Origin: Alteromonas aestuariivivens
GTDB taxonomy: Bacteria; Pseudomonadota; Gammaproteobacteria; Enterobacterales; Alteromonadaceae
Direction of reading: 5' to 3'
DNA: 64,000 nt
Assembly: GCF_003367475.1 (NCBI RefSeq)
Contig: NZ_QRHA01000001.1
Span: forward strand, 434,001 to 498,000
The notes beneath the pieces are model-generated. The model made no database searches, had not been told where the DNA came from, and was given only the letters and a program-made list of their open reading frames with translations. A program made the translations under genes and the position numbers. Of the stretch, positions 1-64,000 are shown piece after piece. The stretch's first letter is position 1; each line of letters begins with the position of its first letter.

Positions 1-936
1 GTCGGTCTGGATAACATCAATGACTATTATGATGTAAACCTGAAGTTTGCCCGTCTGAAGAAACTTGAATCCAGCCCATCTGCTGCCAATTTCAGCTTTG
101 TGAAAATGGGTGTGGAGGATCGCAGCGGGATGGCTGATTTGTTTGAAACCCATCAGTTTGATCGGGTGGTGCATCTTGCCGCCCAGGCCGGGGTTCGTTA
201 TTCGCTGGAAAATCCACACGCTTACGTTGACGCCAATCTGGTCGGTTTTATGAATATTCTGGAGGGGTGCCGCCACAACAAGGTAGGCCACCTGGTGTAC
301 GCGTCTTCCAGTTCGGTTTATGGCGCTAACGAAATCATGCCTTTCTCCGAACAGCATAATGTGGACCACCCGGTTAGCCTTTATGCTGCATCCAAAAAGG
401 CCAATGAACTCATGGCTCATACCTATAGCCATTTGTATCAGCTGCCCACAACCGGGTTACGCTTTTTCACCGTATATGGCCCCTGGGGGCGCCCGGACAT
501 GGCCTTGTTCAAGTTCACCAAGGCCATTCTCGAAGGCGATAAAATCAGTGTGTATAACTATGGCAATCACCATCGTGATTTCACCTACATTGATGACATT
601 GTCGAGGGAGTGGTACGTAGTCTTGATTCAGTTGCCCAGAGCAATCCACAGTGGTCCGGTAAACAGCCTGACCCGTCCTCCAGCAGAGCTCCGTGGAAGG
701 TTTACAATATTGGCGCTCAGACTCCTGTCCACCTGCTGAAATTTATTGAAACCCTGGAAACGGCCTTGGGTATGGAAGCGCAGAAGGAATTGCTGCCTAT
801 GCAGCCCGGGGATGTACCGGATACCTACGCCAGTGTTGAAGCACTGGTGCAGGACACTGGCTATCGCCCAACTACTTCAATTGAAACCGGCATACAGGCA
901 TTCGTTGACTGGTATCGCGCGTTTTACAAGGTGTGA
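1..936 (+). CDS. UDP-glucuronate 4-epimerase-like NAD-dependent sugar epimerase, 5' end cut by window
   Basis: The reading frame is open from base 1, so the gene begins before the window; 311 residues are visible. About 25 N-terminal residues, including the GxxGxxG NAD-binding turn, would be missing if it has the usual ~335. Seen: an N-terminal stretch with DNINDYYD typical of UDP-glucuronate epimerases, HLAAQAGVRYS, the serine-rich ASSSSVYG substrate loop, the catalytic YxxxK as YAASKKANE, and RFFTVYGPWGRPDMA. Family knowledge: short-chain dehydrogenase/reductase epimerases that interconvert UDP-glucuronate and UDP-galacturonate for surface polysaccharide. The exact sugar is inferred. It converges on glcB across a strong hairpin. 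Confidence 0.88.
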   Translation, partial: VGLDNINDYYDVNLKFARLKKLESSPSAANFSFVKMGVEDRSGMADLFETHQFDRVVHLAAQAGVRYSLENPHAYVDANLVGFMNILEGCRHNKVGHLVYASSSSVYGANEIMPFSEQHNVDHPVSLYAASKKANELMAHTYSHLYQLPTTGLRFFTVYGPWGRPDMALFKFTKAILEGDKISVYNYGNHHRDFTYIDDIVEGVVRSLDSVAQSNPQWSGKQPDPSSSRAPWKVYNIGAQTPVHLLKFIETLETALGMEAQKELLPMQPGDVPDTYASVEALVQDTGYRPTTSIETGIQAFVDWYRAFYKV

Positions 937-944
937 TTATCAAT

Positions 945-978
945 CAGGCTGTGGCCAGAATAGCGGGGCCACAGCCTG
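945..978. terminator. bidirectional hairpin between epimerase and glcB
   Basis: A perfect 12-bp inverted repeat (CAGGCTGTGGCC, 945-956, with GGCCACAGCCTG, 967-978) and a 10-base loop lie between two convergent genes. No long T tract follows on either strand, so termination strength is uncertain, but position and stem perfection argue for a shared terminator. Confidence 0.6.
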
Positions 979-987
979 GATTGTCTC

Positions 988-3174
988 TCAGTTGTTACCT
1001 GTCAGGTGTGCTTTCATTTCCCGTCGACGGGCGTGCAGCAAGGGTTCTGTGTATCCGTTGGGTTGTTCCTGGCCCAGCAGGATCAAATCCCTGGCAGCCT
1101 GAAAACCAATCGACTCATTCAGTTCCGGCCCCATAGGAATGTAGTCACTGTCACCTTCATTTTGTTTATCAACCAGCAGTGCCATGCGCTCCAGCGACTC
1201 TTCGACCTGTTGTTGCGACAACAACCCGTGGGCCAGCCAGTTTGCGATATGCTGGGAAGAAATCCTCAGCGTTGCCCTGTCTTCCATAAGCCCGACGTTG
1301 TTGATGTCCGGCACCTTTGAACAGCCGACTCCCTGGTGAACCCAACGCACAACGTACCCCAGTATGCCCTGGACATTGTTGTCCAGTTCCCGCTGGATCT
1401 GTGCACCGGAGAGGGCAGAGGGGTTACTGAGCAACGGTATTTTCAGGATGTCCTCAAGACCATCGTACATTGGGTCCAATTTCTTCTGTACGTCAAATAC
1501 GTCGACCTGATGATAGTGCAGGGCATGCAGTGTCGCCGCTGTAGGTGAGGGCACCCAGGCCGTACTGGCGCCAGCATTGGGGTGTGCGAGTTTGCTTTGC
1601 ATCATATTGGCCATCTGGTCGGGGATTGGCCACATGCCTTTGCCTATCTGAGCCTTGCCGCTCAACCCGCATTTAAGCCCGGTGGCCACATTGGCTTTTT
1701 CGTACGCAAGTAACCAGGGCAAAGATTTCAAATCGGCTTTGCAGGCAAATGGCCCTGCCAGCATAGAGGTGTGGATTTCATCACCGGTGCGGTCCAGAAA
1801 TCCGGTGTTGATGAACACAACGCGGCTCTTTGCCGCCTCGATACAGGCCTTGAGATTGACGCTGGTGCGCCGCTCTTCATCCATTATCCCCATCTTGAGA
1901 GTATTGGCCGGTACGTCAATCAAACGTTCAATTCGGTCGAACAGGGCATTGGCAAAGGCCACTTCCTGCGGACCGTGCATCTTGGGTTTGACGATGTAGA
2001 TGCTGCCTTTGAGGGAATTTTTTACTCTGCTGTTGCCAAGCAGGTCGTGCTTGCCAATTAATGCAGTGATCACTCCATCCATGATGCCTTCAGGGACAGG
2101 GTTACCGTCATACAGTATGGCGTCGCTGTGCATAAGGTGGCCGACGTTGCGCACAAACATCAGGCTGCGGCCAGGCAAAACGAGCTTGTCTTCCGGATTT
2201 CCTGGCTGGCTTGGCGTGTAATGCCGATCATCATTCATCTTGCGGATGATTGTCCTGCCATTTTTTTCCATTTCAAGTTGCAGGTGACCTTTCATCAGGC
2301 CAAGCCAATTTTGGTAAACCAGTGTTTTGTCCTCGGCATCCACGGCGGCAACCGAGTCTTCACAATCCATGATCGTGGTCAGAGCCGCTTCCACAATGAT
2401 GTCTTTGATGCCTGCGGGATCACTTTTACCAATCGGATGAGAAGCATCGAGCTGAATTTCGAAATGCAGGCCATTGTGGATGAAGAGCAGGGTGTGGGGA
2501 TTCTCCCTGTCTCCCTGATACCCGAGCCATTGGCTGGGGTTTACCAGTTCAGTGTGTGCAGAGTCGTCCAGTACTATACGAATTGCATTATCTGTAATCT
2601 GGTAGGCAGTAGAATTTACGTGGCTGCCCTGTTTTAGGGGAAGCAGGGTATCAAGCCAGGTTCTGGCTGCCTGGATAACCTTCTGGCCTCGTGCCGGGTT
2701 ATAGCCGTTTCCGGCTTCAGCTCCGTTGTCATCGCCAATAAGGTCGGTGCCATACAATGCATCGTAGAGACTACCCCACCGGGCGTTAACCGCGTTGAGT
2801 GCGTAGCGGGCATTATTGATGGGAACCACAAGCTGGGGGCCGGCCATGCGGGCAATTTCGGCGTCTACCCCGGTTGTAGTGATTTGTACGTCATCCGGTT
2901 GCTCAGTCAGGTAGCCAATCTTTTTTAGAAAGTCGTGGTAAATTTGCCCTGAGACCGGATGCCCCTCCCGGTGGTAGTCATCTATCCGCTGCTGAAGGTC
3001 ATCCCGGCGGGTCAGCAATGCCCGGTTTGGCTCCACAAAATCGCCGAGGAGGGATTCAAAACCCCGCCAGAATACCGCGGGCTCGATTTCGCTACCTGGT
3101 AACGCTTGCTGATTAAGAAACTGGTCGAGAATTTCCGCAACCAGTAACTTTCCTCTATTAATGTATCCTTGCAT
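988..3174 (-). CDS. glcB: malate synthase G
   Basis: 728 residues, close to the ~723 of E. coli GlcB. It condenses glyoxylate with acetyl-CoA to malate, the second step of the glyoxylate shunt, in the cytoplasm. Seen: the MDCEDSVAAVDAEDK block, GMWPIPDQMANMM, a HALHYH motif and the C-terminal MEDRATLRISSQ segment that carries the catalytic Asp in this family. The ATG at 3174 is preceded by GAGG at suitable spacing. It lies downstream of a LysR gene and of aceA on the same strand, so both shunt enzymes and a candidate regulator are clustered. Confidence 0.96.
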   Translation of the reverse strand: MQGYINRGKLLVAEILDQFLNQQALPGSEIEPAVFWRGFESLLGDFVEPNRALLTRRDDLQQRIDDYHREGHPVSGQIYHDFLKKIGYLTEQPDDVQITTTGVDAEIARMAGPQLVVPINNARYALNAVNARWGSLYDALYGTDLIGDDNGAEAGNGYNPARGQKVIQAARTWLDTLLPLKQGSHVNSTAYQITDNAIRIVLDDSAHTELVNPSQWLGYQGDRENPHTLLFIHNGLHFEIQLDASHPIGKSDPAGIKDIIVEAALTTIMDCEDSVAAVDAEDKTLVYQNWLGLMKGHLQLEMEKNGRTIIRKMNDDRHYTPSQPGNPEDKLVLPGRSLMFVRNVGHLMHSDAILYDGNPVPEGIMDGVITALIGKHDLLGNSRVKNSLKGSIYIVKPKMHGPQEVAFANALFDRIERLIDVPANTLKMGIMDEERRTSVNLKACIEAAKSRVVFINTGFLDRTGDEIHTSMLAGPFACKADLKSLPWLLAYEKANVATGLKCGLSGKAQIGKGMWPIPDQMANMMQSKLAHPNAGASTAWVPSPTAATLHALHYHQVDVFDVQKKLDPMYDGLEDILKIPLLSNPSALSGAQIQRELDNNVQGILGYVVRWVHQGVGCSKVPDINNVGLMEDRATLRISSQHIANWLAHGLLSQQQVEESLERMALLVDKQNEGDSDYIPMGPELNESIGFQAARDLILLGQEQPNGYTEPLLHARRREMKAHLTGNN

Positions 3175-3234
3175 GTTAACCTCTATGCTGGCGTATTTAA
3201 TTCCAGTGTAGAGACAGTTCTGGCGTATTTTTAA

Positions 3235-3260
3235 TTTATGGTTTCTATCTCTGCCATAAA
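3235..3260. promoter_or_regulatory. inverted repeat upstream of glcB, possible operator
   Basis: TTTATGG (3235-3241) and CCATAAA (3254-3260) form a 7-bp inverted repeat separated by 12 bases, in the 107-bp gap between the LysR stop and the glcB start. A dyad of this kind could be a LysR-type site or part of a promoter. The assignment is inference from position only. Confidence 0.3.
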
Positions 3261-3281
3261 TATTGCGAATGGTTAAGGGGG

Positions 3282-4226
3282 TTAGTCTGTTGCGGACTCT
3301 TCAGCTACTTCCGCGATGAGTCGACGCAGCCATATGTGGCCGGCATCATGGTGAAGTAGCGCGCTCCAGGCCATTTTCAGAGCGATGGGGGGAATATCAA
3401 AGGGCGGCTCTTTTACCACTACACCGGGATCATCCTTGAAGATCCGGGCAGCACGGCTGGGCAGGGTGGCAATCAGGTTCTGGGTTTTTGCAATCTGCAG
3501 TGCAGCGTGATAGTGGCGGGTGAACACCCGGATGTCCCGTTGCTTGCCCAGCTTGGTCAGTTCCGCATCTACCCAGCCCAGCTTCTGTACTTCATTCGGG
3601 TCAATCCCCACCCCGACACCAAAACCGGTCTTGCTGACCCAGATATGCTGTGCACTGAGGTAGCCTTCCAGGTCCCAGTTTTCCGCCAATGGGTGACTTG
3701 CGCTCATTACGCAGCTAAAGGTGTCGTACCAAATGACTTTCTGATGAAACGATAACGGTAATTCATCAAATCGGTTAATGGCCATATCGACCTTACCTTG
3801 CTCTACGTCGTGAAAGGTAACGTCGCTTGGCGTGATCAGATCCAGGGTAATATTGGGTGCCAGCCGGGCTAACTTGCCGAGCAGTTCCAGCAGCAGGGTA
3901 CTTTCTGCGTAATCACTGGTCATGATACGAAAGGTTCGGTTGCTGGTGGCCGGTTCGAAGTCGGTTTCCGGTTGGATGGAGCTTTCCAGTTTACTGAGGA
4001 CGTCCCGGATCACAGGTTGTAATTCCAGTGCCCGCTTGGTTGGCGTCATGCCGTCACTGGTGCGCACCAGCAGAGGGTCCTTAAACAAATCCCGCAGTCT
4101 CTTAAGTCCGTTACTCATGGCTGGCTGGGTAATGCTTAACTGGTTGGCGGCCCTTGTTACGCTGCCTTCCCTGAGCAGTACATCCAGGTATACCAGCAGG
4201 TTAAGGTCCACCTTTGCGATATTCAT
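3282..4226 (-). CDS. LysR-family transcriptional regulator
   Basis: 314 residues. The N-terminal winged helix-turn-helix (about residues 1-65) reads DLNLLVYLDVLLREGSVTRA then ITQPAMSNGLKRLRDLF, a standard LysR DNA-binding domain. The rest is the periplasmic-binding-like effector domain. It lies between aceA and glcB, all on the minus strand, so control of the glyoxylate shunt is the natural guess. The effector is unknown, and the domain also resembles NodD/SyrM-like LysR proteins. No strong ribosome-binding site precedes ATG 4226, but the start matches the usual LysR N-terminus. Confidence 0.9.
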   Translation of the reverse strand: MNIAKVDLNLLVYLDVLLREGSVTRAANQLSITQPAMSNGLKRLRDLFKDPLLVRTSDGMTPTKRALELQPVIRDVLSKLESSIQPETDFEPATSNRTFRIMTSDYAESTLLLELLGKLARLAPNITLDLITPSDVTFHDVEQGKVDMAINRFDELPLSFHQKVIWYDTFSCVMSASHPLAENWDLEGYLSAQHIWVSKTGFGVGVGIDPNEVQKLGWVDAELTKLGKQRDIRVFTRHYHAALQIAKTQNLIATLPSRAARIFKDDPGVVVKEPPFDIPPIALKMAWSALLHHDAGHIWLRRLIAEVAEESATD

Positions 4227-4479
4227 TTGTTTAATGCCCTAAATAATGATTATTGAGTTTGTCTATTGTACCGGTGAAATGACTCACAGTCAGATAGGCC
4301 TTTAGTGTTAGGTTTATCTCATCTGAAGAGGTCAGAAGACGGTAGTTACCTACAACATACAGGAAATTAGGTGAAGGTGAAGCAAAACCGCAGCCGGATT
4401 TGTTCCACGTTGCCAATAAATAGTGTGAATAATTGGCAGGCAATGGTAACCAATGAAGTCTGACGTTAAGAAAGTCTGA

Positions 4480-4503
4480 CAAAAAAGGCTCCACGAGGGA
4501 GCC
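4480..4503 (-). terminator. rho-independent terminator of aceA
   Basis: Reading on the minus strand, GGCTCC-loop-GGAGCC (4503 to 4487) is followed by six T residues (complement of 4481-4486). It sits 22 bases after the aceA stop. The remaining part of 4227-4479 up to the LysR start shows no gene I can support. Confidence 0.82.
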
Positions 4504-4525
4504 AAAGTGCTTCAGAGGGGTAAAG

Positions 4526-6121
4526 TTACAGGTTGAACTGGTTCATGGTATTGTCTTCACCGGCTGCTTTTAAAGCGCCTTCGCCAGAGAAGTATTCCTT
4601 GTGGGTATCGCCCAGATCCGATCCCGCCATCGCCTGGTGTTTGACACAGGCCAGCCCGCGGCGGATTTCCTGGCGCTGAACACCGTGCACATAGGCCAGC
4701 ATGCCTTCCTTGCCAAAATAATCTTTGGCCAGCGTGTCGGTAGACAATGCTGCGGTGTGATAGGTGGGCAGTGTGATCAGGTGGTGGAATATACCGGCTT
4801 CGCGGGCAGCGTCGCGCTGGAATGATCGGATTTTGTCGTCCGCTGCAATTGCCAGTTCAGATTCATCATACTGGGCTGACATGAGGTTGGCGCGCTCGTA
4901 ACCGGTCAGGTCGCGGCCTTCTTCCTGCCAGAGATCGAAAACCTGCTGACGGAAGTTCAGCGTCCAGTTGAAGGATGGAGAATTGTTGTATACCAGTTTG
5001 GCATCCGGTACCACCTTGCGAATGGCCCGAACCATGTCACCAATCTGGCCCACATGCGGCTTCTCTGTTTCTATCCACAGCAGGTCTGCACCGTGCTTCA
5101 GTGAAGTGATGCAATCCAGAACTACGCGGTCAAACCCGGTACCGGCTTTGAATTTAAACAATCCGTTGGGCAAACGGACCGGTTTGGCGAGTTGGCCGTT
5201 CAGTTTAAGAATCATGTCGCCTTCGTTGATGTCGGAAAGTGACGTTACCGGGCTGGTTTCCAGGAAGGCATTGTATTGTGAGGCCAGATCTCCTTCCTGG
5301 GTGGAAACCGGAATTTTCTGAGTCAGCCCGGCACCCAGTGAATCGGTGCGCGCTACTATTACACCGTCATCAACGCCCAGTTCCAGGAAGGCGTATCGGA
5401 CGGCGTTGATTTTGGAGAGAAAATCTTCGTGGGGTACGGTAACCTTGCCGTCCTGATGTCCGCATTGCTTGGCGTCGGAAACCTGATTTTCAATCTGGAT
5501 GCAGCATGCTCCGGCTTCGATCATTTTTTTGGCCAGCAGGTAGGTGGCTTCCTCGTTGCCAAATCCGGCATCAATGTCGGCAATTATGGGTACGACATGA
5601 GTTTGAAAGTTGTCGATTTGAGCCTGGATGGCAGCAACATCCCCTCCGTTTGCTTTGGCCGCATCCAGTTGTTTGAACAGGTCGCCGAGTTCCCTGGCAT
5701 CGGCTTGGCGCAAAAAGGTGTACAACTCTTCAATCAGGGCTGGGACTGAGGTTTTTTCGTGCATTGACTGGTCCGGTAACGGGCCAAACTCGGATCTCAG
5801 AGCGGCAACCATCCAGCCGGAAAGGTACAGGTAACGTTTATCAGTCGTTCCCTGATGTTTCTTTACAGAGAGCATTTTCTGTTGCCCGATAAAACCATGC
5901 CAGCATCCCAGAGACTGGGTGTACTGGCTGCTGTCTGCATCATATTCCGCCATATCCCTGCGCATAATTGCCGCAGTATAGCGGGCGATATCCAGACCGG
6001 TTTTGAAGCGGTTTTGCGCCTTCATTCGGGCAACATAGTCTGGATTAATCCCATCCCAGGTTCCGTCTTTGGCCGCTTTGAGGGTGGCAATGGTGTCAAT
6101 GTCCTGCTGGTAGTTTGACAT
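4526..6121 (-). CDS. aceA: isocitrate lyase
   Basis: 531 residues from ATG 6121, which has GGAG eight bases upstream. The frame extends 16 codons further but without a ribosome-binding site. It cleaves isocitrate to succinate and glyoxylate. Seen: the signature KQCGH at residues 218-222 with the catalytic Cys, ADIDAGFGN near 181-189, and WIETEKPHVGQI. The length and signature match the long Pseudomonas-type lyase rather than the ~434-residue E. coli type. The gene has its own terminator, and the LysR gene and glcB follow on the same strand. Confidence 0.96.
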   Translation of the reverse strand: MSNYQQDIDTIATLKAAKDGTWDGINPDYVARMKAQNRFKTGLDIARYTAAIMRRDMAEYDADSSQYTQSLGCWHGFIGQQKMLSVKKHQGTTDKRYLYLSGWMVAALRSEFGPLPDQSMHEKTSVPALIEELYTFLRQADARELGDLFKQLDAAKANGGDVAAIQAQIDNFQTHVVPIIADIDAGFGNEEATYLLAKKMIEAGACCIQIENQVSDAKQCGHQDGKVTVPHEDFLSKINAVRYAFLELGVDDGVIVARTDSLGAGLTQKIPVSTQEGDLASQYNAFLETSPVTSLSDINEGDMILKLNGQLAKPVRLPNGLFKFKAGTGFDRVVLDCITSLKHGADLLWIETEKPHVGQIGDMVRAIRKVVPDAKLVYNNSPSFNWTLNFRQQVFDLWQEEGRDLTGYERANLMSAQYDESELAIAADDKIRSFQRDAAREAGIFHHLITLPTYHTAALSTDTLAKDYFGKEGMLAYVHGVQRQEIRRGLACVKHQAMAGSDLGDTHKEYFSGEGALKAAGEDNTMNQFNL

Positions 6122-6560
6122 GAGCGATCTCCGGTTTTTCAGTTGTGTAGGGTATTGTTCGACAGTCATTGTCGTCCGGTTTCATCTCATAGTAGGCGTG
6201 CGAGTAAAATAACGTAAATATATAATCATGTATCCGTAGCATAGTTTTGGTGAATGTTTGTTTTGGTGGGATAATGACCGCAGTGGCAACTTGGGCGGGC
6301 CAATCCAGCTCTGTAGCTATTGTCTGAATTGAAGATTTGGGACGGGAATGGGCAGGCCGAAAACTAGGGCGACTTATTGTAACGGGGCTGATTGTTATCA
6401 GCATCCGCCAAGGCCCAATATAGTTTCAGTGAATGTCTGGTGTAATCTGCTCTATTCGGTAAAAGCCGAAACAGAATCTTTCGGCTTTTTCTGGCATTTA
6501 ACTTTGAGCCAGCCAGAACACTGCTTTACACTATGTTAATTGAAAATCAGGGATGTAATT
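6122..6560. other. 439-bp intergenic region between aceA and the phosphatase gene
   Basis: Divergent promoter region. Apart from the hairpin at 6461-6490 and the ribosome-binding sites I see no protein gene. No Pho box (direct CTGTCA-type repeats) is visible before the phosphatase gene. The stretch 6250-6460 is unassigned and precedes a terminator-like hairpin on the plus strand, so a small transcript is possible. Confidence 0.4.
6461..6490 (+). terminator. terminator-like hairpin upstream of the phosphatase gene
   Basis: AAAAGCCGAAA (6461-6471) pairs perfectly with TTTCGGCTTTT (6479-6489) around a 7-base loop, and the plus strand ends in a T run. No plus-strand gene precedes it for more than 300 bases, so it may end a small RNA or act as a leader attenuator for the phosphatase gene 71 bases later. 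Confidence 0.6.
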
Positions 6561-7970
6561 ATGAAACTCAGAATTACCCTTTCGGCGCTCATTGGCGCTG
6601 CGCTTATTCAGGGGTGCGTGTCGCCTGAGGTTGCCTCGACGGGTCAACCAGAACAGCCCCAAAAGCCAAAGAACATCATAATGGTAGTTGCAGACGGAAT
6701 GGGGCCTGCTTACACCACTGCGTACCGCAATTACATGGACGATCCGGGTACAGAACAGGTTGAACTGGTGGTACTGGACAGAATGCTGGTGGGCAATGCT
6801 TCCACTTATCCGGCCAATGTGTCCGGTTATGTCACGGATTCTGCTGCTGCGGCGACGGCTTTGGCAAGTGGAGTGAAGTCCTACAACGGTGCGATTGGCG
6901 TGGATGAGAACAAGGTGGCGGTTGAGTCGGTTTTGCAACGCGCAAAAGCTTTGGGTATGCGCACCGGCGTCGCCGTTACGTCGCAAATTAATCACGCAAC
7001 TCCGGCCGCCTATCTGGCGCATAACGAAAGCCGTAAAAATTATAATGAAATTGCTGACAGCTATTACGACGACAAGGTAAATGGCGAATTTGTTGCGGAT
7101 GTGATGCTGGGAGGAGGAACATCCTATTTTGAGCGGGAGGACAGGGATATTGTCGCCCAGTTCATTGATGCTGGCTATGAGTACGTTGATACCTACAATA
7201 AGCTGGCTACTCTTCCGGCCGGGTCGAAAGTACTGGGCCTTTTCGCGCCCGTAGGATTGCCTCCGGTGCTGGATGATTCCCGCAAGAATCGTCTCGCTTA
7301 TCTAACCGAACACGCCATCAGGCATCTTGAAAATGAACGTGGTTTCTTTTTGTTGGTCGAAGCCAGCCAGGTAGACTGGGCGGGTCATGACAATGACATT
7401 GGCTCAGCCATGGCGGAAATGCACGATTTGGCCCTGGCAATGGAATACCTTAAAGATTATGTCAGCCAGAACCCGGATACACTGGTATTGCTGACTGCCG
7501 ATCATAGCACCGGGGGCCTGACCGTTGGTGCCAATGGGGTTTATGAGTGGCGGCCACAGTACCTTCGTGGGCTGAAAGGGTCGGCTGTAGCCATCGCTAC
7601 TGAACTTGTCAATCAGTCACAACCGGCGGTTTATCTGGCAAACCAGCTGGGATTTGAACTGACGGACGAAGAGCGGCAGCTATCGGTTGAGCTTGCGGCA
7701 CAGAAGGATGTAAAGGCGGCACATAAGGCAATAAAGACCCTGCTGGATACCCGTACCAATACGGGGTGGACGACCGGTGGCCATACTGGTGTAGACGTGG
7801 AAGTGTTTGCAGTTGGCGCGGGTAGCAGCCAGTTTGCCGGCCAGTTGGATAATACCGATATTGCCAAGCGCATTTTTACGTTGCTTCAGGGGGCGTCACC
7901 AGGCGCTTTATCAGAGCCTGTTAACGGCAGTAGGGATTGCGACTTTAAATCAGACTGGCATTGTCAGTAG
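6561..7970 (+). CDS. alkaline phosphatase (PhoA family), predicted lipoprotein
   Basis: 469 residues from ATG 6561 (AGGGA upstream). It hydrolyses phosphate monoesters outside the cytoplasm. The N-terminus is a lipoprotein signal, LIQGC, with the lipidated Cys at residue 19. Seen: MVVADGMG with metal-binding Asp near 45, TDSAAAATA with the nucleophile Ser at about 94, a TADHSTGG metal site, and HTGVDVEVFAVG near the C-terminus. These are the classical alkaline phosphatase sites in order. Family members are often soluble periplasmic enzymes, so the lipid anchor is noteworthy. The gene stands alone, convergent with the lipocalin-like lipoprotein gene. Confidence 0.92.
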   Translation: MKLRITLSALIGAALIQGCVSPEVASTGQPEQPQKPKNIIMVVADGMGPAYTTAYRNYMDDPGTEQVELVVLDRMLVGNASTYPANVSGYVTDSAAAATALASGVKSYNGAIGVDENKVAVESVLQRAKALGMRTGVAVTSQINHATPAAYLAHNESRKNYNEIADSYYDDKVNGEFVADVMLGGGTSYFEREDRDIVAQFIDAGYEYVDTYNKLATLPAGSKVLGLFAPVGLPPVLDDSRKNRLAYLTEHAIRHLENERGFFLLVEASQVDWAGHDNDIGSAMAEMHDLALAMEYLKDYVSQNPDTLVLLTADHSTGGLTVGANGVYEWRPQYLRGLKGSAVAIATELVNQSQPAVYLANQLGFELTDEERQLSVELAAQKDVKAAHKAIKTLLDTRTNTGWTTGGHTGVDVEVFAVGAGSSQFAGQLDNTDIAKRIFTLLQGASPGALSEPVNGSRDCDFKSDWHCQ

Positions 7971-8031
7971 CACATCCCGATTCATGCAGTGAACCGCTGG
8001 GGCAGGTGGAATGCATGAGGCAATAGGTTTT

Positions 8032-9093
8032 TCAGTATCCGGTTAATTCCATAAACCCCTGCCCGCTGTGGCTTCCGGATACTGATATTGCGCCCTCATA
8101 ATACGGATAAACCCCTTCATTCCACTGGTTCTTCTTAAACCTGACAAGTTCGACGTCAATATCTTTTTCGACAACCTTCAGACGCCAGCGTGTGGGAAGA
8201 CGTTTGTTATTGACCTGTTCAAATTCCTTGGGGGTAAGCTGCAGTGATTGTTGATCCAGTTTTAGTACAGTTCCATCAGGTGTGATCAGAGTGCCGCTCA
8301 GGTGGGCATTGGTGTCATCCATACGCATACGAAACGCCATCAGCTTTGCGCCGTTATCCAGGTGCAGGGAAAACCAGTCCCAGCCATTTGCACCGGCCTG
8401 CATCAGATGCGATGTCCACTCGTGATCATACCAACCCGGCCCATTTACCTGGTGGGTTTGCCCGTGAAGATTGATTTGCCCGCTAAGCTGTAAAAAAGGC
8501 TGGCTGTAGTAATAGGAACGTAATTTTCCGTTTGCAGATTTTTCACTGTAACCGCTGTTTCCATGCAGGATGTAATTGCCTTGCGTGATCAACCTTGCAC
8601 GGAATTTCACTGAGTCTGATAGCGTGACTGTGAGCGTAGCCGGAAAAGGGGTTTCAGGCAGGTCACTCACCCAGTTCCAGTCGTCGACAAACAGTGTAAA
8701 TGGGTTTTGGGTTTGCCCGGCATTGCCAACTGCCCCTCTTGCCAGCCGCTGTTCAAACCAGTGCTCATCCCGATTATGCAGCGAGACATGAGCCATCCAG
8801 ATTTGATCATCACTCCAGTTGGAATTGCGCTGTGTGGGGTTTCGAAAACGAAATAGTGTGAATTGCAGAGCGAACAACTGACCAGACTCATTTTCCAGGT
8901 TGGCAGTCAGGTACCACCATTCAAGTCTGTAGTCTGGATGAGCCGCGTGATCCTGCGGCAGTTGCAGTGGACGGTTGAGAGTAACCTGAGCGTAATCATA
9001 CGACCGTATGGGTGAGTTTTCTGGTGGTGGACTATCAGCCGGTTTGCAGCTGAACATAAACAGGCAAAGCAGTATAACTGCATGATTTTTCAT
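8032..9093 (-). CDS. AttH/CrtC-like lipocalin-domain lipoprotein
   Basis: 353 residues with a lipoprotein-type N-terminus (hydrophobic stretch then FMFSC, Cys near 16). The body has the AttH/hydroxyneurosporene-synthase-like pattern: RLEWWYLTANLEN, QLFALQFTLFRF, WMAHVSLHN, and GPGWYDHEWTSHLM. Family knowledge: these beta-barrel proteins are encoded beside AttEFG-type ABC exporters, and their role is unsettled. The start codon overlaps the permease stop by one base, implying translational coupling and a shared function. It is probably the extracytoplasmic partner of the transporter. No enzymatic activity is claimed. Confidence 0.82.
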   Translation of the reverse strand: MKNHAVILLCLFMFSCKPADSPPPENSPIRSYDYAQVTLNRPLQLPQDHAAHPDYRLEWWYLTANLENESGQLFALQFTLFRFRNPTQRNSNWSDDQIWMAHVSLHNRDEHWFEQRLARGAVGNAGQTQNPFTLFVDDWNWVSDLPETPFPATLTVTLSDSVKFRARLITQGNYILHGNSGYSEKSANGKLRSYYYSQPFLQLSGQINLHGQTHQVNGPGWYDHEWTSHLMQAGANGWDWFSLHLDNGAKLMAFRMRMDDTNAHLSGTLITPDGTVLKLDQQSLQLTPKEFEQVNNKRLPTRWRLKVVEKDIDVELVRFKKNQWNEGVYPYYEGAISVSGSHSGQGFMELTGY

Positions 9094-11546
9094 TACAGTA
9101 CCCTGGTGTTACGCAGATCTAACCGCCCGTTCAGGCGAGCGGCTGGAATACAAAGCACCATCAGCATTATGCCGATGCTGGTGAGTATGGCCTGCATCAG
9201 TAGCGCAGAGTCAACGCTGACAGGGTAAATCCAGTGGAACGCATAGCGGTTGACTTTGTTAATCAGCAGCCAGCAGAGTAGCAGGCCAAAAGGCATTGCC
9301 ATCAGGGCGGCGAACAGACACAGTGTACCGTACTGAATGAGCACCGAAAGGCGCAGTTTCAGGGTTGATACGCCCAGGCTTCGAAGCAGAGAAAGTTGCG
9401 CTGAGGTTTGTTGCCCAAGCAGGGCAACCGAAATCATAAACGAAAGTCCCGCCACCGCCAGGGTAATGATGTTGAGGTGATTGGTAACCACAAAGGTCCG
9501 CTCAAACTCCTCCATGGACAGCTTTCGCAGAGCCTCTGAATCAAACAGCTCTCCGCCAGGAGCGGCGTGGTTTAGCCACTCGGTTAAGTCGTTCAGCGTG
9601 GCTGGTGTACCGTACCATATAGCGTATCTGTATACCGGGTCACGGCTGGACTCAATCAGCCTGGCATTTAACAACACCTGCGAATTGGGATTTCCGTAAT
9701 CCACATAAATGCCACCGATTACAGGAGAAATGTGCGTTCCGTCGTTCAATTGCATCGGCAAGCTGTCACCCGCAGATAGGTGGAAGCGAAACGCAAGTTG
9801 CTGGTTGATCACTGCTTGTTCTCCTGTGTCAAAGCGTGGCCAGTCAACTCCGCCATCAGGCTCAATCTGAACGCTGGACTGAAATCGTGAGTCTGCAGGT
9901 AAACTTCGTAGCTCAACAGAGTGCCCGCGGTGAATCGCGCTGGCCTGAAGCCGTTCAAATAGCGATATTCCAGCTGGGGGAGGTTCTGTGACGGGCAATG
10001 GGGCTGCCAGATAGAAAGGGGCAATAATGCGAGCCTGCAGCCAGGAGTCCGTGGCCTGTCGAAAACTGTCCACCATCACGGTCATTCCGATGTTGGCGGT
10101 CAATGCGATAAAAAAAGCACACACGGCAAGGCGTGTTTGCTTGCTCAATTGTAGTGTACTCGCGATTGACCAGTGGGCCAGGGGCCAACCTGCGGGAATG
10201 AATTGAGCGCATAGTTTCAATAAATGTGGCATGAAAAGCAGCATCACCCCTGTACCGGCCAGCAGGGTGAGTGCGATTGAGATTAGGGCCCAGGCCGGTG
10301 ATTTCGCCAGTATAGTTGTCAGCAGGGCGCTTGAGCACAGCAGAACGGTTGCTCCTTTGAGCCACCGGTCAGCGGGCCTTTGCCTGCCTGGCCCCCGGCC
10401 AGTGAGGTTTCGCTGCAGTTGTCGGATAGGCACATAAGTGATTGCAGTAATGACCAGGGCGGTTGCTGCCCAGGTTATGGACATCAGCTGCCAGGGATTG
10501 ATGGGCAGCAGGATAAACTTGGTTTCAAGCACATTGGTGAATGTCTGGTTTATGCCTGGGGCGAGCTGTTGGGTTAACAGGATGCCAAGTACCATGCCGA
10601 CGGAACTGGCCGTAAGGCCGAGAAACAGCATTTCCAGTGTGACAGAGGTTGACAGTGTTGTGACACCAATTCCCAGTTGCCGGAGTTTTAGCAATGTATA
10701 AAGGCGAAAGCGCAGCATCAGATGCAGTGCATTAACCACGATGAACATACAAACTACCATCATCAGAACACCCAATGCCCAAAGGCTGAGTTTAAAGCTG
10801 TCACCCAAAGTGCCACCGGATTCAATTGTGGAAGACCGCTTCAATTGTAAATGCGTTGGCAATAGATTCCTGAGTGCGCGTTGTCGTGATTCTGGCAGGG
10901 AAGAAGTGACTGCCAGGCCTGTCAGAGGGTACTTTTCAGTGGTTCGGCTAGCGGTAAAAAAGTCTGCGATGTCCATGACCAACATGTGTTTTGGAAGTGA
11001 AGCGGCGCTGACTTCCAGTACAGGGAGTGGGGCGGCGTCATCCGTTAACAGGCTTTGTTCCTCTATCAGCCTGGCAGTTTGAGGGTGAGCCCATATTCGT
11101 GCAGATTTCTCGCTTAACGGCGAGAACACAGGAAATGAGGCCGGCTTCCAGGGCAGTGCTGCAGTGTCTACGGCCAGCAGGCTGAGCCCGGAAGGCGTTG
11201 AGCCAGTGTGCTCAAAATACAATGGTCCGGTATAGTGTACAAACGCAGCCAGTTCGTGAAAGCCAGCCCGTCGTAAGTGGGCATAATCTTCACGGGTCAG
11301 GGGCAATTTGCCGGAAGATTCGACTGTCCATTTCGGAGCAATCCAGGCCGCATTGTTGTCCGGCCACTGCTCGCTGGCTCCCTGATTAATCAGGTGCACC
11401 ATGACAAGGCCTGAACTGGCAATGACGATGGCGACAAAGACCAGAATGCTTGTCCACGGGTGCTTGCGGTTCAGTGCCACGCAGGTAAGCATTGTCAGTC
11501 GGAAAGGCTGCCACTGAGCAGCTTTATTTGGCAACCAGCTGGCCAT
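9093..11546 (-). CDS. ABC transporter permease, FtsX/MacB type, duplicated
   Basis: About 817 residues with two FtsX-like units: an N-terminal membrane helix, a large extracytoplasmic domain, and helix clusters near the middle and the C-terminus (for example LWALGVLMMVVCMFIVVNAL and ITLAVAGLSFMISVALLG). ATG 11546 overlaps the ATPase gene by 23 bases; ATG 11492 is an alternative. I prefer 11546 because QPFRLTML before the first helix resembles other FtsX permease starts, but neither has a strong ribosome-binding site. It probably works with the adjacent ATPase and AttH-like lipoprotein, moving lipids or lipoproteins or transmitting a signal. The substrate is unknown. Confidence 0.85.
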   Translation of the reverse strand: MASWLPNKAAQWQPFRLTMLTCVALNRKHPWTSILVFVAIVIASSGLVMVHLINQGASEQWPDNNAAWIAPKWTVESSGKLPLTREDYAHLRRAGFHELAAFVHYTGPLYFEHTGSTPSGLSLLAVDTAALPWKPASFPVFSPLSEKSARIWAHPQTARLIEEQSLLTDDAAPLPVLEVSAASLPKHMLVMDIADFFTASRTTEKYPLTGLAVTSSLPESRQRALRNLLPTHLQLKRSSTIESGGTLGDSFKLSLWALGVLMMVVCMFIVVNALHLMLRFRLYTLLKLRQLGIGVTTLSTSVTLEMLFLGLTASSVGMVLGILLTQQLAPGINQTFTNVLETKFILLPINPWQLMSITWAATALVITAITYVPIRQLQRNLTGRGPGRQRPADRWLKGATVLLCSSALLTTILAKSPAWALISIALTLLAGTGVMLLFMPHLLKLCAQFIPAGWPLAHWSIASTLQLSKQTRLAVCAFFIALTANIGMTVMVDSFRQATDSWLQARIIAPFYLAAPLPVTEPPPAGISLFERLQASAIHRGHSVELRSLPADSRFQSSVQIEPDGGVDWPRFDTGEQAVINQQLAFRFHLSAGDSLPMQLNDGTHISPVIGGIYVDYGNPNSQVLLNARLIESSRDPVYRYAIWYGTPATLNDLTEWLNHAAPGGELFDSEALRKLSMEEFERTFVVTNHLNIITLAVAGLSFMISVALLGQQTSAQLSLLRSLGVSTLKLRLSVLIQYGTLCLFAALMAMPFGLLLCWLLINKVNRYAFHWIYPVSVDSALLMQAILTSIGIMLMVLCIPAARLNGRLDLRNTRVL

Positions 11547-12177
11547 GCAGTAGTTGCCATTGCTTCGTCGCCAGTTGGGCGACAGACTGGTTGTGCGTGA
11601 CGACAACCAGCGACGTATGGGTTTGATTGCACAGCGTAAACAGATGTCTGGAAACCTGTGCGGCGGTTTCTTCATCCAGATTGCCGGTGGGTTCGTCGGC
11701 CAGCACCAGCGTAGGTTTGTGGCACAACGCCCTTGCGATGGCAACCCGTTGCTGTTCCCCGCCGGATAATTCAGCTACCGGGCGTAAGCGCAAATCGCTC
11801 AACCCCAGTTTGCCGAGCAGTTCGGTAGCATAATTAGGGGTGAAGTTGCCTTTAAGGCGGGCGGTAAATGTGACGTTGTCCCACACATTGAAACAGTCAA
11901 GCAGGTTATACGCCTGGAAAACCATACCCAGATGCTGGCGCCGGAATTTATCTGCGGCGTGTTCATCCATGTCACTCAGCATCAGTTCATTGAGCCTGAT
12001 CACACCGGAATCCGGTTTGTCGAAACCCGCAATCAAGGTCAGAAGTGTGGATTTCCCGCTGCCGGAAGGCCCCTGTATGCTGGCTGAATGACCCTGGGGT
12101 AACGAAAAATCCAGCCTGTTCAGAATGGGGTGAGGCTGGTGAGGAAACTGTTTGGTGACACTGTGGAGGGTAAGCAT
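11524..12177 (-). CDS. ABC transporter ATP-binding protein, LolD/MacB type
   Basis: 217 residues. Walker A is GPSGSGKST (about residues 36-44), the Q-loop lies in [10 protein letters not shown], the ABC signature is [15 protein letters not shown], Walker B is [12 protein letters not shown], and the H-loop is VVTHN. This is the small-ATPase class that partners with FtsX-like permeases. It is the first gene of a three-gene minus-strand operon, overlapping the permease, with the AttH-like lipoprotein last. The arrangement equals the AttE-AttFG-AttH set with the two permeases fused. Confidence 0.93.
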
Positions 12178-12201
12178 GTCTGTACGTACGTGTTTACCCT
12201 C

Positions 12202-12225
12202 AAAAAAGCCCAGCCCGAGCGGCTG
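12202..12225 (-). terminator. rho-independent terminator after the VC0807-like gene
   Basis: On the minus strand CAGCC-loop-GGCTG (12225 to 12211) is followed by GGC and six T residues (complement of 12202-12207). It lies 18 bases after the stop of the VC0807-like gene and before the ABC operon. Confidence 0.65.
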
Positions 12226-12242
12226 AACCGTGTGGGAAATAA

Positions 12243-12947
12243 TCAGTGGTTGATGAAGTTATCCAACTCTTCACCGGTTATTTTGCTGATTTGCGAGAAC
12301 AGGTACCACAAAGCTGCTACCAGCAGCACCATGCTTGGGATCACAATTACGGGATAGCTGAGCGCCGTCATTCTTCCAAGTTCCTCGGTGTAGGCGGTGG
12401 TTCCGGGCTCGCTGACCAGAATCATTTTTGCCAGTACGTAATTGAGTGCAGACGATAGAAAAAACGAACTGGCCACGATGTAGGAACTGACAGCTACCTT
12501 TTTATCAAACTGTTTTTGCCTGTTCTTTACCGCCAGGGCTTTATTCAGGGCCTCCCAGTTAATAATCTGATCATTCAGTATTAACACCCTCACCAGTGGT
12601 TTCTGGGTAAATTGGGTAGCCAGCACGGCCAGACCAATGGCACCCGGAATGGCAGCTTCCTTGATGGCGATGTATTCCGCGGGGAGTTCCAGCAGGCTGA
12701 TGCCACCGGTCAGCAGAACACTGACAATACCTAGTATGGAAAAGCCGTTTATTTTTCCCGAACTGCGTAAATCCCAAAGCCCGTAAGCGACAGGAAAACT
12801 GAGCGCAGCGACAATGCTCCACGCTGGTCCGAGGTAATCTTCAGAGCTGGCGTAGCTCATGATCACCACAGGGATGATAATATTAAACGCCAGGTTACCT
12901 AAAAAGCCCTGATTTTGTTGCGATTTTACTTCCGATGCTGAATTCAT
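12243..12947 (-). CDS. VC0807-family integral membrane protein
   Basis: 234 residues with five to six hydrophobic segments (for example AFNIIIPVVIMSYA near 20, INGFSILGIVSVLLTGG near 85, SYPVIVIPSMVLLVAALWYLF near 205). The pattern WDLRSSGKIN and a conserved FTQKPLVR resemble the VC0807 family, distantly related to intracellular septation protein A. The function of that family is not established. The gene appears to be a single unit with its own terminator. No strong ribosome-binding site is seen before ATG 12947. Confidence 0.7.
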   Translation of the reverse strand: MNSASEVKSQQNQGFLGNLAFNIIIPVVIMSYASSEDYLGPAWSIVAALSFPVAYGLWDLRSSGKINGFSILGIVSVLLTGGISLLELPAEYIAIKEAAIPGAIGLAVLATQFTQKPLVRVLILNDQIINWEALNKALAVKNRQKQFDKKVAVSSYIVASSFFLSSALNYVLAKMILVSEPGTTAYTEELGRMTALSYPVIVIPSMVLLVAALWYLFSQISKITGEELDNFINH

Positions 12948-12992
12948 GGGGTCATTTCACTTCTTTGAACTGCTAAATTATACGAAATCTGC

Positions 12993-13544
12993 TCACTTGC
13001 CCCAAGCCCAGGCTGCGATTATTCCGCCAATAAATCCGAATATATGATACTCAAAAGAAATAAACTCCCGGGTGGGGAGCAGGCCACCCAGCAAGCCACC
13101 ATAGAGTAACGCCACCAGAACAGAGATAACGATGTAGGGAATTTTTCGGCTGCGGAACCCGGCAATGAGCAGAAATCCGAAAAAACCGTACACCATACCA
13201 CTGGCTCCAATATGCACTGCACTGCGGCCAAAGCACCAAACGCCCAGCCCGCCAATCAGGCACACCGACAGCGTGACCAGCCAAAAGGTACGGGTACCCC
13301 ATTGCAGCGCCAGCCACATAAACAGTAACAGTGGAATCAGATTGGCAATTAGGTGCTGAGGTGTCCCGTGCACGAAGGGCGCCGTAAACAGGAATGGTAG
13401 CGACGAAACATCACGGGGAACCAGTCCAAAATGATTCAGGCTATTGACTGACAGCAGGTTGATGAATTCAACCCCAATCAGCAGCATGGCAACGGTTGTC
13501 AGAAATCGGAGCTGTTTTTTTAAAGTGGGGGTTTGATTCATCAT
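12993..13544 (-). CDS. rhomboid-family intramembrane serine protease
   Basis: 183 residues from the first of two adjacent ATGs (13544, 13541). The frame extends further without support. It cleaves transmembrane segments inside the inner membrane. Seen: HGTPQHLIANLIPLL with the HxxxN pattern (residues 64-68), GASGMVYGFFGF with the nucleophile Ser at 116, and the partner His at 167 in FEYHIFGFIGG. Six hydrophobic segments fit the basic bacterial rhomboid core. The substrate is unknown. It is divergent from the TetR gene and separated from it by an operator-bearing region. Confidence 0.9.
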   Translation of the reverse strand: MMNQTPTLKKQLRFLTTVAMLLIGVEFINLLSVNSLNHFGLVPRDVSSLPFLFTAPFVHGTPQHLIANLIPLLLFMWLALQWGTRTFWLVTLSVCLIGGLGVWCFGRSAVHIGASGMVYGFFGFLLIAGFRSRKIPYIVISVLVALLYGGLLGGLLPTREFISFEYHIFGFIGGIIAAWAWGK

Positions 13545-13907
13545 CAATGACTGACTGTACCTTGTTGAGCACAATTGGCTTTCAGAACGCCCGTAATGCG
13601 GCTTAGGACGCCGATCTAAAGCCAATCATATCGGCGCTGAGGCGGTGATAGAAGCCCTAATTGAATGTAAAGGGGGGCTTTGAATGGTTAGTTTGTAACG
13701 TTTTGTAATCCTGATCTGGTTCACCACAGGAGTGCAAAATCGGTCAAAGTTTAATTTGTAATGCTTATTAGAATATAAGTTATTAATATTTATGGATTCC
13801 TGGGTGTGGTGTTGGAATGGAGTTTTGTTGATTGTGTAATTAGTTGACCATTCGGTTAGTCTTGCTATGATTGAGTTTGTAATCTGTTATTAATGGGCGA
13901 AGTGTGT
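13545..13907. other. 363-bp divergent intergenic region, rhomboid / TetR
   Basis: AT-rich promoter region holding the RutR-like palindrome at 13844-13859. No further gene or strong hairpin is supported here. Confidence 0.5.
13844..13859. promoter_or_regulatory. RutR-like operator A (before the TetR gene)
   Basis: TTGACC-ATTC-GGTTAG. The left half matches the known E. coli RutR half-site and the right half differs at two positions. It lies about 50 bases before the regulator start, fitting autoregulation. It is one of eight sites with the same 6-4-6 layout in this window. Confidence 0.65.
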
Positions 13908-14564
13908 ATGGATACTGAAGGTACTTCTGTAAAGATGAACAAAAAAGAGCTGGTGCGCAAGAAAAACCAGACTCTTTTGCTCGACGCAGCCGAAGCCTTG
14001 TTCTCTACGCTGGGCTACGACAGAACCAGTGTGAGCCTGATTGCCGCGAAAGCCAAAGTGCCTAAAGCGAATGTTCTTTATTATTTCAAAAATAAAGAAA
14101 ATCTTTATTCCGCGGTGCTGGAACGGATCATGTCCGGGTGGGGCGTTGGCCTGGTGGATTTGAGCGCAGAGGATGAACCTGCACAGGCGCTGTATCAATA
14201 CATCAGGTTTAAAGTTCGGGTGTCCTGCGAATTTCCGGCTCAATCCCGCTTGTTTACCACAGAAATCATTCGCGGCGCGCCACATTTAGGCGCACATTTG
14301 CGAGAGCAGACCCGACCGTGGTTTCGCAACATCATTACGGTTATTCAGGCCTGGATTGATGCCGGTAAGATACGTCCGGTTGACCCATCACACCTGCTGT
14401 ACATGATCTGGTCATCAACTCAGTACTACGCAGATTATCAGACCGAGGTGTTCATTCTCGAGAACAAGCTGGAGTATGAAGACAGTGATATTGAATCCAT
14501 CACCCAATCCATCAGCAAGGTGATACTCACCGGGCTGGGGCTGGAAGTGCCCGAATTGAATTGA
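13908..14564 (+). CDS. RutR-like TetR-family transcriptional regulator
   Basis: 218 residues from ATG 13908, preceded by GGGCGAAG; an ATG five codons upstream lacks a ribosome-binding site. The N-terminal helix-turn-helix spans about residues 24-63 (LLDAAEALFSTLGYDRTSV, then NVLYYFKNKENLY). The C-terminal part carries the RutR-type pattern: SRLFTTEIIRGAPHLG, a WIDAGKIRPVDPSHLLYMIW block and STQYYADYQ. E. coli RutR senses uracil or thymine and controls pyrimidine and purine pathways, binding TTGACCANNTGGTCAA. The ligand here is unknown. Matching palindromes occur upstream of this gene and of the transport and catabolic genes up to xdhA, so it is the probable local regulator. Confidence 0.88.
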   Translation: MDTEGTSVKMNKKELVRKKNQTLLLDAAEALFSTLGYDRTSVSLIAAKAKVPKANVLYYFKNKENLYSAVLERIMSGWGVGLVDLSAEDEPAQALYQYIRFKVRVSCEFPAQSRLFTTEIIRGAPHLGAHLREQTRPWFRNIITVIQAWIDAGKIRPVDPSHLLYMIWSSTQYYADYQTEVFILENKLEYEDSDIESITQSISKVILTGLGLEVPELN

Positions 14565-14591
14565 TCAAAAGACGGGGATGGTATGTGGTTA

Positions 14592-14617
14592 GGGCTAAAC
14601 ATTCCGTTGGTTAGCCC
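14592..14617. terminator. hairpin between convergent TetR and oxygenase genes
   Basis: GGGCTAA (14592-14598) pairs with TTAGCCC (14611-14617). There is no T run, so this is a weak bidirectional terminator candidate supported mainly by its position. Confidence 0.4.
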
Positions 14618-14626
14618 CCCGAACCA

Positions 14627-15619
14627 CTACTTTGCAAAGTTTGCCTGAATACGCAGGTTGAGGTAATCCTCAGCGCTGATAGGCGGGTACTTGTTTTCCG
14701 GCCCCTGAATGATCATATCTTTATTGGCCTGGCAGAAAAACGCCAGGCTATATCGTGAGCCTTGGTATTCGCCTTCCCGGGGCATTCTGACTCGGTGTAG
14801 GGTACTTTTCAGCTTATCATCACTCCAGCGCATCAGCATGTCACCGATGTTACAGGTAATGATACCATCCTGAGCCTTGGCGCTGGTCCAGCTCAAGGCG
14901 TCTTGCGCATCCTTGCCAGCGCAGGCCTGCAGCCCGTCCTGCCCGGTTTTCTGAAATACCATGGTCAGGCAGTCAAAATCGGTGTGCGCACCTGCTCGCC
15001 ACAAGCCGGCATCCACGCCTTGTTGTTGGAGTGGCAGGTAGTGCAACAGCCGTAATGTGGACTGATACTCCGGGCTGGAACGATCGTGGGCACGGGTGAA
15101 GAAATCCCGTTCAAAACCCAGTTTGTCGGCGAAGCAGGACAAAATCTTCATGCCCAGTGCCCAGGCCTGCTGCTCAAATGCCAGGGTTATTGATTTGAAA
15201 TCCGCTAGTACCTGCTCCTGTGGCCACAGCGAGGCCATGTGGGGCAGGGTGATCTGGTAGGATTCCTTTTGGTCCTGAGTGCCGGTGGAAGGGCGCACCT
15301 GGGTCATAAATTCCCAGCCGACGTTCTGGCCCTTTGGCCGTGCATTGAGCGCTTTTGTTTCCGCTGGCAGGGCAAAATAGGATTCGGCAATGCCGAAGGT
15401 CTGCTTGATGGTATCCAGCGTGATGCCATGATTCTCAACCTGAAAAAAACCAACCTGAGTGGCGGCTTGCCACAGGGCTTCGGTGATGTGCTGACGCCGG
15501 TTTTCAAAATCACTGAAATCGATCAATGGTATTTCAGTGCAATCATTTTCAACGCCCATACCGCCAATCCGGGTTTCCAGATTGAGCTCATCCAGGCTGT
15601 AATGTTGCTTTGTTGTCAT
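14627..15619 (-). CDS. isopenicillin-N-synthase-like 2-oxoglutarate/Fe(II) oxygenase
   Basis: 330 residues from ATG 15619 (GGAG at good spacing; the 11-codon longer frame has none). The N-terminal domain has PLIDFSDFE and GFFQVENHGI typical of the family. The iron facial triad is H212, D214 (AHTDFDCLTM) and H275 (STLHRV), and R289-x-S291 (RYSL) binds the 2-oxoglutarate carboxylate. It therefore probably hydroxylates or demethylates a small molecule. The family includes fungal thymine 7-hydroxylase and bacterial proteins near guanine-deaminase-like genes. Placement beside the RutR-like gene suggests a nucleobase-like substrate, which is inference. No operator was found directly upstream. Confidence 0.88.
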   Translation of the reverse strand: MTTKQHYSLDELNLETRIGGMGVENDCTEIPLIDFSDFENRRQHITEALWQAATQVGFFQVENHGITLDTIKQTFGIAESYFALPAETKALNARPKGQNVGWEFMTQVRPSTGTQDQKESYQITLPHMASLWPQEQVLADFKSITLAFEQQAWALGMKILSCFADKLGFERDFFTRAHDRSSPEYQSTLRLLHYLPLQQQGVDAGLWRAGAHTDFDCLTMVFQKTGQDGLQACAGKDAQDALSWTSAKAQDGIITCNIGDMLMRWSDDKLKSTLHRVRMPREGEYQGSRYSLAFFCQANKDMIIQGPENKYPPISAEDYLNLRIQANFAK

Positions 15620-15699
15620 GGTTATCTCCAGTTGTGATAGCAATTGGAGCAATGCCAGATTATCTCAAACCTTGCCGCTTATACTCCTGTGAGTGAGGG

Positions 15700-16470
15700 T
15701 TACGCTTTTCCTTTGGTCAGGGTCCAGCCAAAGAAGTAGCTTTGGATCCAGTGCACCAGCTTGAACAACGCCAGACTGATAAGGGATAAAAATATCAGCG
15801 CCGCAAATGCCTGCGGAACTTTAAAGAACGAGGTAGAAAACTGGATGAAGTAACCCAGCCCCTGTTCGGCAGCAACAAATTCGGCTACTACCGCACCGAT
15901 GATCGAAAGGGTGATCGCTACCTTCATGCCACTGAATATGTGCGGCAGGGAATAGGGCAGGCGAATGGCCAGCACTTCTTTGTATCTGGGGGCGCGCAGT
16001 GAGCGTGACAGGTCAATCAGTTCCGGTGGTGTGGCCAGCATGCCGGTCATGGCCGAGACCACCAGCGGGAAAAAGGTGATCAGGCAGGTGATCGCCAGCC
16101 TTGGAGCTTCACCGGAGCCAAACATGGTGATCAGCAGCGGTGCAATCGCCACCACCGGCGTGGATTGCACAATAACCAGAAATGGATACAGGGTTTTAGA
16201 CAGATATTGGGAATTGACCATCAGCATGGCCAGCGGAATGCTTATCATTAGCGAAAGACCAAAACCGAGCAGGGCCACACGTAATGTTGCCCACAGATGC
16301 TCCAGCCAACGGGCGGGCTCCACTTCCATGAAGGACTCAAATATCAGTGACGGCGAAGGAAACAGGTAAGCCGGTACGTCGAAGCTGCGACATATCACTT
16401 CCCAGGCGGGCAGCAGCATGAGTAAAGTCAGTGCGGGCAGGTAACGGTTTAAAGCGGAAAAGTGTGTCAT
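15700..16470 (-). CDS. ABC transporter permease (TauC/SsuC/ThiX type), importer 1
   Basis: 256 residues with about six membrane helices and the EAA-type loop around IDLSRSLRAPRYKEVLAIRLPYSLPHIFSG (about 150-180). This is the permease class used with NMT1/THI5-like binding proteins to import taurine, sulfonates, thiamine precursors, pyrimidines and similar small molecules. It is the last gene of a compact minus-strand operon: binding protein, ATPase, permease. The start is 10 bases after the ATPase stop. Confidence 0.92.
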   Translation of the reverse strand: MTHFSALNRYLPALTLLMLLPAWEVICRSFDVPAYLFPSPSLIFESFMEVEPARWLEHLWATLRVALLGFGLSLMISIPLAMLMVNSQYLSKTLYPFLVIVQSTPVVAIAPLLITMFGSGEAPRLAITCLITFFPLVVSAMTGMLATPPELIDLSRSLRAPRYKEVLAIRLPYSLPHIFSGMKVAITLSIIGAVVAEFVAAEQGLGYFIQFSTSFFKVPQAFAALIFLSLISLALFKLVHWIQSYFFGWTLTKGKA

Positions 16471-16480
16471 TGAGCGTGCC

Positions 16481-17308
16481 TCACAGGTTGACCAGTTTTT
16501 TATTTATCGCCGTCACCGATGCCTTGCTATCTTCGCCTGCTTTATGCGGATGATAGATGTGCTGGCGTATTTCGCTCGCGTAGGTGGCAAAGGCCGGGTC
16601 GTGTATGGTTTCAGCACTGCGTGGCCTGGGTAGTTGAATATCAATCTGCGCTGACAAGCGGCCTGGCCTCGGGCTCATGATCAGTACCTTGTCGGCCAGT
16701 AATACTGCCTCGGTGATGGAGTGAGTGATAAACAGTACTGTTTTGGGGCTTTCATTCCAGATCCGTAGAAGTTCAAAACCCATTTCCTCCCGGGTGAGTG
16801 CGTCCAACGCAGAAAAGGGTTCGTCCATGATCAAAATTTCCGGGTCCATCAGCAGCGCCCGGGCGATACCTACCCGCTGTTGCATGCCACCAGAGAGTTC
16901 ATTCGGCATGCGTTTGGCAAAGTCTGCAAGGCCAACCATTTCAATCATCTTTTGTGCTTGGCTGCGGGTTTGGGAAGATACCCGGCCGGTTTTATGCTTA
17001 ACCGGAAACACCACGTTTTCGGTGACATTAAGCCAGGGCAGCAATGTGGGTTGCTGGAATACAATGCCTATTTCATCACGGGGTTCGGTCACCGCAGTGC
17101 CAAATATGTTCACCTGTCCTTCGGTGGGCATCATCAGGCCACTGAGCAGGCGCAGCAGTGTCGACTTACCGCAACCGGAAGGGCCGACCACGGCAACGAA
17201 CTGGTGCTTTTCAATGTCAAAGCTGACGTTCTGCAGGGCCAGAACCGATTTACCCTTATCGGTGGGGTAGCTGTGGCTGACGTTTTTCAGGCTTACATAG
17301 GGCTGCAT
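16481..17308 (-). CDS. ABC transporter ATP-binding protein (TauB/SsuB type), importer 1
   Basis: 275 residues. Walker A GPSGCGKST (about 42-50), Q-loop in IGIVFQQPTLLPW, signature LSGGMQQRVGIARAL, Walker B ILIMDEPFSALDALTR, and H-loop ITHSITEA. The FSALD-LTREE pattern is typical of the nitrate/taurine/sulfonate class. Its ATG overlaps the binding-protein stop by one base (TGATG), showing translational coupling. Confidence 0.94.
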   Translation of the reverse strand: MQPYVSLKNVSHSYPTDKGKSVLALQNVSFDIEKHQFVAVVGPSGCGKSTLLRLLSGLMMPTEGQVNIFGTAVTEPRDEIGIVFQQPTLLPWLNVTENVVFPVKHKTGRVSSQTRSQAQKMIEMVGLADFAKRMPNELSGGMQQRVGIARALLMDPEILIMDEPFSALDALTREEMGFELLRIWNESPKTVLFITHSITEAVLLADKVLIMSPRPGRLSAQIDIQLPRPRSAETIHDPAFATYASEIRQHIYHPHKAGEDSKASVTAINKKLVNL

Positions 17309-18303
17309 CAGTTAGCCTCCACAAAGTCACGGGAAATGGCGCTTTCGGGGTCAAGCTTTGCGGGGTCAATGTCCTGTGCCAAAGCAATCAGACGCCAGGT
17401 TTCAGCCAGTTTATTTTTTTCAAAATTTCCCAGACCATGGGCTTCGCTGGAAGGGTTATGTACCAGTTGCCGAATCGACATGATGGTATTGGCAGCCACA
17501 ACCGGGTCCACTTCCGGAACGACCTGGTGGACCATTTCGCCCGCTTCTTCGGGGTGTTGCCAAGTGTAAATCATGCCCTTCTTCAACGCCTGTAGGAACC
17601 GTTTGGCCACATCCGGGCGGTCTTTTAGAAACTGGTCATTGGCAATCACTGACGATGAATAGATGTTTAGCCCGGCGCCGTACCAGGGAAAAATATTGAC
17701 CTGCAGACCGATCTTCTCCGCTTCGGTTTGAATGGTGACGGTATCGGTTACCCAGGAGGTAATCGCATCAGTGCGGCCATGCAACAGCATGGGCGCGAGG
17801 CTGCCCGGATTGGCCTTTACGTGCCTGATGCCGCTTTCTTCCAGTCCGTTTTTTGTCACCACATAGGGGAAAAACAGATTGGAGGAAGTGAACGGAGAAG
17901 ACGCAACGGTCTTTTCGGCCAGGTCCTGAATGCTTTCTACGCCTCGGCCTTTTACAGTGAAAAATGCGTATGGCGCTTCTGAGAACACGTTCATTACACC
18001 GGTTACAGGGATGGTATTGCTGGCTTTTGCGGCAAGCAGTGCCACTATGTCGGAACGGCCCACGTCTGCATGGCCGGCGGCAATCTTGGTGATGGCGTCC
18101 GTTGAGCCTTTGCCCTGGGCTATCTTAACCTCAAGCCCCAACTCTTTGAAAAAGCCCTTCTGTTGAGCAACATAGACAGGGGCTTTGTCGCCTCCGGGTA
18201 ACCAGTCCAGTTGATAAACCACGGTTTCAAGGGCCTGGGAAGGCAAGGCTGACAGGCATAAGGCGGCTGAAAGCGCCACGGTGTTAAGTGTCTTTCGTAT
18301 CAT
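17308..18303 (-). CDS. NMT1/THI5-like periplasmic substrate-binding protein, importer 1
   Basis: 331 residues with a Sec signal peptide (AALCLSALPSQA before LETVV). The mature start VVYQLDWLPGGDKAPVYVAQQ and the GKGSTDAITKIAAGHADVG block are characteristic of NMT1/THI5-like binding proteins, known to bind hydroxymethylpyrimidine, formylaminopyrimidine and related heterocycles. AGGAG precedes ATG 18303. The mRNA leader can fold extensively, and a RutR-like site lies in the divergent promoter region. The ligand is not assignable; a pyrimidine- or purine-like molecule is inferred from context. Confidence 0.92.
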   Translation of the reverse strand: MIRKTLNTVALSAALCLSALPSQALETVVYQLDWLPGGDKAPVYVAQQKGFFKELGLEVKIAQGKGSTDAITKIAAGHADVGRSDIVALLAAKASNTIPVTGVMNVFSEAPYAFFTVKGRGVESIQDLAEKTVASSPFTSSNLFFPYVVTKNGLEESGIRHVKANPGSLAPMLLHGRTDAITSWVTDTVTIQTEAEKIGLQVNIFPWYGAGLNIYSSSVIANDQFLKDRPDVAKRFLQALKKGMIYTWQHPEEAGEMVHQVVPEVDPVVAANTIMSIRQLVHNPSSEAHGLGNFEKNKLAETWRLIALAQDIDPAKLDPESAISRDFVEAN

Positions 18304-18312
18304 AGAATGCTC

Positions 18313-18410
18313 CTACTGATGAACAAACGAATCACGGCTGGCCCCAAAAGCATCGTTTTAAAGCAACGCTTCACGGGCTGACAGCACGCAGACGTGCTCG
18401 TTTGTTATTG
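18313..18410 (-). promoter_or_regulatory. structured 5' leader of importer 1
   Basis: On the minus strand, AACAAACGA...CACG arms at 18393-18406 and 18322-18336 form a 9+4-bp long-range stem with a small bulge, enclosing about 56 bases. Inside, AGCACG and CGTGCT can instead pair locally, giving an alternative fold. It lies between the promoter region and the ribosome-binding site. I do not recognise a named riboswitch family. Confidence 0.4.
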
Positions 18411-18581
18411 AGCAATGACCATGATCACATTACATGAGGTAAAGGATCTTTCCGCTTCTACTCAAAGCTAAAGAATGTTCTGACGAGAAAGCAGTGTCTG
18501 TGCCAAAAAACAAAAAAATATGCTAAATCAGTTGGATAAGCAATTGCTGGACACATAAAGGAGCCCAAAATCGACTCAATC

Positions 18582-18598
18582 TGCACCAATGCAGTGCG
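18582..18598. promoter_or_regulatory. NtrC-like dyad
   Basis: TGCACCA-ATGC-AGTGCG resembles the known NtrC enhancer consensus (TGCACCA-N3-TGGTGCA): the left half is perfect and the right half partial. No convincing sigma-54 promoter was found nearby, so nitrogen control is only a suggestion. Confidence 0.35.
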
Positions 18599-18617
18599 CC
18601 TTTGAGGTTGTTCAGTG

Positions 18618-18633
18618 CAGACCATAGGGTTAG
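18618..18633. promoter_or_regulatory. RutR-like operator B
   Basis: CAGACC-ATAG-GGTTAG, same 6-4-6 layout. The left half has one mismatch to CTGACC, and the right half equals that of operator A. It lies between the divergent importer 1 and amidohydrolase genes, 90 bases from operator C. Confidence 0.45.
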
Positions 18634-18707
18634 TTTCTATTTTGATGACTGGGAAAACCGCTTATTAGATAATGTTTTATATAGGTTTTATTCGTTTTTA
18701 TGCAATC

Positions 18708-18723
18708 CTGACCGAATGGTCCA
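18708..18723. promoter_or_regulatory. RutR-like operator C
   Basis: CTGACC-GAAT-GGTCCA. The core TGACC-GAAT-GGTC is shared with operator G before xdhA. It sits just upstream of the structured leader of the amidohydrolase gene. Confidence 0.62.
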
Positions 18724-18730
18724 CTTGTTG

Positions 18731-18813
18731 CAGGGTGGAAGGGGTAAGTCCCGCCCTGGGCTGTGGCTCTGCAACCGTTCTCCGGCAGAATCACAGCCTC
18801 CGGGCTCCTTTTT
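18731..18813 (+). promoter_or_regulatory. structured 5' leader of the amidohydrolase gene, possible attenuator
   Basis: Hairpin 1 pairs CAGGG (18731-18735) with CCCTG (18754-18758). Hairpin 2 pairs GGCTGTG (18759-18765) with CACAGCC (18792-18798) and, inside it, TCTGC (18768-18772) with GCAGA (18785-18789). AGCC at 18795-18798 can alternatively pair with GGCT at 18803-18806, just before five T residues (18809-18813), which would compete with hairpin 2. This resembles an attenuator or riboswitch; no named family was recognised. Confidence 0.45.
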
Positions 18814-18826
18814 CATTAAGGTCAAG

Positions 18827-20185
18827 ATGAACTACTTAATTCAAAATGCCCGTGCCATTGCTTCGGGTACCCAACATGCAGCCGACATTCGTATTGGTGG
18901 TGGCGTGATCACCGAAATCGGCCATTCACTGGCGATCAGGCCTGATGAAACCCTGGTGGATGCCAGCAACTGTGTAATCTACCCGGGTTTTGTCAACACC
19001 CATCATCATTTGGCTCAGTCAGCACTGAAAGGGGTCAAAGCCGGTTTGAATCAGGGGTTAGGGGAATGGCTGGCCAGTGTGCCTTACACCTATTGGCCCC
19101 ATTTTACCCCTGAGTTGATGTACGATGCGGCGCTGATTGGGCTCAGTGAACAGTTGCGTTCCGGTGTGACCACCTGCGCCGACCACCACTACCTGTACCA
19201 CCAGGCATCGACCGCTGAACTGGAAGACGCATTGTGGCAGGCTGCGTCAGACCTGGGTATAAGATTGGTATTGTGCCGTGGTGGTGCAACCGTTCAGGGC
19301 AGCCACAAAGGCCTGCTCAACAACAACATTGTGCCTGAAACCCTTGATTTGGCGTTACATCGGATTGACGCCAGCCGTCGTCGCTATCACCAAAGCGGTG
19401 CCCGACCCATGCGCCAGTTAGTGGTTGCCCCTACTTCAATTGTGCATTCCTGTACACCGGAAGATTTGAAAGCTTTCGCAGCCTACGCCAGAGAGCATGG
19501 TCTGAAACTGCATTCTCACCTGCTGGAAGTCGAATTTGACAACATTCAGGCCCAACAGAAATACGCTATGGGCGCGGTGGAGTTCGCCCAGTCCTGCGAC
19601 TGGCTCGGCAAGGATGTTTGGTTTGCACATCTGGTGTGCACCAGTGCCGAAGACATTCGTTTACTGGGCGAGTCCGGCACGGGTATTGCCCATTGCCCAA
19701 CCTCCAACTGCCGGCTTGGTAGTGGTATTGCACCGGTGTTGGCAATGCAAAATGCTGGCATGCCGGTAACGATTGGCGTGGACGGCTCGGCTTCGGCTGA
19801 GTCTGGTTCCATGATCCAGGAACTGAATTTGAGCTGGCTGCTGCACCGGGCCCTGCATGGCGCGGACGCTACGCAGGTGGATACCTGCTTGCGCTGGGGC
19901 AGTGTGAATGGCGCGCGACTGCTGGGCTTAAATGACATCGGCGAAATTGCCGTTGGTCAGGCCGCCGATTTAGTGCTTTACGATCTCAGCCACTATCGCT
20001 ACCACGGTATGCACAGTGCGCTGGAAGCCCCCCTGCTGGCGGGCGAGCCGGTGCACATAAAAGCCAGTTTTGTGGATGGCCGGCAGGTGGTTGAAGACGG
20101 CGAAGTAATGGGGCTGGACAAACCGGCGTTGATGGCACGCATGCAAACCGGCATGCGAGAGCTGGTAGAACGGGCGCTGGGCTAA
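18827..20185 (+). CDS. guanine/8-oxoguanine-deaminase-like amidohydrolase
   Basis: 452 residues from ATG 18827, with AAGG six bases upstream. The longer open frame contains the leader structure instead. A metal-dependent hydrolase of the AtzA/TrzN/guanine deaminase branch: NTHHHLAQS (His 59-61), GVTTCADHHYLY, HSHLLE, the AHLVCTS His, and GVDGSASAESG with the metal-binding Asp. Relatives include P. aeruginosa 8-oxoguanine deaminase and isoxanthopterin deaminase. The exact substrate cannot be chosen from motifs. Deamination of an oxidised or ordinary guanine-type base would feed XdhAB and PuuD encoded 22-26 kb away under the same operator type. Confidence 0.88.
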   Translation: MNYLIQNARAIASGTQHAADIRIGGGVITEIGHSLAIRPDETLVDASNCVIYPGFVNTHHHLAQSALKGVKAGLNQGLGEWLASVPYTYWPHFTPELMYDAALIGLSEQLRSGVTTCADHHYLYHQASTAELEDALWQAASDLGIRLVLCRGGATVQGSHKGLLNNNIVPETLDLALHRIDASRRRYHQSGARPMRQLVVAPTSIVHSCTPEDLKAFAAYAREHGLKLHSHLLEVEFDNIQAQQKYAMGAVEFAQSCDWLGKDVWFAHLVCTSAEDIRLLGESGTGIAHCPTSNCRLGSGIAPVLAMQNAGMPVTIGVDGSASAESGSMIQELNLSWLLHRALHGADATQVDTCLRWGSVNGARLLGLNDIGEIAVGQAADLVLYDLSHYRYHGMHSALEAPLLAGEPVHIKASFVDGRQVVEDGEVMGLDKPALMARMQTGMRELVERALG

Positions 20186-20275
20186 GCAACTGTATATGTA
20201 CGAAGTCCACTCCCCCTGAGTGGTGGGCAATAGTGAATGACTCATACTTAGGAAAAGTTAATCAGTTGTGCCGCT

Positions 20276-20306
20276 CCGCTCAGAACATCCACAAGTTTCT
20301 GAGCGG
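20276..20306. terminator. hairpin between convergent amidohydrolase and MFS genes
   Basis: CCGCTCAGA (20276-20284) pairs with TCTGAGCGG (20298-20306), a 9-bp perfect stem in the gap between two convergent genes. There is no T run, so it is a candidate bidirectional terminator. Confidence 0.5.
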
Positions 20307-20322
20307 GGGCAGATAGATGGAT

Positions 20323-21516
20323 TTAAGTAACCTGTGTGAGTGGGGGAGGGAGTGCAAGCAATTTGGTACGTTTACCCCAAAGGCTTGCGCACACTATCAG
20401 CACAAAAATGGCCAGGTATACGCTGCAACTGATAAACAGGCCAACGCTGCCAATCACTTCCATAACCAGTGACGCCAGAATGGGGCCGGAAATGGCCCCG
20501 ACGCAATAGCTGAACAAAACGGTACTGGCCACGTGGGACACCTTATCTTTGCTGAACAAATCGTTCGCGTAAGCCGAGCCGATGGGGCTCAGGGTCATGG
20601 AGACTGCACCGTAAAACAGTGCAGCCAGGCTGAAGCCGAAGCCCATCTGACTGATATTGAGTAAATTGAATGTAACCAACAGCAGGCTGCCAAGCAATGA
20701 TAACAGCGCCGCGCTGAGCATAATCATCTTACGGTTAACCTTGTCTGATAACCAGCCGATGGGCCATTGCAACAGCAGCCCTCCAATTAACACCAGTGCC
20801 ATAAACTGGCCGACTTCTGCGTAATTCAGCCCTAACCCTTGCGCATAAATAGGGCCAAGGCTCAGAAACGAACCGTTTAACAGCCCCGCCATCAAAGCAC
20901 AGGCCATGCCCAGCGGTGCGGTTTTAAATACCTCAATCAGTGCAAACCGCTTGAAGGTAAAGGTTTTGGGGGTATTGTCGGTCATCGCCAGCAGTGGAAA
21001 GCAAGCAAGAATGAACAGGGAACTGACCAGCATAAATAGCTGGTTACCGGTGGGGTCACCGATTGAAAACAGCAATTGTCCACAGCCAAGCGCCAGGTTG
21101 TTGACCACCATGTAGACCGACAGTACCCGCCCACGATTGCCATTGTTTGCGCTACTGTTGATCCAGCTTTCGGTAATGATGAGAATGGTGCCAACGCAAT
21201 ACCCCGCCACAAAGCGTGATGCAGCCCAGCTAGCGGGATCGACAAATGCCTGGAAGGACATCGTGCACAACACCAGCAGTAAGGCAAACAGCACAAAGCC
21301 GCGATGAAAGCCAAAATGGGGTAAAAACAGCCTGGCTGTGCAGGCGCTGAGCAGGATCCCAGCAAAGTAGGCCGCCATGATAATGCCGATGGCTACCATG
21401 GCGAAGCCTTCAATGCTTGCCCTGACACTCAGAAGTGTCGAGAACAGGCCGTTGCCCAGATACAAAAAACCGTAGCAGGGCAGAATGACGCGTAACTGAT
21501 GCAGCGTCTGACGCAT
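20323..21516 (-). CDS. major facilitator superfamily transporter
   Basis: 397 residues with about twelve hydrophobic segments in two halves. The segment LSDKVNRKMIMLSAALL is the typical loop 8/9-type MFS motif, and the first half contains RFVAGYCVGTILIITESWIN, the pattern of YcaD-like/MFS_1 carriers. Direction and substrate are unknown. It follows the binding protein of importer 2 by 20 bases on the same strand, so it is probably the last gene of that operon and may export a product or import a related compound. Confidence 0.85.
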   Translation of the reverse strand: MRQTLHQLRVILPCYGFLYLGNGLFSTLLSVRASIEGFAMVAIGIIMAAYFAGILLSACTARLFLPHFGFHRGFVLFALLLVLCTMSFQAFVDPASWAASRFVAGYCVGTILIITESWINSSANNGNRGRVLSVYMVVNNLALGCGQLLFSIGDPTGNQLFMLVSSLFILACFPLLAMTDNTPKTFTFKRFALIEVFKTAPLGMACALMAGLLNGSFLSLGPIYAQGLGLNYAEVGQFMALVLIGGLLLQWPIGWLSDKVNRKMIMLSAALLSLLGSLLLVTFNLLNISQMGFGFSLAALFYGAVSMTLSPIGSAYANDLFSKDKVSHVASTVLFSYCVGAISGPILASLVMEVIGSVGLFISCSVYLAIFVLIVCASLWGKRTKLLALPPPLTQVT

Positions 21517-21536
21517 ATAGGTTTACGCCTTAAAAA

Positions 21537-22490
21537 TTAATACTGAAAGGAGGAGTCCCAGCTGACCGGCAGATCCAGTAAACCCAGCTTGTTGAGCTGT
21601 TCGTACTGTGCCTGTAACCGCGTCGCCTGATATTGCCCGAGTTGATCGCCTTGTGCGTCATTACCTTTTACCAGACGGTACTGCTTGATTGCTCGTAGGG
21701 TTTTGGCCATCAGCTCCGGGGTTTGTTGCGGATTAAGCTGATTGATCAGTGTCAGTGCTGGAGCCGGGTCGCCTTCGACAAATTCCTGCCAGCCTTTGAT
21801 TGAAGCCCGTTTAAACGCGGCGGCTACCTCTGGGCGTTGCTGCAGTGTCTGCTGGCTGGTAAAGATATGGCGGTAAGGGTCAAAGCCGGATTCGGACAGC
21901 AGGATTACCTGTGCTTCAACACCCTGATTGGCCAGGTGAATGGGCTCACTGGTCACGAAACACTGCTGAATGAAGTCTTTATCGGTGGCAAACCGGGCCA
22001 GCGAGAAATCCAGCGGGATAAGATTCATTTTGATGCCCAGGGTTTTGGTCATGTATTCTGTGTACGACAGCGATGACTGCAGCATGACGGTGCGGCCATC
22101 CAGATCGTTGAGGGTCTCAACGTTGTTTTCCGGGTGGAACATCACACACTGGGGGTCGTGCTGAAAGTAAGGAAACAGACCAACCAGCGGCAGCCCGCGG
22201 CCAATGCCGATCAGCGTAGTGTCACTGGTGCCGATGGCAAAATCCACCTGACCCAGTGCAACCGGAGAGCGAATGTCCCGCATGTTGGCGCCAGAACGGA
22301 TTTCGACTTCCAGCCCTTCCTGTTCGTAATACCCTTTGGCCAGTGCCTGGTAGAAGCCACCGTGTTCAGGCTGCGGATACCAGTCGGTCATCAACAGCAC
22401 TTTTTCAAGTTGCGGGCCATCGGCTTTGTTTCCACCACAGCCCGCTATTGCAGTCAGGGTCAACGCGATAATCAGTAGTTTTCTCATCAT
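21537..22490 (-). CDS. NMT1/THI5-like substrate-binding lipoprotein, importer 2
   Basis: 317 residues with a lipoprotein signal ending AIAGC (Cys about residue 18). The mature start LLMTDWYPQPEHGGFYQALAK and RSPVALGQVDFAIGTSDTT are NMT1/THI5-type. Unlike the importer 1 protein it is lipid-anchored, and the two share little beyond the family pattern, so they probably bind different ligands. It is third in the order ATPase, permease, binding protein, MFS. Confidence 0.91.
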   Translation of the reverse strand: MMRKLLIIALTLTAIAGCGGNKADGPQLEKVLLMTDWYPQPEHGGFYQALAKGYYEQEGLEVEIRSGANMRDIRSPVALGQVDFAIGTSDTTLIGIGRGLPLVGLFPYFQHDPQCVMFHPENNVETLNDLDGRTVMLQSSLSYTEYMTKTLGIKMNLIPLDFSLARFATDKDFIQQCFVTSEPIHLANQGVEAQVILLSESGFDPYRHIFTSQQTLQQRPEVAAAFKRASIKGWQEFVEGDPAPALTLINQLNPQQTPELMAKTLRAIKQYRLVKGNDAQGDQLGQYQATRLQAQYEQLNKLGLLDLPVSWDSSFQY

Positions 22491-22503
22491 TTAAACCGCC
22501 TTT

Positions 22504-23289
22504 TTAATTGGATTGAGCGTAGGAGTCGTGCCATTTATGCAGCAAGCGCCAATGCAGAATGTTCACCAGGCTGACGAACAAAAAGCCGATGAAACAGGCG
22601 GTAAAGGCTGCCGCATAGAGCGCCGGAATTTTAAGCTGTGAGCTGAACACCACCACCACAAAGCCTAAGCCGGCGTCCGAGCCTGAACCCATACCGGCTA
22701 CCGTATCGCCGTACAGGGCACCAATCGGTGTCAGCGCTGCGGCAACCTTCAGGCCGGTGAGGAAGTAAGGCATGGCGTATGGAATACGCAGTTTGAGCAT
22801 TTCGTCTCTGGCGCTGCTGTTGTAGACCCGGAACACGTCCACCAGGTTTTTGTCGGTAGAGCACAGCCCCATGGTGGTGTTGGCAACTATCGGGAAAAAG
22901 CAGATCAGGAAGGTGATCACGGTAATGCTGGCCAGCCCCTGGCCAAACCACAGAATGATAATAGGAGCCAGTACAATAACCGGCATCATCTTGAGCAGCA
23001 AAATGTAGGGGTAAAACCCTTTGTACGCCCAGCTGCTGTAGGCCAACAGTACAGAAATCAGTACCCCGCCAAGCAGAGAAGTGAAAAAGCCAATCAGGCA
23101 GGCCAAGGTGGTCTGCAGGGCACCGGATATCAGGGTGGATTGTTCCTGGCTGCCTGCTTCAATAATGTCGTGAGGGGCGGGCAACTGGAAAATGGGAATG
23201 TCGAACAGGTAGATGACCAGATACCAGATGGCAATCAGTGAGACTCCCACAATGGCCGGCGGAAAAATTCGGGATACGGTTGCGTTCAT
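22504..23289 (-). CDS. ABC transporter permease (TauC/SsuC/ThiX type), importer 2
   Basis: 261 residues with about six membrane helices and the EAA loop at VDVFRVYNSSARDEMLKLRIPYAMPYFLTG. Its start overlaps the ATPase stop by four bases. It belongs to the same class as the importer 1 permease but is clearly a separate paralogue. Confidence 0.92.
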   Translation of the reverse strand: MNATVSRIFPPAIVGVSLIAIWYLVIYLFDIPIFQLPAPHDIIEAGSQEQSTLISGALQTTLACLIGFFTSLLGGVLISVLLAYSSWAYKGFYPYILLLKMMPVIVLAPIIILWFGQGLASITVITFLICFFPIVANTTMGLCSTDKNLVDVFRVYNSSARDEMLKLRIPYAMPYFLTGLKVAAALTPIGALYGDTVAGMGSGSDAGLGFVVVVFSSQLKIPALYAAAFTACFIGFLFVSLVNILHWRLLHKWHDSYAQSN

Positions 23290-24101
23290 GCTAAATTCCT
23301 CAGTTCATGCAGGGTTTGGCTGACTTCTACGACCTTCTGCTGAAATTCAGGCAAGTTGCGGGTTTCAGAGGTTCTCGGGAACGGCAGGTCAATGGGGATT
23401 TCGCGGTATATTTCACCGGGGTTGGCGGACATCACCAAAACCCGGGAAGACAGAAATACCGCTTCAGTGACCGAGTGAGTCACAAATACGCCCACCCAGG
23501 CCTGCAGCTGTTTCAGTTTCAGCAGCTCTTCGTTGAGGTCGTCGCGGGTCATCTCATCCAGGGCACCAAAGGGCTCGTCGAGCAGCAATAACTGCGGCTC
23601 AATGGTCAGCGCCCGGGCAATCGACGCCCGCATGCGCATACCGCCGGAAAGCTGGCGGGGATAATGGTTTTTTACATGGCCAAGGCCGACCATTTCGATA
23701 AGCTGGATGGCTTTGCGTTCTGCTTCCTGTTTGCTGGCACCGTTGAGTTCCAGTGGCAGCATGACGTTGGCGATGACGGTCAGCCAGGGCATCAGGTTGG
23801 CATCCTGGAACACAAAACCCATTTTGGGGCGAGGGCTGGTTTGCTGAGTCAGAAACTGAATATCGCCTTTGGTTTTGCTTTCCAGGCCGCCGAGTAATTT
23901 AAGTAAGGTGGATTTGCCGCATCCGCTGGGGCCAATCAGCCCGATGAAATCGTCTTCGGCAATCTCAAGGTTAATGTTGTTCAGTACAGTAGGCCCGTTG
24001 CCGTATTGTTTGTACAGACCCTGGATGGAAACGGCGGGGTCGGCCGTGCGAATCTCCTCAGAATCGCTCAGTGCGGTGGCAGCGGTTAGGTTAGGCATCA
24101 A
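23286..24101 (-). CDS. ABC transporter ATP-binding protein (TauB/SsuB type), importer 2
   Basis: 271 residues. Walker A GPSGCGKST, Q-loop in MGFVFQDANLMPW, signature LSGGMRMRASIARAL, Walker B LLLLDEPFGALDEMTR, and H-loop VTHSVTEA. The signature region has RMR instead of the common QQR but keeps LSGG. It is the first gene of the importer 2 operon, downstream of the receptor gene from which a hairpin separates it. Confidence 0.94.
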   Translation of the reverse strand: MMPNLTAATALSDSEEIRTADPAVSIQGLYKQYGNGPTVLNNINLEIAEDDFIGLIGPSGCGKSTLLKLLGGLESKTKGDIQFLTQQTSPRPKMGFVFQDANLMPWLTVIANVMLPLELNGASKQEAERKAIQLIEMVGLGHVKNHYPRQLSGGMRMRASIARALTIEPQLLLLDEPFGALDEMTRDDLNEELLKLKQLQAWVGVFVTHSVTEAVFLSSRVLVMSANPGEIYREIPIDLPFPRTSETRNLPEFQQKVVEVSQTLHELRNLA

Positions 24102-24152
24102 AACTCTCCTGGCCTGACGGTAAAAATATCAATAATAAAGCGTCTCTTTATA

Positions 24153-24188
24153 AAAATATGCCCCCGGTAAACTGGGTTAACCGGGGGC
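24153..24188 (-). terminator. terminator after the TonB-dependent receptor gene
   Basis: GCCCCCGGT (24160-24168) pairs with ACCGGGGGC (24180-24188). On the minus strand the stem is followed by an A/T-rich stretch with a T run. It lies 7 bases after the receptor stop and may lower readthrough into importer 2. Confidence 0.72.
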
Positions 24189-24195
24189 GTCTGGC

Positions 24196-26652
24196 TTAGA
24201 ACTTATAACTGAAGGTGGCAGTAAAGCTTCTTGAGCGTTCAGGAAGAATACTCAGGTTACCGTACAGCCCCGGGAAGTTGGCTCTGAAGTAAGTTTCATC
24301 CAACAGGTTGTTCACGGCTACCGCAATGCGGTAGGTCGGTGTGTCGTAGCTCACCGAGCCGTTTAACAGCTGATAGGATGGGATTTGCAGCGTCTCGGTA
24401 GGAGAGGCGTTCACTTCACCTACGTAGGAGTAACTCAGCGTGGCACTCAGTTCATCCGACAGCGCGTAGCGGCCCGACAGGTTAAACGCCTGCTCAGGAA
24501 TACCACCGCGATCCGGGTTGTCGCCCACGATCACCATGCCGTCCAGGGCACCACCCCAGTAAAGGGTTGGGTCCAGTTGCGGCACGTCTGAGGCACCAAT
24601 AAAGGAGAACTTGGAGCCGTTAAGAGCGGTATGCACCACTTCCATTTGTGCGGCACTGGCCATCAGTTGCAGGTTGTCGCTAACCAGATAACGCAGTTCC
24701 ATCTCAACCCCTTTGGAGCGAATGGCTTCGTTGGACTCACCGGCTGCAGCGTTGCCGTTGACCTGAACACGCTCCTGATCAAACCCGGCTACTGCGAAGA
24801 AGATGCGGCCGTCCAGCCAGTTGGCTTTGACACCGACTTCCGCCATTTCAGATTTACCCAGCCAGTCACCGGAGTTCACAATGGCAGGGTCAATGGTGTC
24901 ATGCACACCGGTCAGAATGGTGGTTTGCTCGGCCAGGGTCACGTAAGGAATAAACCCGCCCGGCAGCTGATAGGACACACTGACGTTATAGGAGAAACCG
25001 CCGTCGGTGTCGGTTTGTGCTGCGTCAAAAATGTCCGGAATCGAGCTTGGGTCGTAGGCGAAGTTATGAATGTCGGTCACTTCGCCAACAGAGGCTTCAA
25101 TGTCCACGTAGTCGTAACGGGCACCGACCAAAATGCTGAGGTTGTCTCCCACCTTGTTGTCGGCCAGGAACGCAAAGCCCAGCTGGGTCATCTTGTTGTA
25201 GTTGTTGGTGCCCCACAGGTCGTCGCTGTTCAGCGGCGTAGCCACATAGCTGCTCTCGTTGTAACCGACGCTCAAATCCACACGGTCAAACACTTCATGG
25301 ATGTAATCGTTGGCACCCCATGCGTCTACGTGACGGATGGAGGGCGATACCTGAATGTCAGAGGTCACGCCATCAAACATAAACTGCTTGGCGAAAATCA
25401 GCTGGTTCTCCACACCCCAGGTGTCACCGGCTTTTGCAAAGCCGTAGGAGATCATCGCTTCACTTTGTACACTTTCAAAGAACAGCTTGTTGGTGATGCT
25501 CCAGCCACTTTCCGTTTCGTGCATCAGGTCCAGATAAAGGGTGGTGACTTCGGTATCGTAGTAATCATTCGGGTCGATAAGAACGTTACGGCCATCCAGT
25601 TTGATGGTATCGCCCTTGATAATAGAGTTTTGCGCTGGAATGGACGCCGGAATGATGGTGGATGGGTCAACGGTACCGCCACCACACCACATTTGCAGGC
25701 CGGCCCAGCAGTTGGTGCCGTCATAGTTGGTGCCGCTGTCTACAAAACCGGCAACAAATTCGGCATCGTCGATCATGCCATTGTTGTTGGTGTCATCCGG
25801 AGTAAACGCTGGCTGACCGGTAATGTAGGTGCCGTTGCTCAGCAAATCAGCGGTTACCCGGTTCCAGCCGCCATTCTCGTGACCACTCCAGTCCTGGTAC
25901 ATACCGCCGAATTCTATCCGGGTGGCGTAGCTGAGGTCCATATTGAAAGCGGCCTGCAGCAGGGTTTGCTTGGTGTAATCGTTTTTGTAGAAGCTGTCAG
26001 AGTCTTCCAACTCACCATAAACGTAATAACCCAGCTTCTGTTCACCGAGTGACAATGGCCCGCCCAGTTCACCTTTCAGCTGGTTCTTGTTCCAGGAACC
26101 GGTGGTGTAACTGACTTTACCAGTTGCTGAGTCGAGGTATGCACCGGTTTCGGCGCGGGCGGTTTTGGGGACAAAGTTCATCGCACCACCCACCCGGCTT
26201 GGGCCGGCAATCGGAGACATTGGTCCGCGGATCACATCAATACGGTTGCTGGCACCAATGGCCGTTGGGTAGGTTCCGTCGTTGGTCAGTCGTTTTACAC
26301 CACGGAAGTAGTTGTCACCGGCGGTACCGCGAATGTCCAGTGAGCCTGCCACACCAAAGAAAGAGGTAGTGAAGGAACCGGGTACAAAGGTTGCCACATC
26401 ATTAATGCTGCTGATGTTGAATTCTTCGATGAATTCACTACTCACTGAGCTGACAGAACGCGGGGTTTCCAATACGGATTTCCCAAAACCGAATACCGAA
26501 CTGACCGGCTCAGCCTGCAGCAGGCCAAGGTCGTCCGACACTTCTTCGGTGACATAGGTGTCGAGTACGACGGGTTCTTCACTTTCCTGAGCTTGTATCC
26601 CCAAGCTCGCGGCGGTTAATCCAACCGCCACTAATGATTTATAGGTTTTCAC
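24196..26652 (-). CDS. TonB-dependent outer-membrane receptor
   Basis: 818 residues. The GTG at 26652 has GGAG upstream; an ATG just before it is followed by a stop. A signal peptide ends near GIQAQ, followed by a possible TonB box (VLDTYVT). The plug domain (about 50-190) has the siderophore-receptor-like pattern IDVIRGPMSPIAGPSRVGGAMNFVPK, then a beta barrel ending in ATFSYKF with C-terminal Phe. Receptors of this subfamily are often called ferric-siderophore receptors, but no iron gene lies nearby. Two ABC importers, nucleobase-type enzymes, a RutR-like site upstream and a TonB complex 9 kb away suggest uptake of a heterocycle. Confidence 0.93.
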   Translation of the reverse strand: MKTYKSLVAVGLTAASLGIQAQESEEPVVLDTYVTEEVSDDLGLLQAEPVSSVFGFGKSVLETPRSVSSVSSEFIEEFNISSINDVATFVPGSFTTSFFGVAGSLDIRGTAGDNYFRGVKRLTNDGTYPTAIGASNRIDVIRGPMSPIAGPSRVGGAMNFVPKTARAETGAYLDSATGKVSYTTGSWNKNQLKGELGGPLSLGEQKLGYYVYGELEDSDSFYKNDYTKQTLLQAAFNMDLSYATRIEFGGMYQDWSGHENGGWNRVTADLLSNGTYITGQPAFTPDDTNNNGMIDDAEFVAGFVDSGTNYDGTNCWAGLQMWCGGGTVDPSTIIPASIPAQNSIIKGDTIKLDGRNVLIDPNDYYDTEVTTLYLDLMHETESGWSITNKLFFESVQSEAMISYGFAKAGDTWGVENQLIFAKQFMFDGVTSDIQVSPSIRHVDAWGANDYIHEVFDRVDLSVGYNESSYVATPLNSDDLWGTNNYNKMTQLGFAFLADNKVGDNLSILVGARYDYVDIEASVGEVTDIHNFAYDPSSIPDIFDAAQTDTDGGFSYNVSVSYQLPGGFIPYVTLAEQTTILTGVHDTIDPAIVNSGDWLGKSEMAEVGVKANWLDGRIFFAVAGFDQERVQVNGNAAAGESNEAIRSKGVEMELRYLVSDNLQLMASAAQMEVVHTALNGSKFSFIGASDVPQLDPTLYWGGALDGMVIVGDNPDRGGIPEQAFNLSGRYALSDELSATLSYSYVGEVNASPTETLQIPSYQLLNGSVSYDTPTYRIAVAVNNLLDETYFRANFPGLYGNLSILPERSRSFTATFSYKF

Positions 26653-26750
26653 TGATACATCTCCAAAACACAGTCCAAGGTGGCAAAAGCTATCGTTGTG
26701 ACAGCACAGTTACATGTACTGCAGCCGGATTTGCACGATTCGTACCATTG

Positions 26751-26766
26751 CTAACCAATTGGACAG
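26751..26766. promoter_or_regulatory. RutR-like operator D (before the receptor gene)
   Basis: CTAACC-AATT-GGACAG, 6-4-6 layout, about 100 bases upstream of the receptor start. Each half has one to two differences from TTGACC/GGTCAA. Confidence 0.5.
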
Positions 26767-26948
26767 GATTTTTAGTATAAGGTCGTTTTTTGGTCATGCT
26801 GAGGGGTTTGAATAAGGATGGGTAAGATATGTTTTTTTGGGTTATATTGCCTATTTATTGGATTTTAAAGTGAATTCACCCCTATTTTGCACTAATTGAG
26901 AGCGTAGCATGCCCATTGGTGATGCAAGAGGTAGTTGTGTTTTTTGTT

Positions 26949-26964
26949 TTGACCATGCAGACAG
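26949..26964. promoter_or_regulatory. RutR-like operator H (before the creatininase gene)
   Basis: TTGACC-ATGC-AGACAG. The left half is perfect. The right half differs by one base from that of operator D but is a poor match to GGTCAA. It lies 114 bases before the creatininase start. Confidence 0.35.
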
Positions 26965-27077
26965 GATGTCGTTGACGGAGATTGTTTTTTACTCTCTAAT
27001 AAAAAATCAATTGTTGTCGCTTTTAGCGAAATTCAATCCGGGTACCGCCCGGAATTCATGGAGCAGGAAATCGTTTT

Positions 27078-27914
27078 ATGGCCTTAAAACTCTGGAAAGA
27101 TCTTTCAACACTGGATTTTGAAAATCTTGACCCTCACAACACCGTTGCCCTGTTGCCCCTGGGGGCAATTGAACCCCATGGCCCACACTTACCCATGTCG
27201 ACCGATTCCCTGATCGCCGAGTCATTGTGTCAGTTGGCCGCCGAGCTTGTACCGGATGACATCAACCTTTTGCTGATGCCAACTTCAGAGATTGGTAAAT
27301 CCACCGAACACAGCTGTTTTGAAGGCACCATTACCCACACCGCCCACACCCTGCTGGATGTGTGGATGGAGATAGGGGAAAGTGTGGCCAAAGCCGGTAT
27401 CAAAAAGCTGATATTCTTCAATGCCCACGGCGGCCAGCCGCAAATTATGGAGATATGTTGTCGTGAACTGCGGATAAAATTCGACATGCTCACCGTTGGT
27501 GCCAGCGGCTGGAGTTGCGGTTCACCTGAAGCTGAAGGGATCCCTGACGACGAGCGGCGTCATGGCATACATGCGGGGCAGGTTGAAACATCGATTGTGC
27601 TGCATTTGCGCCCGGACCTGGTCAAGATGGAGCATGCACAAAATTTTGAAGGCTTGCTCAAGGACGTCGAAGCCCGCTTTGAACACCTGCGCATTATTGG
27701 CAGTACCTATGTTGGCTGGCAGGCTCAGGATCTGCACCCCTGCGGTTGTTCCGGGGATGCAACCCTGGCAACCGCCGAGCTGGGCAAAATCTACACTGAT
27801 CACTACGCCAAAGGTCTGGCCAACATCATCAAAGATGTGGCGGAGTACCCGCTGGAGTGGATCCGCAGCCGGGCTGACTGGCAAGGCGTTCAGAAAGTCG
27901 AGCGGAAAGCTTAA
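27078..27914 (+). CDS. creatininase-family metal-dependent amidohydrolase
   Basis: 278 residues; AGGAAA precedes ATG 27078. Metal and active-site pattern as in creatininase: E32, H34 and D43 (LGAIEPHGPHLPMSTD), a later FFNAHGGQ, and GIHAGQVETS with the metal-binding Glu. The family opens cyclic amides (creatinine to creatine) or deformylates pyrimidine-type intermediates in flavin biosynthesis. Here ring opening or deformylation of a scavenged heterocycle is plausible. There is no creatinase or sarcosine oxidase gene nearby, which argues against simple creatinine use. It is divergent from the receptor gene and convergent with an exported amidohydrolase gene. Confidence 0.88.
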   Translation: MALKLWKDLSTLDFENLDPHNTVALLPLGAIEPHGPHLPMSTDSLIAESLCQLAAELVPDDINLLLMPTSEIGKSTEHSCFEGTITHTAHTLLDVWMEIGESVAKAGIKKLIFFNAHGGQPQIMEICCRELRIKFDMLTVGASGWSCGSPEAEGIPDDERRHGIHAGQVETSIVLHLRPDLVKMEHAQNFEGLLKDVEARFEHLRIIGSTYVGWQAQDLHPCGCSGDATLATAELGKIYTDHYAKGLANIIKDVAEYPLEWIRSRADWQGVQKVERKA

Positions 27915-27952
27915 TTGAAGAGAATGCGGTGGGCAGGGCTCACCGCTTCAGA

Positions 27953-29350
27953 CTATTCCAGTGCCAAGGCGTCCCGGGCCAAGTCAGCAATTCTGCCAAT
28001 TCGACCTGCCACTTCTGCAGCCAGAGGTTGTTCTTCAAATCGGGTGCTTTCGCCCCGGTGTACCAGCCGTTCACCGTTCACATACACTGCTTCGATGTTA
28101 CTGGCATTAAGAGAGAAGACAACATGTGATGCCGGATCAAAAACCGGGCCGGATAAAGGCGAGCGGGTATCCAGTATTAAAAAGTCAGCCCGCTTGCCTG
28201 CTACGAGGCTGCCAACCTGATGGTCTATTTTCAGCACCTTGGCCGTTTCAAGAGTGTGCAGGCGTAACATGGTCATGGGGTCCAGGATTTCGGCATCCTG
28301 ATATTTCATGCGGATGGCATACAGGCCCATTCGCATGTTTTCGAACGGGTCGGCAATGTCGGCACTGGCGGCACCGTCAACCCCCATGCCTACTTTCAGC
28401 CCTGTCTTAAGGTACCTGGGAATATCCGGCAACCCGGAGGCCAGACGGCCGTTGGACAGCGGGTTCCAGATCATTGCCCCACCGGCCTGGGCAATATCCT
28501 GTAGTATGCTTTCATCAGGATGCACAAAGTGGGCGAAGGAAACAAAGTCGGCGGCGGCACCGGCCTGCTTCATCAGTGGCCACTTGAGCCGGTCCTGCGC
28601 CGCTTGCTCAAACGGTTCCAGATAATGGTACTGAAGGGTGATATTGTGCTGTCGCGCGAGCGACAATTCAAAGCCCAGCCGTTCGGTGGCGTAAAAATTG
28701 GCTACCGCGTTGAGTGAAAAGCCCATCAGGTTGAGGGGCTGGCGTTCATCTGCATAGCGCTGTACTAGTGTGTTGAAATTACGTGCAACCTCACTGTCAG
28801 TGAGTTTCAAATCCGGGTTGTAGGCAAACACCGTATTCTGACCGGAATCCAGTGAAGCAGTAAGGCTTTCGAGATAATCCTGCTCACCGGAAGCCAGGCG
28901 CTGTGAGTGGTTATAGCAGGTAGTAATACCGTGGGCGAGTTGGTCGAGGGCGCCATGCAAAGTAAAGTGGTAAAAGTCGCCGCTACCGAAATATTGCCCG
29001 TACGTCCGGTGCAGGGCCTGCAACCAGCCGTGCAATTCCTGATCCTGGGCGATGCCACGAAATGCACTTTGCCACAGGTGATTGTGACCGGATACAAAAC
29101 CGGGCAGGATAATTTTGCCCTGTGCGTCAATCACCGAATCCGGCTTGATGGCACCGCTATACTGGCCTGCGCCCAGCTCGACAATGCGTTCATCTTCTAT
29201 CAACAGGTAGCCCTTAAAGTGCTCCGGCTGAGCGGTGTCCACCGGCACAATGGTGGCATTGCTGAACAACTGGGTTGCGGCCTGCAAGGAAAACGACAGA
29301 CTGGCGGCCAGGCTGATGAGCGCCTGCTTGCCAAGGTGGAATCTAGTCAC
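27953..29350 (-). CDS. exported amidohydrolase (cytosine/guanine-deaminase-like superfamily)
   Basis: 465 residues from GTG 29350 (AGGAG upstream). The N-terminus looks like a signal peptide ending LQAAT, so the enzyme is probably periplasmic, which is unusual for this superfamily. Seen: GFVSGHNHLWQS (HxH metal motif), GITTCYNHS, LQYHYLE, and GVDGAASADIADPF with the catalytic Asp. The branch is that of imidazolonepropionase and guanine-deaminase-like enzymes. It is the last gene of a five-gene minus-strand operon and overlaps the MFS gene by 8 bases. Processing of a substrate before inner-membrane import is inferred. Confidence 0.84.
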   Translation of the reverse strand: MTRFHLGKQALISLAASLSFSLQAATQLFSNATIVPVDTAQPEHFKGYLLIEDERIVELGAGQYSGAIKPDSVIDAQGKIILPGFVSGHNHLWQSAFRGIAQDQELHGWLQALHRTYGQYFGSGDFYHFTLHGALDQLAHGITTCYNHSQRLASGEQDYLESLTASLDSGQNTVFAYNPDLKLTDSEVARNFNTLVQRYADERQPLNLMGFSLNAVANFYATERLGFELSLARQHNITLQYHYLEPFEQAAQDRLKWPLMKQAGAAADFVSFAHFVHPDESILQDIAQAGGAMIWNPLSNGRLASGLPDIPRYLKTGLKVGMGVDGAASADIADPFENMRMGLYAIRMKYQDAEILDPMTMLRLHTLETAKVLKIDHQVGSLVAGKRADFLILDTRSPLSGPVFDPASHVVFSLNASNIEAVYVNGERLVHRGESTRFEEQPLAAEVAGRIGRIADLARDALALE

Positions 29351-30755
29351 TGAGTGGCTCCTGTTGAGAGTGATTACGTTTATTGCGAAATTGGCGAAGT
29401 GAGGCGAAGGACAACAGCCCCCAGCAGCACAGGGTCAGGGCACCTGAGACCAGCCATAGGAGGAATATGGCCTGCTCGATGCCGCTTGGTTGAGCCGCCA
29501 CACTGTTCTTGATTGCGCCGCCCAGAGCGATGGAAAAACCAATGCCGATGTTGGTGGCAAGTGAAATGGCGGTAGCAATCTGACCCGGCGTATGGGGTCC
29601 GGCACTGTTGACGGCGAAGCTTTTGCACGCATTGTTGATGATCCCCATGGCTAAACCGCCGACAAACCAGCCGGCATAGGCCGCCGCCAGCCCGTAGTGC
29701 AGGGTTATCATTACCCCAAGGCAAGCAAGACCAAGCAACAGCACTGAGAACCCCAGCCATAAACAGGTAATTTGCCCCAATCCGGTCAACAGGCGGGCAC
29801 GAACGTTTGAGCCACTCAACCAGCCGAGGCTGGCAAGAGTCAGTACCACGCCGGCCTGCAGGTTGTCGGTGTGCAGGGCCTGGGTCAGATACAGAGGAAA
29901 ATAGGTTTGCAGGCCAAAAAAGATGGTGCAGCAAGCCAGCGTAATGCACACGGAAATCGACAGTGGCTCCCGGGCCAGCCACCATTGTTGCGGCATGTTA
30001 GTGGCGGTAACCCGAATACTTAGCATCGCTGCTGGCAACAGCAGGGACCAGTGCCAGCCGAATGGGGTAGCGAGCAGATAAATCATCAGGCCCAATCCGA
30101 GTGCCATCAGCAAGGGTTCTTTGAGTGGGTTACCGCGAGTGTTGTGGGACTCTGGGCCCAACCCGTTCAACTGGCCCCTGAAAATCAGCACGCTCAGTGC
30201 GAGCAGTACTAACTGTACTGCGAAAATGAAGCGCCAGTGGGCAACTTCGAGTAACCAGGCGCCAATGACCGGCGCGATCAGCGACGGGATCACCCAGGCA
30301 ATATCCACAATGGACAGCACCCGTGGGCGGCTGGTGGCACAGAAACACAGTTTTACCAAGGCGAAGGCAAGTGTAAGACTGATGCCTCCGCCAATGCCCT
30401 GAAGGGTTCGGGCCAGCACAAAACTGCCCACGTCCCAACTGATAATGGCGAGAATGTGGCCGGCCAGCAGGCACCACAGTGAAATGGCCAGCACCGTTGT
30501 GGCGCCTTTGCTATCGAGGCCTTTGGCAGTCCAAATCATGCCGGATATTGAAGCAACCACATAAGCGCCCATCATCAGCCCGTACCACTGCTCGCCACCT
30601 AACTCGGTATGGATGCTCGGCATCGCCACCACCAGCACCAGCTCGTTAAACGCATGCAAAGCGGTGAGCATTAGAATGCCAACCAATACCCGCACATTCA
30701 ACGGGTCGGAGCTGCCCTGTGGCGCCGTGGGTGAGCAGGGTACGGGTGGGGTCAC
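29343..30755 (-). CDS. major facilitator superfamily transporter (drug:H+ antiporter-like)
   Basis: 470 residues from GTG 30755, which overlaps the reductase stop (GTGA). About twelve to fourteen hydrophobic segments. FVLARTLQGIGGGISLTLAF matches motif C-type patterns of DHA-family exporters, though other carriers share it. Overlap with both flanking genes implies it acts in the same pathway, importing substrate or exporting an end product. The substrate cannot be inferred. Confidence 0.84.
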   Translation of the reverse strand: MTPPVPCSPTAPQGSSDPLNVRVLVGILMLTALHAFNELVLVVAMPSIHTELGGEQWYGLMMGAYVVASISGMIWTAKGLDSKGATTVLAISLWCLLAGHILAIISWDVGSFVLARTLQGIGGGISLTLAFALVKLCFCATSRPRVLSIVDIAWVIPSLIAPVIGAWLLEVAHWRFIFAVQLVLLALSVLIFRGQLNGLGPESHNTRGNPLKEPLLMALGLGLMIYLLATPFGWHWSLLLPAAMLSIRVTATNMPQQWWLAREPLSISVCITLACCTIFFGLQTYFPLYLTQALHTDNLQAGVVLTLASLGWLSGSNVRARLLTGLGQITCLWLGFSVLLLGLACLGVMITLHYGLAAAYAGWFVGGLAMGIINNACKSFAVNSAGPHTPGQIATAISLATNIGIGFSIALGGAIKNSVAAQPSGIEQAIFLLWLVSGALTLCCWGLLSFASLRQFRNKRNHSQQEPLSD

Positions 30756-31714
30756 AGTTCAATCACCAGGGTGTCTGATTTGGCTCTTGAACAGCACAGG
30801 GTCATGATGTCGTTGGCGGATTTTTCATCCTCCGACAGGATTCCGTCGCGGTGTTCCACCTCGCCATCCACCACATTGATCAGGCAGGCGCCACATATTC
30901 CTTCACCGCAGACGTTGTCGATGTCGTAACCGTTGTCGTGCAGTACGTCCAGAGCGGATTTATCCGCCGGCACCGTGAAGGTTTTATTGGAACGTTCCAG
31001 TACCAGCTGGAAGGGAATATCCTCGTACACCTGGTGATTGTCGGCTTTGAATTTTTCAAAGTGAACCGAGCCTCGTGGCCAATGGGAGGCAGCCTGTGCA
31101 ACGGCATCCATCATCGCGTTCGGACCACAGCAGAACAGGTGACGACCGGCAACGATGTCGTGCAGCAAGGTGTTAAAATTCAGGCGCTCGCCATCGGGGT
31201 CGCGGCTGAAATAGAAATGTACTCTGTCGGCAAATTCGCAGTTGCGCAGTTGTTTGACAAACGCGGCATCCCGCTGGTGGCGGGCACAATAGTGCAGCTC
31301 AAAATTCTGCCCCTGCTGGTGAAGGGTTTTGGCCATCGACAGCAACGGCGTAACACCAATACCACCGCCTATTAGCAGCGATGTTTCCGCCCCCAGTACC
31401 AGCGGAAACTGGCTCTTGGGGCCGGAGACCACAAGTTCATCTCCCACATTAACCTGCTGGTGCAAATAGGCGGAACCACCGCGGCTGTGCTCGTCGAGCA
31501 AAATACTCAGGCGGTAGGCGTCGGTTTCTGATTGGGCATTGGTCAGGGAATACTGACGCACCAAACCATTCGGCAGGTGCAGCATGATGTGGGATCCGGC
31601 CGGTGGCGCGGGCAATTCGCCGCCATCAGCACGCACCAGTTTGATGGTTCGGATACTGGCGGTTTCCTGCGTGATACTTTTCACCTTCAAGGGTGTTTTG
31701 TTTAACTGAGTCAT
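30752..31714 (-). CDS. phthalate-dioxygenase-reductase-like (PDR/VanB) flavoprotein with C-terminal 2Fe-2S
   Basis: 320 residues; AGGGGAC precedes ATG 31714. The N-terminal flavin-binding domain has RQYSLTNAQSE, the NAD domain has LLIGGGIGVTPLLSMAK, and the plant-type ferredoxin domain has Cys 269, 274, 277 and 307 (CGEGICGAC, then LCCS). Such reductases pass electrons from NAD(P)H to a Rieske oxygenase. No Rieske oxygenase gene lies in this window; the adjacent gene encodes an FAD oxidase. The electron acceptor is therefore unknown, perhaps an unlinked oxygenase. Confidence 0.9.
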   Translation of the reverse strand: MTQLNKTPLKVKSITQETASIRTIKLVRADGGELPAPPAGSHIMLHLPNGLVRQYSLTNAQSETDAYRLSILLDEHSRGGSAYLHQQVNVGDELVVSGPKSQFPLVLGAETSLLIGGGIGVTPLLSMAKTLHQQGQNFELHYCARHQRDAAFVKQLRNCEFADRVHFYFSRDPDGERLNFNTLLHDIVAGRHLFCCGPNAMMDAVAQAASHWPRGSVHFEKFKADNHQVYEDIPFQLVLERSNKTFTVPADKSALDVLHDNGYDIDNVCGEGICGACLINVVDGEVEHRDGILSEDEKSANDIMTLCCSRAKSDTLVIEL

Positions 31715-31729
31715 TTTCGTCCCCTGAAG

Positions 31730-33148
31730 TTAAATTTCGCTAAGGTTTTCAATTTGTTCTGGCGTCATGTCTTTGACCTTCTCCCATGCCATACTTTTGC
31801 CTGGGTTGAGCAGTTGTTTGGGGTCAAGGCGTTTTTTCCAGGCCAGGTGGGTAAAATTGGCGTTGTGCATGCTGCCCGCTTCAATTTGGTATTTGTGCGG
31901 GTCGGCAACCGGGCAGCCACAGGCTTCGTAGGTGCCGATGATTTCGTACAGGCGCACGTCCGTGGTGTAGCGCAGGATCGGTACATCGAATGAAATCAGT
32001 TCGCCATTGAGCACTGCAAATTCGTGGTGCTGGAATACTTCCTTTTTGACCAGTTCATGCACTTCCCGAACTTTTTCCACGGTCAGGGGTTGTGGAAAGG
32101 ACACCTGCAGATAGGTCATGGCTTTATCGGCTTTGAGTACCTGCAGGTTGCTGTGGTTATACGAAAACTCATAAACCAGCGGTAAGCCTTCGGCACGAAT
32201 TTGTTCGTTGGTCATCGACAGTTCCAGCACCCCTTTGTGGTTTTCTATGGCGGCCTGCAGTGCGTCGACTTCACGATCATCCACCATAGTCACCATCAGG
32301 GCTTTACCGGTGGGCACATACCCATCCAGAGCGGTGAAGTAAGTGCGGTAGCGGTGATCCAGTACCGACAGCAATTTGCATTCGATGTGCGGGTTTTTGG
32401 CAATCGCCAGGGCGGCCTCATAAGCTTCAGGGTAGGTGTCAAAGGTCGCAATACAGTTATGCCAGGTACGGGAGGGCACGGTCCTTAAGGTGACTTCGGT
32501 GATCACACCATTGATGCCCCAGGCGTGATGCACCAGCAGGGTGTCATCGTTTTCGAAATAGTGGCACTGGGGCTGCGCTTCCACTGAATAAACCTTAAGA
32601 CAAATGATGTTGCCTTTTTCCCGCAGCGGACCGTTGTTCATGGTACCAATTCCGGCAGACCCACCGGCCACAAATCCCCCTACCGTGGCAATATTCTGGG
32701 TAGAGGGGAACACCGGCAGTTCGTAACCCTGTTGTTTAAGTGTCTGGTTCAGCAGTTCGATGTTGCAGCCGGCTTCGACCCTCACATAGCCTTCGCCAAT
32801 CTCGAGGATCTGGTTGATGGCGTTCACATCAATAATCATTCCGCCTGCCAGGGGTACAGCCTGCCCGTAGTTGCCTGTTCCGCCGCCGCGTACCACAATC
32901 GGCATGTCCCAGCGGTAGGCTACCTCGAGGCAGTGCAGCAGCTCTTGCTGGGTTTGTGGCTGTACCACAATATCAGCGAACTGATCACTGAGCTGGCGCT
33001 CGAGAATGGGGCTGTACCAGAAAAAGTCCCGCGAATGCTTTTTGACCTGAGCGGGTTTGCTGAGAACCTTTATGCCATTCAGATCCTGCTGGAACTGTTG
33101 CCAGTCTATCTTGATCTTTCCGGAGATGGCGTAGCTTGCATTAGACAT
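31730..33148 (-). CDS. FAD-binding (PCMH-type) oxidoreductase, GlcD-like
   Basis: 472 residues from ATG 33148 with AGGAA upstream; this start overlaps the deaminase stop by 8 bases. The FAD domain (about 55-235) contains VVRGGGTGNYGQAVPLAGG and TVGGFVAGGSAGIG, typical of vanillyl-alcohol-oxidase/GlcD-type flavoenzymes that oxidise hydroxy acids, alcohols or amines. The substrate domain is not diagnostic. It lies between the deaminase and the 2Fe-2S reductase in a tightly packed operon, so the three probably act in sequence on one heterocyclic compound. Confidence 0.86.
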   Translation of the reverse strand: MSNASYAISGKIKIDWQQFQQDLNGIKVLSKPAQVKKHSRDFFWYSPILERQLSDQFADIVVQPQTQQELLHCLEVAYRWDMPIVVRGGGTGNYGQAVPLAGGMIIDVNAINQILEIGEGYVRVEAGCNIELLNQTLKQQGYELPVFPSTQNIATVGGFVAGGSAGIGTMNNGPLREKGNIICLKVYSVEAQPQCHYFENDDTLLVHHAWGINGVITEVTLRTVPSRTWHNCIATFDTYPEAYEAALAIAKNPHIECKLLSVLDHRYRTYFTALDGYVPTGKALMVTMVDDREVDALQAAIENHKGVLELSMTNEQIRAEGLPLVYEFSYNHSNLQVLKADKAMTYLQVSFPQPLTVEKVREVHELVKKEVFQHHEFAVLNGELISFDVPILRYTTDVRLYEIIGTYEACGCPVADPHKYQIEAGSMHNANFTHLAWKKRLDPKQLLNPGKSMAWEKVKDMTPEQIENLSEI

Positions 33149-34409
33149 GTGAAATTCCTGTTGTCGCAAATTTGTTCAAATAATCGGTGAGCAAAACGCA
33201 ACGGACGTTGCCTCCGGCCACCAGTCCGGCGGTGCTGGTAGCCGAGCTGATCAGCAACTGCTGCAGCGGTGCACCGTCTGTATAGGTGGGCGCAACGCCC
33301 AGTGCCCGTTGGGCATCGGTGGTAATAGCCCTGAGCCAGTCCGCGAAGGGCGGGTCCAGGTGGGCAGTCAGGCAGGCCAGAGACAATGCATTCATAGGCG
33401 AGTGCTGGCCCAGCGGGCAGAATGCATCCTGAACGTTGTCAGAACCAATGGTGACGGGTACGCCAGCGGCTCTGAGCTCCCTGATACGGGTAATTCCGCG
33501 CCGATCCGGCGTGCCGGAAGTACGGCCTTGCAGGTACAGGTTGGTGGTGGGCAGGGCGGCGATGGTGATGCCGGCGCGCCGAACTTTATCGATAACTGTC
33601 TGCAACGGCCGGCCATTGAGATTCATCAGGCTGCACACGTGACCGCACAGAATATGGCCCTGGTAATTACTGGCAATAGCCGCATCTGCGATTTGTTCCA
33701 GTCCGGTCAGGTTGGCAGCCAGACCTTCGTCTACGTGAAAGTCCAAATTCAGTTTAAAGCGGTTAGCCAGTTGCAACAGGGTTGTGAGCTTTTCCTGCAT
33801 GCCGTCCTGGGCGAAGACAAACGTGCCGAGTACGCCACCGTCCCGGGCAATTCGCGCGGCTACTCTGGTAGCCATCGTAATATCGTTAAACAAATCCAGT
33901 GACGTGAGGGCTGCATACTGAACTGTGAGAAGGGGCTGCCATTGTTGGGCAAGTTGTTTTATGACGTCCCAGGCGAGAGGAGGTGTGTCATCCTCGCTCC
34001 AGTCCACATGGGTGCGCACCAGCTGGCAGCCGGACTGGTAGAGCTCTTCCAGCCCCTGATTGGCACGCTGGTAAACGTCTTCGGCGGTCCACTGGTGTTT
34101 GTCGGCGGCCATGCTCTCGATGGCCTGCATCAAATCGCCACCCACCGCACCAAGGCGATCAATGGTGTGGCATTTGTCCAGATGGGCGTGCACTTCGGTC
34201 AGGCGTGGCATTATCAGTTGCCCGTTTAAATCACAGGTTTCATCGGCACTCACCGGCTCATCTGAGCCAGCAAAGCGCCAGACCTGAGCATTCTGGATAA
34301 TCAGGTCACCGCGCAGGCAGTCACCATCAGCTTCACCGCCAAACCCTTCTGGCTGGCGAATGAATGCTGCGGGTATGCGCGTATTCTTCAATAGCAGGGT
34401 CCGGGTCAT
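33141..34409 (-). CDS. CodA-type cytosine/isocytosine/creatinine-deaminase-like amidohydrolase
   Basis: 422 residues; GGAGG precedes ATG 34409. Metal ligands HAHLDK (His 74 and 76), the VRTHVDW strand, LDFHVDEG (His and Glu of the CodA site), CGHVCSL, and IGSDNVQDAFCPLG with the catalytic Asp. The CodA branch deaminates cytosine, isocytosine, creatinine and related pyrimidine or imidazole rings. It is the first gene of the operon that continues with the FAD oxidase, PDR reductase, MFS carrier and exported amidohydrolase. The substrate is inferred only to be a ring amine or amide. Confidence 0.88.
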   Translation of the reverse strand: MTRTLLLKNTRIPAAFIRQPEGFGGEADGDCLRGDLIIQNAQVWRFAGSDEPVSADETCDLNGQLIMPRLTEVHAHLDKCHTIDRLGAVGGDLMQAIESMAADKHQWTAEDVYQRANQGLEELYQSGCQLVRTHVDWSEDDTPPLAWDVIKQLAQQWQPLLTVQYAALTSLDLFNDITMATRVAARIARDGGVLGTFVFAQDGMQEKLTTLLQLANRFKLNLDFHVDEGLAANLTGLEQIADAAIASNYQGHILCGHVCSLMNLNGRPLQTVIDKVRRAGITIAALPTTNLYLQGRTSGTPDRRGITRIRELRAAGVPVTIGSDNVQDAFCPLGQHSPMNALSLACLTAHLDPPFADWLRAITTDAQRALGVAPTYTDGAPLQQLLISSATSTAGLVAGGNVRCVLLTDYLNKFATTGISHV

Positions 34410-34715
34410 TGCGAGCCTCCGCGCAATTGGTAGAAATACAACGTCCGGCAGCGGCGTATCCGGGATCTCAGCCTGGAGGCGCTGTGAAACTGCCTGTTGC
34501 GGTTTGTGCGTATTGATGACTTCATGGTGTTGGCCTTGTTTTATTTTTGCAAACAGACGGCGATGGACGCATCTGGTCGAGGCTCTTTATCTTGTGCCAG
34601 AAGAGTGAAAAAGATTTTAATGTTAATTAAATCAATATTTTAAAAGTTCATTCCCCAACTAAAATAAATATGTTTTACTAACGTTCACCGAGTATTTTTG
34701 CAGTCAAGAGATGTT
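34410..34715. other. 306-bp divergent region, CodA-like operon / RidA
   Basis: AT-rich near 34610-34690 (promoter-like). No RutR-like palindrome, hairpin or further gene was found here, in contrast to the other promoter regions of the block. Confidence 0.4.
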
Positions 34716-35102
34716 ATGACCCCCTTAAATCCCGCTTCTTTACCCGCACCTTTTGGACGTTACTCCCACGGCGTGGAAGTGCCCGCCAAAGGGCGCCTGG
34801 TGAAAACTTCCGGTCAGCTGGCTCTGGCCAGTGATCTTTCCATTCCCGAGTCTGCTTTTGAGCAGGCCCAGCTGATTTTTCAGTATCTCGATGCCATCCT
34901 GCAGGAGGGTAATATGTCACGCCAGGACGTGATACATCTGGCCGCCTACGTGACTGACCGGGCCTACATGAAAGAGTACATGCAAGCCCGCGACCTTTAC
35001 TTTGGTGAGCTGACTCCGCCAGCTTCCACCCTCATCATCGTATCCGGTTTTACCCGCGAAGAATTCAAAGTGGAAATTGAACTGCTGGCCATGGCGGACT
35101 AG
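34716..35102 (+). CDS. RidA/YjgF-family enamine/imine deaminase
   Basis: 128 residues from ATG 34716, with AAGAGA upstream; an upstream TTG is unlikely. Rid proteins hydrolyse reactive enamines and imines, and RutC of the pyrimidine pathway is a relative. Seen: FGRYSHGVEV, TSGQLALA, and the C-terminal PASTLIIVSGF and KVEIELLAMAD, where the family's usual substrate-binding Arg (RxxV/A) is not obvious; the RidA subgroup is uncertain. Together with the adjacent oxidase/deaminase operon it fits removal of an imine intermediate. Its last codons share an 18-bp palindrome with the convergent amidotransferase gene. Confidence 0.82.
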   Translation: MTPLNPASLPAPFGRYSHGVEVPAKGRLVKTSGQLALASDLSIPESAFEQAQLIFQYLDAILQEGNMSRQDVIHLAAYVTDRAYMKEYMQARDLYFGELTPPASTLIIVSGFTREEFKVEIELLAMAD

Positions 35103-35109
35103 TCCGCCA
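35092..35109. repeat. 18-bp perfect palindrome spanning two convergent stop codons
   Basis: TGGCGGACTAGTCCGCCA reads identically on both strands and encodes Ala-Asp-stop for both the RidA gene (plus) and the amidotransferase gene (minus). The genes overlap by four bases at CTAG. It could form a short bidirectional hairpin. Confidence 0.85.
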
Positions 35110-35833
35110 GAGCCTGCGCTACCGCCTCACCGTACAGCCCGTCGAGAAACCCCATAAACCACCGGTGTACGGCGAAATCATGCTGTTGCATCAACCGGTC
35201 CTGGGTGGCTTTGTCCTGAACCCCTGAGCGCCCGTATACATGCGCTTTACTGAACTGCCAGCGCCGAAAGGCGGGTATGGTTACCTCCGGGTGAAACTGA
35301 AAGCCATAGGTACTGGGCCCGTACCGGAATGCCTGCTGGCCAAACAGCGCACTTTTTGCCAGCAATTGCGCACCTTGTGGCAACTGAAATTCATGAAAGT
35401 GCGCCTGTGGCACCACCAGTGAAGGGGGAAACAGGTTGCAAGCGGCATTAGCCGGTGTCAGCTCGTAATAACCAAACTCAAACGGCTCTCCGGATTTGGG
35501 GCCAACCTCGGCGCCCAGTACCCGAGCAATTGACTGGGCACCCTGACAAATGCCCAGCATTGGCACCTGTTTATCCAGGCACTGGCGTATCCAGCGGTTT
35601 TCCTGGTGCAGAAACGGGTGCTTGTGTTCTTCAAATACGTTGTACTGACCGCCGTACAATGCGGTTGCAATTACGCTGTCATCCACCTCGCCAAGTGACT
35701 CACCAAAGCAGGGGCGCATGATCTGTGGCTCAATGCCTTTGTAACGAAAGTAGGTTATAAGCCGGTCATCCTCGGGTTCTTCGCCGTGACGGATCAGGAC
35801 CACCCGCGGGCTCAGCTTTTTGAGCTTTTCCAA
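35099..35833 (-). CDS. class I glutamine-amidotransferase-like protein
   Basis: 244 residues; GGGAG precedes ATG 35833, which overlaps the TPR gene stop by 22 bases. The triad region is present: nucleophile Cys in GICQGAQ (about residue 95) and the His-x-Glu of FQFHPEV. This matches stand-alone GMP-synthase-like amidotransferases, which hydrolyse glutamine or gamma-glutamyl amides. No synthetase partner is adjacent. It is the last gene of the TonB operon by overlap, an odd place for such an enzyme. A gamma-glutamyl hydrolase role in nitrogen release is possible but unproven. Confidence 0.82.
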   Translation of the reverse strand: MEKLKKLSPRVVLIRHGEEPEDDRLITYFRYKGIEPQIMRPCFGESLGEVDDSVIATALYGGQYNVFEEHKHPFLHQENRWIRQCLDKQVPMLGICQGAQSIARVLGAEVGPKSGEPFEFGYYELTPANAACNLFPPSLVVPQAHFHEFQLPQGAQLLAKSALFGQQAFRYGPSTYGFQFHPEVTIPAFRRWQFSKAHVYGRSGVQDKATQDRLMQQHDFAVHRWFMGFLDGLYGEAVAQALAD

Positions 35834-37050
35834 TTCTCATACTCCCGTCTCTGGCTGGCGAAGTTGATCCAGGCATTGGCCTGACTTTTTACCGAACTGA
35901 ACGCCCGTGCTTTTTGTAATGTGGCTTTGCCCGTTTCCAACTGACCGGATTGTATCTGTGCTATACCCAACAGAAGCCAGGCTTTGTCAGCTTTGTCTAA
36001 ACCTTTATCTAGGGCTTGTTGCAGCGACTGTTGGGCGTCCTGCCAGCGTTCCAGTTCAATCAGCAGTCGGGCCTGTTTGAGCAGCGGTGCGCCGTCATCA
36101 GCCAGTTGCGCCAGTTCGCCATAGGCAGTAACAGCCCGGGGCTTTTCTCTGGCCTGCTCCCAGGCGCCGGCGAGCATACCAAGGTGTTTTTCATTGCGGC
36201 TGATCAGTTCCTTTTGCAGGGCGGCAGCCAGCAGTCTGGCAGCCGGTTCCGGTAAACCCTGTGAAACGGTCAGCTGTGCCAGCGATATAATGCTGGATTC
36301 GCGGTCCAGAAAGTTCTGCTTCCAGGCCAGCTGCAATACCGCTAACGCTTCGGTTTCCTGTTCCAGCAACATGTGTACACTGGCCAGTTGTTCCCAGTAA
36401 GTTTTGCTGGCAGGCCAGCGGGACAACATCTGTTTGAGGGTCTTCAGTGCATCCGGGTAATGCTTTTGTTCAAACTGAGCCGCCAACAGTAACTGGTACC
36501 AGGATTCCTTGACTTCCTCAGCTTGGGTAATGGCCTGTAGGGCGTAGCCCTCCGCTTTGGCGTACTGCTTGAGCTGGGCGGTGATGTTGGCCAAAAACAT
36601 ATGGTCATTGGGCTTGGGTTCGGGCAAAGCCTGATACCAGATTTCCGCTTCGGTGAGGGCCTCGGCAAACTCACCTGAGCCGGCGTACAGCTGAGCCATC
36701 ATGTAGCGGATGTTCAACGACGCTTTTTCCGGCAGCTTGTTCAGGGCCAGGCTGTGGCGAAACTTGTCTATCGCTTGCGGGTAGCGGTTGCTGGCCATCT
36801 CGGCATATCCCCAGGTCTGCAGCACGATGGCGTTAGACAGGCTGTCTTCTTCCTGGTCCTGAGCCAGCGCTTTAAGTTCCTGAACGGCATCACTCAATTG
36901 GTTGTTACTCATCAATTCCTGAATCTCAGTCAACTTTTTATAAGTCGACGGAGAAATGGATTCCGCCTTGAGAGGGGAACTGGTGCCAAGTAACAGCAGA
37001 GCTAACGCTGCCAGCGGGGCACGGACCTTTGCTGCTAATTTAGGTCTCAT
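35812..37050 (-). CDS. TPR-repeat exported protein of the TonB operon
   Basis: 412 residues; AAGGAG precedes ATG 37050. A signal peptide (hydrophobic LAALALLLLGTSSPLKA) is followed by serial tetratricopeptide-like repeats over nearly the whole length (for example ALLLIELERWQDAQQSLQQAL-type units). In Vibrio-like TtpC-type TonB systems a TPR protein closes the operon and helps assemble or energise the complex. It lies directly downstream of tonB. Confidence 0.82.
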   Translation of the reverse strand: MRPKLAAKVRAPLAALALLLLGTSSPLKAESISPSTYKKLTEIQELMSNNQLSDAVQELKALAQDQEEDSLSNAIVLQTWGYAEMASNRYPQAIDKFRHSLALNKLPEKASLNIRYMMAQLYAGSGEFAEALTEAEIWYQALPEPKPNDHMFLANITAQLKQYAKAEGYALQAITQAEEVKESWYQLLLAAQFEQKHYPDALKTLKQMLSRWPASKTYWEQLASVHMLLEQETEALAVLQLAWKQNFLDRESSIISLAQLTVSQGLPEPAARLLAAALQKELISRNEKHLGMLAGAWEQAREKPRAVTAYGELAQLADDGAPLLKQARLLIELERWQDAQQSLQQALDKGLDKADKAWLLLGIAQIQSGQLETGKATLQKARAFSSVKSQANAWINFASQRREYENWKSSKS

Positions 37051-37061
37051 GATGTGTCTCC

Positions 37062-37709
37062 TTAACTGTCTGCCAGGGTGAACTCAATGGTCTGAGTTGC
37101 TGTTTGTGCTTCCGGTTGCCCGTCGACGATTTTGGGGCGAAATTTCCAGCGCATCATGGCAGTGATCGCCGCTTTGTCGAACAGACGGCGGGGATTGGAC
37201 TCAATCACTTTGGCGTTGGCCACCGTGCCGTCAGGGCGAATTGAGACGGACATTTTTACATAGCCTTCAATTTTGGCCTGTTTGGCGTTGCGTGGGTAAA
37301 CCGGCGCAACCTGCACCACCGGGATCACATCGGAATCGAACCCAGCCACGCCGCCGGTCAGTGAACCCGGGGCACCCAGAAACGGGCCGTCACCACCGCT
37401 CAGCGGCATGTCCAGGCTGGGCAAATTCATCGCCAATGGCTGCACCGACTGGCTGGCGGCATTGTCGCTGGTGGTTACATCCGGGGTTTGTGGAGGTTGT
37501 TCAGGCGGCGGGGGCTCGTCAGGAAGCTGGCGGTCCTTTTGTTTGGCACTCTGCTCACTGACTGTGACCCGCACAAAATTAAGATAGGCGGTATCGCTTT
37601 TCTTATTGAACAACTCATCGTCCGGTTTGATCATCAGTTCCATTAAAAAGAACAGGACTAAGCCGATGCCTGTTGCAACGATAAAGGAGGTGACAAATCG
37701 ATTGAGCAT
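37062..37709 (-). CDS. tonB: TonB family energy transducer
   Basis: 215 residues from ATG 37709 with AGGAGG upstream; the frame extends 11 codons but without a ribosome-binding site. One N-terminal membrane anchor (about 8-28), a proline-rich periplasmic linker (LPDEPPPPEQPPQTP), and a C-terminal TonB domain (VVQVAPVYPRNAKQAKIEGYV, RRLFDKAAITAMMRWKF). It couples the proton-motive complex to the outer-membrane receptor. It is the fifth gene in the order DUF3450, ExbB-like, ExbB, ExbD, TonB, TPR. Confidence 0.93.
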   Translation of the reverse strand: MLNRFVTSFIVATGIGLVLFFLMELMIKPDDELFNKKSDTAYLNFVRVTVSEQSAKQKDRQLPDEPPPPEQPPQTPDVTTSDNAASQSVQPLAMNLPSLDMPLSGGDGPFLGAPGSLTGGVAGFDSDVIPVVQVAPVYPRNAKQAKIEGYVKMSVSIRPDGTVANAKVIESNPRRLFDKAAITAMMRWKFRPKIVDGQPEAQTATQTIEFTLADS

Positions 37710-37719
37710 GGCGCCCTCC

Positions 37720-38127
37720 TTAGTCATTGCCTTTGGCGGCAACAGAAATATTCGCGGCTCCCGCCAGTCGGGCCTGGTCCATCACTTTGATCAGTATGTT
37801 GGTGTTGGAGCCTTCATCAGCAACAATCACCACCGCACCGCCTGGGTTCTCTGCCAGCGCTTTTTCAACGTTGGCCCGCACTGCCCGGGGGTCTATGCGG
37901 CGCTTGTCTATCCAGATTTCGTTGTTGCTGCTGATCCCAATCTGTACGCCACCGGCTTCGGTGGCAACGGCGGTTTCAGCATTCGGGCGGGTCACGTCTA
38001 CGCCGGTTTCCCGTACAAAAGATGATGTTACGATGAAAAAGATCAACATGATGAAGACCACATCCAGCATGGGCGTCATGTCTACCTGGCTTTCCTCTTC
38101 AATTTCTGCGTATTTCTCGTAATTCAT
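37720..38127 (-). CDS. exbD: ExbD/TolR proton-channel subunit
   Basis: 135 residues; AGGA precedes ATG 38127. One membrane helix near the N-terminus in the family pattern VDMTPMLDVVFIMLIFFIVTS, with the channel Asp in MLDVVF, followed by the periplasmic ExbD domain. It acts with the adjacent ExbB and TonB. Confidence 0.94.
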   Translation of the reverse strand: MNYEKYAEIEEESQVDMTPMLDVVFIMLIFFIVTSSFVRETGVDVTRPNAETAVATEAGGVQIGISSNNEIWIDKRRIDPRAVRANVEKALAENPGGAVVIVADEGSNTNILIKVMDQARLAGAANISVAAKGND

Positions 38128-38162
38128 AATTTAAATCCTGTAAATAATCCGCACTGCGATGC

Positions 38163-38684
38163 TTAGCCGTGCTGGGGGGCCAATGTGTCGTGCACGTCCC
38201 GCAGTGCTTTTTTGTAACGTCTGTCGAGAATCGACATCACCGGGATCGCGGTCAGTGCCGCAACCATCCCTGCCATGGTCGGAATAGTGGCGGCGCTTAC
38301 GCCATCCGCCATGGAACGGGGGTTGTTGGAGCCGGTGACAGCCAGTACATCGAACACCTGGATCATGCCGGTAACCGTCCCGAGCAGGCCCAGCATTGGC
38401 AGCAATGCCACCAGGCTGGGGATGATTTTCATGTTGGTACTGAGCTGGCAGTCCAGTTCGGAAATCATTTGCTTGCGCACGTTGTTGCCGTACCAGGAGC
38501 TTTTGTCCCGGCGCTGTTCCCAGCGGGCGGCCGTGGATTTAAAATCCTGCGGAAAATCCCGGTAGATGTAGCTGAAGCGTTCCAGTATCAGCCACCACAA
38601 CAGGATGGTAGCGCCCAGAATCAGCCATAACACGCTGCCTCCGGTGTCCAGAAAGTCACGCATCAGCATCATTACCTCATGCAT
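38163..38684 (-). CDS. exbB: ExbB/TolQ-type proton-channel subunit
   Basis: 173 residues; GGGAG precedes ATG 38684, overlapping the upstream ExbB-like gene by 8 bases. MotA/TolQ/ExbB domain with LPMLGLLGTVTGMIQVF and GVSAATIPTMAGMVAALTAIPVM. The short form matches the TtpC-associated ExbB2 of Vibrio-like systems. Confidence 0.92.
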   Translation of the reverse strand: MHEVMMLMRDFLDTGGSVLWLILGATILLWWLILERFSYIYRDFPQDFKSTAARWEQRRDKSSWYGNNVRKQMISELDCQLSTNMKIIPSLVALLPMLGLLGTVTGMIQVFDVLAVTGSNNPRSMADGVSAATIPTMAGMVAALTAIPVMSILDRRYKKALRDVHDTLAPQHG

Positions 38685-40068
38685 GTTGCTTCTCCCTGGG
38701 GGCAGCCATTTTTTCAGCCTGAGAAGAGATCATTCCGGCTGCCTGTTCGGCGAGAATTTTGGTCAGGCCCTGGGCTTTGCTGCTCAGGAAGCTGTGTGAA
38801 AGCAGCAGCGGAATGGCCGCCACCAGACCCAGAACGGTAGTAACCAGTGCCTGGGAGATGCCTCCGGCCATCAGCTTCGGGTCACCGGTACCAAACAGGG
38901 TAATGGCCTGGAAGGTACCAATCATACCGGTTACCGTACCCAGCAGGCCCATCAGCGGAGCAATAGCGGCTAGCACTTTGAGTACTGGCAGGCCTTTTTT
39001 GAATTCGTTGATGTCTTTGAGGATCACTTCGTCGAGCTTTTTCGACAGCACGTCCACTTCCAAATGGCGGCTTTCGTAATACACACCCAGCGCGCGGCCC
39101 AGCGGGTTGTCGTTGTTGAACTGGTCCAGGTCAGCCATCTGCTTTTTCATACCGCTGCCTAAACGCTTAAGCGCATAGAAACGGCTCAGAACCAGCAGCA
39201 TGCCAACAAGTAGCAGGCCGAGGATCACATAGCCGACTTCTTTACCCTGTTCGATTCGCTCCATCAGGGTAGGAGATTGCACCAGCAGCCCCAGCAATAC
39301 ACCGCGGGACGGATCAATTGAAAAGGCGACACGTTCATTCTGGCTGGCGCTGAGACCGGCGGCGGTATCCCGGTGGTAGCCTTCCGGCTGACGGGCAAAC
39401 TCAACCAGTTCATTGTTTTCCGGCAGGTAGTTTAAAAACAGATCATCAGTGACAACGTTAAATGTACCAACCCGGGTCACCTCCGACTGGTAGTGTTCGC
39501 CATTGGGTTTGACCACGTCGGCAGTAAAGCGGGAGACTTTGCCACTGGCGGCAATTTCATCGAGCATCAGGGTCCAGAGCTGGGTCATTTCTTCAATACG
39601 TGGCACTTCGGTACGGCTGGCCAGGGTCTGGATGGCCTGTTGCCGCTCCGGCATTTCCAGTGACACCAGTGAGTCGTAAAGGCCGGATTGCACGTCACCG
39701 GCCATTTGCCGGAACACCCCAAACAGTTCGCCTAAGTCACCCACGCGGTTTTTCAGCAGAGTGTTGAGTTCGGTCAGTTCCTGCTCATTGAGGTCGAACT
39801 GGTTTTTGAGTTGTTCCCGCTTTGTGACCAGATTGGCCAGCTGGGTATCAGCGGCTTTTTGCAGTTCAACCTGCTGTTGATAGGAGCTGATAAATTCGGC
39901 TTCGCGCTGTTGATTGTGCGCACTCTCAGCTTTTAAATCGGATTTGACGGTGTTCAGCAAATCGGCCAGTGGATCTTCCTGAGCTGCAACCGGTGCCGCA
40001 ATCAGTACACCGGCCAAAGACAGGTGAGCGAGGGATTTAAGACGAACAAATGGGTTTAACATCTTCAT
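38677..40068 (-). CDS. TtpC-type ExbB/MotA-domain protein with periplasmic coiled coil
   Basis: 463 residues; AAGG precedes ATG 40068. A signal peptide (GVLIAAPVAAQ) is followed by a coiled-coil periplasmic part (about 40-130) and a globular segment. A membrane helix lies near 275-295, and a C-terminal MotA/TolQ/ExbB domain includes IAPLMGLLGTVTGMIGTF and VLGLVAAIPLLLSHSFL. This is the arrangement of TtpC, the fourth component of certain TonB complexes. It lies between the DUF3450 and exbB genes. Confidence 0.9.
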   Translation of the reverse strand: MKMLNPFVRLKSLAHLSLAGVLIAAPVAAQEDPLADLLNTVKSDLKAESAHNQQREAEFISSYQQQVELQKAADTQLANLVTKREQLKNQFDLNEQELTELNTLLKNRVGDLGELFGVFRQMAGDVQSGLYDSLVSLEMPERQQAIQTLASRTEVPRIEEMTQLWTLMLDEIAASGKVSRFTADVVKPNGEHYQSEVTRVGTFNVVTDDLFLNYLPENNELVEFARQPEGYHRDTAAGLSASQNERVAFSIDPSRGVLLGLLVQSPTLMERIEQGKEVGYVILGLLLVGMLLVLSRFYALKRLGSGMKKQMADLDQFNNDNPLGRALGVYYESRHLEVDVLSKKLDEVILKDINEFKKGLPVLKVLAAIAPLMGLLGTVTGMIGTFQAITLFGTGDPKLMAGGISQALVTTVLGLVAAIPLLLSHSFLSSKAQGLTKILAEQAAGMISSQAEKMAAPREKQHA

Positions 40069-40092
40069 TTTGATACCTTGGACTCGGTTGAA

Positions 40093-40842
40093 TTACTTGG
40101 GGCTGTTTATTGCTAGGGTAAGCAACTCGGGTGGAGCCTGTTTGCGGGCAACCCGCAGGCCATCACGAATGGCCCGGCGATAATCACCGGGTAAAGTCTC
40201 CCAATTGCGGGTTTGGGGGTTCCAGCGCCCACTTTCGTTGCCGTCCAGAGTTTGGTAATACAGCCCCAGGCGACCAATTCTCAGAAAATCCACAGAGCGG
40301 GGTTGGTTGGCGGTTACCAGCTCGTCATTGTAAGCTTCGATGGTTTTTCCGTACTCCATTTCGATGTTGTAGGCTTCCATAATGCGACGGTATTTTTCAC
40401 CCACGGTAACGTCAGCACGGTCAATCAGTTGGGTGAGATTTTCAACCCGACTGGTGCGTTCATGGAGTAAAAAGGGCGCATCAGCGTCAATCAGTTTTTC
40501 CAGGGTATCCACCATCTTAACCATCAGTGGCAGCACACCCAGTTCAATCTGATCAATCTGCTCGGTCTGCGCTTTGATTGAAGTCATTTCCTGTTGCTGC
40601 GAGGCAACCAGTTTTTCCAGCTGGGCGTTGTAAATTTCCAGGCTCTCGGCCCGCTGGATGGCTGAGCGGTATTGTTGCAGGGCTGCGGCCTGCTTATCGG
40701 ACAAGTTGTCAATTTTCACCTGGCTGGCAGCGGCCTGACGATTAATTTGCTGTTGCACGCTGGCACTCTGCTCAACCGTTTGGGCGGTCGCGAGTGGGAT
40801 ACAGGCTATACAGCTAATTGCTAGCAATGATTTCTTCAACAT
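40093..40842 (-). CDS. DUF3450-family exported coiled-coil protein of the TonB system
   Basis: 249 residues from ATG 40842 (GGA upstream); ATG 40854 is an alternative. A signal peptide (LLAISCIACIPLATA) is followed by a long coiled coil (about 25-110) and a conserved C-terminal region with GRLGLYYQTLDGNESGRWN. DUF3450 genes begin many TtpC-type TonB operons, where the protein is thought to help the outer-membrane partner. It is the first gene here, about 90 bases after operator E. Confidence 0.85.
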   Translation of the reverse strand: MLKKSLLAISCIACIPLATAQTVEQSASVQQQINRQAAASQVKIDNLSDKQAAALQQYRSAIQRAESLEIYNAQLEKLVASQQQEMTSIKAQTEQIDQIELGVLPLMVKMVDTLEKLIDADAPFLLHERTSRVENLTQLIDRADVTVGEKYRRIMEAYNIEMEYGKTIEAYNDELVTANQPRSVDFLRIGRLGLYYQTLDGNESGRWNPQTRNWETLPGDYRRAIRDGLRVARKQAPPELLTLAINSPK

Positions 40843-41165
40843 ATCGATGTCCATGTACGGTTAACTTGACTTCAAACAGAGCGAACGAAAACGTTCCATA
40901 TAACCGACGATGCAGAATCGGTGCCAATGCTGTCCGATTGGTCAGTGTATATGGTTTGGTGTTGGTGTGTGGCGGGTTTTACGATTCATAAAGTCTGTTA
41001 TTCATGGCTTTATAAGGAGTCTTTTCATGTTTGGTTATCCTGACCGATCGATTTAGATTCTGCACCAATGTGATCCTTCGGTTGCTCCAAACTGTGGCAA
41101 AAGAAGTTCGCCGGTGCAGAATCATTGTTCAAAAATAGTAGCGGCGCGACAAATCAGGTTTCGCT
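40843..41165. other. 323-bp region between the DUF2165 gene and the TonB operon
   Basis: The DUF2165 gene ends on the far side, so this is the promoter region of the TonB operon. It holds operator E, a CTGACC half-site at 41040 without a good partner, and TGCACCA (41061-41067) resembling an NtrC half-site. No gene is supported. Confidence 0.45.
40930..40945. promoter_or_regulatory. RutR-like operator E (before the TonB operon)
   Basis: CTGTCC-GATT-GGTCAG, 6-4-6 layout, one base off CTGACC on the left and a good right half. It lies about 90 bases upstream of the DUF3450 start, placing the TonB complex in the proposed regulon. Confidence 0.6.
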
Positions 41166-41657
41166 TTAATCACTGTCTTTCTGGTGCAGAAACAGCAGGG
41201 TGAGAAACAGCACAACAATAAACCGAAATGCGGCCTGCTGACCGTTCCAGGTGCTCGATTGCCACATCAGAAACCATTCCGCACCTACGGTCATAAACCC
41301 GCTGAACCACAGCAGGATCCCCACCGTCAATCCCCAGCTCGCCAGCCCCTTTGCCAGCACGAACTGTTGGGCCGGGGCCGCTCTGTAGCGCCACAATTGC
41401 AATGCACCGATGCAACATAAAGTACCGGTAAGGGCTTCAGCAGTGATGATCAAAGCGTAGAAAATATGATGGATAAACGGGTTTTCCACCGCCCTTGAGG
41501 TCAGCTGGTTTCCTTCGAAGGTGGTATCCATGGTCAGCACATGTTGAACAAAGGCAAAATTGGAACCGTAGTCCACCATGTTGTTGTACGCCACGAGCAA
41601 TGAAAACACGCCAGCGCTTGCAACAAGGCTGGTTTTTATCAGTCGGAAAGAGTTCAT
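41166..41657 (-). CDS. DUF2165-family small membrane protein
   Basis: 163 residues from ATG 41657 with AGGAAC just upstream; the longer frame lacks support. Four hydrophobic segments (SLVASAGVFSLLVAYN, IFYALIITAEALTGTL, WGLTVGILLWFSGFMTVG, AAFRFIVVLFLTLLFL) and the YNNMVDYGSNFAFVQHVL motif match DUF2165. The family's role is unknown. It is divergent from xdhA, and operator F lies 71 bases upstream, so it is probably co-regulated with the purine genes. Confidence 0.84.
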   Translation of the reverse strand: MNSFRLIKTSLVASAGVFSLLVAYNNMVDYGSNFAFVQHVLTMDTTFEGNQLTSRAVENPFIHHIFYALIITAEALTGTLCCIGALQLWRYRAAPAQQFVLAKGLASWGLTVGILLWFSGFMTVGAEWFLMWQSSTWNGQQAAFRFIVVLFLTLLFLHQKDSD

Positions 41658-41727
41658 AAAGTTCCTAGGGGTTATTGTGTACATCAACACGCTTAAACCC
41701 TGTTTCTTTGCAAGAATCATGTCTTAA

Positions 41728-41743
41728 ATAACCAATCGGTCAA
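41728..41743. promoter_or_regulatory. RutR-like operator F (before the DUF2165 gene)
   Basis: ATAACC-AATC-GGTCAA. The right half equals the known RutR half-site exactly; the left half is degenerate. It lies 71 bases before the DUF2165 start. Confidence 0.52.
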
Positions 41744-41871
41744 TTAAATTTGATACATATAAATTGATTCCTTCCTCAATGAAGGTTAAGAAGTGGTTTA
41801 GGTAACTGCAGTTATTTTTAGGATTTTTGTACTTTGCTTGATGGATGGTATGGATGTTTTAAGTCATTATA

Positions 41872-41887
41872 TTGACCGAATGGTCAG
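41872..41887. promoter_or_regulatory. RutR-like operator G (before xdhA)
   Basis: TTGACC-GAAT-GGTCAG, the best palindrome in the window: one base differs from TTGACC-N4-GGTCAA. It lies about 115 bases before the proposed xdhA start. Confidence 0.72.
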
Positions 41888-42002
41888 CTTGGTACGAACT
41901 GTGCAGGAACCCGACCATCTGAACGGGTTTTAATTAATGGATGCCGTCCATTTTGACCTGACTTGTTGTTTATTAGTGTTTGATGGCATAGGAGGAGAGC
42001 AT

Positions 42003-43472
42003 TTGATTCAGTTTATGCTCAATGATGAATACATCGAGCTGACCACTGCTGCACCAAATCTAAGCATTCTGGATTGGCTGCGTATTCACCAGGGGAAAAC
42101 CGGCACAAAAGAAGGCTGTGCATCAGGTGATTGTGGTGCCTGCACGGTGGTGGTAGGAGAGTACCAGAATGGTGAATGGCATTATAGGAGTGTCAACGCC
42201 TGTCTGATGCTAATCGGTAATTTGCACGCCAGGCACTTGGTCACGATAGAGGCGTTAAGCCCTGCTGCACAGGCTTTTGATGACCTGCACCCGGTGCAAC
42301 GGGCCCTAGTGGAATGTCACGGCTCCCAGTGCGGTTTCTGCACTCCCGGTTTTGTAATGAGCTTGCTGGCGTTGTACCTCAACCATTCACAGTATCCGGG
42401 TAAGCGCACGGTCATCCATGCATTGGGCGGTAATTTGTGTCGGTGTACCGGTTATCAACCCATTCTGAATGCAGCTCAACGATGTTTTGCTTACCCCAGA
42501 GTCAGCTCAGACTGGCTGGCGCCAGCACAATTGCTCGAACGACTGGATAAACATACTGAGGTTCCTTCATTAACCAGTGGGAGCCACTGCTTTTTTCTGC
42601 CACAGGATCTCGGGCAACTTTTGCAGCTTAAACACGATTACCCTGACGCTCGTTTTGTCGCAGGAGGGACGGATCTTTCGCTGGAATACAGTCAGCAGTT
42701 GAAGTGTGCGGAGCCCTTAATTTCGGTCAGTCAGTGTACGGCCCTGAAACGCTTCACACACACGGATACAGGCACTTTTATTGGCTCTGCTCTGACGTAC
42801 GGTGAGCTTGTGGGCGACTTCTGCTCTATTTATCCGGAGACCCGGGAGTTGTTTGAACGATTGGGATCCTGTCAGGTTCGTAACGGCGGTACACTGGGGG
42901 GCAGTATCGGCAATGCTTCTCCGATTGGTGATCCTGCACCGCTTCTGATTGCCTTGCAGGCACAGATTGAAGTTCAGAGCCTGCGCGGTAGCCGGCGAAT
43001 GCCATTGGAACAGTTCTTTGTTGACTACCGGAAAACCGAATTGGCAGATGACGAAGTGATTGTTGGTTTCCATTTGCCACTACGTCCGGACGGATTGCAC
43101 CTGGCCTGCCATAAAATTTCCAAACGCATTGAGGATGACATTTCGGCGGTGTGTCTGGTGGCTGCCTTTGAGTTGGAACATCAGCAGATTCAAAACGCCC
43201 GCTGTGCGTTTGGTGGTATGGCTGCAGTGCCCGCCAGAGCGCATCATACTGAATTGGCGTTGGAGGGGCAGCCATGGTCTTTGAATACCCTTAAATCGGC
43301 TGGCGAACATATCCAGCAGGATTTTTCTCCACTGTCTGATGTCAGGGCCTCCGCGGAGTACCGATTGCAGGTAAGCCGCAATCTGTTTACCCGAATCTGG
43401 TTTGAACAGCAGGCCCGCATTGACAATGTCAATCCTTCTCCGGTCACGAGGATCCAGCATGCGGCACTTTAA
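42003..43472 (+). CDS. xdhA: xanthine dehydrogenase small subunit (2Fe-2S and FAD)
   Basis: 489 residues if translation begins at TTG 42003, which follows GGAGGAG by five bases and gives the family-typical start MIQFMLN. ATG 42016 is an alternative, and the upstream ATG 41937 has no ribosome-binding site. Two iron-sulfur sites: Cys 39, 44, 47 and 67, and Cys 109, 112, 145 and 147 (CGFCTPGF, CRCTGY). The FAD domain starts near 210 with FVAGGTDLSLE. With XdhB it oxidises hypoxanthine and xanthine to urate. The end overlaps xdhB by 14 bases. Confidence 0.92.
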   Translation: MIQFMLNDEYIELTTAAPNLSILDWLRIHQGKTGTKEGCASGDCGACTVVVGEYQNGEWHYRSVNACLMLIGNLHARHLVTIEALSPAAQAFDDLHPVQRALVECHGSQCGFCTPGFVMSLLALYLNHSQYPGKRTVIHALGGNLCRCTGYQPILNAAQRCFAYPRVSSDWLAPAQLLERLDKHTEVPSLTSGSHCFFLPQDLGQLLQLKHDYPDARFVAGGTDLSLEYSQQLKCAEPLISVSQCTALKRFTHTDTGTFIGSALTYGELVGDFCSIYPETRELFERLGSCQVRNGGTLGGSIGNASPIGDPAPLLIALQAQIEVQSLRGSRRMPLEQFFVDYRKTELADDEVIVGFHLPLRPDGLHLACHKISKRIEDDISAVCLVAAFELEHQQIQNARCAFGGMAAVPARAHHTELALEGQPWSLNTLKSAGEHIQQDFSPLSDVRASAEYRLQVSRNLFTRIWFEQQARIDNVNPSPVTRIQHAAL

Positions 43473-45828
43473 AATTGAACATTCTGCCAAAGCGATGGCC
43501 CAGGTGGGCCGTTCCATTCCCCACGAAAGTGCCATCAAGCAGGTGTGCGGTTCGGCAACCTATCTGGACGATAAATCGCCGCCGGTGGATGGCTTGTTTG
43601 GTTACCCGGTACTTGCGGGTGTTACCTGCGGCCGCATTGTGACGATGGACACTTCCGCAGCTACAGTAATGCCCGGGGTGGTACGCATTATTACCGCCGC
43701 TGATGTGCCCGGCCTGAATGATGTAGGGCCAGTGTTTAAGGGTGACCCATTATTCGCTGAGCAGAACGTTGAGTTTCACAGCCAGCCATTGTTACTGATC
43801 GTCGCCACCAGTTATGAGCAGGCCCGCAAAGCCGCCAGAGCGGTGCAGGTGGAATATGAGGTAAGCCCAGCGCAACTGGATATTCACCAGGCCATCAAGC
43901 AGCAGGATTGGGTGCGGCCTCCCCATGCCTTGGAACAGGGCAATGTGCAACAGGCGCTTGTCAATGCCCGTCATTGTATTTCCGGGCAAATGCACATTGG
44001 CGGGCAAGAGCATTTTTACCTTGAGGGCCAGATCAGCATAGCGTCACCCACCGAAGATGGTGGCATGTTTGTGCAGTGCTCAACCCAAAACCCGGCGGAG
44101 ATCCAGCACCTGGTCGCCAAGGTCCTGAATCGCCCGTTTAACTATGTAACCGTGGAAATGCGCCGCATGGGCGGCGGGTTTGGCGGCAAGGAAACCCAGG
44201 CTGCCGCTTGGGCGTGTATGGCGGCGGTGGCGGCACACGTGACCGGTAAAACCGTTCGGATCCGCCTTGCCCGCGGGGACGATTTCAGAATTACCGGTAA
44301 GCGACACCCGTTTTTCAACCGCTATCAGGTGGGGGTCGATGAAACTGGGTTGATTGAAGCGGTAGACATTGAACTGAACGGGTATTGTGGTTATTCGGCG
44401 GATTTGTCTGACGCCATCGTAGACCGGGCGCTGTTTCACGCCGACAACGCCTATCACTACCCTAATGCCCGCATCAATGGCAACCGCTGCCGCGTGAATA
44501 CCGTCAGCCATACTGCATTTCGCGGCTTTGGTGGGCCGCAGGGTATGATGGCAGCAGAGCAGATTGTTGATGACATTGCCTATCATCTGGGTATTGACCC
44601 ACTCAAGGTGCGCAAGCGCAATCTTTACCGGCCGGGGCGGGATTTAACACCCTATCGGCAGCGGATTGAGCAGTTTGTGATGGCTGACATGATTGCCCAG
44701 GTTGAAAGCGAGGCACGTTACTGGCAGCGCCGGGAAGCTATTACTATGTTCAATCAGCTGTCACCTTTGATCAAAAAGGGCCTGTCGCTGACACCGGTGA
44801 AATTTGGTATTTCCTTCACCCTGCAGCATCTTAATCAGGCGGGCGCGCTGGTGCTGGTGTATTCCGATGGTTCTGTACATGTCAACCACGGTGGTACCGA
44901 AATGGGCCAGGGGCTGAATACCAAGATTGCGCAAATTGTTGCACAGGTCTTTTCCATAGATGCCGAATTGATACTGGTCAACGCAACCCGTACCGACAAG
45001 GTGCCTAACAGTTCTCCGACGGCTGCGTCCAGTGGAACAGATTTGAATGGCATGGCGGCCCTCAATGCGGCTAACACCATCAGACAGCGTCTGGTGGAAT
45101 TTCTGGCTGACCACCACAGGGTTCCAGCAGACAGCGTTCGCTTTGAAAGTAGCCGGGTTTACTTTGCAGGGGGAGAAATGGATTTTTCTGAACTGGCGCA
45201 ACTGGCTTATGTAAACCGAATCTCTCTATCGGAAAGCGGCTTCTACGCCACACCCAAAGTTCATTATGACCGGGATAAAGCCGAAGGCCATCCGTTCTTT
45301 TACTTCTCCCACGGCGTGGCGCTTAGCGAAGTTGAGATTGATTTGCTGACCGGCGAAAACACCGTCACCCGGGTCGACATATTGCATGACGTAGGCAATT
45401 CAATTAATCCGGCCATCGATATTGGTCAGATTGAAGGGGGCTTCATTCAGGGTATGGGGTGGCTGACTACCGAAGATTTGCGCTGGAATGCAGACGGTTC
45501 GCTGGCCAGTGCCGGGCCGGCGACTTACAAAATCCCGGCAATCGGCGATACACCGGCGGAGTTTAATGTCAGTCTGTATGACTCCGAAAACCCCGAAACC
45601 AGCGTATTTAAGTCGAAAGCCGTGGGGGAGCCTCCGTTCATGCTGGGAATAAGTGTGTGGAGTGCAATACGAAACGCGCTCGCCAGTTTGACTGATTATC
45701 GCTTTGCGCCTTCACTGAGTACGCCGGCCACGCCGGAAGCCATACTCAATGCGGTAGCTGAAGCCCGTCAGTGGGCCGCGGCCCATCTTCACAACCCCGA
45801 AGCGACTGGACGCACCACGGAATGCTAG
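43459..45828 (+). CDS. xdhB: xanthine dehydrogenase molybdopterin subunit
   Basis: 789 residues from ATG 43459 (GAGG upstream); the open frame extends 19 codons into xdhA. Molybdenum-cofactor motifs in order: GGGFGGKE near 240, AFRGFGGPQG near 355, and the catalytic Glu in VGEPPFML near 720. The stop codon TAG is formed by the TA target site and the first G of a MITE-like element; without the element the same TAG would be read. The cofactor-loading factor XdhC is not encoded next to it. Confidence 0.94.
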   Translation: MRHFKIEHSAKAMAQVGRSIPHESAIKQVCGSATYLDDKSPPVDGLFGYPVLAGVTCGRIVTMDTSAATVMPGVVRIITAADVPGLNDVGPVFKGDPLFAEQNVEFHSQPLLLIVATSYEQARKAARAVQVEYEVSPAQLDIHQAIKQQDWVRPPHALEQGNVQQALVNARHCISGQMHIGGQEHFYLEGQISIASPTEDGGMFVQCSTQNPAEIQHLVAKVLNRPFNYVTVEMRRMGGGFGGKETQAAAWACMAAVAAHVTGKTVRIRLARGDDFRITGKRHPFFNRYQVGVDETGLIEAVDIELNGYCGYSADLSDAIVDRALFHADNAYHYPNARINGNRCRVNTVSHTAFRGFGGPQGMMAAEQIVDDIAYHLGIDPLKVRKRNLYRPGRDLTPYRQRIEQFVMADMIAQVESEARYWQRREAITMFNQLSPLIKKGLSLTPVKFGISFTLQHLNQAGALVLVYSDGSVHVNHGGTEMGQGLNTKIAQIVAQVFSIDAELILVNATRTDKVPNSSPTAASSGTDLNGMAALNAANTIRQRLVEFLADHHRVPADSVRFESSRVYFAGGEMDFSELAQLAYVNRISLSESGFYATPKVHYDRDKAEGHPFFYFSHGVALSEVEIDLLTGENTVTRVDILHDVGNSINPAIDIGQIEGGFIQGMGWLTTEDLRWNADGSLASAGPATYKIPAIGDTPAEFNVSLYDSENPETSVFKSKAVGEPPFMLGISVWSAIRNALASLTDYRFAPSLSTPATPEAILNAVAEARQWAAAHLHNPEATGRTTEC

Positions 45829-46080
45829 GGCCTGTTTATCCTTGTTGTTCGAAATTTGTTCTCTCTGTGTGTGGTTTCAGGGCAAGGCGAGAGTCATGAA
45901 GCTTAGTCAGCGAACAACGCAGCCCTGGAAGCACTCAGAGTGAACCCGAAGGGCAGGGTTTGTCGCGTTTTTCTACTTCGTTAGTGGCTGTTCATGCAGA
46001 TGACTGCACTTCACAGCCTCTGCCTTGCATAAATGCACGACAATTCACTGCAAAATTGAACACCAAGGATCAACAGGCCC
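45828..46080. mobile_element. MITE-like element with 23-bp terminal inverted repeats
   Basis: The 253-bp element begins GGGCCTGTTTATCCTTGTTGTTC (45828-45850) and ends in its inverted repeat at 46058-46080, 21 of 23 matching. TA flanks both ends (45826-45827 and 46081-46082), as for IS630/Tc1-type insertions. It has no transposase; a 72-codon frame inside has no family features. The element separates xdhB from puuD. The family assignment is inference. Confidence 0.75.
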
Positions 46081-46158
46081 TAGGTTGTTACGGTGCAATT
46101 CGCGAGCTCGCACCGCGCCATAAACGGGTACGGTACATGTATGTAATGAGTGGATGTA

Positions 46159-47343
46159 ATGGAAAATTATTTGTTTGAAGTCAGTCACCTTGTGTTCCGT
46201 TTTTTTCACATTGTGGCGGGGATCGCCTGGATAGGGGCGTCTTTTTATTTTGTCTGGTTAGACAACAACCTGACTAAACCACCCCAGTGGAAACAGCAAC
46301 AGGGTATCGGTGGCGACCTGTGGGCCATTCATGCCGGTGGCATTTACGAAATAGCCAAGTATCAGTCCGGCCCGGGGCAGATGCCCGAGCGTCTGCACTG
46401 GTTTAAATGGGAGGCCTACACCACCTGGATATCCGGAGCCTTATTGTTTAGCCTGCTGTACTACGTTGGTGCAGATGTGTACCTGATCGACCCTTCCAAG
46501 TCGGCTTTGCAGCAGGCCTGGGATATCACCCTTTCGGTGCTGAGTATCGCCTTGGGTTACCTGATATACCGCGTGTTGTGTAAAACACCTTTGCTCGGTT
46601 GTGGCCGTTTGTTTACCGTTGTGGCACTGGGGTTGCTGAGTCTGTGGGCCTGGGGTATCGATGATCTGTTTTCAGACCGGGCGGTGTATATTCATGTCGG
46701 CGCACTGATTGGTACCTGTATGGCAGGCAATGTTTTCCATGTGATCATGCCAAGCCAGCGCCACATGGTGGACATGATAAGCAGCGGTAAACAGCCGGAC
46801 CCATCGTTCTCATTGCGGGCTAAGCAGGTATCCATTCACAACAATTATGCGACCCTGCCCATATTGTTTATTATGCTCAGCAATCATTTTGCCTTTACCT
46901 ATGCTCACGAAATGGCCTGGCTGGTGTTAATAGCACTGTTTGTGGTGGGCATGTGGATCCGCCATTTCTTTAATTTGAAAAACCGTGGCATCTACAAACC
47001 CGCAGTACTGGTGAGTGGTATCGGGGCATTTTTTGTTGTGATCCTCGCCATTGCGCCTTGGTCGCAGCAAAGCTCCGCGGCTTCAGATGATCCCGTTTCA
47101 GATTCGCGGGCGTGGCAAATTATTGAGCAGCGTTGCACCGAGTGCCACAGTGAAAACCCCAGCTCACAGCTGTTTGACAGCGCACCGGCCGGGCTGGTGC
47201 TGGATACGCCTGCGCAGGCCAGGCAGTTTGCTGCGCTGATAAACAGTCGTGCAGTGGTCAGCAAAGACATGCCTCTGGCCAATCTTACCCGGATGACCCA
47301 CGAGGAACGCGCTCTGATTGGCCGTTGGGCATCACGGCAGTAG
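46159..47343 (+). CDS. puuD: PuuD-type membrane urate oxidase with cytochrome c domain
   Basis: 394 residues from ATG 46159, where MENYLFEV matches the family start; GTG 46150 is in frame. About eight membrane helices beginning FFHIVAGIAWIGASFYF, followed by a C-terminal haem-c site CTECH (Cys 326, Cys 329, His 330). PuuD oxidises urate to 5-hydroxyisourate and passes electrons to a cytochrome. It follows xdhB beyond the MITE, completing xanthine to 5-hydroxyisourate. Genes for later steps (hydroxyisourate hydrolase, OHCU decarboxylase, allantoinase) are not in the window. Confidence 0.9.
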   Translation: MENYLFEVSHLVFRFFHIVAGIAWIGASFYFVWLDNNLTKPPQWKQQQGIGGDLWAIHAGGIYEIAKYQSGPGQMPERLHWFKWEAYTTWISGALLFSLLYYVGADVYLIDPSKSALQQAWDITLSVLSIALGYLIYRVLCKTPLLGCGRLFTVVALGLLSLWAWGIDDLFSDRAVYIHVGALIGTCMAGNVFHVIMPSQRHMVDMISSGKQPDPSFSLRAKQVSIHNNYATLPILFIMLSNHFAFTYAHEMAWLVLIALFVVGMWIRHFFNLKNRGIYKPAVLVSGIGAFFVVILAIAPWSQQSSAASDDPVSDSRAWQIIEQRCTECHSENPSSQLFDSAPAGLVLDTPAQARQFAALINSRAVVSKDMPLANLTRMTHEERALIGRWASRQ

Positions 47344-47358
47344 GGTGTTTTTAGATTG

Positions 47359-48540
47359 TCAGGCGATGATATGGGGCAGGTAGCGGGACAAGTCCTGAGT
47401 GATCGGGGAGGTATCTTCCCGAATTGAAATGCCCGCTGGCTGGTTGTCGACCAGCCAGCTGCCAATCAGCGTGTAATTTTCGTCGAACCGGGGGAGTGGT
47501 TCATACGCTTGGATTATAAAGCCTTCTTCACCATAGGGGCCATCTGATAACTGACTCTGCAGCTCCCCTTTACTGTTGAGCATGCTGATGTTAGCTCCCT
47601 CACGGGAAAACAGCGGTTTTTTGATCCATTGCCCAGAACCGGTTTCAGGCAACGCAGCGGGTAGCTCATTTTCAAAGAACGCGGGCAACAGGTTAGGGTG
47701 ATTAGGGAACCGTTGCCACAGCAGGGGCAGCAGCGCCTTGTTCGACAATACGGTTTTCCAGAGCGGTTCAATCCAGTTTACTGCTGCACCCTTCAAGGCA
47801 TCAGCGTAATCCTCCCGCAACATGAACTCCCAGGGGTACAGCTTAAAGCACTCGGTGATGGGGTGATCACTGAGATCGGTAAACACGCCGGTGTCGGCCA
47901 GGCCGATATCTTCAATGAATACAAAATCGGCTTGCAACCCGGCGGCAATGGCACAATCCTGAAGGTATTGCACTGTGCCCCTGTCTTCTTCGGTGCCCTT
48001 GCAGCAGGCAAAATGCATTTGGTTGATACCGTAATGACGGGCGATTTCCTGCATACGGGCAATAAGCTTTTCCTGCAGGGAATTAAACTGATCTGCCTGG
48101 CGTGGCAGGTGCCCGGTATCCACTTGTTGCTCTAGCCACAACCACTGCCAGAAACCGGATTCGTACAATGAAGTAGGGGTATCGGCGTTGTTTTCCAGCA
48201 GTTTGGCTGGCCCCTGGCCGGAATAAACCAAATCAAGACGGGAATACAGCGAGGGCTGGCGCTGGTGCCAGGAACTGGCCACCGCTTCCCAGTGCGCTTC
48301 AGGGATTTGGCATTGCTTTAACAGGCGCTCGTCGCGAACTACCCAGTCCACCACCTCAAGGCACATCTGGTGCAACTCTGCCGTAGGGTCTTCCAAATCC
48401 TGTTCAATCTGCTTGAGTGTAAACTGGTAGTAAGCACTTTCATCCCAGTACGGTTCACCGTACAGGGTATGAAAATGAAAGCCGTATTTCGCCGCCTGTT
48501 TCTTCCAGTCAGGCCTGGGAATACTGGTCACCCTCAGCAT
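47359..48540 (-). CDS. yjfC: glutathionylspermidine-synthase-like ATP-grasp protein (YjfC/YgiC type)
   Basis: 393 residues. C-terminal ATP-grasp synthetase fold as in the glutathionylspermidine synthase family; seen are LVYSGQGPAKLLENNADTPTSLYE, GTEEDRGTVQYL, WIKKPLFSREGANI and GEEGFIIQAYEPLP. E. coli YjfC and YgiC are homologues without an amidase domain and with unclear substrates. It is the last gene of the yjf-type operon, three bases after yjfM. Confidence 0.88.
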   Translation of the reverse strand: MLRVTSIPRPDWKKQAAKYGFHFHTLYGEPYWDESAYYQFTLKQIEQDLEDPTAELHQMCLEVVDWVVRDERLLKQCQIPEAHWEAVASSWHQRQPSLYSRLDLVYSGQGPAKLLENNADTPTSLYESGFWQWLWLEQQVDTGHLPRQADQFNSLQEKLIARMQEIARHYGINQMHFACCKGTEEDRGTVQYLQDCAIAAGLQADFVFIEDIGLADTGVFTDLSDHPITECFKLYPWEFMLREDYADALKGAAVNWIEPLWKTVLSNKALLPLLWQRFPNHPNLLPAFFENELPAALPETGSGQWIKKPLFSREGANISMLNSKGELQSQLSDGPYGEEGFIIQAYEPLPRFDENYTLIGSWLVDNQPAGISIREDTSPITQDLSRYLPHIIA

Positions 48541-48543
48541 GTG

Positions 48544-49158
48544 CTAGCCGCCCCAGCCACCGGAACGACTGCTGCTGCCCCAGCTGGATTTGGCCCGCAC
48601 GCTGCTGCCGAAGCCGCCCCGGTTGATGGTGCGGTTTACGGTGGGTTTGGGTTTGTAAACGTCGGGAGAAACCCGGTAATCGCGTTTGCGAATGTCGCCG
48701 TCAAACACATAGCCGTCGGCGCTGATCCAGCGTGAGCGGAACGGTGAATAGGGTGAATACGAGGTATAAATGGGCTGGGAATAGTATCGGTTCGGCGATA
48801 GCAGGCTGCTGACCATATACCCGGCCATAAAGGGCACAAAAAAGCTGCTGCCACCGGATTCCGCCTGTCGGCACTGGTTGGCACCAAACTCGTATTCACA
48901 ATCGTATTCGCTGTTAAAACGGGGGCTGGTGCGGGCTGCTTCGTCCAAAGCGGTTTTATAGGCCGCTTCGCACTGGGCTGTAGCACCCGGATTATCGCGG
49001 GTACAGTCTTCCAGCGAGGTGTAAATTTTAGCTTCCTGGCGGTCGTCGGCACAGGCAGACAACAATATACCGGCAATGCCCACGGACAAAGGTTTGAGGG
49101 CAAAACCTTTGCGCATTTGCGCGAGGTTGATGGAGCGGGTACGTTTTTGATTCGTCAT
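48544..49158 (-). CDS. yjfM: DUF1190/YgiB-type lipoprotein (YjfM)
   Basis: 204 residues from ATG 49158 with GGGG upstream; a GTG two codons earlier is possible. A lipoprotein signal ends LLSAC. The mature part has the DUF1190 cysteine pattern (EDCTRDNPGATAQCEAAY, EYDCEYEFGANQC) and a Ser/Gly/Arg-rich low-complexity tail. YjfM/YgiB proteins are paired with YjfC/YgiC. The function is unknown. Confidence 0.86.
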   Translation of the reverse strand: MTNQKRTRSINLAQMRKGFALKPLSVGIAGILLSACADDRQEAKIYTSLEDCTRDNPGATAQCEAAYKTALDEAARTSPRFNSEYDCEYEFGANQCRQAESGGSSFFVPFMAGYMVSSLLSPNRYYSQPIYTSYSPYSPFRSRWISADGYVFDGDIRKRDYRVSPDVYKPKPTVNRTINRGGFGSSVRAKSSWGSSSRSGGWGG

Positions 49159-49173
49159 TGCCACACCCCTTTA

Positions 49174-49590
49174 TCAGTAGGTCATGCAGGCGGCGTTCAG
49201 CAGTCCTACCGCGATGGACATTGCGGCCAGCATGATCCCGGCAGACACCTCGTTGTTGTTGATGCGCTCAGCTATTTTGGGCATAAAGGTGAAACGCAGC
49301 AGAGCAAATGCCAGTGATTGCGCCAGCATCGCTACCAGGCCCCAGATGGCAAAATCAATAATCGATACCGAATTGGATGCTGCCCCGGACAGCGCCAGGG
49401 CAAAGCCGATTAGCGCCCCGCCGAAACCCACCGCAGCCGAGACATTTTTCTCTTCTTTTACCAGCTTCCATTCGTCGTGGGGGGTGACAAAGGCGTAAAC
49501 CACCTTGAAAATAAATAAAAATACAATCGAGATACCAAAATACACAGCAAAGCTTTGCAGGCCTGCCAGAGAATTCAATACTGTATCCAT
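49174..49590 (-). CDS. yjfL: DUF350-family membrane protein (YjfL)
   Basis: 138 residues with four hydrophobic segments in the DUF350 duplicated pattern (FAVYFGISIVFLFIFKVVYAF, then GFGGALIGFALALSGA, WGLVAMLAQSLAFALL, ISAGIMLAAMSIAVGLLNAACM). The family function is not established. It lies between yjfK and yjfM, as in E. coli. Confidence 0.88.
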   Translation of the reverse strand: MDTVLNSLAGLQSFAVYFGISIVFLFIFKVVYAFVTPHDEWKLVKEEKNVSAAVGFGGALIGFALALSGAASNSVSIIDFAIWGLVAMLAQSLAFALLRFTFMPKIAERINNNEVSAGIMLAAMSIAVGLLNAACMTY

Positions 49591-49600
49591 TATGGGTCCT

Positions 49601-50248
49601 CTATCCGTTTATTGTTATGTCTGCGGGTTGTATGTCAAAGCCGGTGCTGATGACCAGGCAACGGTCGGCGTTATTACCAACGATTTTTTCCTCGCCTGCG
49701 ATAAGCAGGGATTCAGTTCGATCACCGGAAACAGGGCGCTCGTAGAGCATCATAAACTGATCGGTGGTGCTGATATCACCGTCTTCTTCATACGTGGTTT
49801 CGGTTACCGCAACAGGTGGGGAGTCATTGCCAACTGCATTCCACACCCGGGTGTATGTATGCCCTTCCAACTGGTAGGTAGGCTGTGAAATCAGAGAGGC
49901 TAAACATTCCTTCCACTGGGCATCGCTGCCGATTGTCTTGGTTTCGTAAAAATGCCATAGCTTCACATCGGTAATGTGGTTTTCGCTCAGCCCGCCATCC
50001 AGTACAACCTGCAAAAAAGCGTCGTCATCAGTATAAAAACGCAGCAGCGTGCCGCCAGTGTCCAACGGTGCCTGCCCCACTGCCTGAATGAGTTGCGAAC
50101 GGGCGGCCTGGGAAATGGTGAGTTCCGGCTCCAGCAGGCGCAGCTTCAAATCATCCAGTTCAAAGGAACCGCCAAGATACAACCCCATTACCTCGGGGGC
50201 CTTGGGGCCGGAAGGTTTTTTGCTTTTTCCAAACAGTTTACTGAACAT
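49601..50248 (-). CDS. yjfK: DUF2491-family protein (YjfK)
   Basis: 215 residues from ATG 50248 with GGGGGAA upstream, just two bases after the channel gene stop; the longer frame overlaps it. Cytoplasmic, with no signal peptide. Recognised as YjfK-like by gene order between yjfL and the PspA-type gene and by length. The function is unknown. Confidence 0.8.
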   Translation of the reverse strand: MFSKLFGKSKKPSGPKAPEVMGLYLGGSFELDDLKLRLLEPELTISQAARSQLIQAVGQAPLDTGGTLLRFYTDDDAFLQVVLDGGLSENHITDVKLWHFYETKTIGSDAQWKECLASLISQPTYQLEGHTYTRVWNAVGNDSPPVAVTETTYEEDGDISTTDQFMMLYERPVSGDRTESLLIAGEEKIVGNNADRCLVISTGFDIQPADITING

Positions 50249-50250
50249 GA

Positions 50251-51303
50251 TTATTCCCCCAGTTGGCTCCAATCAAACAGGCCGAACCGTTTGTCTGCGA
50301 TATAAAATACCGAATCGCCGGGTGACAGTTTTACATCCATAGCGGGGTTTACCACCATTTTCTTGTAGGCAGCCCCTGGCGCATAACCGATAAAAATGGC
50401 GTTGTAGTAACGCTTCATATTGATGAACAGCCGCTCGGCCAGTATGGGAGCAGTGCCTTCCGGTATGATAACGGAGAACTGGGCCTGGCCTTCATCCACA
50501 CTGATCAAATCGTGATGCAGCATGCTGGAGCCTGGGTCAAATGCGGCTTTCGCCAGCATTTCTACTGCTACGCTCGGAGTACATTCAACCTGCGGGCAGT
50601 GTTGTTGTAGCAGCGGTACCAGGCTGTCGTCGGTGAAGTAAGCCACCTGATGTGCCTCGGGGTTACGATTGCTGCAATACAGTGCGGTGGTGAGTGTGAC
50701 GTCGTCCTGTGGATTATCAATGAGTATGGTTGCGGCATCGGCAACGCAGGCCCTGTCCATGTCTTCATTTTTGTTGAAAGATTTGACATGCACAAATTCG
50801 ATTTTGCCAGGCATAGGGTTGGTGATGTCGGCACTGACACAAAGAACAATATCAGGTTTGTTGGGCAGTGCGTCCCGCTCTTTTAACAGCAGGTTGAGCA
50901 ATAACATGGTGCGTTGCCCATTCCAGCCAATCACCAGAATATGATTTTTTACATTTAAACTTGTCATACCCATTAATCCTTTCTGCCACTGTACGCCCAC
51001 CCAGGCGGCGATGCGGCCAATTACCGTTGCAAAAATACTCAATCCGGCCGGGATCACGTAAAACGCCACTACCATTTTGCCGGCTGGCGTTGCCGGAGAA
51101 AGATCACCATAGCCTACGGTAGAAGCAGTGACTGCAAGCCAGTAGATAAAATCGATTTGTGATACCAGCGCCTGTTCACCAGCCAGATACAACAACCCCC
51201 AACTGCTCAGGGTATAAAACAAAGTGGTTAGTGCAATGGTATACCAGCGTAAATCGGCAAAGTAACGTTGCACAATTTTTCGAATGCGGATCCAGGTTGT
51301 CAT
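50251..51303 (-). CDS. two-TM potassium channel with RCK (TrkA-N) domain
   Basis: 350 residues. Membrane helices near 20-40 and 78-98 flank a pore helix and the K+ selectivity filter TVGYGD (62-67). The cytoplasmic part has a Rossmann-type RCK domain starting HILVIGWNGQ (about 117) and a C-terminal regulatory region. It is inserted between yjfJ and yjfK relative to the E. coli yjf order, with a terminator upstream. This suggests that K+ flux is coupled to the membrane-stress system. Confidence 0.9.
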   Translation of the reverse strand: MTTWIRIRKIVQRYFADLRWYTIALTTLFYTLSSWGLLYLAGEQALVSQIDFIYWLAVTASTVGYGDLSPATPAGKMVVAFYVIPAGLSIFATVIGRIAAWVGVQWQKGLMGMTSLNVKNHILVIGWNGQRTMLLLNLLLKERDALPNKPDIVLCVSADITNPMPGKIEFVHVKSFNKNEDMDRACVADAATILIDNPQDDVTLTTALYCSNRNPEAHQVAYFTDDSLVPLLQQHCPQVECTPSVAVEMLAKAAFDPGSSMLHHDLISVDEGQAQFSVIIPEGTAPILAERLFINMKRYYNAIFIGYAPGAAYKKMVVNPAMDVKLSPGDSVFYIADKRFGLFDWSQLGE

Positions 51304-51383
51304 AGTGCAAGCACGCTCGTCGTTAAAAATCCCTGTTTATCGGGAGTTGAGCAGTATGCCTTTTTTATCAAAGAGATGGCAAA

Positions 51384-51412
51384 TATGAAAAATCAGGGGG
51401 CATTGCCCCCTG
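51384..51412 (-). terminator. rho-independent terminator after yjfJ
   Basis: CAGGGGGC (51394-51401) pairs with GCCCCCTG (51405-51412) across a 3-base loop. On the minus strand it is followed by an A/T-rich T run. It lies 8 bases after the yjfJ stop and divides the operon. Confidence 0.8.
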
Positions 51413-51420
51413 AACGGAAC

Positions 51421-52101
51421 TTAACTGCCCAGAATACGGCTCAGTTCGTCATCAGCCGAGCTTTGTCCGCCCTTGATGCCAGCCGCAGCCAGGCGCTTTT
51501 CGAGATCGCCGCTGGAATCTTCAGCTGCCAGTTCCTCAGCTGCCTGCAACTCTGCGTTCTTCAGCTTCTGCTTTTCCTGAATGCGAGCCAGTGATTCGGT
51601 GGCAGTTTTCATTTTGCTGTTGGCACCCATATGGCGGGATGACACGGCTACCTGCGCCTTCTGCACACTTTCAGTGGCTTTAACCATATCTACCTGTTGC
51701 TCCAGACGACGCAGATTGGCTTTGGCCTGCTGAATATTGTGTGCCAGCTGTTTTTCGGATTGCTGGAACTGGTCCAGGTAGTTTTGTTCCTGTTCACGCT
51801 CCGCTTTGAGGTCGGAGACTTTCTGGGCACAGTCCAATGCCAGCTGGCGATCAGTGTCTATCGCTTTGCGGGCATGATTTTCGTATTCCGTTATGGAAGT
51901 GTTATAACTTTCAATCTTTTGTTCAGACAGTTTACGTTTGGCCAGGATCTGCGTGCGGGCATGGTCAGACTTACGCAATTCTTCCTTAGCTTCACGAATT
52001 TCCTGTTCCAGGATACGGATGGCCTGGCTGTCAGCAACCGCTTCGGCTGCCTCAGTGGCGCCACCCTTTACTGCAGTGATGAGTTTTTTCCAAACAGACA
52101 T
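51421..52101 (-). CDS. yjfJ: PspA/IM30-family membrane-stress protein (YjfJ)
   Basis: 226 residues. The start MSVWKKLITAVKGGATEAAEA is the membrane-binding helix typical of PspA/IM30, followed by a long coiled coil (about 25-195) with many Lys, Glu and Gln residues. Such proteins polymerise on damaged inner membranes. It follows yjfI by 24 bases. Confidence 0.93.
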   Translation of the reverse strand: MSVWKKLITAVKGGATEAAEAVADSQAIRILEQEIREAKEELRKSDHARTQILAKRKLSEQKIESYNTSITEYENHARKAIDTDRQLALDCAQKVSDLKAEREQEQNYLDQFQQSEKQLAHNIQQAKANLRRLEQQVDMVKATESVQKAQVAVSSRHMGANSKMKTATESLARIQEKQKLKNAELQAAEELAAEDSSGDLEKRLAAAGIKGGQSSADDELSRILGS

Positions 52102-52125
52102 GGGCTTCTCCTCAGATGATTGCCG

Positions 52126-52515
52126 TTATTTAAGATGGGGTTCGTAAGCATCCAGAAAGGACGCTACGTTCTGAAACAGTGTTTCCACTTCAATGACGAT
52201 GGTTTCGGCTTTTGAATGGGCGCTCAAAGCACCAAACGCCGTGTAGTATTCCTCTCCGCCAATGTTGGATATGCCCACTGTAGTAAGGGGGAATACCATG
52301 TGGGTTGACAGTATTTCGTGGTCCAGTGCCGCTTTGTCTTTTACCTGTGCAGCGCTGAACAACAGACTTTCAACCAAAATTTGTTCCCCGCTAATTGCCA
52401 GCCAGGCATCAATACCATCCTGATTGGCAATCAGCAGGCAGTTTTCTTCGCGGGTGACGACAAAATCGTCATACTCTTTTAACAGGGACTCCAATTTTGT
52501 CAGATCCCAAACCAT
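52126..52515 (-). CDS. yjfI: DUF2170-family protein (YjfI)
   Basis: 129 residues, acidic and cytoplasmic. Seen: LLKEYDDFVVTREENCLLI and EEYYTAFGALSAHSK, consistent with DUF2170/YjfI, the first gene of the E. coli yjfIJKLMC operon. The function is unknown; the gene order supports the call. Confidence 0.86.
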   Translation of the reverse strand: MVWDLTKLESLLKEYDDFVVTREENCLLIANQDGIDAWLAISGEQILVESLLFSAAQVKDKAALDHEILSTHMVFPLTTVGISNIGGEEYYTAFGALSAHSKAETIVIEVETLFQNVASFLDAYEPHLK

Positions 52516-52697
52516 AACCTATCTCCTTTACGTTAGAAGCGAACATGTCGAGCCTCACTGTAGCGATAAAATGCCGGGCCCGCCAACAATCGCAAAATCA
52601 GTGTAGACAGACATGGGGGTTATCGTCAATAATTCAAATACTCCAAATGTGTAAATAAGTGTGTTTTTGTAAAAAATAACTCACAAATGGTGATTTT

Positions 52698-52961
52698 ATG
52701 GCGAGTGGAAATAATTGGCGTCAGGTAGTTCAACGTGTCGTTAAGTCGGAAATGTCGGTGCGCGGGGTAAAATACCAGGCACTCAGTGACCGGCTGGCGG
52801 AGATTGGTATAGTACAAAGTGCGGATAATCTGCGAAATAAAGTGAATAAGGGCATTATGGGGGCGGATTTGTTTCTGCAGATCCTGATGGTGTTGAATGC
52901 CCGGGCGGTAAGTTGTGAGAGCATTGAGGAGATCCTGGTCGATTTGGATCAGAATGCCTGA
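52698..52961 (+). CDS. small DUF6471-type protein
   Basis: 87 residues; the pattern WRQVVQRVVKSEMSVRGVKYQALSDRLAEIGI with DNLRNKVNKG is the DUF6471 signature, probably a helix-turn-helix-like fold. Start ATG 52698. The role is unknown; there is no clear operon partner. Confidence 0.78.
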   Translation: MASGNNWRQVVQRVVKSEMSVRGVKYQALSDRLAEIGIVQSADNLRNKVNKGIMGADLFLQILMVLNARAVSCESIEEILVDLDQNA

Positions 52962-53096
52962 CGCACTCGTAAACTAACATTGTGCCTTCCACGGGCATTC
53001 TTTGTTCCGATAGGGTAAAATCCTGCGAGTTTTTTCGCCAGTACCGGACTGTTCCGGAGCCGGCCGTTCCATTGAACTAAAATCAGTAAGAAAATC

Positions 53097-54137
53097 ATGA
53101 AATTAAGCGACTTCAGTTTCGAATTACCTGAACATCTTATTGCCAAATACCCCACTGAAAAGCGCACCGCCAGCCGCCTGTTGCATCTGAATGGCGCAAC
53201 AGGTGATGTTTTTCACCGCCAGTTTACCGATATGCTCGAACTGGTAGAGGAAGGGGATCTGCTGGTTTTTAATAACACCCGGGTGATACCGGCACGCTTG
53301 CTGGGTAATAAGGCTACAGGGGGGCAGGTGGAAGTATTGGTTGAACGTATTCTGCCGGACGATTCGGTGCTGGCACACGTGCGGGCCAGTAAGGCACCTA
53401 AACCGGGGACAAAACTGATTCTTGAGCAGCAGGTAGATGTGACTGTGCTGGGGCGTCAGGAAGCTCTTTTCCATTTGCAGTTTGACGGGGACGCACCGGT
53501 GCTGTCGATTCTGGAGTCTTTCGGACATATGCCGTTGCCCCCTTACATTGACCGGCCTGACGAAGGTTCGGACAAGGAACGCTATCAAACGGTTTACAAT
53601 CAAAAACCCGGAGCTGTAGCTGCGCCTACGGCGGGCTTGCATTTTGATGATGATATTCTTACCGCATTACGAAAAAAAGGCGTGAATCTGGCGTTTGTTA
53701 CTTTGCATGTCGGGGCGGGTACGTTCCAGCCAGTGCGGGTAGACAACATAAAAGAGCATAAAATGCATGCCGAATATGCAGAGGTGGGGCAGGAGGTGGT
53801 GGACGCCATACTGGCTACCAAAGCCGCTGGTAAGCGGGTAATTGCCGTGGGGACTACGTCAGTTCGTTCACTGGAATCAGCCGCGGTAGCTGCAGAGAAC
53901 AGTGATAAACCCTTACTGCCGTTTTTTGCCGATACCGACATTTTCATTTACCCGGGTTTTCGTTTTAAAGTGGTGGATGCCATGTTCACCAATTTCCATT
54001 TGCCTGAATCAACACTGATGATGCTAATCAGCGCCTTTGCCGGGCGGGAAAAGGTAATGGCGGCCTATCAGCAGGCGATCGAGCAGGAATATCGCTTCTT
54101 CAGTTATGGCGACAGCATGTTTATTGAAAAGGCCTGA
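53097..54137 (+). CDS. queA: S-adenosylmethionine:tRNA ribosyltransferase-isomerase
   Basis: 346 residues, the usual QueA length. Makes epoxyqueuosine in tRNA from preQ1. Seen: [14 protein letters not shown] at the N-terminus, [63 protein letters not shown]. Usually followed directly by tgt; here an RND pair on the other strand intervenes. Confidence 0.97.
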
Positions 54138-54140
54138 TCC

Positions 54141-54162
54141 AAAGCCCACATTAGCGGGCTTT
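54141..54162. terminator. hairpin between queA and the RND pump gene
   Basis: AAAGCCC (54141-54147) pairs with GGGCTTT (54156-54162) around an 8-base loop, three bases after the queA stop and between convergent genes. There is no long T run. Candidate bidirectional terminator. Confidence 0.55.
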
Positions 54163-54179
54163 GAGAGCAGCTAATTGCA

Positions 54180-57100
54180 TCATTCAGTTGCAGCGGCTTT
54201 GTCTTTTTTCAGCCACTCACGCAACGATTGAAACAGCAGATAATAGAGCGGCACCAGCAGTGTACTGAGAATAGTGACCGAGATCATGCCGGCCATTACC
54301 GGGACTCCCAAAGCCACCCGGCTACCCGCGCCCGCGCCGGTTGCGATAACCAGTGGCAATACACCGAATACAAACGCCAGTGACGTCATTAATACGGCTC
54401 TGAAGCGCAGTTTTGCTGCTGTGAGCGCCGATTCGAACACGCTTATGCCTGCCTTGCGCTGCATCATGGCAAACTCCACAATCAGTATGGCAGTTTTAGT
54501 CGACATGGCAATCAACAACACCAGACCTACCTGGGCGTAAATGTCATTCGGCAGCCCGGTGAAATAGAGCGCCAGCATGGCACCGAACACCGCCAGGGGT
54601 ACGGCCAGGATCACCGCAAAGGGAATTAACCAGCTTTCGTACAATGCGACCAGAAACAGGTAAACAAATATCACCGACAGGCCAAACAGAATTGGTGCCA
54701 GATTACCGGCTTCCAGTTCCTGCTTGGATTGCCCTGCCCATTCGAAGGTGTAGCCCGCAGGTAACTGAGCAGAGAGCTCCTGCATGACGCGAATGGCGTC
54801 GCCGCTGGAGTAGCCCGGACTGGGCTCACCCTTGATTGCTGCGTTGCGATACAGGTTAAAGTGGTTGATGGCGGTAGGGCCAAGTATTGGTTCAAGTTTT
54901 GCCAGGCTGGTGATGGGGACCATGTCACCATTGCTGTTGCGTACAAAGTAATTTTGCAGGTCGGCCGGTTGCAGGCGGAATTCAGGAGCGGCCTGCAACA
55001 TTACCCGGTATGTCCGGCCGTAAAGATTGAAATCGTTCACGTACAGGGCCCCGAGTTGAGTCTGCAAGGTCGCGTAAATGTCGGTGAGCGCGACTCCCTG
55101 TGCTTTGGCTTTGTTGCGGTCCACCTCAAGCATGTATTGAGGGACATTGGCGCGATAGTTACTGAAAACCCGGGTTAATTCCGGCCGGTCATTGGCTTCG
55201 TATATCAGACCATTCATAACCTGGGCTAACTCTGAAGGAGAACGTCCTTCAGTATCCTGCAATCGGTAGTCGAACCCGGAACTGGTGCCAAGGCCGGCTA
55301 TGGCGGGCGGGTTAAACATCATAATAGACGCTTCAGACAGTGCCCAGGTTCGGCTTTGCAGCCGGCCAATAATCTGTGGCAGAGATTCAGCCGGATCGAG
55401 GCGTTCCTCCCAGTCTTTCAGAACCACAACACCCAGACCGTTGTTGGAGCCGTCGCCAGCCAGCAGCGAGACACCGGCAACTGAGATGAAATCGGTAACT
55501 GAGGGTTCTTCCAGCACAATATCAGCAATTTTCTCCATCACCCGGTTGGTGCGGTTGGCAGAAGCGGCATCCGGGAGCTGTACATCGACAAAGAAAAAGC
55601 CCTGGTCCTCGTCCGGAATAAATCCAGTAGGTACCTGGGTGGAAAGCCAGCCGGTCCCTCCGAAGATGACAACCACCAGAATGGTGAAGATGGCCGCGCG
55701 GCGCAGCAGCACTTTTACCACTGAGGTATATTTGCCTGTCAGCGCATGAATGAATTTCTCCAGCGGCCGCAACCACGCCATTGGCTTAAGGGTTTTTTCG
55801 CTCAGAATCATAACGCACAGGGCAGGGCTCAGAGTAAGTGCATTGACGGCGGAAATCAGTACGGCAATTGAAATGGTAATGGAAAACTGTTTATACAGTT
55901 CTCCGGTCAGGCCCGGCATAAAGGAGACCGGAACAAACACCGCCAGCAACACTGACGTGGTAGCAATCACCGGTCCACTAACTTCTTTCATTGCCTGACT
56001 GACGGTTTGAGCCATGGGTTGAGTGGGGTTCTCGTGAACCAGTCGCTCCACGTTCTCAATTACTATGATGGCGTCGTCTACCACTATCCCAATGGCGAGC
56101 ACCAGTCCAAAAAGCGTGATGGTGTTTATTGAGTAGTCCATTGCCAGCATGAAGGCGAAGGTGCCGATCAGAGAAACCGGAATTGCGATACAGGGGATTA
56201 ATGTTGCACGCCAGTTTTGCAGGAACAGGAAAACCACCAGAATAACCAGGATGATTGCTTCGTACAGTGTGTGCACCACTTCTTCTATGGACACCTCAAT
56301 AAAGGTGGTGCTGTCATAGGGAATGGTGTACTCGAGTCCGTCTGGGAAGTTGGCCGCCAGTTCCTTCATCCGCGCCTTAACCAGTTTGGCCACTTCCGTG
56401 GCATTGGCGTCGGGCAACTGGTATATGACCAGAAACGCGGTGTCCTGCTTGTTGAGTTTGGAAGTGATGCCGTAGTTGTAGGCGCCGATCTCGATGTCGG
56501 CAATGTCACCCAGACGGACAAAGTTACCGTCCGGGTTGGCCCGGACGATGATATCTTCAAATTCCTCGACTGAGTCGAGCCGCCCCTGGGCCTGGATGGT
56601 GTACTGAAACTGCTGGCTTTCGGGAGTGGGCGGGGACCCCAGCTTTCCTGCGGCAACTATCACGTTTTGTTCATTCAGAGCGGCCTGCAAATCGGCAACG
56701 GTCAGGCTCAGGGCCTGCATGCGCTCGGGGTTTAACCAAATCCGCATGGAATACTGCTGATTGCTCATGACTTTGGCTTCGGCAACGCCGGGCAAACGGC
56801 CCAGAGGTTCAGTCAAAAAGTTAGTGGCGTAGTTGCTCAGGTAAATGGAATTCATGTTTTCACGATCAGAAAACAGATTGACGCCAAGCAGCATGTTGCT
56901 TGAGCGTTTTTTAACTGAGATGCCTTGCTTTTTTACCTCAGGAGGCAGGCGCGGTTCGGCCAGGGCAACCCGGTTTTGCACGTTTACCTGGGCTATGTCG
57001 CTGTCGGTACCAACTTTGAACACTACGTTGATCACTGCCACACCGTTAAAGCTTGCCCGTGAAGTGATGTACATCATGTCTTCCACCCCATTGACCTGTT

Positions 57101-57302
57101 CCTCGATGGGCCGGATGACCGACTCTTCCACTACCTGGGCTGAAGCGCCTGGAAAGGTGGTCGTGATCCTAACTTGCGGTGGGGTGACTTCCGGGTATTT
57201 GTTCACCGGCAACTGGATTAGCGCAATCAGCCCGGCCAGCGTGATAACAATTGAAATCACCAGCGCGAACTTTGGGCGCTCTATAAACGTTTGGCTTATC
57301 AT
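54180..57302 (-). CDS. RND-family multidrug efflux pump (HAE1, AcrB/MexF type)
   Basis: 1040 residues, full length for the class. Twelve-helix arrangement with two large periplasmic loops. Seen: PRLPPEVKKQGISVKKRSS, DYSINTITLFGLVLAIGIVVDDAIIVIENVER with the paired Asp residues of helix 4, PTGFIPDEDQGFF, and the second-half MSTKTAILIVEFA. It exports drugs or other hydrophobic compounds through an outer-membrane channel that is not encoded here. The adaptor gene is 11 bases upstream on the same strand. Confidence 0.95.
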   Translation of the reverse strand: MISQTFIERPKFALVISIVITLAGLIALIQLPVNKYPEVTPPQVRITTTFPGASAQVVEESVIRPIEEQVNGVEDMMYITSRASFNGVAVINVVFKVGTDSDIAQVNVQNRVALAEPRLPPEVKKQGISVKKRSSNMLLGVNLFSDRENMNSIYLSNYATNFLTEPLGRLPGVAEAKVMSNQQYSMRIWLNPERMQALSLTVADLQAALNEQNVIVAAGKLGSPPTPESQQFQYTIQAQGRLDSVEEFEDIIVRANPDGNFVRLGDIADIEIGAYNYGITSKLNKQDTAFLVIYQLPDANATEVAKLVKARMKELAANFPDGLEYTIPYDSTTFIEVSIEEVVHTLYEAIILVILVVFLFLQNWRATLIPCIAIPVSLIGTFAFMLAMDYSINTITLFGLVLAIGIVVDDAIIVIENVERLVHENPTQPMAQTVSQAMKEVSGPVIATTSVLLAVFVPVSFMPGLTGELYKQFSITISIAVLISAVNALTLSPALCVMILSEKTLKPMAWLRPLEKFIHALTGKYTSVVKVLLRRAAIFTILVVVIFGGTGWLSTQVPTGFIPDEDQGFFFVDVQLPDAASANRTNRVMEKIADIVLEEPSVTDFISVAGVSLLAGDGSNNGLGVVVLKDWEERLDPAESLPQIIGRLQSRTWALSEASIMMFNPPAIAGLGTSSGFDYRLQDTEGRSPSELAQVMNGLIYEANDRPELTRVFSNYRANVPQYMLEVDRNKAKAQGVALTDIYATLQTQLGALYVNDFNLYGRTYRVMLQAAPEFRLQPADLQNYFVRNSNGDMVPITSLAKLEPILGPTAINHFNLYRNAAIKGEPSPGYSSGDAIRVMQELSAQLPAGYTFEWAGQSKQELEAGNLAPILFGLSVIFVYLFLVALYESWLIPFAVILAVPLAVFGAMLALYFTGLPNDIYAQVGLVLLIAMSTKTAILIVEFAMMQRKAGISVFESALTAAKLRFRAVLMTSLAFVFGVLPLVIATGAGAGSRVALGVPVMAGMISVTILSTLLVPLYYLLFQSLREWLKKDKAAATE

Positions 57303-57313
57303 GGCGACCTCGG

Positions 57314-58501
57314 TTAGCTGTTAATTTCGGATACCGCACCGGTAATGGGGTCTACTTTTTTCTCCACAGGCACGACTACCGTGCCGGGGCGAACCTTTTG
57401 CAGGCCTTCTATGATTACGCGTTCATTGGCTTCCAACCCGGACTCGACCACCCACATGGCATGAACTCTTCGACCCAGAGTGACAATTCGGGTGGCCACC
57501 TCATTTTGTTCATTGACCACGAGCACAAAGTAACCCTGCTGACTGTTTTGAACGGCCATCTGAGGGACAATAGGTTGGGAATCTTTGACCTGGCTTTCCA
57601 CTATCAGAGTAACAAACATGCCGGGTACGGCCAGCCCGTTCGGATTCGGGAACTCGGCCCTAAGGTCAACGGTACCCGTTCCCTGATTAATTTTGGTATC
57701 GGAAAAATTCAGTTTTCCTTTCACATCCAGTCGGGTGCCGTTTGGCAATGCTACGGTCAGGTCGAAAGGAGGATCCTTGATGCCGGTAGCTTCATCCTGA
57801 TGGTGTTGCACGTAGTTTATATAATCCACTTCTTCAATCTGGAAATTTACAAAAATCGGGTCGATGGCGGTCAGTTCGGCAAGTACACCACTGGATGGCC
57901 CAACATAGCTGCCGATGTCGTAGGCGAGGCGGCCAATTCGCCCGGCAAAGGGCGCACGGATTTCAGTGTATTCCAAATCCAGACGCGCTTTCGCCAGTGC
58001 CGCCTTGGCGGCTTCGACCCCGGCCTTGGCCTGTGAAGCGCGGGATTCGAGGCGATCGAGATCTGCGGCAGAAATAAACCCTTCTCCAGCGATTTCGCGC
58101 CCACGTTTTAAGTCCCGTTCTGCGCTTTCAACTTCAATAATGCGGCTGTTCAGCGTGGCCTCGGCCTCTGCAACGGTAGAGCGAAATTCGATGGGGTTGA
58201 TGTTGAGCAACAACTGACCTTCGTCTACATAATCCCCCTCCTGAAAATGTCGCTCGACTAGTTCTCCCTCAACCCGGGCGATAATGTCAGTTTGTTTGGA
58301 CGCTTCGGTGCGCGCAACATACTCTCGGTAGGTGCCAATTTCCTGGGCAGCAATGGTGAATACGCTGACCGATGGAGGCGCTGAAACCACCTTGGGGGTT
58401 TCCTGCTTTTCGCAGCCTGTCAGGGCTGCGGTGAGCAGCAGGGCAAACAGCAGCGAGAAAAATTTGTGAGGGGAGAGGAGCCGCAATTTCCGATAATGCA
58501 T
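57314..58501 (-). CDS. RND efflux periplasmic adaptor (membrane fusion protein)
   Basis: 395 residues with a lipoprotein signal ending ALTGC (Cys near 29). Family features: TDIIARVEGELVERHFQEGDYVDEGQLLL (biotinyl-lipoyl half-motif), an alpha-hairpin with ESAERDLKRG, then LEYTEIRAPFAGRIG and a C-terminal beta domain. It bridges the inner-membrane pump to a TolC-like channel. First gene of the two-gene operon. Confidence 0.94.
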   Translation of the reverse strand: MHYRKLRLLSPHKFFSLLFALLLTAALTGCEKQETPKVVSAPPSVSVFTIAAQEIGTYREYVARTEASKQTDIIARVEGELVERHFQEGDYVDEGQLLLNINPIEFRSTVAEAEATLNSRIIEVESAERDLKRGREIAGEGFISAADLDRLESRASQAKAGVEAAKAALAKARLDLEYTEIRAPFAGRIGRLAYDIGSYVGPSSGVLAELTAIDPIFVNFQIEEVDYINYVQHHQDEATGIKDPPFDLTVALPNGTRLDVKGKLNFSDTKINQGTGTVDLRAEFPNPNGLAVPGMFVTLIVESQVKDSQPIVPQMAVQNSQQGYFVLVVNEQNEVATRIVTLGRRVHAMWVVESGLEANERVIIEGLQKVRPGTVVVPVEKKVDPITGAVSEINS

Positions 58502-58655
58502 TGTGATGTCTCCTTGAGACCGTAACGCAGGATATTGAAAGAAAACGGAGTCTTTATCAGCTTCAGACTTCTGCTCAGTATAGCAACTGGGTGGAAGCCG
58601 TCAGAAAATTATCGGGATTTATACTCATGACACAGGTTTTTTGTTCAATGGGTGA

Positions 58656-59888
<1,233 letters not shown>

Positions 59889-59916
59889 TTACAAAGAAAA
59901 TCAAAGAGGAAAACCA

Positions 59917-60255
59917 ATGAGCTTATTTATCTCGAACGCTTACGCACAATCCGCTGGTGGCACACAACAGGGCGGTGGATTTGAAATGCTGATCATGCTG
60001 GCAGTGTTCGGTCTGATCTTTTACTTTTTGCTGTACCGCCCACAGGCCAAGCGCGTTAAGGAACACAAGGCTCTGGTTTCGTCCCTGAGCAAAGGTGACG
60101 AAGTGTTAACCCAGGGTGGTCTGGTTGGCCGGATCACCAAAGTTTCCGAAGAGAAAGATTTTGTTGAAGTTTCACTGAACGAAAGCAACAACATTGTTAT
60201 CCAGAAATCCGCCGTTACTGCTGTGTTGCCCAAAGGCACCATGAAGTCCATCTAA
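59917..60255 (+). CDS. yajC: preprotein translocase accessory subunit YajC
   Basis: 112 residues; a single membrane helix ([23 protein letters not shown]) and a basic C-terminal domain with [18 protein letters not shown]. It follows tgt and precedes secD as in most Gammaproteobacteria. Confidence 0.96.
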
Positions 60256-60304
60256 GTGTTTTGGCCGGCCGGGGTGCTTCCGGTCGGCAACAAGGAATGA
60301 CCCC

Positions 60305-62149
60305 GTGTTAAATCAGAACTCCATCTGGAAGATCCTGACAGTGGTGGTGCTTATTGGCCTGTGCACCCTGTATGCCCTTCCAAACTTATATGGTGAAGAT
60401 CACGCCATACAAATTTCCGCAGGCCGCAATGCCACTGTTACTGCCGACATGGTCGGGCAGGTTGAACAGACCCTGCAACAACACAATATCGGCGTTAAGC
60501 GGGTTGAATTTGAAGATGAACAAATTCTGGTTCGTGTAAACGACTCCGATTCCCAGTTACTGGCCCGAGAAAGCCTCGAGCAGGCTCTGGGGCAGGATTA
60601 TTTTGTCGCCATGAACCTGGCCCCGGACACCCCCCAATGGCTTGAAGATCTGGGTGGTAGCCCAATGAAGCTTGGCCTTGATTTGCGTGGTGGTGTGCAC
60701 TTCCTCATGGAAGTGGACATGACTGAGGTGATTGAAAAATCACTGGAAGACGCAGAAAACGATTTTCGTACAGCATTGCGTGAAGAAAAACTGCGTTACC
60801 GCTCAGTGAGTGAGCGCGACGGGCACCTGGACATCACATTCCGTGATCAGGAAACGCTTGAAAAGGCGGAGTTTTTCCTGCGCAACCGTAATCGCGATCT
60901 GACCTATGCCGAGATGGATGGATTGGTGTTACGGGCTACGTTCTCAGAATCAAAATTGCAGGAAATCCGCGATTACGCGGTTAAGCAGAACATCACCATC
61001 ATCCGTAACCGGGTTAACCAGTTGGGCGTGGCGGAACCTCTTGTTCAGAAGCAGGGCGCAGACCGCATTGTAGTGCAACTGCCGGGTATTCAGGACACCG
61101 CGCGGGCGAAAGAAATCCTCAACGCTACTGCCACCCTTGAATTCCGCATGCTGGACCAGGACAACGATGTACGCGATGCCGTTAACGGTCGGGTACCTCC
61201 AGGTTCACAGGTGATTGAAGATCGCAACGGTATGCCGCAGTTGCTTGAAAAGCGTATCATGCTGACCGGTAACCACATTATCGATGCCAACAGTGGGGTT
61301 GATGAGTATGGCCTGCCGAACGTAAGCATTACGCTGGATTCGGAGGGCGGTAACAAGATGTCCCGCGCCACTCGCGGTAACATCGGCAAGCCCATGGCAA
61401 CGGTTTTCATTGAATACAAGGCCACCGGAGAGCGCAACGAAGATGGCAAGCTGGTGTTTGAGCGCCATGAGGAAGTCATTAATGTCGCAACCATTCGTGC
61501 TCAGCTGGGCAGCAAGTTCCAAATCACAGGTATAGATTCCCCCAAGGAAGCCCGGGATTTGTCTTTGCTGTTGCGTGCCGGAGCACTGATTGCGCCAATT
61601 CAAATCGTAGAAGAACGCACCGTGGGGCCAAGCCTGGGTCAGGAAAACATCGAACTGGGTATGCAGGCCATTATGTGGGGTCTGGCAGCGGTGTTGGTAT
61701 TTATGCTGATTTATTACAAGGCATTTGGTGTGGTTGCCAACATTGCGCTGGTTACCAACCTGGTGATGATTGTGGGAATTATGTCGATGATCCCGGGGGC
61801 CACCCTGACTTTGCCGGGGATGGCGGGCATTGTGTTAACCGTGGGTATGGCAGTGGACGCCAATGTACTGATATTCGAGCGTATCCGTGAGGAGCTGCGC
61901 GATGGCCGAAGCCCGCAGCAGGCTATCCATCTTGGTTACGACAGTGCCTTTTCAACCATACTTGATGCCAACATCACTACATTTATTGCAGGCCTGATTT
62001 TGTTTGCAGTGGGTACCGGGCCGATCAAAGGTTTCTCGATAACGCTGATGATTGGTATTGCTACCTCCATGTTTACTGCCATTCTGGTCACCCGTGTGGT
62101 TGTGAATGCTGTATGGGGTGGGCGTAAAGTAAATAAGTTGGCGATTTGA
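60305..62149 (+). CDS. secD: protein translocase subunit SecD
   Basis: 614 residues from GTG 60305 with AAGGAA upstream. Six membrane helices, a large periplasmic P1 domain, the [18 protein letters not shown] motif (about 120), and the C-terminal [18 protein letters not shown] helix region. Works with SecF to use proton-motive force in protein export. Confidence 0.97.
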
Positions 62150-62160
62150 GAGGCGATATC

Positions 62161-63102
62161 ATGCAATTATTGAAATTATCCGACACCGTCAACTTTATGG
62201 GCCTGCGCATTCCCGCGCTGGTACTGTCGACCGTTTTGATGCTGGGCTCGCTGGTGTCGCTGGGCGTGAACAAACTCAACTGGGGGCTGGATTTTACTGG
62301 CGGAACCCTTATTGAAGTGGGCTACGCACAGCCAGCTAATCTGAGTGAAATCCGTCAGGCTCTGGGCTCGGCAGATTTTGAGGACGCCATAGTCCAGAAT
62401 TTTGGCAGCAGTCAGGATGTGCTTATTCGCATTGCGCCCCGTGACGGCGTGAATGCCAATACCATTGGTGACCAGGTACTCAATGCATTACGTGCGGACA
62501 GCAGTGATGTTGATATGCGACGCATTGAATTTGTTGGCCCCAACGTTGGCGATGAACTTACTGAACAGGGCGGGCTGGCAATGCTGGTAGCCCTGATTTG
62601 TATTCTGGTCTATGTGGCAATGCGCTTTGAATGGCGTTTCGCACTGGGGTCGGTCGCGGCTCTGGTACACGACGTGATCCTCACGCTTGGGTTATTCTCT
62701 GTGCTGCAACTGGAATTCGACCTGACGGTTCTGGCAGCGGTGCTGGCGGTGATCGGTTACTCGCTCAACGATACTATCGTGGTGTCAGACCGTATCCGGG
62801 AAAATTTCCGTAAAATCCGTAAGGGTGAGCCGGTTGAAATCATCAACATTTCCCTTACACAAACACTCAACCGCACCATCATCACCTCATTAACCACGGT
62901 ATTGGTTTTGGTAGCATTGTTCTTTAAAGGTGGGGCCCTGATCCACGGTTTTGCAACTGCATTGCTGTTTGGTGTAGTGGTGGGAACCTATTCTTCTGTG
63001 TACATTGCCAGCTCTGTGGCATTAGCCCTGGGCATAAGCAAGGAAGACCTGATGCCTGTGCAGGTAGAGAAGGAAGGTGAGGATCTTGATCCACTTCCGT
63101 GA
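62161..63102 (+). CDS. secF: protein translocase subunit SecF
   Basis: 313 residues from ATG 62161 with GAGAGG upstream; an upstream TTG is less likely. Six helices, the GLDFTGGTLIEVGY motif near 43, the GYSLNDTIVVSDRIREN region and TSLTTVLVLVALFFKGG. It lies 11 bases after the secD stop. Confidence 0.97.
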   Translation: MQLLKLSDTVNFMGLRIPALVLSTVLMLGSLVSLGVNKLNWGLDFTGGTLIEVGYAQPANLSEIRQALGSADFEDAIVQNFGSSQDVLIRIAPRDGVNANTIGDQVLNALRADSSDVDMRRIEFVGPNVGDELTEQGGLAMLVALICILVYVAMRFEWRFALGSVAALVHDVILTLGLFSVLQLEFDLTVLAAVLAVIGYSLNDTIVVSDRIRENFRKIRKGEPVEIINISLTQTLNRTIITSLTTVLVLVALFFKGGALIHGFATALLFGVVVGTYSSVYIASSVALALGISKEDLMPVQVEKEGEDLDPLP

Positions 63103-63123
63103 CTTTGAGTGTTTCTAAAGTTC

Positions 63124-63156
63124 AAAAAAATCCGGTGCCTGTCACCGGATTTTTTA
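63124..63156 (+). terminator. rho-independent terminator after secF
   Basis: AAAAAATCCGGTG pairs with CACCGGATTTTTT across a short loop, with a T run on the plus strand and an A run allowing use in the other direction. About 20 bases after the secF stop. Confidence 0.9.
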
Positions 63157-63249
63157 TTACCTCGGTATCCAAAAGATTTGGATAGAACATTAAAAGGCTG
63201 TCAGTTTAGACATTCGGAGGGGGGACGCGCTCCCAAGGAGCGCATTGTA

Positions 63250-64000
63250 TTACTTAAGGTGTTTAACCAAACCTTGTAATACCTTAACGCTGCCGGCCAC
63301 AACCTCACCTTTAAACAGGGGGTCGTTGCCACCGGTGAAATCGGTAACCAGACCACCGGCTTCGCGCACCAGAAGTTCTCCGGCTGCGATATCCCATGCT
63401 TTAATGCCGCGTTCCCAGTACCCGTCATAGCGGCCAGCGGCTACATAGGCCAAATCCAATGCTGCGCTGCCAGCCCGGCGAACATCACCACATTCATGGA
63501 AAATTTTGTTCAGGCTCAGGGCGAATTCGCCGAACTGGTTTTTGTTTTTAAATGGAGTGCCTGTGGCCAGAACCGTCTCGCTCAGGTCCCGTGGCTTGGT
63601 AACACGAATGCGGTAGCCATTTAATTGGGCACCGTTTCCACGGCTTGCAGTGAACAGCTCGCCACGAATGGGGTCAAAGACCACAGCCTGATCAAGGCGC
63701 CCCTTGTAAAGCAGAGCAATGGACACGGCAAAATGTGGAATGCCTTTGATAAAATTGGTGGTACCGTCCAGAGGGTCGATGATCCACTGGAAATCGCTTT
63801 CGCTGCCTGACGTTTCTCCGCTTTCTTCACCCAAAAATGTGTGGTTTGGGTAAGACTGCTGAATTTTGTGAATAATGGCTTTTTCGGCCTCTTTGTCGAT
63901 TTGCGTGACGTAGTCGTTGGCCGCTTTGGATTCTTTGACCAGATCGTCACGGTTTTCAAAACCGCGGACAATGATTGTACCGGCCACGCGCGCAGCGCGC
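63250..64000 (-). CDS. suhB: inositol-1-monophosphatase, 5' end outside window
   Basis: The reading frame is open to the window end; 249 residues are visible, so only the first ~18 are missing. Seen: FLGEESG, IDPLDGTTNFIKGIPHF and WDIAAGELLVREAGG, the metal and substrate motifs of the family. E. coli SuhB also takes part in rRNA antitermination. It converges on secF. Confidence 0.95.
   Translation of the reverse strand, partial: RAARVAGTIIVRGFENRDDLVKESKAANDYVTQIDKEAEKAIIHKIQQSYPNHTFLGEESGETSGSESDFQWIIDPLDGTTNFIKGIPHFAVSIALLYKGRLDQAVVFDPIRGELFTASRGNGAQLNGYRIRVTKPRDLSETVLATGTPFKNKNQFGEFALSLNKIFHECGDVRRAGSAALDLAYVAAGRYDGYWERGIKAWDIAAGELLVREAGGLVTDFTGGNDPLFKGEVVAGSVKVLQGLVKHLK

Follow-up and report, generated by a model that had tools for sequence, protein, structure and literature searches.

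A RutR-family regulator and its candidate operators at a predicted purine-like uptake locus of Alteromonas aestuariivivens

Passage of nucleobases across the outer membrane is usually credited to porins. The regulator closest to the one considered here is E. coli RutR (TIGR03613/NF011584), and RutR regulons have been reconstructed in 68 proteobacterial genomes from 13 taxa, with taxon-specific changes in the motif and regulogs labelled as pyrimidine catabolism; the accessible part of that source names neither a receptor nor a TonB complex for RutR, unlike the locus described below (Leyn et al., 2016; PMC5343134). Two other systems bear on the comparison. The Vibrio TonB2 operon, which iron limitation induces and for which a Fur box is proposed, has the order ttpB2-ttpC2-exbB-exbD-tonB2-ttpD2 (PMC6957404, part of the text), and the xanthine riboswitch, or NMT1 RNA (RF03054), is partnered with NMT1/tauA importers, DIOX_N dioxygenases and PRK12393 amidohydrolases (PMC7373994, part of the text). 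In a 64,000-nucleotide stretch of A. aestuariivivens DNA (the window), one RutR-type switch protein, joined at some of the genes by xanthine-sensing RNA switches, appears, judging from sequence, to control a kit for taking up purine-like compounds across the outer membrane. The kit appears to include an oxidising enzyme as well as a receptor with its dedicated power unit. No description of a nucleobase regulon with its own receptor and TonB complex was found in the open-access PubMed Central literature.

Gene content of the locus and a proposed circuit

Gene content and family membership were computed for the block, with the following result (window coordinates):

13893 to 14564, plus strand: RutR-family TetR regulator, clade A (TetR_N and PF08362)
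14627 to 15652, minus strand: 2OG-Fe(II) dioxygenase (DIOX_N), with a xanthine riboswitch-like element upstream
15700 to 18303, minus strand: ABC importer 1, made up of permease (BPD_transp_1), ATPase (ABC_tran) and NMT1-type binding protein SBP1
18827 to 20185, plus strand: amidohydrolase/deaminase of family PRK12393 (616 bits, cut-off 543)
20323 to 24101, minus strand: MFS transporter, NMT1-type SBP2, permease 2 and ATPase 2, on the strand of the receptor and downstream of it
24196 to 26652, minus strand: TonB-dependent receptor (Plug domain; TonB-siderophore subfamily match under cut-off)
27078 to 27914, plus strand: creatininase-family amidohydrolase (under the named equivalog cut-offs)
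35099 to 40854, minus strand: TonB2-type complex of DUF3450 (TtpB-like), TtpC-like, ExbB, ExbD, TonB and TPR (TtpD-like) proteins, the TPR gene being followed by a glutamine amidotransferase gene
41166 to 41720, minus strand: DUF2165 membrane protein
41937 to 45828, plus strand: xdhA and xdhB, xanthine dehydrogenase, both over curated cut-offs

Later tests bore out the names of importer 1, MFS 1 and some second-locus genes, which had first been assigned by position or size. The TonB-complex operon keeps the Vibrio TonB2 gene order, DUF3450 first and TPR last, but has a RutR-type box, in contrast to the putative Fur box of the Vibrio operon (PMC6957404, part of the text). This box, of 16 bp with consensus YTGACCRWWYGGTCAR, recurs across the block; the ranks below are those among 63,985 window positions scored with a matrix learned from relatives only, and all boxes but the first are given without strand:

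13844 to 13859, plus strand: candidate operator TTGACCATTCGGTTAG of the tetR gene, rank 3
18618 to 18633: weak site CAGACCATAGGGTTAG, rank 17, weakly aligned in Catenovulum
18708 to 18723: candidate operator CTGACCGAATGGTCCA in the interval between the SBP1 operon and deaminase 1, rank 6
26751 to 26766: candidate operator CTAACCAATTGGACAG of the receptor, rank 5, with an aligned box in the relative G050
26949 to 26964: weak box TTGACCATGCAGACAG ahead of the creatininase-like gene, rank 18, conserved in position
40930 to 40945: candidate operator CTGTCCGATTGGTCAG of the TonB-complex operon, rank 2
41040 to 41055: possible extra site CTGACCGATCGATTTA, rank 7 (11.8 bits)
41728 to 41743: candidate operator ATAACCAATCGGTCAA of DUF2165, rank 4
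41872 to 41887: candidate operator TTGACCGAATGGTCAG ahead of xdhA, rank 1

The first-pass annotation had listed all of these except the site at 41040, and its eight 16-mers were found without exception at their positions and, as it had claimed, in intergenic DNA. Within the 13844 box TTGACC is a possible -35 element (TTGACC-N16-TATGAT), and the 41728 box overlaps a possible DUF2165 -35 (TTGACC-N16-CATGAT); promoter-like matches at these two boxes are not above shuffles (1 versus 0.7 and 1 versus 1.7).

The RutR-family TetR protein of the gene at 13893-14564 probably uses these sites as its operators, acting as follows. In the absence of inducer, the TetR dimer would occupy 16-bp boxes near promoters and repress tetR itself, the SBP1 importer and deaminase genes, the operon of the receptor and importer 2 together with the creatininase-like gene divergent from it, the operon of the TonB2-type energiser, and DUF2165 with xdhAB. 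A base from purine breakdown, most likely an oxidised purine, would enter the RutR-type pocket and cause release of the TetR protein, and xanthine riboswitch-like leaders of the SBP1 operon and the dioxygenase gene would then apply a brake as xanthine or urate builds up. The earlier proposal that one TetR protein coordinates uptake, energisation and catabolism would stand in so far as boxes precede genes of each, but catabolism appears covered only in part, because the catabolic operon running from 34409 to 27953 and the urate-oxidase-like gene at 46150 have no box.

The regulator, its paralogue and its likely ligand

The local TetR protein contains TetR_C_3 (PF08362; 142.5 bits, cut-off 25), in agreement with the RutR-type C-terminal pattern noticed at first pass, and RutR is its best solved relative (35.4% identity to the E. 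coli protein over 195 residues). The resemblance extends to the TetR_N domain and, on the DNA side, to a palindromic operator of about 16 bp, in this case also at what looks like the regulator's own promoter. Its predicted targets, an outer-membrane receptor, a TonB energiser, importers and xdhAB, differ from those of E. coli RutR. Because the protein misses both RutR equivalog cut-offs (TIGR03613, 176.9 of 368; NF011584, 147.6 of 230) and RutA has no match in this genome, it is classed from its sequence as a RutR-family paralogue and not as RutR; among nine genomes RutA exceeded its cut-off in one (G046), with a weak match in one more (G138).

A second RutR-like protein is encoded in the same genome (G000:C23:311001-311663), 44% identical to the local one. 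Its box differs little from that in the window and its DNA-reading helices closely resemble those of the local protein, so that cross-binding is possible, and some boxes outside the window adjoin its gene. It is nevertheless unlikely that the window boxes are controlled by this second protein, or by both paralogues, with the local protein mainly controlling itself, since clade A supplies the sole RutR-like protein (E <= 1e-40) in five of eight relatives (G138, G038, G050, G094 and G098), each of which has boxes; moreover, the four other sampled genomes of the genus all lack a clade-A regulator while having a RutR-like protein (37-41% identity), and the best DUF3450 copy in them reaches 42-45% identity. 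Boxes outside the window, scored with the relatives-only matrix, lie upstream of a phosphoribosyltransferase gene (18.3 bits), a second xdhA (17.9 bits), a second TonB-dependent receptor (17.3 bits) and a third receptor (17.0 bits), and the view that the sites are confined to the accessory block has to be given up. Among the outside boxes that were scored, the strongest (22.0 bits; C30:42646) is flanked by convergent genes and lies in no evident promoter, and its assignment to a receptor promoter was withdrawn on account of this setting.

Somewhat less likely again is that the protein is a conventional RutR responding to uracil, in a block devoted to pyrimidines or to mixed bases. The uracil-contacting residues W77, Y97, W167 and Q171 are retained (roles after PMC10891134, part of the text), but Q179 is replaced by Glu, residue 185 of the clade-A protein, a change restricted to clade A (11 of 98 proteins), and the failure at both equivalog cut-offs and the lack of a RutA match in this genome likewise speak against RutR proper. 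Similarly, a cytosine deaminase-like gene (match under cut-off) lies within the block and Colwellia-type relatives sit in pyrimidine-nucleoside loci, whereas xdhAB, the purine-degradation genes carried by the relative G094 and the cores of xanthine riboswitches favour a purine. In the window the last of these belong to two elements:

15642 to 15691, minus strand: xanthine riboswitch-like element of the dioxygenase gene (RF03054, 25.8 bits, under gathering 36)
18405 to 18468, minus strand: xanthine riboswitch-like element in the SBP1 leader (RF03054, 28.0 bits, under gathering 36)

Both were detected at a lowered Rfam threshold combined with a loose core-sequence scan of the loci; no Rfam match in the window reached gathering, and at that level seven loci from relatives and this genome yielded nothing except a tRNA. 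The RF03054 core is present in nine leaders and conserved in relatives, and the core-closing pair is formed in all nine, as T-A (SBP1), G-C (dioxygenase) or A-T (deaminase). With the described RNA (PMC7373994, part of the text) the window elements share the core nucleotides and the gene partners (an NMT1-type importer, a DIOX_N dioxygenase and a PRK12393 amidohydrolase), but they differ from it in their sub-threshold scores and in that a RutR-type box shares the upstream region of the SBP1 leader. Matches before the first importer operon and the dioxygenase gene point to oxidised purines, and the putative cargo of the receptor is a purine.

The leaders had escaped the first-pass annotation. 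The loose core scan also matched one unrelated-looking place in G105 (L142), and a hairpin ahead of deaminase 1, which folds no better than shuffles (z -1.40), is not claimed.

Score and conservation of the boxes

Training of the matrix drew on 23 upstream regions in eight relatives and on no window sequence, giving a motif score of 453.8 against 218-241 in eight shuffles; these regions were chosen after a first scan with a window-derived matrix, which introduces mild circularity. The sites at 41872, 40930, 13844, 41728, 26751 and 18708 take ranks 1-6, in that order. Comparison with shuffled controls within the window likewise favours them (six matches of at least 14 bits, against a mean of 0.35 and a maximum of 2 in 100 dinucleotide shuffles), and window coding DNA contains no match of at least 12 bits. 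Genome-wide density gave a divided answer: a strict pattern shows no excess (16 places versus 35 for a reversed-pattern control), but its places are clustered, with 5 of 16 inside 0.73% of the genome (binomial P about 8e-8, an optimistic figure because the window sites were already known when the pattern was drawn up). A looser pattern allowing one mismatch (96 forward matches versus 148 in the control) was replaced by the strict one, and a sequence-profile search of the genome, with 150 of 1,584 candidates scored and two places past E 10, was uninformative.

The receptor/TonB block is syntenic in G050, a member of another genus whose block was left out of motif training, and boxes lie ahead of both its receptor and TonB operons. 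There CTGACCATTTAGACAG aligns with the 26949 box, which thereby keeps its position (199 bp from the partner box, versus 198 bp in the window), and TTATCCAATCGGTCAA stands before the TonB operon at the place matching 40930; G050 has no counterpart of at least 9 bits to the 41040 site or the DUF2165 box. A single box precedes a receptor-TonB series in G038 and another precedes the receptor in G105, but no box reaching 9 bits accompanies the receptor homologues of G046 and G098, and at E 1e-60 the receptor has no homologue in G138, G133 or G094. Given the synteny and boxes of G050 and the box of G038, the core of the earlier reading, that receptor and TonB complex would belong to the same regulon, holds at the level of sequence. 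Of its eight palindromic sites, six exceed chance; the scores of 18618 (7.9 bits) and 26949 do not rise above noise, the latter being rescued by G050, while 18618 aligns weakly with an 8.9-bit box in Catenovulum, and G138 has one of 6.2 bits at similar spacing. For the candidate operator at 18708, boxes likewise occur in G138, G050 and Catenovulum. It is very improbable that most sites are chance palindromes, with the autoregulatory box and the xdhA box as the sole genuine ones, for although the commoner reversed-pattern control, the pair at ranks 17-18 and the 22-bit box away from any evident promoter would suit it, the six top ranks, the clean coding DNA and the footprints in G050 would not.

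Implications for the RutR family

Tentatively, and as a joint claim, we suggest that the RutR family of marine Alteromonadales has split into paralogues, each of which may run a scavenging route from outer membrane to catabolism with a TonB-dependent receptor near a box: clade A for oxidised purines, the second type beside purine-nucleoside genes and the Colwellia type beside nuclease and pyrimidine-nucleoside genes. Clade A would be distinguished by a changed ligand (Q179 to Glu), a dedicated TonB motor in three genomes and a xanthine riboswitch layer, so that substrate induction would be joined to product braking.

If the operator reading of the boxes is correct, a family known from pyrimidine control would also govern nucleobase import across the outer membrane of marine bacteria, and a TetR repressor and a set of riboswitches would act on one group of genes. 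The receptor, importer and TonB motor named in this reading would be open to direct tests of their substrate, and the RutR paralogues would offer a natural series for studying shifts in ligand specificity.

The palindromic box and its distribution in the genome

The eight 16-mers that the first-pass annotation had proposed as RutR-like operators are all present in the window, at 13844, 18618, 18708, 26751, 26949, 40930, 41728 and 41872. To avoid scoring these sites with their own matrix, a palindromic motif was derived de novo, without window sequence, from 23 upstream regions of eight other genomes of the family (G138, G038, G050, G105, G133, G046, G094 and G098), each with a TetR relative 53-64% identical to the window protein; selection of the regions after an initial scan with a window-derived matrix leaves a mild circularity. 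The motif, YTGACCRATYGGTCAR, reached a total score of 453.8 (218-241 in eight shuffles), and a convincing box was not found in three of the 23 training regions (that of SBP1, the NMT1-type binding protein of importer 1, in G138; the first operon of G050; xdhA of G094). By this relatives-only matrix, the first six of 63,985 window positions are 41872, 40930, 13844, 41728, 26751 and 18708, all intergenic, and matches of at least 14 bits number six (mean 0.35, maximum 2 in 100 shuffles). Six of the eight proposed sites are thus the window's best, whereas 18618 and 26949 rank only 17th and 18th; seventh place belongs to 41040, absent from the original eight.

In the organism's own genome (3.85 Mb), a strict form of the pattern occurs at 16 places, five of them within the 28-kb accessory block; because a reversed control gives 35, the signal lies in location, not number. 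Outside the block, by contig (C), the places are:

C23:245124, preceding a phosphoribosyltransferase gene
C23:302160, preceding a receptor gene
C1:674711, C23:180568, C23:240697, C32:67959 and C34:160882, five places inside genes
C30:42646-42647 (L135:10047), in a gap between convergent genes with no evident promoter, with a very high score (22.0 bits), which weighs slightly against the regulon reading
C12:76807 and C33:197347, two intergenic places
C35:129516

Upstream of a third receptor, on C32, lies a box of 17.0 bits. A second RutR-like gene (L134:11001-11663, on C23) belongs to a purine-nucleoside locus that has a receptor of its own and boxes of 12.1 bits before the RutR-like gene and 17.9 bits before the neighbouring xdhA. 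Its neighbours are a second xdhABC set, OHCU decarboxylase, HIUase, amidohydrolase, a polysaccharide-deacetylase-family gene, two adenosine deaminase-family genes, a purine nucleoside permease and a xanthine/uracil permease-family gene. Given the boxes before the phosphoribosyltransferase gene, other receptors and the second xdhA, the motif is not, as had been supposed, confined to the accessory block.

The regulator and its predicted sites in relatives

The TetR protein (13893-14564, + strand) carries PF08362 and TetR_N domains, which bears out the RutR-type C-terminal pattern first noticed in it. Of proteins with a solved structure, E. coli RutR matches it best (35.4% identity over 195 residues); the window protein falls below both RutR equivalog cut-offs. 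Four residues reported to hold uracil in RutR (W77, Y97, W167 and Q171; PMC10891134) are retained, whereas Q179, extending from the partner monomer, is replaced by Glu in clade A, the group of the window protein. Of 98 aligned rows, all 11 from clade A (10 genomes, one represented twice) have Glu at this position, and the remaining 87 have Gln. Clade A forms a single group (SH-aLRT 98) in a rapid tree built from 51 of these 98 rows, without bootstrap and with long branches flagged. A search of nine genomes for RutA gave one hit above cut-off, adjoining a third RutR-like gene in G046, a weak match in G138 and no match in the own genome. The genus was sampled in four further genomes, none of which has a clade-A protein, and the block therefore looks accessory.

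Close relatives of the block's DUF3450 protein occur in 2 of 146 other sampled family genomes, G050 (68%) and G038 (59%); the next reaches 47%. G050 has the gene order of the window, namely MFS, SBP2 (of importer 2), permease, ATPase, receptor, creatininase-like gene, deaminase 2 through cytosine deaminase-like gene, RidA, TPR, TonB, ExbD, ExbB, TtpC-like, DUF3450 and DUF2165, and no part of this stretch entered motif training. Upstream of its DUF3450 gene stands a 19.7-bit box whose distance to the start codon is 89 bp, against 84 bp in the window. Its two receptor/creatininase boxes, of only 12.4 bits each, line up with 26751 and 26949; the one matching 26949 sits in an island extending into a TTGACG common to both genomes. 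A single 17.5-bit box stands upstream of the receptor-DUF3450-TtpC-ExbB-ExbD-TonB-TPR series of G038, and an 18.6-bit box precedes the G105 receptor. Other findings weigh against conservation: no box of at least 9 bits was found at the receptor homologues of G046 and G098 or upstream of G050 DUF2165, and at E 1e-60 no receptor homologue was found in G138, G133 or G094. Among 29 other DUF3450 loci read, one (L159) has a box of at least 14 bits; the 29 include the own genome's two other copies, directly upstream of which no box of at least 7 bits was found. The DUF2165 membrane protein (41166-41720) adjoins the TonB operon in G050 too.

In the wider family, 66 of 80 named loci were read (L053-L119 minus L054, a G138 contig), with gene functions assigned from one locus. 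These Colwellia-type RutR-like loci (e.g., L062:173-13211) contain an endonuclease/phosphatase-family gene, alkaline phosphatase, an Oar-like TonB-dependent receptor, cytidine deaminase and pyrimidine nucleoside phosphorylase, with conserved boxes, and are possibly nucleic-acid scavenging loci. Boxes of at least 14 bits precede cytidine deaminase (42/48), uridine kinase (14/18), tetR (19/55; 2/10 among those nearer the second paralogue) and the Oar-like receptor (14/56), and none of 31-61 instances each of six other genes of the locus; shuffles predict 0.03-0.22 per class, and the counts are non-independent because these genomes are related. A receptor therefore lies near a predicted RutR-type box in all three types of locus, in the Colwellia type in only a quarter of loci at this threshold. 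An alkaline phosphatase homologue (PF00245; 6540-7970) also lies about 6 kb from the window tetR gene, 49-59% identical to copies beside the Colwellia-type RutR-like gene (L083, L062 and L089).

Xanthine riboswitch-like elements

Two leaders contain elements resembling Rfam's xanthine riboswitch, RF03054, both below its gathering score of 36:

18405-18468 (-), xanthine riboswitch-like element before SBP1, 28.0 bits, E 0.026
15642-15691 (-), xanthine riboswitch-like element before the dioxygenase, 25.8 bits, E 0.11

These sense-oriented elements are the sole matches at E <= 1 in the 34.5 kb searched, and the core recurs in leaders of Catenovulum (L053; three), G138 (three) and G050 (one). As read from the alignment, the core-closing pair forms in 9/9 leaders, as T-A before SBP1, G-C before dioxygenases and A-T before deaminases; because pair type follows leader kind, few independent events underlie this variation. 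The class is reported to bind xanthine and uric acid, to switch genes off and to accompany NMT1/tauA importers, DIOX_N dioxygenases and PRK12393 amidohydrolases (PMC7373994), gene types also present in the window.

Reach of the predicted control

That one TetR protein coordinates uptake, energisation and catabolism agrees with the boxes at the receptor, TonB operon and xdhA; a box was looked for and not found at the catabolic operon 34409->27953 and gene 46150, and catabolism is therefore not wholly under this predicted control. The latter gene (46150-47343), directly after xdhAB, encodes a urate oxidase-like membrane protein (PF06181); beside the block (47359-52515) follows a row of glutathionylspermidine synthase-like, DUF1190, DUF350, DUF2491, ion channel, PspA and DUF2170 genes.

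Receptor/TonB-complex operons are already known, as in the Vibrio vulnificus tonB3 operon, which starts with a receptor gene (PMC6957404), as are RutR regulons, predicted widely (PMC5343134), and xanthine riboswitches. In the portion of the open-access literature consulted, no description was found of a TonB-dependent receptor or TonB complex under the control of a RutR-type protein; RegPrecise tables could contain such predictions.

Boxes 13844 and 41728 overlap a -35-like hexamer, a promoter-like match as frequent in shuffles; this placement would fit repression. We infer that the dimer would keep the receptor, importers, TonB motor and xdhAB repressed until a base of the purine route binds, and that xanthine or urate may then damp importer 1 and the dioxygenase at the level of translation.
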